A DNA stretch of 33,104 bases, taken from NCBI GenBank assembly GCA_030147925.1, contig JASBUK010000080.1, forward strand, positions 1 to 33,104. The letters are read 5' to 3'. This DNA comes from Trueperaceae bacterium. Its GTDB lineage: Bacteria; Deinococcota; Deinococci; Deinococcales; Trueperaceae. Position numbers and translations under genes: made by a program. Positions 1 to 33,104 of the stretch are shown here, in pieces; within the stretch, counting starts at the first letter, position 1; every line of letters starts with the position of its first letter. Below the pieces are notes generated by a model. It was not told where the DNA came from, searched no databases, and saw only the letters and a program-made list of their open reading frames with translations.

Positions 1-1
1 C

Positions 2-127
2 AAAGCTTTCCTCAAACAGCTTAGACCCTCACTTATTCCTGAGCTCATGCTCGCCTTCTCTGACGCTGTCCTTGCTGTTACCCCGCTTGATGTTCAGCAG
101 ACCTTTCATCACTGTGGGTATATTTGA
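2..127 (+). pseudogene. C-terminal end of an IS630-like transposase (cut by window edge)
   Basis: An open frame enters from the left edge and stops at 125-127. Its 41 residues contain PELMLAFSDAVLAVTPLD followed by QQTFHHCGYI. This alpha-helical tail ending in an HCGY-type motif is what IS630-family DDE transposases carry at their C terminus. Only the tail is visible, so the catalytic Asp/Asp/Glu residues cannot be checked, and it is not possible to say whether the element is intact outside the window. No terminal inverted repeat could be identified between 128 and 194. The family call rests on the tail motif alone. Confidence 0.6.
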
Positions 128-194
128 TGCAAATGCTATCAGTAAATAGGTTGTAAGAAAACAGTAAGGATGGGAAAGTTAGCATGACGCCGCG

Positions 195-1967
195 ATGACT
201 TCTTTTACTCCTACTCCGTGGCTTTTAGTGGCATCGCTCATTTCACTGGCACTAAGCCTGCTCATCTGGCGAAAACGTGCTCCAGGGTTGGCTCTGCTGA
301 TGTTTAGCTCGAGCCTGTGGCTGTTTGCTTACGCCTTGGAATTGGGCAGCCTATCTTTATCTGCGGCACTTTTCTGGGCACGTGTGCAGTATTTAGGCAT
401 TGTGCTTTTGCCACTAAGTTGGTTAATATTTGCTACTAAGCAAGCAGACTGGCAAATACCTCGCTGGGGTTGGGCGGTGCTATCTTTATTTCCGTTTGTT
501 ACCCTACTGATAGTTTGGACCAACGGCTGGCATGGCCTTTTTTGGATTAGTGCTGGTTTTGACGGTGAGCGCCTTTCACTTATCTACGGTCCATGGTTTT
601 GGCTTCATACATCCTATTCCTATCTACTGAGCATGTTGGGCTTTACTCTTTTGCTTAAAGCAATCTGGCAAAAACCTCAGCGTTATGAAGGACACGGCTG
701 GGCTTTGACACTGGGACTTTCCTTACCTTTTGTTGCCAATGTTACTTATGTCTTAGGGATAAGTTCTTTTGATTTTTCACCTGGAGCTGCTGCCTTAGGA
801 GCCTTGTTTTTGGCTTGGGGAGTATTTCGGGAGCAACTCTTTGATGTTGTTCCTACAGCTCGTAGTGCGGTATTAAACAGCATGAGTGACGGTGTGCTGG
901 TCACTGATAAAACTGGCAAGATTGTAGATCTTAACCCAGCGGCAGTAAAATTTTTGCTGTGGGACAGAAAGAGAATTTTGGGTCTACAACTCCAAACTGT
1001 TTATGCAAATTGGATCCAAGGATTCGAAACAAGCGAAGAACTAAAAGAAACAAATCAAGTTATTGTAGCTGGAGAACGCTTTTATAGGCTTAAGACAGAA
1101 CCACTGTTGCGAGCAGGGCAGAGGCAAGGTCAGGTTGTGCTGATTCGTGATGTGACCAGCAAAGTTAGAGTAGAGAGTGAACTTAGGCAGGCCAAAGAAG
1201 CAGCCGAAGCGGCCAGCGTTGCCAAAACCGAATTCCTAGCTAGCATGAGCCATGAGCTAAGAACGCCCTTAACGGCAATCATTGGTTTTTCCGAACTGTT
1301 GAGCGCTAAACTTGTCGGCCCGCTTAGTGAAACGCAACTGAGTTATGCTCGGGACATTCAGAGCTCGAGCTGGCATTTGCTGGATTTAATTGACGACATC
1401 TTGAACTATGTGGCCTTAGAGTCAGACAGCGTGGAGCTAAAGCCTACGCAACTCGATATCACAGCGTTGCTAGAGGAGCTTGCCGAGAATATGCGTGCGC
1501 GTATCAGCCAAAATGACAACGTGCTTAAGCTCGGGCTGGAAAAAAACCTGGGCATGCTTTATAGCGACGGCAAAATTTTGCGTTTAGTGCTTCATCATTT
1601 GCTGGATAACGCCGCAAAGTTTACTCAGCGGGGCAAGATTACCCTATCGGCGCAGCGCCTTAAAGGTGATATGGGTGGCCAGGTGGTTTTCCGGGTTACG
1701 GATACCGGGGTAGGCATTGCCCCCGAAAAATTGACTAATATTTTTGCCGCCTTTACCCAGGCTGACGGTTCAAACACCCGCTCCTATGGGGGCAGCGGTT
1801 TGGGCTTGTCGCTTTGCAAACGTTTTAGCCAACTTTTAGGCGGAGAGATTTCGGTGCAGACTGTGCTGGGGCAGGGCTCGAGCTTTACACTGCGCTTGCC
1901 ACTGGCAGCCAGCGCGTCTGTCCCTATCTTAGAGACAGCTACAGGCGTTAATATAGACAACGTTTGA
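195..1967 (+). CDS. Membrane sensor histidine kinase (7TM sensor, PAS, HisKA, HATPase)
   Basis: A 590-residue inner-membrane sensor kinase. The first ~215 residues form about seven hydrophobic helices, matching the HisKA_7TM type of N-terminal sensor. A PAS-like domain follows (about 226-325, with SDGVLVTDKTGKIVDLNPAA), then a short coiled linker rich in Ala/Glu. The dimerisation/phosphoacceptor box is SHELRTPLTAIIGFSELL, with His353 as the predicted phosphorylation site. The ATP-binding domain has an N box (LDNAAKFTQRG), a G1 box (DTGVGIAPE) and a G2 box (GGSGLGLSLC). No response regulator is adjacent, so it is an orphan kinase. No clear Shine-Dalgarno precedes the ATG. A four-codon mini-frame (184-198) overlaps this start as ATGA and could couple translation. 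It probably acts on a regulator encoded elsewhere; the stimulus is unknown. Confidence 0.9.
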   Translation: MTSFTPTPWLLVASLISLALSLLIWRKRAPGLALLMFSSSLWLFAYALELGSLSLSAALFWARVQYLGIVLLPLSWLIFATKQADWQIPRWGWAVLSLFPFVTLLIVWTNGWHGLFWISAGFDGERLSLIYGPWFWLHTSYSYLLSMLGFTLLLKAIWQKPQRYEGHGWALTLGLSLPFVANVTYVLGISSFDFSPGAAALGALFLAWGVFREQLFDVVPTARSAVLNSMSDGVLVTDKTGKIVDLNPAAVKFLLWDRKRILGLQLQTVYANWIQGFETSEELKETNQVIVAGERFYRLKTEPLLRAGQRQGQVVLIRDVTSKVRVESELRQAKEAAEAASVAKTEFLASMSHELRTPLTAIIGFSELLSAKLVGPLSETQLSYARDIQSSSWHLLDLIDDILNYVALESDSVELKPTQLDITALLEELAENMRARISQNDNVLKLGLEKNLGMLYSDGKILRLVLHHLLDNAAKFTQRGKITLSAQRLKGDMGGQVVFRVTDTGVGIAPEKLTNIFAAFTQADGSNTRSYGGSGLGLSLCKRFSQLLGGEISVQTVLGQGSSFTLRLPLAASASVPILETATGVNIDNV

Positions 1968-1971
1968 GGCC

Positions 1972-1991
1972 GTCTTGTTGAGTAACAAGAC
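1972..1991 (+). other. Perfect intergenic hairpin between the kinase and malQ
   Basis: GTCTTGTT (1972-1979) and AACAAGAC (1984-1991) are perfectly complementary around a 4-nt loop, a few bases after the kinase stop codon. No T-run follows, so it is not a standard intrinsic terminator. It could protect or process an mRNA end, or be a protein-binding site. No function is asserted. Confidence 0.45.
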
Positions 1992-2020
1992 AGATGAAAA
2001 TCAAGATGTGGAGGTAATCT

Positions 2021-3574
2021 ATGGCATTTACTCGCAGTTCAGGCATCCTGCTGCACCCTAGCTCGCTGCCGGGCCGTTATGGCATCGGCGACTTGGGGCA
2101 GGCAGCCTATGACTGGGTGGACTTTTTGGCGGCTGCCGGTCAGCAACTCTGGCAACTGATGCCCTTAGGGCCCACAGGTTATGGCGATAGCCCCTATCAG
2201 TGTTTTAGCGCCTTTGCCGGTAATCCTTATCTCATTAATTTTGAACTTTTGACCGAACAAGGCCTCTTAGACGCGCAACTGCTGGACGCATCACCGGAGT
2301 TTTCAGCTGAGCGGGTGGACTATGGTGCGGTGATCGACTACAAACTCCGAGTGCTTAGGCACTCGTTTGAGACCTTTAAGCAATCGGCTACTAAAGCGCA
2401 GCGACAGGCTTTTGATAACTTTTGCCGCGAGTCTAACTGGTTGGCTGACTTTGCTTTGTTTATGGCCGTTAAAGAGGCGCATGGCGGACGACCCTGGAAC
2501 GAATGGGAAGCGGATATCCGCTCGCGTCAACCCCAGGCCATCACAGCCTGGCAGGAAAAACTCGCTGACGAAATCGAGCGGCAAAAGTACTGGCAGTGGC
2601 TGTTTTTCAAGCAGTGGTTAGCGGTAAAAAGCTATGCTAACGATAGGGGCATAAAGATCATTGGCGACATTCCTATCTTTATTGCCTACGATTCCGCCGA
2701 TGCCTGGGCCAACCCCGAACTGTTTTACTTCGATGAACTTGGCAATCCCACGGTCATTGCTGGGGTGCCACCAGACTATTTCAGCGAGACCGGTCAACGT
2801 TGGGGTAACCCGCTTTATCGCTGGAAGCCCATGAAAGAGGGTGGCTACGCCTGGTGGATTAGCCGTTTTAAGGCTAGCTTACAGCTTGTTGACATGATTC
2901 GGGTGGACCACTTTCGGGGTTTTGAAGCCTACTGGGAGATTCCAGCCAGCGAGCCCACCGCCGTCAAGGGGCGCTGGGTCAAAGGTCCCGGCCAGGATTT
3001 CTTTGATGCTATTAAGGCCGCTTTGGGCGAACTGCCGATTATTGCTGAGGACTTAGGGGTTATCACCCCGGAAGTCGAGGCTTTGCGCGATAATAACGAC
3101 CTCCCCGGTATGAAGGTTTTGCAGTTTGCCTTTGCCGCCGATGCCTCAGACCCCTATTTGCCGCACAACTATCCTAAAAACTCTGTGGTCTATACCGGCA
3201 CTCACGACAATGACACCACCTTGGGCTGGTATCAAAAGGCACCGGAAAAGGAAAGGGATTTTGTGCGCCGCTATCTAGCCAGAGATGACCACAACATCGT
3301 CTGGGATTTGCTGCGCTTAGCCTTTGCCTCGGTCGCGGACATTGCCGTAGTGCCCTTACAAGACGTGTTGCGCTTAGATTCCAGTGGACGTATGAACATC
3401 CCCGGACAGGCTGCCGGTAACTGGAGCTGGCGCTTTACCCCCGAGCAACTGGAATACTGGATTGCCCCGCAATTGCGCGAGTTGGCCGAAATTTATGGGC
3501 GCATCCCCGGCAAGGGACCGGTGGACACGCCCTATCGTCAGTCGATAACAGACAGCGAGGTTGAAGCAGGCTAA
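2021..3574 (+). CDS. malQ: 4-alpha-glucanotransferase (amylomaltase, GH77)
   Basis: A 517-residue cytoplasmic enzyme that transfers alpha-1,4-glucan segments between maltodextrins, used in maltodextrin/glycogen metabolism. It is the usual length of short bacterial GH77 enzymes. The opening SSGILLHPSSLPGRYGIGDL and MPLGPTGYGDSPYQCFSAFA are family hallmarks. The catalytic residues are readable: nucleophile Asp296 in RVDHFRGFE, acid/base Glu343 in IAEDLG, and the stabilising Asp396 in GTHDNDT. A strong Shine-Dalgarno (GGAGGT, 2009-2014) sits before the ATG. The stop overlaps the convergent permease stop by 4 nt. No other maltose or glycogen genes lie nearby, so regulation with a sugar operon is not evident. 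Confidence 0.97.
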   Translation: MAFTRSSGILLHPSSLPGRYGIGDLGQAAYDWVDFLAAAGQQLWQLMPLGPTGYGDSPYQCFSAFAGNPYLINFELLTEQGLLDAQLLDASPEFSAERVDYGAVIDYKLRVLRHSFETFKQSATKAQRQAFDNFCRESNWLADFALFMAVKEAHGGRPWNEWEADIRSRQPQAITAWQEKLADEIERQKYWQWLFFKQWLAVKSYANDRGIKIIGDIPIFIAYDSADAWANPELFYFDELGNPTVIAGVPPDYFSETGQRWGNPLYRWKPMKEGGYAWWISRFKASLQLVDMIRVDHFRGFEAYWEIPASEPTAVKGRWVKGPGQDFFDAIKAALGELPIIAEDLGVITPEVEALRDNNDLPGMKVLQFAFAADASDPYLPHNYPKNSVVYTGTHDNDTTLGWYQKAPEKERDFVRRYLARDDHNIVWDLLRLAFASVADIAVVPLQDVLRLDSSGRMNIPGQAAGNWSWRFTPEQLEYWIAPQLRELAEIYGRIPGKGPVDTPYRQSITDSEVEAG

Positions 3575-4797
3575 GTTCTAAACAACACGTCTTCGCGCTT
3601 AAAGCTGCGATAGGCAAAATCTAAAAAAATGGCAGCAAAACCCAAGCTCGAGCCCCAGGTAAGCAAAAGCGGCACGAGCGGGATGCTGCCTTTGACGATT
3701 TCATCCATCAGCAGCATGGTGTTAAGAATCGGTATCAGGTAAATCAGTGAGCTAAAGCTGAAAAAGTCGGCAAATTGCAGGCCTACAATTGGGATAATCA
3801 GAATAAAACTTAACGGCGCCACATAGGTCTGTGCTTCTCTAAAGGAACGGGCGAACATGGTGATGCCAATCAGCAGCGCGGCAATCAAAGCGGCTAAGAG
3901 CAGACTGCTGATGATAAGCAGCAGTATCGATATGAGATCGATGCTAAGAGAACCGCCCAGCAGCGTAACGATTTCGCTGCCTTCATCACCAAGCTGAGCG
4001 CCAAAGAAGCGGCGCATGACAGTTCCGCCCAGAACATAGCCAAGAATAGCCATCAGTGCTGCCGTCAAACCAAAGAGCATAGTGGCCAAAAATTTACCCA
4101 TTACCGCCTCTATACGGCGTACAGGACTGACCAAGAGCACTTCCAGCGTACCCCTCTCCTTTTCGCCAGCTGTAGCGTCGATGGCGGTCATTTGCCCTCC
4201 GGCTAAGGTCCAGATCACGATAAAGAAGGGAATCAACCAGCCAAAAGAACCGCTGGCCCGCTCCGCCGCCGAGCTGGCGTCAACCGCACTGAGCTCTATG
4301 GGCGTAAGCACAGCCACATCGAGTCCGGCGGCTTTAAGCCGCTCGGCGACAATCGTTTGCTGGTAGTCACGCACGGCATTTTCGACCTTGCTGGCAATGA
4401 GCTCGCTGCGCAGATTGCCCCTTTTGCTATAAAGAGTCAAAGTGGCTTTGCCACCACTTTCAAGGGCTTCGGCAAAGCCCGCTTCGATGGCAATAGCTGC
4501 CTGATAGTCACCACTTTCCACCACGCTAAAAGGGTCGGTGACTTCGCTAAAGGCTAGATTTTGCGCCTCAAGCTGCTGGCGCAAATCCGCAGGCAAATTG
4601 ACCAGGCTGACAACGGCAATTTCGCTGATCGTCTGGCTTTCTCGCTCAAAGAGGCCACCTAGAAAGACGGGCAAACCCAGCATGACCAGCGGCAGGATCA
4701 AAAAGGGAATGAGCAGATTGGAAATAATAGCCCGGCGGTCACGCAAAGTAGACAAGATTTCCTTGCGGGTGATATGTAGGATCATTTCCGGCCTCAT
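3571..4797 (-). CDS. ABC-2 type permease, NatB-like
   Basis: A 408-residue membrane component of an ABC exporter. It has one N-terminal membrane helix (about residues 25-50), a long extracytoplasmic segment (about 50-185), then five to six further helices towards the C terminus (for example FGWLIPFFIVIWTLAGG and LLLIISSLLLAALIAALLIG). This topology and the motif GTLEVLLVSPVRR are typical of NatB/CcmB-like ABC-2 permeases, several of which export sodium or other small substrates. The start codon overlaps the ATPase stop as ATGA, so the pair is translationally coupled. The gene is convergent with malQ and the two stop codons overlap. The substrate cannot be read from sequence; Na+ export is only the best-known precedent. 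Confidence 0.88.
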   Translation of the reverse strand: MRPEMILHITRKEILSTLRDRRAIISNLLIPFLILPLVMLGLPVFLGGLFERESQTISEIAVVSLVNLPADLRQQLEAQNLAFSEVTDPFSVVESGDYQAAIAIEAGFAEALESGGKATLTLYSKRGNLRSELIASKVENAVRDYQQTIVAERLKAAGLDVAVLTPIELSAVDASSAAERASGSFGWLIPFFIVIWTLAGGQMTAIDATAGEKERGTLEVLLVSPVRRIEAVMGKFLATMLFGLTAALMAILGYVLGGTVMRRFFGAQLGDEGSEIVTLLGGSLSIDLISILLLIISSLLLAALIAALLIGITMFARSFREAQTYVAPLSFILIIPIVGLQFADFFSFSSLIYLIPILNTMLLMDEIVKGSIPLVPLLLTWGSSLGFAAIFLDFAYRSFKREDVLFRT

Positions 4798-5543
4798 GCG
4801 CTGGCCTCCACAGCAGGAACTAGCCCGGAGCTTTCGACAATAGTAAAGAAAGCCTGTTCGAGATTGCTTGCCTGGGCTTTCCCCAGCAGGGCGCGGGTGC
4901 TGTCTTGGGCAATGATTTTGCCCTGGTAGATGATGGCTGCCCGGTCACATAGCTCCTCGACTTCACCCATGACATGGGTGGAATAGATTACTGCTCTGTC
5001 TTCACTGGGATAATTCTTGACAAAATCCAGCACGGCGCGCCGCGCCATCACATCCAGTCCTGAGGTCGCCTCATCAAAGAAGATGATTGATGGGTCATGC
5101 AAAAGGGCTCGAGCAATAACGATTTTTTGCTTCATGCCCGAAGAAAAACTGCCACAACGTCGCGTTAGCGTGTCACCCAGTTTGAGCAGTTCGTCAAGCT
5201 CAAGAATCCTCTTTTCAATCGCTTGACGCTTCATGCCATAAAGTTTGCCGAAGTAATAGAGAACCTCGCTGCCGCTCAAGCGGTCATAAAGCCCCATGCC
5301 GCCGTTGACCACGCCGATGCTGGTGCGGACTTGCTCGGATTCTTTGTTGATATCAAAACCGTTTACCGTAGCGCTGCCCGCATCGGCTTTGAGCAGCGTG
5401 GCTAAGATGCGCAGCGTGGTGGTTTTGCCAGCCCCATTAGGGCCAAGCAGACCAAAGATTTCTCCTGCCTGCACTGAAAAATTAAGTTTGTCGGCAGCCT
5501 TAACCTTGCCAAAGGCTTTGCTCAAATTACTGACTTCAATCAT
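4794..5543 (-). CDS. ABC transporter ATP-binding protein, NatA-like
   Basis: A 249-residue ATPase that would energise the downstream permease. Walker A is GPNGAGKT (34-41), the ABC signature is FSSGMKQK (133-140), and Walker B with the catalytic Glu is IIFFDEATSGLD (153-164); the switch His lies in YSTHVMGEVEELCDR. The signature FSSGMKQ and the overall sequence fit the ABC-2/NatA class rather than importers. It starts 21 nt after the protease stop and shares an ATGA junction with the permease, giving the order protease-ATPase-permease on one transcript. No strong ribosome-binding site precedes it, which fits coupling to upstream translation. Confidence 0.93.
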   Translation of the reverse strand: MIEVSNLSKAFGKVKAADKLNFSVQAGEIFGLLGPNGAGKTTTLRILATLLKADAGSATVNGFDINKESEQVRTSIGVVNGGMGLYDRLSGSEVLYYFGKLYGMKRQAIEKRILELDELLKLGDTLTRRCGSFSSGMKQKIVIARALLHDPSIIFFDEATSGLDVMARRAVLDFVKNYPSEDRAVIYSTHVMGEVEELCDRAAIIYQGKIIAQDSTRALLGKAQASNLEQAFFTIVESSGLVPAVEASA

Positions 5544-5564
5544 AGCTTTCGCGGTAGAAACGCA

Positions 5565-7109
5565 TTACTTAATATCCAGCTTATAGCTCCCGATGACGGC
5601 GGGCTCTAAGGTGTTAAACACATCAATATACCAGCGCCCCGCTTGTGGATTGTCTATGACAAACTGCGCACTGTTGGACAGGCTGTTATCGCGGTAGGTC
5701 CAGTCCCCGCCGTTATCCTGATCATTATAGCTGCTGATTTCCGAACCGAATTTAACAGCTAAGTCTAAGTCCATGTCGGCGTTCATGCTGATGGTTATGC
5801 GGGGCGTGCCGCTAGGAACGTCGAGTATATAGGTGTGATAACTAACTGCTTCGCTGATTCCAGCAAGGCTGCCGCTAGCGGATCCACCGATCTGGATGGT
5901 GCCGATGGTGCTGGACGCGGTTGTGTTTGCGACTATGGTGCTTGGAACATTTGTGCCGGTGGCGGTCACTGACACCGTGTAGTTAATGGGTTGCTCGAGC
6001 AAATTCACCACATCTATGTAAATAGTCCCGGCTGAGGGGTTGTTGTAGGTATAGCTGGCGCTAGTGGCGGTGCTGTCATCGAGGTAGTCCACGTCGTTAT
6101 AATCAAGAATTTCCGAACCAGCCTTGACCGCCATATCCACATCACGGCCACCGCCGTCTACGCTGATGGTAAGTTGCTCTAAACCCGCAGGCACCTCGAC
6201 GGTATAGCTGTGAAAGACAAAGGTTTCCTCTCCGGTCTTGTTGGCAATGGCTCCGCTTATGCTGCTGCCAAGGGTAATGGCCCCGTAGCTGCCGCTTGGC
6301 TGAGCCGTGCCAGCGTTAGAAACTGCTGTTCTGTTTACAGGACTGGGGTCAGCTCGAACCACAGTCGGCACATTTGGTCCTATCAGCGCCCAGGCAAGAC
6401 TGATTGGCCTGACATAGAGCTGTTCTTCGTAAAGCTCATCTTCCAAGAGGCTAATCCCGGCAGTCGGTACACCAATTAGTTCGCCGCGTTCATTAAAAGC
6501 CGCACCACCGGAGTTACCCCGGGCAATTTTGGCATCGGTCTTGATCCACTGCTTGCCGCCCGACTCGAAATCTTCACCTACCCAACCGCTCATCAGACCG
6601 GCGGTGAAGGTGATGGTTGAGCCGGAAATACCGGGATAACCAACCACGGTAATAAGGTCGCCGGGCAGCAGGGTGTTGGAGTCTCCCACGGGCATGGCCT
6701 GAAAGCTAAGTGAATCGGGGATAGGGCTTTCATCGGTAAACTGCTCGATTTTTATAATGGCTAAATCAGTGCTGGCATCGCCGTTTATATAACGTGCCCA
6801 ATAACTAAATTGTGGTTCTTGATCCGGGGCTTCGGGACGAGTGATGTAAATCGCCTGCCACTCAAAGTACTGCCGCGTGTCCACATCACCTACGACATGA
6901 AAATTTGTCAGGATGTAACCCTCAGGACTGATGATCGTACCCGAGCCGGACCAGGGCACGAGCTGCCGATTTGTGTCATCCCAGGGGATGATCTGCACGA
7001 CGGATTCAAGAATTTTTGTGCGTACCTCACGTGGTAAACTTTGCGCGAAACTAAGCGCAAAGAATGCCCAAAAGAAGATGAGGCCGCTGGTTAATCTTAT
7101 ATGGCGCAT
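5565..7109 (-). CDS. Secreted trypsin-like serine protease with two PPC domains
   Basis: A 514-residue exported protease. A signal peptide (residues 1-22, ending SFAQ) is followed by a DegP/HtrA-like trypsin fold with a complete triad: His71 in TNFHVVGD, Asp115 in STDLAIIKI, Ser200 in ARGNSGGAAF. No PDZ domain is seen. Instead, residues about 275-385 and 402-514 are two homologous beta-rich repeats carrying VDMAVKAGSEI/LDLAVKFGSEI and YIDVVNLLE/YIDVFNTLE, the pattern of bacterial pre-peptidase C-terminal (PPC) domains, which often assist secretion or substrate binding. A good Shine-Dalgarno (AAGGAG) precedes the ATG, and a TAAAAT box lies about 20 nt further upstream. It heads the cluster with the NatAB-like exporter. 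Whether protease and exporter act together is inference. Confidence 0.9.
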   Translation of the reverse strand: MRHIRLTSGLIFFWAFFALSFAQSLPREVRTKILESVVQIIPWDDTNRQLVPWSGSGTIISPEGYILTNFHVVGDVDTRQYFEWQAIYITRPEAPDQEPQFSYWARYINGDASTDLAIIKIEQFTDESPIPDSLSFQAMPVGDSNTLLPGDLITVVGYPGISGSTITFTAGLMSGWVGEDFESGGKQWIKTDAKIARGNSGGAAFNERGELIGVPTAGISLLEDELYEEQLYVRPISLAWALIGPNVPTVVRADPSPVNRTAVSNAGTAQPSGSYGAITLGSSISGAIANKTGEETFVFHSYTVEVPAGLEQLTISVDGGGRDVDMAVKAGSEILDYNDVDYLDDSTATSASYTYNNPSAGTIYIDVVNLLEQPINYTVSVTATGTNVPSTIVANTTASSTIGTIQIGGSASGSLAGISEAVSYHTYILDVPSGTPRITISMNADMDLDLAVKFGSEISSYNDQDNGGDWTYRDNSLSNSAQFVIDNPQAGRWYIDVFNTLEPAVIGSYKLDIK

Positions 7110-7219
7110 GAGGTCTCCTTGTCTTTGTATTTTAGCGCACTGTCACTAAAACCAAAGTGCTGTTTTGCCAAGATGTCGCCTTATAAGCAACGTTTTCCTG
7201 CCGCTCGTTCCTAAACTGA

Positions 7220-7225
7220 TATCAT
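7220..7225 (+). promoter_or_regulatory. Leaderless -10 box (TATCAT)
   Basis: TATCAT ends 7 nt before the ATG at 7233, the same geometry seen at five other genes in this window. No convincing -35 box and no Shine-Dalgarno are present, which together suggest transcription starts at or next to the ATG. Confidence 0.5.
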
Positions 7226-7232
7226 CAGACAA

Positions 7233-8021
7233 ATGTCTGAACATGATACTGCTGTGCTGGAAAGTTACCAATTGCTGCCAAGGCTGCTGCACGATGTACA
7301 TCAGGTCGATAGCAGTTGCCGCTTGCTTAATAGAAATTGCGACGCGCCGATAATCCCGCTGTTAGAAGGATTGCCGGGTAAAACAGGGCTCGAGCTTGGG
7401 GCGCTGAGTCTGGTGGATGCGGCGGCTTTGCTTAATCAGCCGGAAGGCTTTGAGCTAAGCCGGGGCGTGCCTTTGCTAAAAGCCGAGAAAATGGGTCAGC
7501 TTATGCCCAAGTTGCGGCAGTTAGTAGCGCGCGGCGCAGCGGCGTTGGCGCTCGACATGACCGTCTTGGCCGATACGGTGCCTTTTGGCACGCAGGAGTG
7601 GCGGCCTAAAACCCGCGAAGACTTAGCTGAGTTGCGAGCGGCAGCAGGTTGTCCCTTGTGGCTTTACGGTGTTTGCAGCCCTGCCGATGCCGAAGTTGCG
7701 GTAGAAGCCGGCTTAGAGGCTATCGTGGTGCATGCCGGGGCAGGCTATTTTTTAGGCGCTCCCGCCACCATCGAGATATTTCCGGATATTTTTGACGCCG
7801 TGGCCGGTATGATCTCGGTTTATGCGGGCGGACCGGTGCGCAGCGGCATCGATGTCTTTCGCTATCTGGCTATTGGCGCCGAGGCGGTAGTAGTGGAGAG
7901 TGACCGCTCCCTGGCTAACTTGCAGCTCGAGCTGGAATATGCCATGCGTTTAACGGGCTGCGCGACCTTAGCCGATATCAGCTACGAAGCTATTTTTGCG
8001 CCGCTTTTTGGGGAAATCTAA
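7233..8021 (+). CDS. FMN-dependent alpha-hydroxy-acid dehydrogenase-like protein, catalytic residues missing
   Basis: A 262-residue TIM-barrel homologue of lactate/glycolate oxidases, which normally have 350-380 residues. Family landmarks are present: LPRLLHDVHQVD near the N terminus, an altered strand QLVARGAAALALDMTV, GAPATIEIFPDIFDAV (175-190), and GGPVRSGIDVFRYLAIGAEA (199-218), which forms the phosphate-binding end of the barrel. The active site differs. The conserved Lys of LKG is Tyr145 (LYGV), and the NHGGRQ-type catalytic segment reads VHAGAGY (166-172), so the catalytic His and Arg are displaced or lost. About 35 N-terminal residues and part of the middle are also missing. The ATG is chosen from the -10 box 7 nt upstream. 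It may be a flavin-binding protein of changed function; what it does is unknown. Confidence 0.7.
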   Translation: MSEHDTAVLESYQLLPRLLHDVHQVDSSCRLLNRNCDAPIIPLLEGLPGKTGLELGALSLVDAAALLNQPEGFELSRGVPLLKAEKMGQLMPKLRQLVARGAAALALDMTVLADTVPFGTQEWRPKTREDLAELRAAAGCPLWLYGVCSPADAEVAVEAGLEAIVVHAGAGYFLGAPATIEIFPDIFDAVAGMISVYAGGPVRSGIDVFRYLAIGAEAVVVESDRSLANLQLELEYAMRLTGCATLADISYEAIFAPLFGEI

Positions 8022-8096
8022 TGATAAATAATTGCAGAGAACGGTTGCCCAAACAATGATTGCAGCTCAGTTCAGATTCCCGGCGGGTTTTTTCTT

Positions 8097-8690
8097 ATGA
8101 TTGCTTTTTTAGATGGCGTTGTCTCGGAAATACGCGAATCCAGTGTGATTATGCAAGCAGGTGCTTTCGGCCTGGAGGTATTTGCGCCCAAATCCACTTT
8201 GGTGGCTTGCAAAGTGGGCACGGCTCTGCGTTTGCACACCCATCTGGTCGTCAAAGAGGAATTGCTGGCGCTTTATGGCTTTCATGACCGGGATATGCAC
8301 ACTCTTTTTAGTTACTTGATTTCTGTTTCGGGAATTGGCCCCAAGCTGGCCTTAGCCATGCTCTCGTCTATGCCCACCACTATCCTGGCCGGGGCGATTT
8401 TGCAAGGTGACAGCGGGCTGCTCGCCAGTGCGCCGGGAGTGGGTAAGAAGACAGCGGAGCGCATTGCGCTCGAGCTGCGCAACAAATTGCCCGAGGAACT
8501 GATGGCGGCCTCTGGCGGGGCACGGCCCACAGCACTTATGTCCCAGGCCGGTGAAGATGCCGTAGAAGCGCTGCTGGCACTGGGCTACCGTGAAACCCAG
8601 GTAAAGTCGCTGATTGCTGAGCTGGCACTTAAAGAACCCGAGGCTACGGCTGAAGCGCTGATTCGCAAGGCGCTATCTAAGCTCCGCTGA
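8097..8690 (+). CDS. ruvA: Holliday junction DNA helicase subunit RuvA
   Basis: A 197-residue cytoplasmic protein that binds four-way junctions as a tetramer and recruits the RuvB motor for branch migration in recombinational repair. Domain I is the OB fold beginning MIAFLDGVV. Domain II carries the two helix-hairpin-helix motifs, SVSGIGPKLALAML (about 76-89) and SAPGVGKKTAERIALELR (about 111-128). Domain III (about 150-197, DAVEALLALGYRE) is the RuvB-contacting UBA-like end. Length is normal. ruvB and ruvC are not in the window. No Shine-Dalgarno is visible before the ATG and no leaderless box fits, so initiation may depend on transcription from the gene 75 nt upstream. Confidence 0.97.
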   Translation: MIAFLDGVVSEIRESSVIMQAGAFGLEVFAPKSTLVACKVGTALRLHTHLVVKEELLALYGFHDRDMHTLFSYLISVSGIGPKLALAMLSSMPTTILAGAILQGDSGLLASAPGVGKKTAERIALELRNKLPEELMAASGGARPTALMSQAGEDAVEALLALGYRETQVKSLIAELALKEPEATAEALIRKALSKLR

Positions 8691-8735
8691 GGCAAAATTT
8701 TACTTTCCCCTCTACGCTTTTGAGAATCGCCGGTG

Positions 8736-8907
8736 ATGGTTAATGGTAGGTGGTTAGTAGTTGGTGGTAAGTGGGAAAAGCATTTCTAGAAAGTTCCTCA
8801 CCGAGTTCTTTTTGAGCGTTAGTGCTTAAGAGTTGACAAATCCCAATTGCCTGAACGCCACCCCTGGAAAATCCCTGGTTTCTACCTCCCACTAACCACT
8901 TGCTAGG
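8736..8907 (+). repeat. MITE-like intergenic element, copy A (forward)
   Basis: This fills the space between convergent ruvA and ald. The left arm is a GT-rich run (GGTAGGTGGTTAGTAGTTGG), followed by a core (8766-8845) that recurs almost identically, in reverse, at about 22023-22101. A second core, CTGGAAAATCCCTGG with flanks (8857-8898), is shared with copies C and D. The right arm is CT/AC-rich and ends CACTTGCTAG. The left and right arms are roughly complementary, so the transcript could fold. There is no coding capacity. Confidence 0.85.
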
Positions 8908-8916
8908 AGTCCTTCT

Positions 8917-10041
8917 TTAGACACCAACTTCATGTGCAAGGGCTTTGTCTGGAGTGATGGTTTCTATATCAAAAGCCTTGCCCACAGCGGCGTAAGTTAG
9001 TTGTCCCTGATGGGTATTCAGACCCTTTAGCAGTGCCGGGTCTTGTTTTAGTGCGCTTATACCCTTATTGGCCAGTTCCAGCGCATAGGGCAGCGTTTGA
9101 TTAGAAAGAGCGGTGGTGCTGGTATTGGGTACGGCGCTGGGCATGTTGGCCACACCATAATGAATGACATCGTCAATAACATAGGTGGGATTGTCGTGAG
9201 TGGTGGGTCTGCTGGTTTCAATGCAGCCGCCCTGATCTACGGCTACGTCTACGATGACGCTGCCGGGTTTCATGATCTTTAGCATGTCTTTGCTGACCAA
9301 GTGCGGGGCTCGAGCCCCGGGTATCAGCACCGCGCCTATCAAGAGGTCAGCCCTAGTTACCATCGTGGCAATATTGGCGGGATTACTGGCCAAGGTCTGG
9401 ATGCGACCTCCAAAAACATCGTCAAGATACTGCAAGCGGCTGTGGCTGACGTCGATAATGGTTACTCGGGCTCCCAGACCCAGAGCAATTTTGGCGGCAT
9501 TGGTGCCTACCACACCTCCACCTAGAACGACCACTTCGCCGGCTTGCACTCCAGGGACACCACCAAGCAAGAGCCCGCGTCCGCCTAAAAATCTCTCTAA
9601 GTGATAAGCGCCCACTTGTGGAGCCATGCGGCCCGCTACTTCACTCATGGGTACTAATAGGGGCAGGCTGCCATTGCTAAGTTGTACTGTTTCGTAAGCG
9701 ATGGCGGTAGTGCCGGATTTAAGTAGCGCTTCGGTCAGTGGCCTGTCTGCTGCCAAATGAAGATAGGTAAAAAGCAAAAGGTCATCACGCAAAAAGCCGT
9801 ATTCTTGGCTAACCGGCTCCTTGACCTTTAGCACCATGTCCTGCGCCCAGGCTTCGGCGGCATTATCAACTATGTTAGCGCCTTGTGCCTCATACTCACT
9901 GTCGCTAAAACCGCTGCCCTCACCTGCAGCACTTTCCACAAAGACCTGGTGGCCGTGCTCAATAAAGGCTCGAGCAATACCGGGGGTGGCAGATACACGG
10001 TACTCATGACGCTTGACTTCCTTGGGGATACCAATATTCAC
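8917..10041 (-). CDS. ald: Alanine dehydrogenase
   Basis: A 374-residue NAD-dependent enzyme that interconverts L-alanine with pyruvate and ammonia. The N terminus MNIGIPKEVKRHEYRV is characteristic. Catalytic Lys74 (KVKEP) and His95 (FTYLHLAADR) are in place, and the Rossmann motif VVLGGGVVGTNAAKIALGLG binds NAD. The length equals that of characterised homo-hexameric enzymes (about 371). The start is GTG, supported by a Shine-Dalgarno AAGGAG about 8 nt upstream. A possible promoter (TTGACC at 10080-10085 and TATTCA at 10058-10063, both on the minus strand, 16 nt apart) lies just upstream, but it would leave a very short leader. It is transcribed alone. Confidence 0.97.
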   Translation of the reverse strand: MNIGIPKEVKRHEYRVSATPGIARAFIEHGHQVFVESAAGEGSGFSDSEYEAQGANIVDNAAEAWAQDMVLKVKEPVSQEYGFLRDDLLLFTYLHLAADRPLTEALLKSGTTAIAYETVQLSNGSLPLLVPMSEVAGRMAPQVGAYHLERFLGGRGLLLGGVPGVQAGEVVVLGGGVVGTNAAKIALGLGARVTIIDVSHSRLQYLDDVFGGRIQTLASNPANIATMVTRADLLIGAVLIPGARAPHLVSKDMLKIMKPGSVIVDVAVDQGGCIETSRPTTHDNPTYVIDDVIHYGVANMPSAVPNTSTTALSNQTLPYALELANKGISALKQDPALLKGLNTHQGQLTYAAVGKAFDIETITPDKALAHEVGV

Positions 10042-10409
10042 AGTCTGTCTCCTTTTTTGAATAGTTTAAAGCAAGGCCTGGTCAATGCCAAAGTGTTGTA
10101 AATTTTAGTTTCGGCACAATCACGAAGAGGAATATGCCTCAGAAGCAAATATCTATATCGGAACATCACAATAAGTATTTATGCCACTCACAGCACAAGC
10201 GGTAGATATTCTTTAGACAACCCCGCATAATTATGTGACTCAAGCCTGTTTTAGGATAGGAAGAAGCCGATTAGCAACAGACAAACGCAATCCAACGTTA
10301 AAGCAGTGTCCATAAACACGCTATTTACTACCTAAAGTGAAAAGGCCCTGCACCCCATACACTCTATATTCATACTGAAATCTGGACGAAATTTGTGCGA
10401 GAATAACTT
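10042..10409. other. Intergenic region between divergent ald and the restriction-modification cassette
   Basis: 368 nt, visibly richer in A+T than its surroundings, with no convincing gene. It should contain the ald promoter and the promoter of the endonuclease gene. A TATATT box lies at 10365-10370 but no matching -35 was found. No controller-protein gene, inverted-repeat boundary or attachment site was recognised. It may be part of the acquired segment that carries the cassette. Confidence 0.5.
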
Positions 10410-11291
10410 ATGTCCGAGCAGCCACTAGCCGAGGTTTTTGGCTTCCCAATCGATAATGACAGCACCGAAGCACAGCGCTACAGGAATAACAAGCTCTGCC
10501 CCTTCAATAACAAGGTCCCAAACTGTACAAAGGATAAGGCCAACGACCCCTTAGGAGTTTGCAGCATTCACAACAGCAGTCATGTGGCTATTACCTGTCC
10601 CATACGTTTCAGAGAAGGCTGGTTGATCGCTCAAGAGGCAGCTGCTTTTGTTTTCCCGCAAGACACTAACTGGACGACCCTGACGGAAGTGCAGCTAAAG
10701 GATGGAGAGGGAAAATCGGCCGGGAATATCGATGTCGTGATCGTTGCTTACGACAATAAAGGGCAAGTTATAGATTTCGGCTCACTTGAAGTGCAGGCGG
10801 TCTATATTTCCGGCAATGTACGGTTGCCGTTTGAGCATTATATGGAAGCACCGAGCAGCCACGGCAATATGGATTGGCGTGGCCAACCGAATTATCCCCG
10901 CGCTGATTATCTATCGTCTTCTCGCAAGCGCTTACTGCCGCAATTGTTGTATAAGGGGGCAATTCTCAACGCATGGGGAAAAAAGCAAGCGGTCGCATTG
11001 CACAAGGACTTCTACAACGAGCTTCCTGAGTTGCCCGAGGTCGATCGGGAAAATGCAAAAATGGCGTGGTTGTTGTACGATCTTAAACACGACCCCCACA
11101 GAAAACGTTATTACTTAGAAAGCTATAAAACGGTTTACACTGATTTCGAGCTGGCACTATCGAAAATCTCGACGCCGAAGATTGGCGCGCAAGAGACTTT
11201 CGTTAAACACCTGCAAGAAAAACTGGATGATAAGCTCGACAATGAAAATGCATCTGATACTTACACGATCTTAGACGATAGATTGACCTGA
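10410..11291 (+). CDS. NotI-family type II restriction endonuclease
   Basis: A 293-residue protein matching the NotI endonuclease family. Four cysteines (Cys30 in CPF, Cys39 in NCTK, Cys51 in GVCS, Cys63 in TCPIR) reproduce the N-terminal metal-binding Cys box of NotI. The nuclease core follows as Asp108 (NIDVV) and FGSLEVQAVYISG with Glu127 and Gln129, corresponding to NotI's YGVLEIQTM segment with its E-x-Q variant of the PD-(D/E)xK site. The later stretch LSSSRKRLLPQLLYKGAILN also resembles NotI. It is shorter than NotI itself (about 380). The gene overlaps the methyltransferase start by one base (TGATG), forming a classic restriction-modification pair. The recognition sequence cannot be read. 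Alignment is from memory of NotI. Confidence 0.8.
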   Translation: MSEQPLAEVFGFPIDNDSTEAQRYRNNKLCPFNNKVPNCTKDKANDPLGVCSIHNSSHVAITCPIRFREGWLIAQEAAAFVFPQDTNWTTLTEVQLKDGEGKSAGNIDVVIVAYDNKGQVIDFGSLEVQAVYISGNVRLPFEHYMEAPSSHGNMDWRGQPNYPRADYLSSSRKRLLPQLLYKGAILNAWGKKQAVALHKDFYNELPELPEVDRENAKMAWLLYDLKHDPHRKRYYLESYKTVYTDFELALSKISTPKIGAQETFVKHLQEKLDDKLDNENASDTYTILDDRLT

Positions 11292-12178
11292 TGAGCACAC
11301 AAGTACAGCCTCCTTTGTTTCCAAAACTGACAACAAAGACCATTGTTAATGTCGCTTCTGTAAAACACCTCAGCCCCTTCCGGTATCCGGGTGGAAAGAC
11401 ATGGCTGGTGCCGCGCGTGCGTCAGTGGATTCTCAACCTGCCCAAACGACCCGGCACATTGGTTGAACCCTTTTGTGGTGGCGGCATTGTGAGTCTGACC
11501 GTAGCTGCGGAAAAACTGGCCGAGCGTGTGGTAATGGTGGAACTGGATGGCGACGTGGCGATGGTGTGGCGCGTATGTCTGAGTGAGAGCGCTGAATGGT
11601 TGGCACAGCGTATCCTGCACTTCGAATTAACGCCAGATAATGTACAGTCCGTCATTGAACAAGAGGATTTGTCGCTCGAAGAGCACGCCTTCAAAACTAT
11701 CCTAAGAAATCGGGTAAACCGCGGTGGCATTCTTGCACCCGGCTCTGGAGTTATCAAGAATGGTGAAAATGGTAAGGGCATATCTTCGCGCTGGTATCCC
11801 GAAACGCTTGCAAAGCGCATCCGAGGTATTTTCAGCATTCGGGAGCGCATTGATTTTATGCAGGGGGACGGCATTGGTGTAATTGAGCAGTTGTCAGAAG
11901 ATGATGAGGCTGTATTTTTCATTGATCCACCTTACACGGCTGGGGGAAAGAAGGCGGGAAGCCGCCTCTATACTCACTTTGAGCTTGACCATGAAAGACT
12001 TTTCACGGTGGCGGCTGCAGCCGCTGGGGACTTTCTAATGACTTACGACAACGCCGATGAGATTCACGAATTGGCTACGCGCCAAGGTTTTGATACAGAG
12101 ACTATTGCGATGAAGAACGCGCATCATGCCGAAATGACCGAACTGCTTATAAGTCGTGATCTCGATTGGGCACGTTGA
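11291..12178 (+). CDS. D12-class (Dam-like) DNA adenine methyltransferase
   Basis: A 295-residue S-adenosylmethionine-dependent DNA methyltransferase, the probable protective partner of the overlapping endonuclease. The order is FRYPGGKTWL (30-39, the D12/Dam opening motif), EPFCGGGIVSL (59-69, motif I that binds AdoMet), then IDPPYT with DPPY at 212-215 (motif IV, catalytic for exocyclic amino methylation, normally N6-adenine in this class). The target-recognition region lies between about 90 and 200. Translation is coupled through the TGATG junction. The cassette carries none of the GCTCGAGC octamers that dot the neighbouring genes, consistent with later acquisition. A true NotI site has no adenine, so this system must recognise another sequence if the methyl group goes on adenine. 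Confidence 0.9.
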   Translation: MSTQVQPPLFPKLTTKTIVNVASVKHLSPFRYPGGKTWLVPRVRQWILNLPKRPGTLVEPFCGGGIVSLTVAAEKLAERVVMVELDGDVAMVWRVCLSESAEWLAQRILHFELTPDNVQSVIEQEDLSLEEHAFKTILRNRVNRGGILAPGSGVIKNGENGKGISSRWYPETLAKRIRGIFSIRERIDFMQGDGIGVIEQLSEDDEAVFFIDPPYTAGGKKAGSRLYTHFELDHERLFTVAAAAAGDFLMTYDNADEIHELATRQGFDTETIAMKNAHHAEMTELLISRDLDWAR

Positions 12179-12240
12179 TAGATTTAATGACCTGGGCCAA
12201 AAGCTTTTAGCAGTTAAGGAAAGCTTTACTCAGCAAAAGC

Positions 12241-13188
12241 CTACTGGTCTTGCCAGACACGCAGCAGCCGCATTTTGCCCTGCTGGGTTTCGGCTACCGC
12301 CACGAGCTTTTGCTCTGGGTCAATTAAGCCGACGCGTTCATCTAGCTCTAAACTGAGCCGCTGTCCCTGGCGTACCCGCTGACTGTCACGTTCGTTTAAG
12401 CCGATGAGCGGATAGGGTAGAGCCTCGGTCATGGATAGACCTGGAGCAGTGGCTATGTCTTTAAGTTTAATGGCTTGCTCGAGCCCGTTCTTACCTGCTC
12501 TGGTGCGCACCAGGCCGCTTAGGTGGGCGGCTTGTCCTAGCGAAGCACCCAAGTCTCGGGCAAAGGCGCGGATATAGGTACCGGCTGTGACCTTAAGAGA
12601 AAACAAGGCCGTAGGAAAATCTCCCAAGGTCTCCGGCAGAGCAAAGCTAATGCCTTGTGGCTGCGGACGCCAATCCTGATGTTCGGCAGAAAAGCCGAAA
12701 TGTTGCGCTAAGTTTTCGCGCTTAGCGGCAAAATCCAACAAAGTCATTTGCTCATAACCGGCGGCTCGAGCACTGAGCTCGAGCTTTTTACCCTGCCGGG
12801 CCGCCTCATAACCTTTGACCCCGCCCTTTTTAATGGCCGAATACTGCGGGGGTAGCTGCTCGCTAAGGCTCAAAAAGGGTGGCAGCGCCGCTGCTATCTC
12901 ATCGGTAGTCAGCTCTAAAGCATTGCTGTAGTGATCAATTGGACCTTCGGCGTCGAGTGTAGGTGTGCTGGCACCAAAGGATATCCAGGCCAGATAGTGT
13001 TTGCTAGAGGCGGTCAAAAAAGGGGAGAGCTTGGTGGCTTCTTCGGTTAGCAGCACCAGCACTCCGGTTGCCAGTGGGTCGAGTGTACCCGCGTGGCCTA
13101 CGCGTCGAGTTTTTAAGAGCTTTCTCGCTCGTGACACGACATCGTGCGAGCTCATATTAAGAGGTTTGTCAACGATAAAAACCGGCAT
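12241..13188 (-). CDS. truB: tRNA pseudouridine(55) synthase TruB
   Basis: A 315-residue enzyme that converts U55 of the tRNA T-loop to pseudouridine. It begins IVDKPLNMSSHDVV; the catalytic motif GHAGTLDPLATGVL contains nucleophile Asp37. YSAIKKGGVKGYEAARQGK and GTYIRAFARDLG are further family motifs. The C-terminal ~70 residues (after LSGLVRTRAG) form the extra TruB/PUA-like domain. A TAGTGT box 6 nt before the ATG is a weak leaderless candidate; no well-placed Shine-Dalgarno is seen. It is convergent with the methyltransferase (62 nt gap, no clear terminator). Confidence 0.97.
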   Translation of the reverse strand: MPVFIVDKPLNMSSHDVVSRARKLLKTRRVGHAGTLDPLATGVLVLLTEEATKLSPFLTASSKHYLAWISFGASTPTLDAEGPIDHYSNALELTTDEIAAALPPFLSLSEQLPPQYSAIKKGGVKGYEAARQGKKLELSARAAGYEQMTLLDFAAKRENLAQHFGFSAEHQDWRPQPQGISFALPETLGDFPTALFSLKVTAGTYIRAFARDLGASLGQAAHLSGLVRTRAGKNGLEQAIKLKDIATAPGLSMTEALPYPLIGLNERDSQRVRQGQRLSLELDERVGLIDPEQKLVAVAETQQGKMRLLRVWQDQ

Positions 13189-13390
13189 AAACTCACACTA
13201 ATTTCCTTTGTCTATCAATTATGGGCTCGAGCATAAGGCAAACACCGCAACTATAGCAGCTGGGACGACTAAATGAGACAACCGTCTCTAAGCGAAAAGC
13301 TCTGAAATGCTTATGTGAACATTCTAGAATCGTGACGTTTTGACCCAAACTCTGCCATAAAGCCAGTGATATCAAGGGCGCTCCGAAAGG

Positions 13391-13421
13391 TTGTTTGTGT
13401 CTGTGACGATAAATCTATAAT
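13391..13421 (+). promoter_or_regulatory. Candidate sigma70-type promoter (TTGTTT / TATAAT)
   Basis: TATAAT (13416-13421) is a perfect -10 box. TTGTTT (13391-13396) is a fair -35 with a long 19-nt spacer. It would give a leader of about 60 nt before the GTG at 13487, in addition to the closer leaderless box. Confidence 0.4.
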
Positions 13422-13473
13422 GCGCTTGCCTTAGTCTAAAATCCGATTGTTTTTATTGATACTAACAAAACCG

Positions 13474-13479
13474 TATACT
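13474..13479 (+). promoter_or_regulatory. Leaderless -10 box (TATACT)
   Basis: TATACT ends exactly 7 nt before the GTG start at 13487, the same box and spacing as at coaX. It supports the GTG start, which also gives a clean signal peptide. Confidence 0.6.
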
Positions 13480-13486
13480 TTGGAGT

Positions 13487-16087
13487 GTGCGTGCTTTGCT
13501 GTTGTCTTTGCTGTTGCTCGGTTCTTTCGCCTTAGCCACCCAAGAACTAGTGACGCCAAGGCTGCGTGTTCTTTATGAAACGCCTGAACTTGCCGACTAT
13601 GCCCAGCGGGTAGCCAGCGAAGCCGAAAACGCTCTAGATGTACTCATCCCCCTGTTTGATTTTGTGCCGCCACAGATCACTCTAAAGATTGATGATTCCA
13701 GCGATATTTATAATGCGGTGGCGCCACCCTTACCGCGTCCGCAGGTGGCTTTGCCCGCACTTTTTCCCGGCGATGAGGTGGGTCTTCGTACCCGGGACGA
13801 AATCTATCTGCTGTTGCTACACGAACTGACCCATAGCCTGCAACTAAGCTACATCGAAGGAAGTAAACAGGATTTGTTCCGGTCTTCCGGTCTTGTCGGT
13901 AGCCGGGTAGCTCCGGTTCCGCCAAGCTGGTTTTTAGAAGGCATTGCCACCTGGGCCGAATCGCGCTTTAGTGAGGGCGGACGTTTGAATGACGCCCGCA
14001 CGACTGGCCTGCTGCAAAGTCTCGCCTTAGCTGAGAACTGGCCGACACTGACCGAAGCCGGCCTGATTAGTTACAGTGATTGGCCTGGCGGTCAGACGCG
14101 CTATCTGCTGGGTGCAGGCTTTGTGACTTATCTGATTGAGGAGTACGGCTTTGAGGCCGTTCTTAAGACCTTGCGCCGCTACAATGAGCGCAATTTGTTT
14201 ACAAGCTTTGCCCAGGCCTGGCAGCAGGCAGTAGGCAGCAATCTCGCCAGCGAGTGGGAAGCCTGGCGACAGCTTGTAAGAGCCCAGGCCGAAGCTCGAG
14301 CCGCCTTAACTAATGCCGGAGAAAGCCTGACTGATACGGGCTGGTATACGGCTGCACCGGCGCTGAGCCCTGACGAAAAACAACTTGCCTGGGTGTCCTG
14401 GCCCCCGGCCATTGTGATTGCCGACCTTGCCGCTGGTTTGGCAGAGCCAAGACAAGTTATTGCTGGCCGTTGGCCCGCTAAAATCGCTTGGCTTGATGAA
14501 AGAACGCTTGTTTATGCACGCTTACTAAAAAGACCGGGCACGACATTCTCGGAACTTTTTGCACTTGACATAACTACCGGGCGGGAACGGCAGCTTACCA
14601 GTGGCGCCAGAGCCAGACTGCTTGCTGTTAGCCCTGATGCTTGCGTCCTCTTTGTGCGCGACACCGTTGCCGATGGCTCGCAACTAAAACGCTGGTGCGC
14701 CGACCAAGTGGTTAATACCGTGTGGCAGGCTCCGGCAGGCGAGCACATCGTAGGTTTGGCGGTGAGTGAGCAGGGGCAAATTGCTCTAAGTATGTGGCGC
14801 CAGGGTTTTGTGGACTTAGCGCTCTTGGAAAGTGGTTACTTGCGCTATCTGACCCAGGATGCAGCACAAGACTTAGAACCTGTCTGGCGTGGCGAGCATA
14901 GCTTGGTCTTTCGCTCAGACCGGACGCCTGGAGGCGTGTTTGACCTTTACGAACTGAATCTTGCCGAGGGGAGTCTGAGGCAACTAAGCAATACCCTGGG
15001 AGGTGCTTTTAGCCCCGAAGTGGGTCAAAATCGTATCTGGTATCAGGAGTTGAATGGTGAAGGGTATAACATCGCCGCAGTTGAGCCTTTAGAGGGTGTA
15101 GTAACGAGGCTCGAGCCCCAAACTATAGCTACAACATTCAGAGATAATAAAGCTTTTGAAAAGCAAACTTATTCACCCTGGTCGAGCTTAGCGCCTTATG
15201 GTTGGCTGCCGCTTAGTGCGTCGGTAAGTCTTGACCCTCTCAGACTGGCGGCCAGCGCCGCAATTTTGGGTCAGGATGATTCGGGCAAGCACAGCTACGA
15301 CTTTGTTGCTGGCTATGACAGTGGTTTGACAGGCTATCTTGGCGGTGCTTATCTAAATTTTAACTATCGCTATAAAGCTAACAGCCTACTCAATGCCTTT
15401 CAGCCTCAATACCCGCTTGGTTTTGGTCTGCGGGCGGGTCTGTGGCCGCAAGAAGCTCATCTTGCCCCCAGTGTAGAGACGGCTTTTGGACTTAAGGGTT
15501 CGCTGAGGGCAAGCTTGCCGCTCGATACCTGGACTAGTCGCCTTAATCTGGAGCTGGGCACAGTCTATTTGCAGTCTTATGGCAACTGGCAATTTGAGGG
15601 TTATGCCGAGGCAGCAATCAGCAATCAGCGGGCAGATTTTTATGGTTATCGCAGCCGGGGTTTGCGAGCAGCTATGACCGGCTTGTGGACTGCAAGTAGT
15701 AGTGGACCCTCACAGGGAGCCTGGCTGGATGTCTCAAACTACCAGCCTGTGGAGCAGGGCACGCTGGAGTTTGCCTTAAGAGCGGGTTATCGGCCTGCCT
15801 GGAATATTCCTATAAGTTTAGATGGTAATTGGGGAGCTATGTTCAGCGCTGGCTACCGCCGCAGTTTTGCCCTGGCGCAGCGTTACGATGATGGTCTTTA
15901 TGCCCTTGAACGTTTGACCCTTAACCCCAGACTCAGAACCTGGTTGGGATCGAGCCCGGGCCTTGGTGCAGACCTCAGCTTGTCTTTAGATACTGTGCTT
16001 AATTACGGCGCACCACTCAGCTTTAGCGCCACGCTTGGCTATGCCGATGGTCTTTGGTATCGTTTGGGGCTTAGTATCCCTTACTAG
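13487..16087 (+). CDS. Envelope metallopeptidase / TolB-like propeller / beta-barrel fusion protein
   Basis: An 866-residue exported protein. A signal peptide (about 1-19) precedes a gluzincin-type zinc peptidase domain: HELTH at 112-116 with His112, Glu113, His116, and WFLEGIATWAE supplying the likely third ligand Glu151. Residues about 280-540 form TolB/PD40-like beta-propeller repeats (RQLTSGARARLLAVSPD; DLEPVWRGEHSLVFRSDR; LSNTLGGAFSPEV). The last ~300 residues alternate polar and apolar strands (LNFNYRYKANSL, LRASLPLDTWTSRLNLELG) and end GLSIPY, an aromatic C terminus typical of outer-membrane barrels. It is inferred to sit in the outer membrane with the peptidase in the periplasm. The start is GTG, set by the TATACT box 7 nt upstream. 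Its substrate is unknown, and the barrel call is less certain than the peptidase call. Confidence 0.82.
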   Translation: MRALLLSLLLLGSFALATQELVTPRLRVLYETPELADYAQRVASEAENALDVLIPLFDFVPPQITLKIDDSSDIYNAVAPPLPRPQVALPALFPGDEVGLRTRDEIYLLLLHELTHSLQLSYIEGSKQDLFRSSGLVGSRVAPVPPSWFLEGIATWAESRFSEGGRLNDARTTGLLQSLALAENWPTLTEAGLISYSDWPGGQTRYLLGAGFVTYLIEEYGFEAVLKTLRRYNERNLFTSFAQAWQQAVGSNLASEWEAWRQLVRAQAEARAALTNAGESLTDTGWYTAAPALSPDEKQLAWVSWPPAIVIADLAAGLAEPRQVIAGRWPAKIAWLDERTLVYARLLKRPGTTFSELFALDITTGRERQLTSGARARLLAVSPDACVLFVRDTVADGSQLKRWCADQVVNTVWQAPAGEHIVGLAVSEQGQIALSMWRQGFVDLALLESGYLRYLTQDAAQDLEPVWRGEHSLVFRSDRTPGGVFDLYELNLAEGSLRQLSNTLGGAFSPEVGQNRIWYQELNGEGYNIAAVEPLEGVVTRLEPQTIATTFRDNKAFEKQTYSPWSSLAPYGWLPLSASVSLDPLRLAASAAILGQDDSGKHSYDFVAGYDSGLTGYLGGAYLNFNYRYKANSLLNAFQPQYPLGFGLRAGLWPQEAHLAPSVETAFGLKGSLRASLPLDTWTSRLNLELGTVYLQSYGNWQFEGYAEAAISNQRADFYGYRSRGLRAAMTGLWTASSSGPSQGAWLDVSNYQPVEQGTLEFALRAGYRPAWNIPISLDGNWGAMFSAGYRRSFALAQRYDDGLYALERLTLNPRLRTWLGSSPGLGADLSLSLDTVLNYGAPLSFSATLGYADGLWYRLGLSIPY

Positions 16088-16113
16088 GCTCGTTAGTTTT
16101 TCTTTTTACCAAA

Positions 16114-16467
16114 TCAAATACAGGCGATCTCCCGCTTAAACGACAGGACATAGCTAAGTGCCTCAGTTGTGCTGTGATGTGCAGCAGCTTGCAGGTTGGC
16201 ATCGGCGTCTAAATAGAGCTCGAGCGCTCCTTGTTTGATAGCCGCACGTAAAAACTCTTCTTTGGCACGCATGTCGCCGGGCTTAAGCCTGTGCAGTTCA
16301 AATTCTTTAGGCAACTTGGCCAAATGTTCTTTAGCAAGCTCTTCATTGCGAAATACCAGTACTGCTTTAATCTGTTCGCTACGAATCATAAGCAGGTCAA
16401 TGGCGCCAAGATCACTAAGATTACGACCCAGATAATAAAGCGCACCATCAAGATAGTAGTTGCCCAC
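16114..16467 (-). CDS. Small protein of unknown function
   Basis: A 117-residue, probably cytoplasmic protein with no signal peptide or membrane helix. It alternates beta-like stretches (AIDLLMIR, KAVLVFRNEE) and a charged helix (LAKEHLAKLPKEF), an alpha/beta pattern; no family is recognised. The GTG start is supported by a TACAAT box exactly 7 nt upstream. It contains one GCTCGAGC octamer, as resident genes here do, arguing it is a real long-standing gene. It lies convergent to the large protease-barrel gene and 58 nt downstream of the TPR membrane protein. Confidence 0.65.
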   Translation of the reverse strand: MGNYYLDGALYYLGRNLSDLGAIDLLMIRSEQIKAVLVFRNEELAKEHLAKLPKEFELHRLKPGDMRAKEEFLRAAIKQGALELYLDADANLQAAAHHSTTEALSYVLSFKREIACI

Positions 16468-16474
16468 GAGTTTT

Positions 16475-16480
16475 ATTGTA
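16475..16480 (-). promoter_or_regulatory. Leaderless -10 box (TACAAT)
   Basis: Read on the minus strand, TACAAT is separated by 7 nt from the GTG start at 16467. No Shine-Dalgarno is visible, so a leaderless transcript is likely. Confidence 0.5.
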
Positions 16481-16525
16481 CGGATAAGCTGTTGCGCTTG
16501 CTTGCCCGTATTTTACAAAAACAAT

Positions 16526-18202
16526 TTACAGGAACAAACCGCGTACCCAGCCGTTAAAGGCAACCCCAAGGATCAGCCCGAGATGCAAGGTTAGCTGGGC
16601 AACCATTGGTGTAAATCCCTCCTGTTTGCGGCTAAAGCTTTGACTTAGTGATAAGCCAATAGTCAGCACCAACAGCAGCGGACTGGCCAGCACCAAAGCA
16701 TAAAGTGCACCAGACATAAGAACAGCAGAGCTTTGGTCATAGCGTTTTGCTAGGGCAGGAATAGCAAAGGCGCGGAAATAAAGCTCGGCTAAGGGCAGGG
16801 TCACTATAGCGGCAATAAGTAGTGGACTAAGGCGCGAAAAGTCGAGATAGAAGCCGCGCAACCAGACAAGATCGGGCACAAAGGCCAGATAAACCAACAC
16901 GACGGCCAGCAGCACGATACCGACTCCCAAACCAACGAGTGGATTGTCGGCTGAACCCAAGAGCGTTTCTAAAGGTCGCCAGCCGTTGGCCTGTACGCGC
17001 CTAAAGGTCAAGATAAGCAGCATAAGCATCAGAACCGCTAAAAAAAGCGCTCTAACCTCACTGCCCTGTATCGGTGTGGCAATGGCCAGATAGTTTTGGA
17101 AGCGCAGATAACTATAGGCCAGTGCTGCTACTAAAGCAGTGATGACAGAGAAAAAGAGGATGCCGTAAACCTGGCCCACGGTCCAGCGTTCGGGCCCCTC
17201 AATCACCTCGAGACTGGTGACATTGCCAATGCGACTTTCACCGATCAAATGCAGTGCCAGCAGGGCTAAGAGCACCAGCAACCAGGGCAGGCTAAGAGCC
17301 AGCAGGTAGGGCAATAAGTCTCCGCGTCGCTGCGCTTCGCGCAGGGCGATTCCGCCGCTGCGTAAAGAACCCTGGCCATAATAAACAAGCGCCAGGTCGC
17401 GCAGGTCTTGCTCGAGCCCAGGGTCACGTGAGCTGCGCGTGGTCACCGCAGCCTCAAGATTGCGTGAAGCTGCGGTTAAATCGCTCATGGCCCAGTTGAT
17501 GTGACCAAGCAAAGACAGTAGCTGAGGATCATCCTGGATGCCGCTAAAGCTCTGATAAGCTTCCAGTTCGGCCTTGGCCGCCTCTAAGTCACCGAGTTCA
17601 AAACGTAGACTTGCATCCACTAAGCGGTATCTGACCTCAAGACTGTTTGCGGCGATGGCCTGCTGGTAACGCTCGAGGGCGCTGACATAATCGCCACGTC
17701 GCTCAGCTAGTTGGCCTTCTAAATAATTTTGCCTGCCGGCAAGCACGGTGTCAAATTGCTGAGCCAAGCGTCTTGAAGATTCGTCTAAGAAGCTTTCGGC
17801 CTCAATAAAGCGCCCTTCGCTCAGGGCGATGTCTGCTAACAGAACGTAAGCGTCGGCACGAGGGCTGCTATCTTTGAGTCTTTGCAGCCTTGCTTCGGCG
17901 CTGCCAAAGTCGCCAAGGGCAACTTCGATGCGGGCTAAGGCCAGTGCCGCATCCAGCAGTTCTGGATCGGCTAAGGTGGCGTTTAGACAGCTTTGCCGCG
18001 CGGTTTCTAAGTCACCGCCGGCCTCAAAGCGTAGGCATTGCTGGTAGTAGGTATTGGCATTGAAATTCGTTTGCGCCCAGGTTGCTGAAAACAGGCTGAA
18101 TATCAATATCGACAGGCTGATTAAGATTTTATTCTTTGCCTTTGACAAGGATGCTAAGGATAAGAACGTATGTAATGGTCTGCGTTGCAAGGTGGCATTC
18201 AT
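16526..18202 (-). CDS. TPR-repeat membrane protein with degenerate CPBP-like domain
   Basis: A 558-residue protein. After a basic N terminus and a hydrophobic export segment (about 28-43, ending ATWAQ), residues about 45-290 hold tandem tetratricopeptide-type helical pairs (for example AALALARIEVALGDFGSAE and DAYVLLADIALSEGRFIEAE), presumably outside the cytoplasm. The C-terminal half has about eight membrane helices. The segment PLAELYFRAFAIPALAKRY (Glu473, Arg477) resembles motif 1 of CPBP (Abi/CAAX-like) membrane proteases, but the usual paired Glu is Ala-Glu and the motif-2 His is not seen, so proteolytic activity is doubtful. The start has AGAGG 7 nt upstream. Its partner is unknown; the TPR part suggests protein-protein binding. 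Confidence 0.7.
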   Translation of the reverse strand: MNATLQRRPLHTFLSLASLSKAKNKILISLSILIFSLFSATWAQTNFNANTYYQQCLRFEAGGDLETARQSCLNATLADPELLDAALALARIEVALGDFGSAEARLQRLKDSSPRADAYVLLADIALSEGRFIEAESFLDESSRRLAQQFDTVLAGRQNYLEGQLAERRGDYVSALERYQQAIAANSLEVRYRLVDASLRFELGDLEAAKAELEAYQSFSGIQDDPQLLSLLGHINWAMSDLTAASRNLEAAVTTRSSRDPGLEQDLRDLALVYYGQGSLRSGGIALREAQRRGDLLPYLLALSLPWLLVLLALLALHLIGESRIGNVTSLEVIEGPERWTVGQVYGILFFSVITALVAALAYSYLRFQNYLAIATPIQGSEVRALFLAVLMLMLLILTFRRVQANGWRPLETLLGSADNPLVGLGVGIVLLAVVLVYLAFVPDLVWLRGFYLDFSRLSPLLIAAIVTLPLAELYFRAFAIPALAKRYDQSSAVLMSGALYALVLASPLLLVLTIGLSLSQSFSRKQEGFTPMVAQLTLHLGLILGVAFNGWVRGLFL

Positions 18203-18468
18203 GATTCATCCTCTTTATAGCTACTAGATGACTGCTCCTAATTTGCTGCTCATATTAACTTAGTCACGGACTTGTTGCCGTGCTGTTTCACGCAAAGCTA
18301 GCCTAATAGTGAAGAAAATGACCTTGCTTGGTGGTTGAATCGGTCACTTTTAGCGTTTTTCCACCGCCTGGTACAACAATTTTCTTTAATACAGCGAGAA
18401 AAGCTCACGGTTATGATAAGGCTGCGTTGCACAAAATTTTTTTGACGGTAAGTATTAAGGAGACGGCC
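18203..18468. other. Divergent intergenic region between the two TPR genes
   Basis: 266 nt separating the divergent TPR membrane protein and TPR secreted protein. It must carry both promoters but no box pair stands out. An in-frame extension of the right-hand gene back to 18328 exists; it lacks export features and is not supported. Confidence 0.4.
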
Positions 18469-19155
18469 ATGAAGCGACTTGTCCTGATTATTTTGATTTT
18501 GAGCCTAAGCGTTGCGCAAGCAAACATACGTGCCGGGGATCGTGCTTTTAATGCCGGTGACTATGAAAAGGCCGCCGCCGAGTACTCAGCGAGTTTAGAA
18601 AATAATCCCCAGAGTGTCAGGGCGGCTTACAAGCTGGCTAAAGCGCTGACCTTTCAGGCTGCGACCATGACAGGGGCTGAGGCAGAAGCGGTTTACGAAG
18701 AGGCCGTTGGCTATGCCCGGCTGGCAGTGGAGTTAGACGAAAATGAAACCGAGGCTTATTTTGAACTGGCCAGGGCATTAGGGCGATTGGCGCAATTTAG
18801 GGGCGTGTTGCAGTCTCTTAATATAGCAGGAGAAGTCAAGAGTTCGCTCGAGCGCTCTATAGAACTCGACCCTGATAATGATAGCGCCATACACGCTTTG
18901 GCCCTGTGGAACCTAGAAGTTCCCTGGATTGCCGGGGGTCGCTCGGGACAAACCAAACCTCTATTTGAACAGGCCATTGCCATAGACCCGCAATCTATCA
19001 TTCACCGGCTCGATTATGGCTCGGCACTTTTAGCGCTAGGTGAAAAAGAAGCCGCCAAAGAACAACTTATGCTAGCTCTTAGTTTAGAGGCCAAGACAGC
19101 GGCGGATCGCTCGGATCAGGTAAAAGCACAGCAGCTTTTGGATACGGAGTTTTAG
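18469..19155 (+). CDS. Exported TPR-repeat protein
   Basis: A 228-residue secreted or periplasmic protein. The ATG is chosen because a Shine-Dalgarno (AAGGAGA) lies about 6 nt upstream and it gives a clean signal peptide, MKRLVLIILILSLSVAQA. Three or more tetratricopeptide units follow: AGDRAFNAGDYEKAAAEYSA, YARLAVELDENETEAYFELA, SIELDPDNDSAIHALALWN, and a final one near DYGSALLALGEKEAAKEQL. TPR proteins act as binding scaffolds; no enzymatic motif is present. It is divergent from another TPR protein, which may suggest a shared process, but there is no direct evidence. Confidence 0.85.
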   Translation: MKRLVLIILILSLSVAQANIRAGDRAFNAGDYEKAAAEYSASLENNPQSVRAAYKLAKALTFQAATMTGAEAEAVYEEAVGYARLAVELDENETEAYFELARALGRLAQFRGVLQSLNIAGEVKSSLERSIELDPDNDSAIHALALWNLEVPWIAGGRSGQTKPLFEQAIAIDPQSIIHRLDYGSALLALGEKEAAKEQLMLALSLEAKTAADRSDQVKAQQLLDTEF

Positions 19156-19501
19156 GTTTTGTTGATAGTTCAGCCTAGAAAAAACAAGGTCAATGGAGCT
19201 AGGCAATAAGGGTGAGGTGCCAGGAGGTCTGTAGATTCATATATAGTCCGTTTCATTCTCTGTGACAGTAGACTGACCGCCTAAATTTTCTACTCGGAAT
19301 CAGTCTTGACTACGTCGGCACTGCTCGGATGGTATTGATAGTTCAGTACCACCGAAACTCTCTTTAGGTTAGCAGGTCTGGACAAAGATAAAGATGAAGA
19401 TTTCTTTATGCAACCATAGCTTTGCTTCACGCCTTGCTTGCTATGATTCCCCTGATGATTAGGTCGTCATACTATAAGGTTTGGGCCAGTAGGTGGTTAT
19501 G
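19156..19501. other. 346-nt intergenic region upstream of the two-component operon
   Basis: No gene is seen. The 12-mer TTGATAGTTCAG occurs twice in direct orientation, at 19162-19173 and 19335-19346. A TTGACT at 19306-19311 and TACTAT at 19470-19475 are possible promoter parts but are not correctly spaced with each other. The operon promoter is expected here. Confidence 0.45.
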
Positions 19502-19876
19502 ATGGCGGATATGCTTTTTTGGTTTTTAGTCAGTCAGACTCTAGCAGGGCTTCCCGCCATGACCCCTGGCACACAGGTGAGAATAGTTTCCGCTGATCTT
19601 TTGACCCTTTATGCGGTGGCCACCGTTGAAGATAATCAGCTTGTTTTTGAGGGTTTGCTCGAGCCCAATACCGAGTTACGTTTGCTCATTATTCCCGGTA
19701 GTGCCAGCGAGAGCGAAACCGTGGCGGCTTTGCAAAAAGCCCCGATAGGTCATATCAGTCCTGGCGGAGACGATCTCCTGATTCAGTTTGAAGGTTTAGA
19801 AGGGCCGATTTCGTTTAAAAAGTGGTTGGCAGAGGAGCGCAATATCACGCTGCGGCTTGTTCCCAGCAGACCCTAA
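19502..19876 (+). CDS. Small probable envelope protein heading a two-component operon
   Basis: A 124-residue protein with a hydrophobic N terminus (MADMLFWFLVSQTLAGLPA), probably a signal peptide, then a beta-rich segment (QVRIVSADLLTLYAVATVED; LRLLIIPGSASESETVAAL). The ATG at 19502 is preferred over GTG 19493 and ATG 19499 because AGGTGG (19491-19496) is then 5 nt away. It ends 16 nt before the response regulator, so the three genes form one transcript. No family is recognised. A sensor accessory or the output target of the two-component pair are both possible. It carries one GCTCGAGC octamer. Confidence 0.6.
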   Translation: MADMLFWFLVSQTLAGLPAMTPGTQVRIVSADLLTLYAVATVEDNQLVFEGLLEPNTELRLLIIPGSASESETVAALQKAPIGHISPGGDDLLIQFEGLEGPISFKKWLAEERNITLRLVPSRP

Positions 19877-19892
19877 ACGGCAGGTGATAACG

Positions 19893-20564
19893 ATGAAAGA
19901 CAGACAGCAGATAGTCATTGTCGAAGATGATGTGGATATTGGCAAGCTGCTCAAGCTCGAGCTCGAAGACGCGGGTTTTGCGGTTACGCATTGCGATAGC
20001 GGCATTCGGGGTCTTTCGGCCATTCGTGAACAAAACCCCGACCTAGTGGTGCTTGATTTAGGCCTACCCGACTTAGGCGGTGCCGAGATTGCCCGGCGAC
20101 TGCGTCAGACCAGTGAAATACCCATAATCATCCTAACGGCGGCGGATGATGTGGCCACCAAAGTAGAGATGCTTAATTCCGGAGCGGATGATTATTTGGC
20201 CAAACCTTTTCACACTGAAGAATTACTGGCACGTATTGGCGTGCAATTGCGACACCGCAGTACCGGTTTAGTGCAAACCATCGGTGCGTTAACACTCGAT
20301 GCAGCGCGGCGGCAAATCTTCTGGGAAGAGCAGGAGGTAAGGCTCTCGCCGCGAGAGTTTGATTTGCTGGTCTATCTTTGTCATCAGCCCGGTAGGGTAT
20401 ACAGTCGCCAAGAGATCGAAAAGAATGTCTGGGGTGAGGATTTGCCCCCTTCGAGCAATGTCGTTGATGTTCACATTGCCAATATACGCGGCAAATTACG
20501 AGATGCCGGTGGTTTTGGACTAATCCGCACCGTACGGGGTGTTGGCTATGCTATCAAAAGCTGA
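19893..20564 (+). CDS. OmpR/PhoB-type response regulator
   Basis: A 223-residue DNA-binding regulator. The receiver domain has the acidic pocket VEDDVD (9-14), phospho-acceptor Asp55 in VVLDLGLPD, the conserved Thr in ILTAADD, and Lys of YLAKPF. A winged-helix effector follows (about residues 130-223: VRLSPREFDLLVYLCHQPGR, DVHIANIRGKLRDAG, IRTVRGVGYAI). The ATG at 19893 is preceded by AGGTGA and gives the standard N terminus; an upstream frame extension adds residues with no family support. It lies between the small protein and its cognate sensor kinase (35 nt gap). Confidence 0.95.
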   Translation: MKDRQQIVIVEDDVDIGKLLKLELEDAGFAVTHCDSGIRGLSAIREQNPDLVVLDLGLPDLGGAEIARRLRQTSEIPIIILTAADDVATKVEMLNSGADDYLAKPFHTEELLARIGVQLRHRSTGLVQTIGALTLDAARRQIFWEEQEVRLSPREFDLLVYLCHQPGRVYSRQEIEKNVWGEDLPPSSNVVDVHIANIRGKLRDAGGFGLIRTVRGVGYAIKS

Positions 20565-20599
20565 CTGATTCAGGGCGTTTGGACACTTAGCCCGTCGTT

Positions 20600-21922
20600 A
20601 TGATTGCCCGCCGAGGTCCTTCTTTAAGATGGCGCATTGCTGCGCTGAGTGGCCTGGCTATTGCCCTGTTGAGCATTGTCGCTGCAGTAACGGCTTTTTT
20701 GGTGGTGCGCTCGAGCATCATCCGGGATTTGCAGGCCTCGCTACGCGAAGACGCCCGGCGAGTTGCCCAGGTCTATACCGGTGAGAGTGCCGGCTCATCG
20801 CTATCGGGGCCTACCGGCGGTGTTTTTGTGCAAATTTACAATGCCCAAGGTGAATTAGTGGCCGCTTCAAACACCAGCTTCGAAAGCTTGGCTATCGCGC
20901 CCGAGACGGTAATAGATGCCCTGGGTGGAACGCGGGACTGGCGTGGCGAACTAGACGGTCAATCTCTGCAAGCGGTGCTCGAGCCCGTGGGTTTTGGTGT
21001 GGTAGTGGTGTTGGCCAATACCGCCTATATCGGCAATGCCTTGGCAAAACTGGCTCGAGCCTTGTTGCTCACCGCCGTTATTCTCATTGCACTTAGTGCA
21101 GTGATTGGCTATCTGGTGGCGGCGGCGACAATGCGCCCCATCACACAGTTAGCAGTATTAGCGGCCAGATTAGACCCCAATTACTTAAACCCAATTGACT
21201 ATGAAGGCCCTGAAGATGAGGTGGGGCAACTCAGCGTGGTTTTAAATGATTTGATTGTCCGCTTAAAGGATTCTATGGACGGACAGCGAAGTTTTTTGGC
21301 GGAAACCAGCCATGAACTGCGCACACCCCTGACCAGCTTGCAGGGTTTTTTGAGCCGCGCTTTGCGCCGCGCCGGGCCTGAAGTACGTACCGAGCTAGAA
21401 GATGCCCAGCGTATTGCTCAGGGCATGTCCCGTCTGGTAGCAGATTTATTGCAGCTCTCACGTGGCGAACTGGTGCGTGAGCTGGTACCGCATTTGCTCG
21501 AGCCCTATAGCGATATCCTAAAACCTGTAGCCGAGGAATTCCCGGGTATAAGCTGCGAAGGCAAGACAGATGCCTTGCTTTTGGGTGATCCAGAACGTCT
21601 AAAACAGCTTATTCGCAACCTGACTGCTAATGCGCTACGAGCAACCGGCGATCCTCAGGCGGTAATGTTGCGCCTAGTTTCTGACGATAAAAACGTTGTT
21701 TTTGAAGTTCATGACAGCGGCCCTGGTATTCCCGCTGAGATACTGCCGCACATCTTTGACAAATTCTATAAAGGCGCAGGGGGAGGAGCAGGCTTAGGTT
21801 TAGCTATTGCCAAACAGATTGCCGAAATGCACCAGGGTAGCATCGAGGTTAGTAGCCAAGAGGGGCAAGGCACAAGTTTTCGCGTTAGCTTTGCGGCGTT
21901 TAGCGATGAAAATGATATCTGA
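20600..21922 (+). CDS. Sensor histidine kinase (HAMP-containing), partner of the upstream regulator
   Basis: A 440-residue classical inner-membrane sensor. Two membrane helices (about 12-36 and 150-178) flank an extracytoplasmic domain that includes FVQIYNAQGELVAASN. A HAMP linker follows (MRPITQLAVLAARLD onward). The phosphoacceptor box is ETSHELRTPLTSLQGFLSR with His238. The ATPase domain has RLKQLIRNLTANAL (N box), VHDSGPGIPAEI (G1), and GAGLGLAIAKQIAE (G2). It should phosphorylate the OmpR-type regulator encoded just upstream. The gene carries four GCTCGAGC octamers, the densest in the window. No Shine-Dalgarno is obvious at its ATG. Its signal is unknown. Confidence 0.95.
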   Translation: MIARRGPSLRWRIAALSGLAIALLSIVAAVTAFLVVRSSIIRDLQASLREDARRVAQVYTGESAGSSLSGPTGGVFVQIYNAQGELVAASNTSFESLAIAPETVIDALGGTRDWRGELDGQSLQAVLEPVGFGVVVVLANTAYIGNALAKLARALLLTAVILIALSAVIGYLVAAATMRPITQLAVLAARLDPNYLNPIDYEGPEDEVGQLSVVLNDLIVRLKDSMDGQRSFLAETSHELRTPLTSLQGFLSRALRRAGPEVRTELEDAQRIAQGMSRLVADLLQLSRGELVRELVPHLLEPYSDILKPVAEEFPGISCEGKTDALLLGDPERLKQLIRNLTANALRATGDPQAVMLRLVSDDKNVVFEVHDSGPGIPAEILPHIFDKFYKGAGGGAGLGLAIAKQIAEMHQGSIEVSSQEGQGTSFRVSFAAFSDENDI

Positions 21923-21934
21923 TAAGGGGAAAGT

Positions 21935-22215
21935 AAAAAGTGAAAAGCAGAAAGTGGTTGGTGGAAAGTAGTTAGTAGGAGCTGAAAACTTGGAGTTTTC
22001 TAGGGCAAGAGCCATAAAATAGGAATTTGTCAACTCTTAAGCACTAACGCTCAAAAAGAACTCGGTGAGGAACTTTCTAGAAATGTTTTTCCCACTTACC
22101 ACAAACCACCAACTGCTAACAAAACTGGCCTAACACCTCACTTTGTAGGAATGCTTTCTAAAAAAACGCTTTTTCCCACTTACCACTTACTACAAACTAC
22201 CGACCACAAACCAAT
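21935..22215 (-). repeat. MITE-like intergenic elements, copy B (reverse, composite)
   Basis: This occupies the space between convergent kinase and dcd. Read on the minus strand it contains the same core as copy A (22023-22101, with only a few differences over about 78 nt), and a second unit (about 22128-22180) related to copy D (AGAAAGCATTCCTACAAAGT). A degenerate right-hand core and AC/GT-rich arms are present. It appears to be two related elements side by side or nested. Confidence 0.85.
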
Positions 22216-22223
22216 CACTTAAT

Positions 22224-22772
22224 TCAAAGCTTTGGCAAGGTAACGCCGCGCTGACCCTGATACTTACCTTGACGGTCGGCATAGCTTAGTTCGGGGGCGT
22301 CTCCCTGGAAAAAGAGTAGTTGGACGATGCCCTCATTGGCATAGACCTTGGCGGGCAAAGGCGTGGTATTGGAGAGCTCGAGCGTCACATGGCCTTCCCA
22401 GCCAGGCTCTAAGGGCGTGACATTGGCCACGATACCGCAGCGGGCATAACTGGACTTGCCCAGCGCCACCACCATGACATCATTAGGGATGCGCAGATAT
22501 TCCACCGAACGCGTTAATACAAAGGAGTTTGGCGGGATGATGCAGGATTCCCCGTCTGTCTCAACCAGACTGTTGGTGTCAAAGTGTTTGGGGTCAACCA
22601 CCGTGTTAAAGGCATTGACAAATATGCGCCACTCCGGCGCAGCGCGTAAGTCATAGCCAAAACTGGAGAGGCCGTAAGAGATTACGCCTTCGCGCACGAG
22701 ACGGTCTTCGAAGGGGTCTATCATGCCCTTTTGGGCCTGTTGGCGAATCCACCAATCTGGTCTGATGCTCAT
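22224..22772 (-). CDS. dcd: dCTP deaminase
   Basis: A 182-residue enzyme that deaminates dCTP to dUTP (or, in bifunctional members, on to dUMP), feeding thymidylate synthesis. The start [16 protein letters not shown] matches the family N terminus; a 13-residue upstream extension is rejected. [10 protein letters not shown] (105-114) supplies the Ser/Arg residues of the active site, and TLELSN contains catalytic Glu132. The C-terminal [12 protein letters not shown] binds the phosphates. TAAACT lies exactly 7 nt before the chosen ATG, so the mRNA is probably leaderless. Divergent from coaX with 59 nt between starts. Confidence 0.96.
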
Positions 22773-22779
22773 GACGAGT

Positions 22780-22785
22780 AGTTTA
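22780..22785 (-). promoter_or_regulatory. Leaderless -10 box (TAAACT) of dcd
   Basis: On the minus strand TAAACT is followed by 7 nt and then the dcd ATG at 22772. It decides between the two candidate starts of dcd and agrees with the family N terminus. Confidence 0.6.
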
Positions 22786-22818
22786 ACCCAATAATTACCC
22801 CTAAACCTCACTCCCCGT

Positions 22819-22824
22819 TATACT
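22819..22824 (+). promoter_or_regulatory. Leaderless -10 box (TATACT) of coaX
   Basis: TATACT is followed by 7 nt and then the coaX ATG at 22832. It is identical in sequence and spacing to the box at 13474. No clear -35 hexamer is seen. Confidence 0.65.
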
Positions 22825-22831
22825 TAGCTCC

Positions 22832-23602
22832 ATGCTCTTAGCTGTTGATGTTGGTAATACCAGCACTGTTTTGGGTCTTTATGATGGCAAGTCTTTGTGT
22901 GCCCATTGGCGTGTGGCTACCGATCGCCTGCGCATGGCCGACGAGTATGCGGTTTTGCTTAAAAATCTGCTCGAGCTCGATGGTCTTATGGTGCCGGACA
23001 GGGCAATTATTTCCAGTGTGGTGCCGCCGGTTGAGCGCGAATTGTCCGCCGCCCTAAAACGCTTCTGGCAACTTGATAGCCTGCTGGTTAACAGCAATTT
23101 TCTGACCAAGCTGCTGTCAATCGAGACTGATAATCCCAAAGAAGTTGGTGCCGATCGTCTTGTCAATACGGTGGCGGCCCTAGAGTACGATGCTCAGGCC
23201 TTTGTAGTAATTGATTTTGGCACTGCTACCAATTTTGATCTGGTGCTAAAACCCAATCGTCTGCTGGGGGTGGCGTTGGCACCCGGCCCGATGGTAGCTG
23301 CCGATGCTCTTTTTGCTCGAGCCGCCAAATTGCCCCGGGTGGACTTGGTCGCACCGGAATTCGCCGTAGGGAAAAATACCGTTACCGCCTTGCAATCAGG
23401 GCTGGTTTTTGGCTATGCCAGCATGGTGGACGGCATGGTGGCACGCTTTACGCGTGAGATTGACCCCGCCTTGGGCAAACCCTATGTCATTGCCACCGGG
23501 GGTTTTGCCACCGTGCTGGAAGGACTCTGTGAAAGCGTCGATCTTTATGAGCCGCTGCTGACTCTAAACGGTTTGCAGATTATTGCCGAGCAACTTGGTT
23601 GA
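22832..23602 (+). CDS. coaX: Type III pantothenate kinase
   Basis: A 256-residue enzyme that phosphorylates pantothenate, the first step of coenzyme A synthesis. It belongs to the ASKHA fold. The phosphate-binding motif DVGNTSTVLGLYDG (6-19) opens the protein, GADRLVN (106-112) and DFGTATNFD (128-136) carry the pantothenate and metal-binding residues, and ATGGFATVLE near the C terminus is the adenosine motif. Length and start are typical. No Shine-Dalgarno is present; the TATACT box 7 nt upstream indicates a leaderless mRNA. Confidence 0.97.
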   Translation: MLLAVDVGNTSTVLGLYDGKSLCAHWRVATDRLRMADEYAVLLKNLLELDGLMVPDRAIISSVVPPVERELSAALKRFWQLDSLLVNSNFLTKLLSIETDNPKEVGADRLVNTVAALEYDAQAFVVIDFGTATNFDLVLKPNRLLGVALAPGPMVAADALFARAAKLPRVDLVAPEFAVGKNTVTALQSGLVFGYASMVDGMVARFTREIDPALGKPYVIATGGFATVLEGLCESVDLYEPLLTLNGLQIIAEQLG

Positions 23603-23611
23603 AATTTTTGC

Positions 23612-23917
23612 AAAGTGAGTAGTTGGTAGTTAGTGGTGGGTAGTCGGTAGTTTGTGGTAAGTAGTCGGTGGAAAAAACGCTTTTAGAAGGTTCCCTGCAA
23701 AGTGAGAGCTAAGGTGTTAGGTCAATTTTGTTAGTGGTAAGTGGTCAGTAGTAGGTAGGAAAGGCATTTCTAGGCATTCCCTCACTGAGTTTTAGATGTT
23801 TGCAACTAACTGATAAATTACCATTGCCTGACTTTGCCACCTCTGGAGAACCCCTGGCTTCTACCTCCTACCAACTACTTCCCACTTACTTTTTACTTTC
23901 CACTAAGCACTTGCTAG
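23612..23917 (+). repeat. MITE-like intergenic elements, copy C (forward, composite)
   Basis: A long GT-rich left arm (GTAGTTGGTAGTTAGTGGTG and variants) runs to about 23672. Then come two versions of the core: one with AGAAGGTTCCCTGCAAAGT (about 23685-23725) and one with TTTCTAGGCATTCCCTCACT (about 23767-23790). CTGGAGAACCCCTGGCTTCT and a CT-rich right arm end at CACTTGCTAG (23907-23916). The end overlaps the stop codon of the next gene. Confidence 0.8.
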
Positions 23918-24381
23918 AAATGGTAGTTAAAACCCACGGCGCCACCAAAGCTGGGTATTTCGCTGCTTCTGCCGCCCACGCCAATGCCGGCGCCGAGCGA
24001 GATTTCAGCGAAGATGCCAAGCGGGTCGAGGTCAACGTCGCTAAAACGGAACTCGCCACCTAAGAGACCATGAATATCAATCAGTGTACCGCTGTTGTTA
24101 AAGTCTACCGCTGGGCCAAAGCCAACATAAAGATTAAAAGGCGCTTCGGTAAATACGGTGTTCATGGCGTCTACCCCAACACCAAAGCTCACATTGTCGC
24201 CGCTGGCCCGCAGATTGGCACTGACACGAAAGTCAAGACCGTTGGCAAGCCCATTTTGGACGCCATAATGAAGCGTAACGCCCAGCGGGAAACCGCTGCG
24301 CAGGCCAATCCAGCTCTGCGCCTGCACAGAACCAAAAGTAATCATCAGCAAAACTGCTAACAAGCCAAACAACCGTTTCAT
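23914..24381 (-). CDS. Small outer-membrane beta-barrel-like protein
   Basis: A 155-residue exported protein. The ATG at 24381 is chosen because AAAGGAG is 6 nt upstream and it yields a clean signal peptide, MKRLFGLLAVLLMITFGSVQAQ. The mature part alternates residues as amphipathic beta strands (GLDFRVSANLRASG, FNLYVGFGPAVDFN, GIFAEISLGAGIGV) and ends AVGFNYHF, with the terminal Phe expected of outer-membrane barrels. Eight or so strands would fit. The stop codon (TAG) lies in the end of intergenic repeat copy C, so the repeat may have altered the natural C terminus or inserted exactly at it. Specific function is unknown. Confidence 0.75.
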   Translation of the reverse strand: MKRLFGLLAVLLMITFGSVQAQSWIGLRSGFPLGVTLHYGVQNGLANGLDFRVSANLRASGDNVSFGVGVDAMNTVFTEAPFNLYVGFGPAVDFNNSGTLIDIHGLLGGEFRFSDVDLDPLGIFAEISLGAGIGVGGRSSEIPSFGGAVGFNYHF

Positions 24382-24620
24382 AGCCATCTCCTTTAAATGC
24401 AGTCTCTCTCTAACAGCAGTTGTCAGAACTATCTTTGACAGTATAATCTCCAACAAAACAAGTTTGGTAAAACAAAATTAACGGACAGAGCTAAAAAGAA
24501 AGAGCGGGGATCGAGGATTAGGTTTTTAGTCTTTACTTACTTTCTAACTCTTAACCTTTAACCTTATTTTTGATCCCCACTGTAAGCCATTATAGTAACT
24601 GCTTTATGTGTTAAATGACT

Positions 24621-26246
24621 TTAAACCAGACGTCCACGCAACCAGGAGGAAGCAAAATCGATGATGTTGACGACGATGATAATGGCGATAATGGCGATGA
24701 TCATCTGATTGTACTGACCGCTGGCCATCTTCTCTTGAATAAAAAAGCCGATACCACCCGCACCTACCAGCCCCAGTACGATAGACACGCGAAAATTGAT
24801 TTCGAAGCGATAGAGCGTCCAACCTACAAAGAGCGGCATGACCTGCGGCAAGATGGCCCAGCGCACTACGTTGCTACCCGACGCCCCGACGGCTTCGAGG
24901 GCTTCGATAGGCCCCTGGTCAACGTTTTCAATTGATTCAGAATAAACCTTACCCAGGTCGGCAATAGAGTGAATAGCCATAGCCATGACGCCTGCAAGTG
25001 GACCCAGACCGACGGCGGCAACAAAGATGAGGGCCAAAATCAGGGTGTCAATGCCACGGTCAATGTTGAAAAATCCCCGGGTTAGACCGAATACGGTACG
25101 CATAAAGGCATTCCCCTGAGTTAAGTTGCGCGAGGCGAAAAAAGACATCGGTATGGCAAAGATTGCCGCCAAGAAAGTGCCCACCAGTGCGATCTCAAGG
25201 GTAATGAGCATTTGGCTGGCCACCTCTTGCAGAGGAAAACGTGAGAATTCGGGTTGAGACAGCAGCGGTGGCCAAGCCCGGTCCAAAAAATCTAAGAAAA
25301 AGGGCCAGCCTTCAACTAAGCGGGTGATGCTGAAATCGGTGGCTGAAAATGCCGGTGTGAGTACCAGGATAACGGCGGTAAACAAGCCTCCCGATATCAG
25401 GTCATTGGAATCTTCGAGATTAGGTCTCCACAGTTGCATAAGACCTGCACCAAGCATGAGCCCGGCTAGCAAGAAGAAGATGCCGGTGCCATATTTTCTG
25501 CTGGCTGGATTGATCAGCCGGAAACCTTCTTCGGCGGCTGCGCGTGGAATTTTTTGGCCTTCCAGCCCGGTGATTGAGCTGATGGGCTCGAGCTGTGTCA
25601 GCCCGATTCTGGCACGCTGCCTATTGAGTTCGTCCAAGCCCTGGTTATAAGCTTCGACCAGACGCTCCTCACTGCCCTGTGGTGCATTTATAAAGACCTT
25701 GTAGTAGCCCTGCGCATTGGGAAAATAGCGGTAACCCACTGGAGAATTGAGCCACCAGAAAACCAAGCCGCCTATGACTATGGCGGCAGCCGAAAGCGGC
25801 AATCTTAGTTTGGGGCGTCCCCAGACCAGCAAGATGATAACGGCCACGAAGCTCAAGCTGCTAACGGCCTCCATTAAGCCGTTTAGCGGACGAACTTGAG
25901 CCAGATAAGGCGACCTGGCCAGCCAGCTAAAGCCGACAATCAACGCTAAGCTACCGCCAAGCACCCCAGCCAGACCACTCATGCGACGGCCCAGATGCGC
26001 CCCGACCAGCCCCAGCACAGAGGCCAGTGGAATGAGAATCAGGATAGGGAAAGTAGGCAAGACGCCAAAGAGAGTAGGGGAAATGGTCTCACGGCTCAAA
26101 AAACCCAACGCCTCACTAAAGGGAAAAGCGACAAATATGAGCGACAGGGCCAAACTGCCCGCCACCACAAAGCGGCGCATTGAACCATTGGCCAAACCAC
26201 TTAGCAGAGCGCTTAACAGCCCTAGGGCAATATAGAACCACAGCAT
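24621..26246 (-). CDS. phnE: Phosphonate-type ABC transporter permease, N-terminally extended
   Basis: A 541-residue inner-membrane permease. The C-terminal ~220 residues are a PhnE permease domain: MLITLEIALVGTFLAAIFAI, then the ATPase-contacting loop EALEAVGASGSNVVRWAILP (448-467), then FRVSIVLGLVGAGGIGFFIQ. PhnE is usually about 250-280 residues; here about 270 extra residues precede it, with five or six membrane helices (1-165), a soluble segment (about 170-250, YYKVFINAPQGSEERLVEAY) and further helices (255-300). Its start overlaps the phnC stop as TAATG. Substrate could be phosphonate, phosphite or another oxyanion; no C-P lyase genes are near. Confidence 0.9.
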   Translation of the reverse strand: MLWFYIALGLLSALLSGLANGSMRRFVVAGSLALSLIFVAFPFSEALGFLSRETISPTLFGVLPTFPILILIPLASVLGLVGAHLGRRMSGLAGVLGGSLALIVGFSWLARSPYLAQVRPLNGLMEAVSSLSFVAVIILLVWGRPKLRLPLSAAAIVIGGLVFWWLNSPVGYRYFPNAQGYYKVFINAPQGSEERLVEAYNQGLDELNRQRARIGLTQLEPISSITGLEGQKIPRAAAEEGFRLINPASRKYGTGIFFLLAGLMLGAGLMQLWRPNLEDSNDLISGGLFTAVILVLTPAFSATDFSITRLVEGWPFFLDFLDRAWPPLLSQPEFSRFPLQEVASQMLITLEIALVGTFLAAIFAIPMSFFASRNLTQGNAFMRTVFGLTRGFFNIDRGIDTLILALIFVAAVGLGPLAGVMAMAIHSIADLGKVYSESIENVDQGPIEALEAVGASGSNVVRWAILPQVMPLFVGWTLYRFEINFRVSIVLGLVGAGGIGFFIQEKMASGQYNQMIIAIIAIIIVVNIIDFASSWLRGRLV

Positions 26247-26995
26247 TACAAAGTCTCCAGACTTCCGGCATAAATCTCGTGCTCGAGTTTGTCGCTTAGC
26301 GCTTCTACCGGCCCGTCAAAGACCAGGCGACCATTGTTAAAGGCTAAGATGCGTTTAGCGTAGCGCCTAGCTAATTCCAGGACGTGGATATTGACCAGTA
26401 CCGTGACGCCCTTTTCTTCGTTGTATTCCTTTAAGAGCCCCAAAATGACATCGGAAAGGCGCGGGTCTAAGCTGGCCATAGGTTCGTCCGCCAATATCAG
26501 TTGCGGTTCCTGGGTCATGGCCCTGGCAATGGCTACGCGTTGCTGCTGACCACCGGAGAGCGAATCCACGCGGGCCAATTCCTTGTCTGATAGACCAACA
26601 TTGCGAATATAGGCCTGCGCCAGCTCGATATCTTTTTCGGTATATAAACCCAAAAGTCCGCGCCAGGTGGAGTGATAACCGAGCCGTCCGCTTAACACAT
26701 TGTCGATAACGCGAAGTCGGGTCACTAAATTAAACTGCTGAAAAATAAAGCCGACGGTGCGGCGATAGCGTTGCAAAGCGCGTCCGCGCAAACTAGCGAC
26801 ATCTACACCCTCAACGATTATCTGACCGGCGCTGGGATCAAACAGGCGGTTTAAGCAACGCAAAAAGGTGGATTTGCCCGCACCGGATAAGCCGATTACG
26901 GCGATAAAATCCCCGTCGGGAATGCTCAGGCTAACATTATCTAGAGCCTGGACACCGCCGGGGAAGGTCTTGCTAAGATTTTTTACTTCAATCAT
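26246..26995 (-). CDS. phnC: Phosphonate-type ABC transporter ATP-binding protein
   Basis: A 249-residue ATPase that drives the PhnE permease. Walker A is GLSGAGKS (35-42), the Q-loop is FIFQQFNLV (83-91), the signature is LSGGQQQR (146-153) and Walker B is LILADEPMASLD (166-177). HxLE-type NIHVLELARRYAKRI supplies the switch His. VDSLSGGQQQRVAIARAMTQ and the whole length fit PhnC. It overlaps phnE by one base (TAATG) and lies 474 nt downstream of phnD, with a terminator and a repeat between them. Confidence 0.93.
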   Translation of the reverse strand: MIEVKNLSKTFPGGVQALDNVSLSIPDGDFIAVIGLSGAGKSTFLRCLNRLFDPSAGQIIVEGVDVASLRGRALQRYRRTVGFIFQQFNLVTRLRVIDNVLSGRLGYHSTWRGLLGLYTEKDIELAQAYIRNVGLSDKELARVDSLSGGQQQRVAIARAMTQEPQLILADEPMASLDPRLSDVILGLLKEYNEEKGVTVLVNIHVLELARRYAKRILAFNNGRLVFDGPVEALSDKLEHEIYAGSLETL

Positions 26996-27116
26996 GAGTT
27001 TTATACCAGTTTCATATCGATTGGGTTAAAAAGCTGAATCTATTCGGCATTTTTAATGCGAGTGGAACGGGAAGAATGAGACGTGGGGCTTTCATAACGC
27101 TACAGAAATCAATCAG

Positions 27117-27352
27117 ATTCGGTAGTAGTCGGTGGTTTGTGGTTAATGGTAGGTGGTGAGTAGTAGGTGGTAGGTAGGAAAGGCGTTTTTAGAAAGCATT
27201 CCTACAAAGTTAGGTATGAGGTGTTAGGGGTTATGTCAATTCTCAACTACCTGGTTCTTGCCACCGCTGGAAAATCCCTGGCTTCTACTTCCTACTAACC
27301 ACTTTCCACTTACTTTTTACTTTCCTCTTTTTCCTTTTTACTTTCCACTTAC
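27117..27352 (+). repeat. MITE-like intergenic element, copy D (forward)
   Basis: GT-rich left arm (27120-27178), core AGAAAGCATTCCTACAAAGT then GAGGTGTTAGG (about 27191-27230), the shared CTGGAAAATCCCTGGCTTCT (27267-27286), and an AC/CT-rich right arm including CCTACTAACCACTTTCCACT (27291-27310). The core also occurs in reverse in copy B at about 22128-22180. It sits inside the phn cluster. Confidence 0.85.
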
Positions 27353-27414
27353 ACCTCATAAGACGAAGGAATTGATTCTTTTCGTTATTAGTTGGATACG
27401 ACATCCATGCTGTA

Positions 27415-27449
27415 GCTAAAAACCCCAGGGCAAACCTGGGGTTTTTAGC
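27415..27449 (-). terminator. Perfect bidirectional intrinsic terminator after phnD
   Basis: GCTAAAAACCCCAGG (27415-27429) and CCTGGGGTTTTTAGC (27435-27449) are exact inverted copies around a 5-nt loop. The stem is GC-rich at its top and each side carries a T5 tract, so it can terminate in both directions. It begins 20 nt after the phnD stop codon. It probably limits read-through from the abundant binding-protein message into phnC-phnE. Confidence 0.92.
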
Positions 27450-27469
27450 AAAAAGTTACGATAAACGCC

Positions 27470-28360
27470 TCATTGCTCGTCTAAACCAAGAACATCGCGG
27501 GCTTCGCGCACCACTTCGTAGTCGGCGCTGGTGGCCGGTACCATGTAGTCGATGCGGTAGAGGTCGAGCAGCAGAGTGCTCTCGGGTGCCTTGATGCGGG
27601 CTACGGCATCAGCAAGTTCTTGTGTGAGTTCCGGATAGATCTCCTGGAAGCCCTTAGCAACGCTGAAGGTATCGCCGGGGATGGGGCGCGAATAGAAAAT
27701 GGAAGTAATCTCGGCAGCCCGATCTTCGTCTAAGAATTGTGTCCAGGCACCGGAAATATTCTCGGCGTCATTGGCAAAGGTGGCAGCGGCATCAACAGAA
27801 CCGTTTAAGACTGAGAGAACAGCGGCGTCATGTTTGCCGGCAAAGACCTGGTTGGCAAAAAACTCATCAGGATTGATGCCCGCTAAGGTAATCTCGGCGC
27901 GGGGGAAGACGTAACCGGCTGCCGAGTTAGGGTCAACCCAGGCTATGGTTTTATCTTCCAGATCGGCTATTGAGCTGATACCGCTGTCTTTGCGCACGAT
28001 GATTGCTGACCAGTAGAAGGGATTGCCAAAACGCACCGACTTTAACAGGACTTGGGCGTCCGCTTCGCGTTCGGCGATGACATAGCCATCAGGTGGGAAG
28101 AAGGCAAAGTCGAGGTTACCCGAGCGCATGGCTTCGATTAGGCCCCGGTACTCGGTGGGCAGGAAAACCTCAATTTCAATCGCTCCTCCGAACTCGCCTT
28201 CGAGATAATCGGCAATGGCCTGGGTGGCGGCGGTGAGTTGTTCGGAGTTCTGTGTGGGGTTAAAACCAATGCGAACATTTAAAGGGGTCTGGGCGCTGGC
28301 AAACAGCAGTGAGCTTAAGAGCGCTAGACCTAAAACGGTGAAAACTAGCTTTTTGAACAC
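27470..28360 (-). CDS. phnD: Phosphonate-type ABC transporter substrate-binding protein
   Basis: A 296-residue periplasmic binding protein. A signal peptide (MFKKLVFTVLGLALLSSLLF, to about 24) lacks a lipobox Cys, so the protein is soluble in the periplasm. LNVRIGFNPTQNSEQLTAAT, AMRSGNLDFAFFPPDGYVIA, and EDKTIAWVDPNSAAGYVFPR match the PhnD/PtxB/phosphite-phosphonate binding family. The start is GTG with GGGAGG 7 nt upstream. It is first in the phnD-phnC-phnE order and is followed directly by a strong terminator, which would raise its level over the membrane components. The exact substrate is not readable. Confidence 0.9.
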   Translation of the reverse strand: MFKKLVFTVLGLALLSSLLFASAQTPLNVRIGFNPTQNSEQLTAATQAIADYLEGEFGGAIEIEVFLPTEYRGLIEAMRSGNLDFAFFPPDGYVIAEREADAQVLLKSVRFGNPFYWSAIIVRKDSGISSIADLEDKTIAWVDPNSAAGYVFPRAEITLAGINPDEFFANQVFAGKHDAAVLSVLNGSVDAAATFANDAENISGAWTQFLDEDRAAEITSIFYSRPIPGDTFSVAKGFQEIYPELTQELADAVARIKAPESTLLLDLYRIDYMVPATSADYEVVREARDVLGLDEQ

Positions 28361-28606
28361 GATTTTCCTCCCTTTATTCTGGGTTTTGGATATCCCGAAG
28401 ACAATTTAACATGTTGTGCTTCTGGGGGGTCGCTTGTTCGGCAGGTCTGCAACTAGCTTTTAAGGCGGTGTACCACAAATTGTGTATTGTGATTTTTGAA
28501 TTATGTCAGGGACGTTAGCTGGCAGATTCAACGCACACAATTTGGGACACCTTTGCCTTTAGAGAGCGAGAAGCAACTAATGATGCCTGGGTATAGAATG
28601 ACGGGC
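28361..28606. other. Divergent region between phnD and polX
   Basis: 246 nt. It must hold the phnD promoter on the minus strand. A TTG-initiated extension of polX back to 28496 is open but adds residues not found in the family, while the leaderless box favours 28607. Confidence 0.45.
28594..28599 (+). promoter_or_regulatory. Leaderless -10 box (TAGAAT) of polX
   Basis: TAGAAT is followed by 7 nt and then ATG at 28607, which begins the standard PolX N terminus MSLNKKQLA. It argues against the upstream in-frame starts. Confidence 0.6.
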
Positions 28607-30346
28607 ATGAGCTTAAACAAAAAACAACTGGCCGCCCAGCTAAAAGAGGTGGCGAATTTGCTCGAGCTTCTTGGTGAAGATGCCTTTAGAGCCAGGGCGT
28701 TTATGACTGCGGCCAGAAACATTGAAAATTTTGAAGGAGATGTTGCTCAACTACTGCAAGAAGATCGCCTAAGCGAAATAAAGGGCATTGGTTCAGGTTT
28801 AGCAGCAGAGTTAGCAGCGCTAAAGACCCAGGAAAGTTTACCGCTGTTAGAAGAACTTAAGGGGCGAGTACCCGAAGGGGTGCGCAGCCTCTTTATGGTT
28901 TCGGGCTTGGGGGCAAAAAAGATTGCCGCTCTTTGGCAAAGTGGCATTGTCAGCTTAGAAGATTTAGTGGCAGCTGCCCAAGCGGGTCGCATTGCCAGCA
29001 TGAAGGGCTTTGGCAAAAAGAGTGCCGAAAATATCTTGGTGGCGGCTCAGTTTGCGCTTAATGCCAGAAAACGCATGCATCTTAATGTGGCGCTTAAAAT
29101 AGCCCAGCTTGTTATCGAGGCAATAACCCAGGCCCTACCACAGGCTCGAGCCGAGATTGCAGGCAGTTTGCGCCGTGGCCTAGAAACCATTGGTGACATC
29201 AACCTGCTGATAACCGGGGTAAAAGCACCACAGGTCGCTAAGGCGCTGGAAAATATAGTGCAAGTTAAAGATTTAAGCGAAAGTCAGCTGACCGTGCTTT
29301 TGGACGGGCGCACAGTCCAAATTATTATTAGCAGCGAGGCAGCATTTGGCGCTTCTTTGGCGTTTTATACAGGTAATTATGAATATCGCCGGATGCTCTT
29401 AGAGCGTGCTGCCGAACTGGGCTATGAACTGCGCGAAGACGGTCTTTTTCAAGCTGATAAACTAACTGAAACAAAGTCGGAAGTCGATCTTTTCGAGAAG
29501 CTAAAGCTGCCCTTTATTCAAGCCGAACGCCGCGAGCAGCGGCAGCCTAAGCCAACGGCCCAAGTCATTACGCTGGCTGATATGCACGGCCTGGTGCACA
29601 ACCACTCCAGTTGGTCCGATGCGGTTAACAGCATCCGTGAGATGGTATCAGCGGCTCGAGCCAAGGGCTATAACTATCTGGCGATGGCGGATCACTCGCA
29701 AAGCTCTTACTACGCTAACGGCCTTAGCGCCGAACGGGTTTTTGCACAAGCTAAAGAAATTGCCGAAATTCGCCGTGAACTTGCTGACGAAGGCAGTGAT
29801 TTTGGCCTCTTACACGGCATCGAAGTAGATATCATGACCGACGGCAGCCTTGACTATCCCGATGAAGTTTTGGCTGTTCTGGACTACACCGTGGTGAGCG
29901 TACATCAGAACTTCAGTTTGAGCGAGAGCAAGCAAACCGCACGCATCATCCGTGCAGTGCAGAATCCTTATGCCGGCATCCTGGGTCATGCTACTGGGCG
30001 CTTGCTCTTGCGTCGGCCTGGCTATCAGCTTGATTTGCAGGCGGTAATCGAAGCCTGTGCCGAATCAAACACCGTAATCGAGATAAATGCCCACCCTTAC
30101 CGCCTCGATCTTGACTGGCGCTGGGTGATAAAAGCCCGGGAACTGGGCTGCAAATTTTCCATAAACCCCGATGCTCATCATATTGATGGTTTTGATGACT
30201 TGCGCTACGGGGTGATAGTAGCCCGCAAGGCAGGTTTAAGCAAGGTGGATGTAGTTAATACTGCGCCGACAGCAGAGCAGTTTTTGCGCCAGCTTAAAAG
30301 TTCCTCGCTTAAGTCGCCTGCAAAAGCGACTCAAGCAGAGAGTTAA
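28607..30346 (+). CDS. polX: PolX-PHP protein with degenerate polymerase active site
   Basis: A 579-residue family X DNA polymerase with C-terminal PHP phosphoesterase, a bacterial base-excision/gap-repair protein. The N terminus has helix-hairpin-helix motifs (LSEIKGIGSGLAAELAALK; FMVSGLGAKKIAALW; SMKGFGKKSAENIL). The polymerase palm has GSLRRGLETIGDINLLI: the first metal ligand Asp197 is kept, but the usual second Asp is Asn199, and the third (normally in QVDLR) is Ile240 in VQIII. Polymerisation is therefore expected to be lost. The PHP domain looks intact: HNHSSWSD with His331 and His333, MADHSQSS, EVDIM, SVHQNF, GHATGR, INAHPYRLD, NPDAHH. It should retain Mn-dependent 3'-5' exonuclease or phosphodiesterase activity. 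Start set by a TAGAAT box 7 nt upstream. Confidence 0.92.
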   Translation: MSLNKKQLAAQLKEVANLLELLGEDAFRARAFMTAARNIENFEGDVAQLLQEDRLSEIKGIGSGLAAELAALKTQESLPLLEELKGRVPEGVRSLFMVSGLGAKKIAALWQSGIVSLEDLVAAAQAGRIASMKGFGKKSAENILVAAQFALNARKRMHLNVALKIAQLVIEAITQALPQARAEIAGSLRRGLETIGDINLLITGVKAPQVAKALENIVQVKDLSESQLTVLLDGRTVQIIISSEAAFGASLAFYTGNYEYRRMLLERAAELGYELREDGLFQADKLTETKSEVDLFEKLKLPFIQAERREQRQPKPTAQVITLADMHGLVHNHSSWSDAVNSIREMVSAARAKGYNYLAMADHSQSSYYANGLSAERVFAQAKEIAEIRRELADEGSDFGLLHGIEVDIMTDGSLDYPDEVLAVLDYTVVSVHQNFSLSESKQTARIIRAVQNPYAGILGHATGRLLLRRPGYQLDLQAVIEACAESNTVIEINAHPYRLDLDWRWVIKARELGCKFSINPDAHHIDGFDDLRYGVIVARKAGLSKVDVVNTAPTAEQFLRQLKSSSLKSPAKATQAES

Positions 30347-30416
30347 TAAGGGCAAGAGATGTACATGGTATTCATCTCAAATCTTTATTAGGATGTGAGC
30401 TAATTTAACCTAAAGA

Positions 30417-30716
30417 CTAAATATAGACTTTTGAGCTACCGCTATGACCGCCGATGTCGATAATGTCCAGCACATAGCCCTGTTTTACTGTGTGGTCATA
30501 GTCCCAGATGATACGAATGTCGTTTGTGACCGAAGAGCTAAAAGCCGGCATACCCGTGCTGTCAAAGACTTTATGATTATGACTGCGAAGTTTAGGCGAA
30601 CGCGGGTCTAGGCTCAATAGCTCGAGCGTTTGGTCAATTTTCTTTCTGAGTGAGGCTTGTTTTTGATATTTGCGATACTTGCGGAGAAACTTTGGCCTGA
30701 AGCTAAGGCTGTACAT
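30417..30716 (-). CDS. RelE/YafQ-like toxin
   Basis: A 99-residue type II toxin of the RelE/ParE superfamily, which typically cleave ribosome-bound mRNA. A basic N-terminal helix region (FRPKFLRKYRKYQKQASLRK) is followed by the beta-sheet core ending FSSSVTNDIRIIWDYDHTV and DIIDIGGHSGSSKVYI, the C-terminal pattern of the mRNA-interferase subgroup. It begins 3 nt after the stop of the upstream antitoxin-like frame (TAG GGC ATG), giving antitoxin-toxin order. It carries one GCTCGAGC octamer, so it has been resident long enough to share the genome's signature. Confidence 0.82.
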   Translation of the reverse strand: MYSLSFRPKFLRKYRKYQKQASLRKKIDQTLELLSLDPRSPKLRSHNHKVFDSTGMPAFSSSVTNDIRIIWDYDHTVKQGYVLDIIDIGGHSGSSKVYI

Positions 30717-30719
30717 GCC

Positions 30720-31013
30720 CTATGACTTGCTGTTGTTTTTGAGTTCTTCGAGACTCATTATGATACCGGGTTCCCGGCGTGCCTCCTTGATGGAGGTTTG
30801 CTCTTTTTCACTCAATTCCATGACAGGCAGCGACTTTTCCCAGGCCAGCCAACGCATATGTTCTTCTTCAAACATAGCCTGTTTGTGCCTCCGGTGATAG
30901 TCAGAGAGGGCAAGCTTTAGTATCTCCGGATAATCAAGAGCCGGATAATCGTTTTTTAAGTCCTTGAGTAGTGCCTCGACGTCTTCATTGACCGTAAGTC
31001 TTATGGTTGCTAT
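30720..31013 (-). CDS. Putative ribbon-helix-helix antitoxin without a canonical start codon
   Basis: On the minus strand an open frame from 31022 to the TAG at 30720-30722 translates as IATIRLTVNEDVEALLKDL... followed by DYPEILKLALSDYHRRH, a ribbon-helix-helix DNA-binding pattern, then an acidic tail ending MSLEELKNNSKS. Position and size fit the partner of the RelE-like toxin. No ATG, GTG or TTG lies between the in-frame stop (31023-31025) and the conserved N terminus. The codon where Met is expected (31013-31011) is ATA. An ATG at 31023-31021 is one base out of frame. Either ATA is used, the gene has lost its start, or a base is wrong. About 97 residues; first residue uncertain. Confidence 0.6.
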   Translation of the reverse strand: MATIRLTVNEDVEALLKDLKNDYPALDYPEILKLALSDYHRRHKQAMFEEEHMRWLAWEKSLPVMELSEKEQTSIKEARREPGIIMSLEELKNNSKS

Positions 31014-31047
31014 ATAAGGCCATTATTGTCTTTTCGTGCTCAAAGTG

Positions 31048-32691
31048 TCAAAACAGACCGGTAATCCTTCCTTCATCATCTATATCCACAGTTTCGGCGG
31101 CAGGCTGTTTGGGCAAACCGGGCATGGTCATGATCTCACCCATATATGCCACCACAAAACCGGCACCGCATTTGGGTTTAATGTCGGTTACCGTGACACT
31201 GAAGTCAGTCGGACGGTTGCGCAGCTTGGGTTTATCCGAAAGACTCGCAGCCGTCTTGGCAATCACCACCGGCAATTGCTCACAAGCTTCGCGCTCGAGC
31301 TGCTTTAGGGCGCGTTTGGCCGTCTGATTATAGTTGACTTTTGCCGCGCCGTAGACCTGTTTGGCGATTCGTTCGATTTTCTCACTAATGGGCAAATCAA
31401 GTTCATACAGAGGCTTAAAGTCTTGTGCTTCGTCTAAAGCTCCCAGCACGGCTTCGGCCAGCTCGAGCCCGCCCTCACCACCGTGGCCATGCACTTCGCT
31501 TAAGGCAAAACGCAAACCCTGCGAGACCGCAAAATCAGCCACGTGCTGAATCTCTTGCTCGCTGTCGCTGGCAAAACGGTTTAAGGTAATTACCGGACTT
31601 AGGCCGTGCAATCTAACGTTTTCAACGTGTTTGGCCAGATTTTCTAAGCCTGCGTAGACGGCTTCCGGGTTGACGTTTTGATAGTCTTTGGCGCCGCCAT
31701 GATAGCGCAATGCCCGAATAGTCGCCACTAACACCACTGCCTCGGGTTTGAAGTCTGCTTGACGCGTTACCACGTTAAAGAACTTCTCGGCGCCCAAATC
31801 CGAGCCAAAACCGGCCTCGGTCACCACATAATCGGCGTAGCCCAGCGCCATCTTGGTAGCCATGATCGAATTGGTGCCGTGGGCGATGTTGCCAAAAGGC
31901 CCCATGTGTACAAAGGCCGCCTGACCTTCTAAGGTCTGCACCAGATTGGGCTCGAGCGCTCTGCTTAACAGCGCCGTCATAGCTCCGTGCACCTTAATAT
32001 CGCAGGCATAGATAGGCTTTTTGTCATAGTTGTGACCAATGCGAATATTGCCAAGCCGTGCCCTTAAGTCTGTCAGGTCAGTGGCTAGAGCCATTATCGC
32101 CATGACTTCACTAGCCACCGTGATCTCAAAGCCTGATTCCCGGGGGACGCCATGCGCCTTGCCGCCCAAACCCAGCACGATATGCCGCAGGGCACGATCA
32201 TTGATGTCCACAACGCGCTTGATATCTATGGTTCGCGGATCAATACCCAAGTTATTGCCTTGTTGCAGGTGGTTGTCAATCATGGCGGACAGCAGATTCA
32301 CTGCTGAACTTACCGCATGGAAGTCACCGGTAAAGTGCAAATTAATGTCATCCATTGGGATTAGCTGAGCATAACCACCGCCGGTTGCGCCGCCTTTAAT
32401 GCCAAATACCGGGCCTAAAGATGGTTCACGCAAGGCTGCTACCGCCTGTTTGCCCAATTTGCCAAGCGCCTGAGTCAGGCCGATGGAAATAGTCGTTTTG
32501 CCTTCGCCAGCTGGAGTTGGGGTGATGGCGGTGACCAGTATCAGCCTACCTCGGCTAGTTGGCGCTGCGCCCTGCACCTTGGCCATATAAGGCCCGTAGT
32601 GATAGAGCTTATCAGGTGGTATGCCGATGCTCTGGGCAATTTGTTTAATAGGACGAGGTCTGCTTTGATGCGCTATTAAAATGTCGTTCAT
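31048..32691 (-). CDS. fhs: Formate--tetrahydrofolate ligase
   Basis: A 547-residue enzyme that makes 10-formyl-tetrahydrofolate from formate, ATP and tetrahydrofolate, in one-carbon metabolism. The P-loop-like ATP site is TPTPAGEGKTT (57-67), followed by the family's ALREPSLGPVFGIKGGATGG and DINLHFTGDFHA. LNRFASDSEQEI and the C-terminal GEIMTMPGLPKQPAA are also typical. Length is close to the usual 556. No Shine-Dalgarno is apparent; a TAGACT box ends 5 nt before the ATG, shorter than the 7-nt spacing elsewhere. The antitoxin-like frame begins 34 nt downstream, so the toxin pair may be partly read from the fhs transcript. Confidence 0.96.
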   Translation of the reverse strand: MNDILIAHQSRPRPIKQIAQSIGIPPDKLYHYGPYMAKVQGAAPTSRGRLILVTAITPTPAGEGKTTISIGLTQALGKLGKQAVAALREPSLGPVFGIKGGATGGGYAQLIPMDDINLHFTGDFHAVSSAVNLLSAMIDNHLQQGNNLGIDPRTIDIKRVVDINDRALRHIVLGLGGKAHGVPRESGFEITVASEVMAIMALATDLTDLRARLGNIRIGHNYDKKPIYACDIKVHGAMTALLSRALEPNLVQTLEGQAAFVHMGPFGNIAHGTNSIMATKMALGYADYVVTEAGFGSDLGAEKFFNVVTRQADFKPEAVVLVATIRALRYHGGAKDYQNVNPEAVYAGLENLAKHVENVRLHGLSPVITLNRFASDSEQEIQHVADFAVSQGLRFALSEVHGHGGEGGLELAEAVLGALDEAQDFKPLYELDLPISEKIERIAKQVYGAAKVNYNQTAKRALKQLEREACEQLPVVIAKTAASLSDKPKLRNRPTDFSVTVTDIKPKCGAGFVVAYMGEIMTMPGLPKQPAAETVDIDDEGRITGLF

Positions 32692-32980
32692 ACTTTAGTC
32701 TAGAGAGCCAAGCGATGCTTGCCTAGCAGCATTTGTCCCGGTTTGGGTTTGTACCGACCTATTGAGACGACACAGCTTTTTAGCAAACTTGGCCTAGCAG
32801 GGATTGCTGCGCTTTTGCCAATTCACCAGGTCACTGTATACACAGTGGCAGTTTATGCACTCGGACAAAAAACAATGTCTCAGACAATGATAATTGAGCA
32901 GAAATCTGGCTTGGGAAGTGAGTCAGTCTCGTACAAACACTGGTGGGGATAACGAAAATTTAAATAAATTACCGTAATTG
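32692..32980. other. Intergenic region upstream of fhs, next to a transposase end
   Basis: 289 nt with an interrupted palindrome CACTGT-atac-ACAGTG (32832-32847) that looks like an operator. No known riboswitch fold was recognised before fhs. A 77-codon rightward frame here has no support. The stretch 32950-32980 is AT-rich and probably lies in the IS end. Confidence 0.45.
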
Positions 32981-33104
32981 CTAGTCCAGTTCATGCAAGT
33001 TCGTGCAAATGAGAGCAAGTAAAGAAGCGCGGACTTTGATGAAGAAACCTTCGTTAGTACGCGCCCGCAAGCGCTGAACACCCATGCTTTCAAGCTGAGA
33101 GTTC
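32981..33104 (-). pseudogene. C-terminal end of an IS982-like transposase (cut by window edge)
   Basis: On the minus strand an open frame enters from the right edge and stops at 32981-32983. Its 41 residues include NSQLESMGVQRLRARTNEGF then FIKVRASLLALICTNLHEL. The NSQL...R.RAR....F pattern fits the tail of IS982-type DDE transposases. Only the C terminus is visible, so the family is tentative and the state of the element is unknown. Confidence 0.5.

Follow-up and report, generated by a model that had tools for sequence, protein, structure and literature searches.

Why does a single palindromic octamer, GCTCGAGC, recur throughout a 33,104-nucleotide stretch of a Trueperaceae contig (the window, i.e., the whole stretch of DNA analyzed here), and what maintains it? 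An earlier note on this DNA had reported about 37 copies, or roughly 70 times chance. Exactly 37 copies are present compared to a zero-order expectation of 0.54, which corresponds to a 68-fold excess. They occupy positions 307-314, 1363-1370, 1876-1883, 3646-3653, 5107-5114, 5993-6000, 7388-7395, 7925-7932, 8468-8475, 9308-9315, 9968-9975, 12477-12484, 12764-12771, 12777-12784, 13225-13232, 14294-14301, 15109-15116, 16218-16225, 17410-17417, 18846-18853, 19657-19664, 19955-19962, 20709-20716, 20977-20984, 21053-21060, 21496-21503, 22376-22383, 22969-22976, 23315-23322, 25586-25593, 28660-28667, 29144-29151, 29654-29661, 30620-30627, 31293-31300, 31461-31468, and 31950-31957. The hexamer CTCGAG is nearly always extended to the octamer, as the note had remarked (37 of 40 occurrences in the window), and every other palindromic octamer occurs there in six copies or fewer.

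The excess extends to the whole genome (G000; 2,982,247 bases), which contains 2,625 copies of GCTCGAGC, i.e., one per 1,136 bases or 880 per Mb, versus 136 copies of the reversed control CGAGCTCG. The Markov count that the note had proposed was performed on a 358 kb sample of G000 that includes the window, and 324 copies were observed versus 10.8 expected from a second-order (trinucleotide) model, a 30-fold difference (genome G045, with three of its four sample stretches consisting of N, was left out of the Markov sample comparison). These results confirm that the over-representation is real.

According to Elhai (2015; PMC4390886), highly iterated palindromes (HIPs) are palindromic, GC-rich and by far the most overrepresented octamers genome-wide, reach densities of about 500-2500 per Mb, occur in all reading frames and in noncoding DNA in a manner that codon usage does not explain, and reside in genomes encoding a methylase that can act on them. 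GCTCGAGC is palindromic and GC-rich, is the top octamer in the window and the 358 kb sample and far exceeds its reversed control genome-wide, falls inside this density range, and is enriched in all frames and in noncoding DNA. Its assignment to the HIP class, which the note had suggested, is thus supported. Like HIP1 as described there, it occurs about once per kb in coding and noncoding regions, its GC ends flank a self-complementary core, and its near misses are most common at the outer position. However, it is not HIP1 proper (GCGATCGC), of which the 358 kb sample contains no copy: the core is TCGA instead of GATC, and the host belongs to the Trueperaceae (Deinococcota) and not to the cyanobacteria. 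Alternate HIPs (GGGATCCC, TCGATCGA, GGCGCC, rCCGGy, and GCsGC) dominate in some cyanobacteria in which HIP1 is scarce or missing, and a possible cognate methylase is reported for them (Elhai 2015, PMC4390886). These cases resemble ours in that a different palindrome prevails, but they are described there as sporadic, in one or few genomes each, whereas CTCGAG iteration spans many Deinococcota genera and one Myxococcota genome. In agreement with the note, the open-access literature, which leaves subscription journals mostly uncovered, yielded no described counterpart of GCTCGAGC.

A preference for certain codons, codon pairs or amino acids (Leu-Glu encoded as CTC GAG) could in principle produce the octamer without any special mechanism. 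In 307 kb of predicted coding sequence of G000, the three codon phases contain 59, 31, and 203 copies, and the phase reading xxG CTC GAG Cxx thus holds 203 of the 293 sites. Synonymous-codon shuffling predicts only 2.8, 2.7, and 7.2 copies, and 6.0, 3.9, and 14.0 are expected if the dinucleotides at codon junctions are also preserved. Codon shuffles do account for the octamer counts to within 1.1-1.6-fold in G004 and G015, two Trueperaceae genomes without M1 (the methylase introduced below). In G000, however, the total coding excess over the two codon nulls is 12- to 23-fold, the remaining two phases are enriched 8- to 21-fold, and noncoding DNA carries 0.61 sites per kb (0.95 per kb in coding DNA). 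Codon preference is therefore ruled out as the full explanation for G000, and there is hardly any chance that it accounts for the octamer at large; the enrichment goes beyond codon usage genome-wide, as the note had argued from the presence of the octamer in all frames. The note had also reported local deficits and proposed that site density may date gene acquisition. The deficits are numerically correct but not significant, with no copy in the restriction-modification cassette at 10410-12178 (1.98 expected, P = 0.14) and one in the phn genes at 24621-28360 (4.18 expected, P = 0.08), and the window thus offers no support for using GCTCGAGC density to date acquired genes.

The sites in G000 are spaced more evenly than by chance. 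Their dispersion index in 5-kb bins was 0.45 (0.36 and 0.53 in two halves), none of 251 control k-mers being as low, and pairs separated by 100-200 bp occurred at 0.42 of expectation. This is established for one genome: G017 and G042 lean toward even spacing, though not clearly, G047 is near Poisson, and CTCGAG is clustered in the genomes of family f5 and in G041. The comparison of orthologues that the note had envisaged found 3 of 43 alignable sites conserved in other genera (41 gene pairs), numbers too small for a conclusion. Even spacing combined with rarely conserved positions would point to selection on density and not on individual sites. Near misses at the outer position were in excess (51 versus 28 expected with the order 2 model and 34 with order 3). 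Near misses at the T/A position numbered 26 versus 53 expected, but 42 of 223 control positions were equally low, and depletion at the methylatable base pair was consequently dropped as an argument.

Searching the genome with the four Pfam families PF00145, PF01555, PF07669, and PF02384 recovered one methylase gene, M1, to which the single matches of PF07669 and PF02384 both correspond; PF00145 and PF01555 had no match in G000. M1 (558 aa) is not in the window but on contig C57 of G000, flanked by dnaG on one side and a V-ATPase operon on the other. Its scanned neighbors (one 123-aa ORF was left out) are housekeeping genes, and no recognized restriction gene was among them. M1 carries Eco57I/N6_Mtase domains and an NPPF motif. 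The structure model of its orthologue from Truepera MAG86 (52% identical to M1, pLDDT 89; L219, with stops in its match, was left out of the folded alignment) matched CamA (Z 24.4, 483 aligned residues, rmsd 3.8), M.TaqI (Z 23.9, 379 aligned, rmsd 3.8), and M.BseCI (Z 23.4, 479 aligned, rmsd 3.9), and the M1 family profile matched M.BseCI with an E-value of 5e-21. Judged by predicted fold and profile, the M1 family is a gamma-class N6-adenine methylase. The three reference proteins are N6-adenine enzymes sharing this fold, but they are only 16-19% identical in the structure-match rows. TaqI recognizes TCGA and BseCI ATCGAT; for M1, CTCGAG is the candidate specificity, and the sites in G000 would presumably be methylated.

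These findings bear on the ratchet that Elhai proposed for HIP1, in which a mismatch repair dependent on G-methylC retains mutations that create GC beside a methylated cytosine, the octamer being a by-product. The density of GCTCGAGC and the excess of outer-position near misses resemble those of HIP1 (PMC4390886), the GC ends are common to both palindromes, and even spacing is compatible with the saturation idea of that model. However, the ratchet requires methylcytosine, and the lack of PF00145 and PF01555 matches removes a PF00145 cytosine methylase as a partner in G000. M1 also belongs to the N6-adenine class, whereas GATC and CGATCG enzymes accompany HIP1. We regard the ratchet as an improbable explanation here, while a methyladenine version of it may apply.

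M1 is a candidate methylase for the palindrome by association. Many genera of the Deinococcota, but not every one, have iterated CTCGAG, and the bases flanking it are specific to the lineage. A second enzyme, the XhoI-associated methylase M2, is only distantly similar to M1. In the Trueperaceae (family f1), the median octamer/control ratio was 10.6 in the 10 of 39 genomes scored as carriers of M1 or M2 versus 0.91 in the 29 non-carriers (Mann-Whitney p = 1.6e-5 by genome; p = 0.0056 for 8 versus 9 genera; both uncorrected for kinship). G002 and G023, with distant M1-like enzymes (27-31% identical), were scored as non-carriers, G010 owes its carrier status solely to an M2 fragment of 377 aa that lies at the end of a contig, and four M1 carriers have modest ratios of 1.29-2.4. 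In genus g25, which we take to be Meiothermus, all 18 genomes contain exactly one of M1 (14 genomes) or M2 (4 genomes) as full-length matches, and all have ratios of at least 3.6. The presence of M1 or M2 is thus statistically associated with the palindrome across lineages. The beta-class methylase M3, encoded beside XhoI in G050, does not predict the palindrome, because five genomes from genera that show no clear enrichment encode enzymes 61-65% identical to it (the M1 query in this comparison was a gapped alignment row of M1).

Enrichment was also found where neither M1 nor M2 was detected, namely in G008 (1592/41), G067 and G068 of genus g29, all four f5 genomes, the f2 genomes G041, G045, and G049, and the f3 genera g19 and g23. 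Such genomes, and likewise the even spacing, would suit a role apart from methylation, with the octamer as the binding site of a chromosome-organizing, segregation or recombination protein and the methylase association secondary or coincidental. We consider this unlikely, since the M1/M2 associations, both in the Trueperaceae and in Meiothermus, would then lack an explanation, as would the independent Myxococcota case (see below).

XhoI and PaeR7I recognize CTCGAG. The palindrome could be a relic of an XhoI-type restriction-modification system, whose methylases protected the sites and whose nuclease has since been lost. In G012, presumably T. radiovictrix, which has both M1 and M2, a decayed XhoI-family (PF04555) nuclease gene indeed adjoins M2, and intact XhoI-family genes occur in three f3 genomes. 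Restriction should lower the number of CTCGAG sites and not raise it, however, and the three genomes with an open XhoI-family gene contain 1390-1947 copies versus 3640-4718 in their congeners G042, G046, and G059. In addition, protection by itself would not give a 30-fold rise, G000 has no PF04555 match, which rejects this nuclease there, and no recognized nuclease partner of M1 was found. This origin is very improbable.

Relatives of M1 were examined by neighbor analysis (of 80 loci, 53 in one analysis and 24 in another). Among 24 genomes outside the phylum, 22 carry one or the other of two recurrent partner genes, and in L236 a type II restriction-enzyme match adjoins it. The remaining genome, a Myxococcota without a visible nuclease partner, contains 18,912 copies of CTCGAG versus 162 of GAGCTC, whereas CTCGAG/control ratios in the other 23 were 0.2-4.5; because its contig stops ~570 bases beyond the match to the methylase, a partner at this locus might have gone unnoticed. 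Apart from the orphans, two loci in the neighbor analysis, L236 and L246 (the latter excluded from the 24), lack the three recurrent partners, and the 262-aa gene adjoining L246 had no match in Pfam or PADLOC. The small nuclease-like partner is not XhoI, judging from the lack of PF04555 matches in 17 scanned proteins; one such protein and the family profile found no PDB sequence match, and two weakly matched a PADLOC type II restriction-enzyme model (E 0.0025 and 0.0076). CTCGAG was not clearly avoided where M1 relatives have such a partner, and M1 specificity is therefore unsupported from that side. In the tree of M1 relatives, one poorly resolved clade unites the Deinococcota with the Myxococcota and with three sequences that have a partner. 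Viral contigs contained 17 loci with M1 relatives (≤35% identical).

Together, the genus-level Trueperaceae comparison, genus g25, and the Myxococcota genome lend support by association to the orphan methyltransferase that the earlier note had listed as a possible cause. We propose, as a reasonably probable reading, that GCTCGAGC is a HIP-class palindrome governed by M1 methylation, evenly distributed marks, and distance-dependent site retention. M1, as an orphan enzyme, would methylate both strands of the CTCGAG core at the adenine, and the methylated sites would serve the cell as evenly distributed marks, most plausibly as cues for repair or chromosome maintenance that are hemimethylated once replication has passed. 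Mutations creating a site would be kept where the nearest other site is more than a few hundred bases away, and sites would therefore accumulate to about one per kb. The methylase would be the cause of the palindrome and not its consequence. The broader proposal, to which we give slightly less than an even chance, is that orphan CTCGAG adenine methylases drive the even build-up of CTCGAG/GCTCGAGC in the Deinococcota, with the palindrome retained through an exchange of M1 for M2, and independently in a Myxococcota lineage.

The CTCGAG iteration in Deinococcota, its association with M1/M2, the Myxococcota case, and the even spacing are new. The role and origin of HIP1 are still open, and Elhai (2015) gives a model but not a test. 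The link between palindrome and methylase in the Trueperaceae makes a puzzle known mainly from cyanobacteria testable in an unrelated group: a HIP in another phylum, a candidate enzyme of different chemistry, a natural enzyme replacement, related genera that either have or lack the palindrome, and apparently cultured carriers together provide independent replicates and a testable organism. If our reading is correct, iterated palindromes would be neither a cyanobacterial peculiarity nor tied to methylcytosine, but what an orphan methylase generally leads to when combined with a distance-dependent need for its mark.

The octamer GCTCGAGC, a palindrome with a CTCGAG core, occurs 37 times in the window, compared with 0.54 copies expected from base composition. 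This agrees with the earlier note, which had estimated about 37 copies at about 70 times chance. CTCGAG was also nearly always extended, as claimed there, with G...C flanks on 37 of the 40 window sites. The genome containing the window (G000; 2,982,247 bases in 151 contigs) has 2,625 copies of GCTCGAGC versus 136 for the same letters read backward, the control used below. In a 358 kb sample of this genome, consisting of the window and 20 further stretches, the proposed Markov check yielded 324 copies versus 10.8 expected under a second-order model, and GCTCGAGC had the highest third-order ratio among octamers with at least 40 occurrences (both strands). Only 66 of the 390 CTCGAG in the sample lacked the GCTCGAGC flanks. 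Because this is below the 77 that the model expects for all CTCGAG, the CTCGAG excess resides in GCTCGAGC. A pyrimidine-rich motif that is not palindromic, TACTTTCC, was also over-represented in the sample (43 occurrences, 7.2-fold over the third-order Markov expectation) and frequently took the longer form TTTTTACTTTCCAC. A set of phosphonate-type ABC transporter genes in the window (24621-28360; permease PF00528, the others assigned by inspection) contains one copy of GCTCGAGC.

Codon usage was ruled out as a full explanation of the excess in G000. When synonymous codons were shuffled within each predicted gene (longest ORFs), 12.7 copies were expected, or 23.9 with junction dinucleotides kept, versus 293 observed, which bears out the suspicion that codon preference is insufficient. 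Enrichment extended to every codon phase, as the note had also held (59, 31, and 203 copies in predicted genes), and to DNA outside coding regions (0.61 sites per kb). The same shuffle applied to two Trueperaceae lacking the methyltransferase M1 described below gave ratios of 1.1-1.6, and thus the test generates no enrichment on its own.

The sites in G000 are regularly spaced. The variance/mean ratio of counts per 5 kb was 0.45 (65 bins), a value reached in none of 500 simulations and by none of 251 control k-mers; it was 0.44 without the window and 0.36 and 0.53 in two halves. Site pairs 100-200 bp apart occurred at 0.42 of expectation. Regular spacing is demonstrated for this one genome, because spacing in G047 was near Poisson, CTCGAG in family f5 and in G041 tended to cluster, and the samples of G017 and G042 were of insufficient size to decide. 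Near misses at the outer position were in excess in G000 (51 versus 28 or 34 expected), a likeness to HIP1, the highly iterated palindrome of cyanobacteria. A near-miss deficit at the T/A position was discarded as a signal, since control positions were equally low. Selection on HIP1 has reportedly been studied by Xu, Lawrence and Durand in 2018. Titles and abstract beginnings of the open-access papers listed, with subscription journals mostly outside the scope, contained no description of iterated GCTCGAGC or CTCGAG; of 56 papers containing the letters, the 30 listed were unrelated by title, the letters probably being primers.

Across 111 Deinococcota genomes, including those we take to be Meiothermus ruber (G056) and Marinithermus (G038), CTCGAG or GCTCGAGC was enriched in many genera and without enrichment in others. 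Genus g20, presumably Thermus, had at most 33 GCTCGAGC per genome (27 genomes). Most extreme were the four f5 genomes (26,619-28,178 CTCGAG versus 4-15 GAGCTC) and genus g24 of family f2, where G045 had 21,868 versus 25 and G049 14,690 versus 2 in 1.9 Mb. These f5 (G040, G044, G048, G052) and f2 genomes carry one CTCGAG per ~130-170 bases, and GAGCTC is almost missing (2-25 per genome). In the samples of G040 and G052, GGCC is almost missing too (2 versus 173 and 5 versus 207 expected, respectively). The CTCGAG flanks in the samples depended on lineage: some Trueperaceae, G000 among them, had G..C, G041 had C..G, and the flanks in f5 were weakly constrained. Of 43 alignable G000 sites, three were conserved in other genera.

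A genome search for four methylase families (PF00145, PF01555, PF07669, and PF02384) found a single gene in G000, M1, which was matched by PF07669 and PF02384; no PF00145 or PF01555 methylase was found. M1 encodes 558 aa and is flanked by dnaG and a V-ATPase operon. Full-length or nearly full-length orthologues (38-53% identity) occur in nine of 39 Trueperaceae, G000 included, and in 14 of 18 genomes of g25, presumably Meiothermus. The four M1-lacking g25 genomes carry the XhoI-associated methylase M2, 48-53% identical to that of G012, which we take to be Truepera radiovictrix and which carries M1 and M2 together. Each of the 18 g25 genomes therefore has exactly one of the two, a complementarity with a random-placement probability of 1/3060 if relatedness is ignored. 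In Trueperaceae, the median octamer/control ratio was 10.6 in the 10 of 39 genomes carrying M1 or M2 (one counted by a fragment) and 0.91 in the 29 non-carriers (p = 1.6e-5), and the association persisted by genus (8 versus 9, p = 0.0056), both values being uncorrected for kinship. A strong exception among the non-carriers was G008, with a ratio of 39. Enrichment without M1 or M2 found was also seen in g29, f5, and some genomes of f2 and f3, where other enzymes, or other causes, may be at work.

In G012, the intact M2 gene adjoins a decayed XhoI-family nuclease gene disrupted by a split frame and in-frame stops (C1:1093829-1096226; loci L126 and L295). Open XhoI-family (PF04555) nuclease genes were present in G050, G061, and G062, with a beta-class methylase adjoining that of G050 and its homologues within the stretches examined in the other two; CTCGAG counts in these genomes are about half or less of those in their congeners G042, G046, and G059. 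The window itself contains a cassette of a NotI-family nuclease (PF12183) and a D12-class methylase (PF02086) at 10410-12178. CGGCCG is strongly avoided in the G000 sample (15 versus 204 expected). The probable target of the cassette is therefore CGGCCG, alone or within a longer site, and the cassette is probably active or has been so in the past.

Beyond Deinococcota, M1 relatives were retained at 80 loci. Among the 53 loci in the neighbour analysis, four Deinococcota loci counted in, a large neighbour of one family adjoined 20 (one member scanned: Eco57I-type IIG), a small nuclease-like family, A2, 19, and a third family seven (one member scanned: PLD-type). None of the three occurred at seven loci, namely the four Deinococcota loci, L216 (Myxococcota), L236, and L246; at L236, a match to a type II restriction enzyme lies immediately downstream. 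The A2 proteins (L214, L215, L220, L221, L225, and others) are small, adjoin M1-type methylases, and appear PD-(D/E)xK-like by inspection; none matched a Pfam family, and any matches to PADLOC restriction-enzyme models were weak. They are probably little-described restriction enzymes. Of 24 counted genomes with M1 relatives, a Myxococcota genome had 18,912 CTCGAG versus 162 GAGCTC, the other 23 having ratios of 0.2-4.5. The Myxococcota contig, which stops ~570 bases past the methylase match, contained nothing resembling the partners at other loci.

A structure model (pLDDT 89) of the orthologue from Truepera MAG86, which shares 52% identity with M1, matched CamA (Z 24.4, 483 residues), M.TaqI (Z 23.9, 379 residues), and M.BseCI (Z 23.4, 479 residues), with an rmsd of 3.8-3.9 across the three, and a profile built from 28 M1 relatives likewise gave sequence matches to them. 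All three are N6-adenine enzymes. Elhai's repair model, a mismatch-repair ratchet, requires methylcytosine (PMC4390886), and the predicted class of M1 would speak against this requirement, unless G000 has another cytosine methylase. M1 is a candidate for methylating the iterated sites, its CTCGAG specificity being inferred from the association.

Follow-up and report, generated by a model that had tools for sequence, protein, structure and literature searches.

The window, i.e. the whole stretch of 33,104 bp analysed here (contig JASBUK010000080.1 of the Trueperaceae bacterium assembly GCA_030147925.1), carries a two-gene cassette between genes read as ald and truB (Table 1). Both open reading frames are intact as positioned in a preliminary description of the locus, and the stop codon of the first gene and the ATG of the second share one nucleotide (TGATG). 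No mobile element is in sight, and a search for target-site duplications flanking the cassette gave no convincing one.

Table 1. Features of the cassette and its surroundings, in window positions
Feature	Position	Strand	Evidence and remarks
Gene read as ald	8917-10041	-	Left neighbour of the cassette
AT-rich intergenic spacer between ald and the cassette	10042-10409		368 bp, 39.4% GC; presumed promoter region
NotI-family restriction endonuclease, 293 aa	10410-11291	+	PF12183, model, conservation; Cys4 C30/C39/C51/C63; predicted catalytic D108, E127, Q129
D12-class (Dam-like) DNA N6-adenine methyltransferase, 295 aa	11291-12178	+	PF02086; AdoMet motif EPFCGGG from residue 59; catalytic DPPY 212-215
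Short spacer between the methylase gene and truB	12179-12240		Right-hand boundary of the cassette
Gene read as truB	12241-13188	-	Right neighbour of the cassette

The protein encoded by the first gene matches Pfam PF12183 (NotI) over residues 22-236 (E 4.4e-57, 193.6 bits, cut-off 22), a profile that all 54 aligned relatives match as well. Its cysteine box is made up of C30, C39, C51 and C63, and the segment read as LEVQ corresponds to E127-V-Q129. All 47 aligned relatives have D108, E127, Q129, C39, C51 and C63, and 46 have C30. When the AlphaFold2 model (pLDDT 91) was compared with the PDB by Foldseek, the sole significant matches were those to NotI (3c25/3bvq; E 1.9e-9, TM 0.68). The top four are NotI chains with TM of 0.67-0.68, followed by a match with E 0.67. 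Identity in the structural alignment with NotI is 13-15%, and direct PDB searches with the window protein or profiles, by sequence only, did not reach NotI, so the relation to NotI itself is remote. In NotI, glutamine replaces the usual catalytic lysine, and Fe is held in the Cys4 motif (PMC4081073); the four cysteines of the window protein are likewise predicted to form a structural metal site, as in the NotI family. Profile match, fold and intact motifs demonstrate that the nuclease is a member of this family, as had been read from its Cys box and LEVQ segment, the structural agreement with NotI being that of a predicted model.

The second protein matches the D12 profile PF02086 (E 5.9e-10, 39.7 bits, cut-off 22). 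The D212-P-P-Y215 and AdoMet motifs are invariant in 44 relatives, and the structures nearest to its model (pLDDT 86) are 7m6b, EcoDam and DpnM. Judged by family, the protein should be an N6-adenine methyltransferase; profile and one-nucleotide overlap accord with the preliminary description, which saw such an enzyme in the overlapping gene with the DPPY motif. Because the partner belongs to an adenine-methylase family, adenine is also expected in the target, as proposed there. The window methylase shares its fold and DPPY motif with the D12 methylases Dam and DpnM, at about 14-20% identity. It differs from them in being paired with a NotI-family nuclease, and recognition of GATC is not expected.

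A scan of a genome collection disclosed 260 relatives. The best 80 of them are 55-67% identical and are distributed over at least 15 phyla, as judged from record titles, one archaeon among them. In 72 of these 80 loci a D12 gene directly adjoins the nuclease gene, usually on its 3' side and convergently in two, while five of the remaining eight end at a contig edge. Nuclease and methylase distances are correlated (Mantel r 0.76, p 2e-4), so the two genes appear to travel together. The same pair is carried by a Thermus brockianus plasmid, and a more distant form of it by Aeromonas and Achromobacter plasmids. Distant NotI-family genes are partnered by C5 methylases, and in one locus (L003) by a different methylase. 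Closer to the window, 36 genomes of its family were sampled and the nuclease was found in none, and PF12183 is matched in 5 of the 111 genomes of the phylum sample (Deinococcota).

The cassette is also present in putatively viral sequences, as four contigs of the IMG/VR collection (L094-L097) contain it whole, with nucleases 56-60% identical to that of the window. Nuclease genes of the window type are split, stopped or truncated in several genomes (G305, G323, G391, G215, G253, G264 and G162), as expected if the cassette has been repeatedly gained and lost. Relatives of the methylase on Bdellovibrio and Deinococcus plasmids (55% identical, L253 2477-3361, and 44% identical, L254 2495-3436) are apparently orphans with no recognisable nuclease neighbour; their neighbours are either a protein like DNA polymerase III alpha or hypothetical proteins with no match. 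A clue to specificity was sought from other nucleases beside these close methylase relatives, and none was gained.

Acquisition of the cassette had previously been argued from an AT-richer composition and from the lack of an octamer, GCTCGAGC, carried by neighbouring genes. The difference in composition is marginal, with GC of 47.8% in the nuclease gene, 50.9% in the methylase gene and 51.0% in the whole window, and clear AT-richness is confined to the 368-bp upstream spacer. The octamer occurs in 37 copies in the window, with 0.66 expected, and the cassette indeed holds zero copies. This is a weak argument for acquisition, since 6.6% of equal-length stretches elsewhere in the window, together with several neighbouring genes, are also devoid of it. 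Horizontal acquisition itself is well supported on other grounds, namely the patchy spread (absence from all 36 family genomes, presence in many phyla) and the conserved pairing, and the cassette is real, intact and probably active.

We have also addressed the question of the target through avoidance of sites in genomes that carry the cassette. In an exploratory step, palindromes were counted in the flanks of carriers only, where CAGCTG was singled out (48 seen, 245 expected); CAGCTG was then counted in whole genomes, some carriers in this test having also belonged to the exploratory set. The median in 50 carrier genomes is 52 CAGCTG per Mb, compared with 244 in random sequence. Medians of intact carriers and non-carriers are 9.5 and 256 per Mb in Chlorobiales (p 8e-7), 21 and 115 in Nitrospiraceae (p 0.03), and 40 and 100 in Anaerolineales (p 0.06). 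The three groups bear the names of the genomes, chosen by record title, on which sampling was centred. Pooled over the three taxa, CAGCTG is 0.19-fold in intact carriers, i.e. about five-fold depleted (stratified permutation p 1e-5), in a comparison that controls shared ancestry only in part and among genomes that may hold other CAGCTG-specific systems. The reversed-pattern control GTCGAC drops far less, from 124 to 80 per Mb in Chlorobiales carriers.

Specificity of the depletion was assessed in sampled stretches of genomes (carriers, 720 kb; non-carriers, 583 kb). CAGCTG ranks first of 64 palindromes (z -7.65), with an observed/expected ratio (O/E) of 0.09 in carriers and 0.40 in non-carriers, and with z -7.7 it also leads the 2,080 hexamer classes, whose runner-up has -4.8. 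Taxon by taxon, its rank among the 64 palindromes is 1st, 2nd and 3rd. AGCT is unaffected (1.02), and no effect of flanking bases on the CAGCTG depletion was detected. Anaerolineales genomes with distant NotI-family genes have 316 CAGCTG per Mb, as opposed to 40 for the window type (p 0.001), and three broken copies in Chlorobiales are found in genomes with 82-313 per Mb, compared with 9.5 in intact carriers. For nine of the 15 Chlorobiales carriers, a longer solo form of the nuclease is the only representative or one of the representatives. This form may be one inherited clade; the depletion holds for window-like cassettes alone (p 0.004) and when the solo form is collapsed to one point (p 0.0015).

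This longer form comprises NotI-like proteins of 374-495 aa that have an additional region at the N-terminus, observed in Chlorobiales loci L245, L246 (genomes G246 and G270), L247 and L248. A D12 gene is absent from the examined stretch around them, and sometimes two convergent genes are present. The two proteins in L246 read EVH in place of the EVQ of the window nuclease. Genomes with these longer proteins have only 16-33 CAGCTG sites each.

In Deinococcota, the phylum of the window, support for CAGCTG as the target is weak. In 112 kb sampled from the window's own genome, its O/E is 0.32, compared with 0.91 in non-carrier members of the family, and it is only 13th of 64 palindromes, twelve being lower. 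In the pooled test of the phylum it is 15th, and several GC-rich palindromes, CGGCCG included, differ more. By whole-genome counts, three of the four carriers in the phylum are among the lowest CAGCTG densities of their own groups, and the fourth is not. The window's genome has probably gained the cassette fairly recently, with a loss of CAGCTG that is partial. No more than 13-31 CAGCTG sites are present in each of four Deinococcota genomes with no PF12183 match (G045, G048, G049 and G052), which suggests that another pressure acts against CAGCTG in this phylum.

Exceptions also exist elsewhere. Intact carriers with no depletion were found (for example G232, G282 and G158, with 306, 365 and 640 CAGCTG per Mb, respectively), and so were strongly depleted non-carriers, among them about 10 of 52 Chlorobiales and a large part of one Nitrospiraceae cluster. 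Broken copies in Anaerolineales are mixed, several of them being located in CAGCTG-depleted genomes.

Two other palindromes were considered as targets and rejected. The NotI core, CGGCCG, is very scarce in the window's own genome and scarce in Anaerolineales carriers. It does not, however, rank with the leading differences when the three taxa are pooled, and no adenine methylase could shield it. In the 112 kb sample of the own genome it is nearly absent (O/E 0.02). The octamer GCTCGAGC is in excess in a large part of the phylum, genomes that lack the cassette among them. It is a highly iterated palindrome, with 2,625 copies in the 2.98 Mb of the whole own genome and sites in the window that include positions 307, 1363 and 12477. 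Most of the Deinococcota genomes sampled are rich in it (reaching 3,827 copies in one, as opposed to 3 of the reversed control), though it is rare in one genus (g20). It can be likened to HIP1 of cyanobacteria and does not depend on the cassette.

Avoidance of CAGCTG suggests one site common to both enzymes. We consider it probable, on the whole, that the cassette is a complete and mobile Type II restriction-modification system whose members cut and protect the same 6-bp site, CAGCTG, methylated at adenine. As a statement about the target, this is made with some confidence for the family, and somewhat less for the window member. The nuclease, a PD-(D/E)xK endonuclease of the NotI family that has E-x-Q in its active site and a predicted structural metal site of the Cys4 type, would cut CAGCTG, and the Dam-like methyltransferase would methylate the adenine N6 in the same site and so protect host DNA. 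The site cut would thus be a common one of 6 bp and not a rare one of 8 bp.

The alternative that fares best assumes an adenine-containing target other than CAGCTG, the shortage of CAGCTG being due to other systems specific for it or to shared lineage history. The scarcity of the site in several non-carriers, the lack of a distinctive signal in the window's own phylum, and the partial control of phylogenetic dependence are all in its favour. We nevertheless regard it as rather unlikely, since the association recurs in three separate taxa, at or near the top of the palindrome ranking in each, is missing with distant NotI-family genes, and is mostly missing with broken Chlorobiales copies. A further alternative, in line with the rare-cutting specificity expected in the preliminary description, is that the target is a longer, rare, adenine-containing palindrome of 8 bp. 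NotI itself cuts 8 bp, the window nuclease matches its fold, the partner is an adenine methylase, and a site of this length would exert little selection and might escape a depletion analysis; the depletion of CAGCTG in carriers is, however, independent of flanking bases, as a 6-bp site predicts, and makes an 8-bp target improbable unless the CAGCTG signal has another cause. An abortive-infection system resembling PD-lambda-5, the compacted form in which an RM+Abi system occurs in prophages (PMC9519451), is very hard to reconcile with the data: the methylase matches the PADLOC model PD-Lambda-5_B at E 1.5e-42, along with several Type II methylase models, but the B component is itself a D12-type methylase and the match thus unspecific, and the partner is a NotI-family protein with no match to PD-Lambda-5_A.

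With CAGCTG as the probable target, the cassette can be set beside known systems. The NotI restriction-modification system (GCGGCCGC; PDB 3c25, 3bvq) shares with it the PF12183 domain, the fold found by Foldseek, the four cysteines and E-x-Q in the nuclease, and differs in that the window cassette has an N6-adenine methylase as a partner and a proposed 6-bp target that contains adenine. Cassettes of a NotI-family nuclease and a C5 methylase, found on plasmids of Sedimenticola, Paraburkholderia and Pseudomonas amygdali and in Pseudomonas phage vB_Pae_U8, have the same nuclease family and two genes; their nucleases are 25-30% identical to that of the window, and the target is presumably different. 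CAGCTG is not depleted in the few loci of this kind examined. Homologous cassettes are those of Thermus brockianus pTbrSNM4-1c, where the pair is plasmid-borne, and of Calidithermus roseus, with nucleases 55-58% identical, the same gene order, and genes that overlap or abut. A literature search for this nuclease-methylase pair found no paper. The pairing as such is already in databases and hence not new there, because in pTbrSNM4-1c NCBI annotates a NotI family restriction endonuclease beside a DNA adenine methylase. The product of M.PvuII is N4-methylcytosine, m4C (PMC10073500). The PvuII system has the same target, CAGCTG, as that proposed for the window cassette. Its nuclease is of a different family from NotI, and with both nuclease family and methylation type being different, the cassette would be an independent PvuII isoschizomer.

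A single symmetric base pair separates CAGCTG from the central hexamer of the NotI site, CGGCCG, a suggestive fit that was noticed after the fact. Tentatively, a broader scenario can be outlined, in which the NotI fold switched its core from CGGCCG to CAGCTG together with a swap of the cytosine methylase for an adenine one, and the resulting cassette spread through bacteria and into at least one archaeon, reducing CAGCTG in its hosts. Some Chlorobiales would then keep a derived, N-terminally extended NotI-like protein with no adjacent methylase, in nearly CAGCTG-free genomes.

As far as could be checked, CAGCTG would be a new specificity for the NotI family. That part of the original expectation of a new rare cutter is retained, while rare cutting gives way to a testable 6-bp prediction, in view of the avoidance of CAGCTG irrespective of its flanks. 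The NotI family thereby gains a widespread branch whose partner and proposed specificity are unlike those of NotI. It would offer a natural experiment in which a well-studied restriction fold changes its target by one base pair, along with an exchange of the partner. More generally, the avoidance of a site in different hosts can be used to propose what an uncharacterised cassette recognises.
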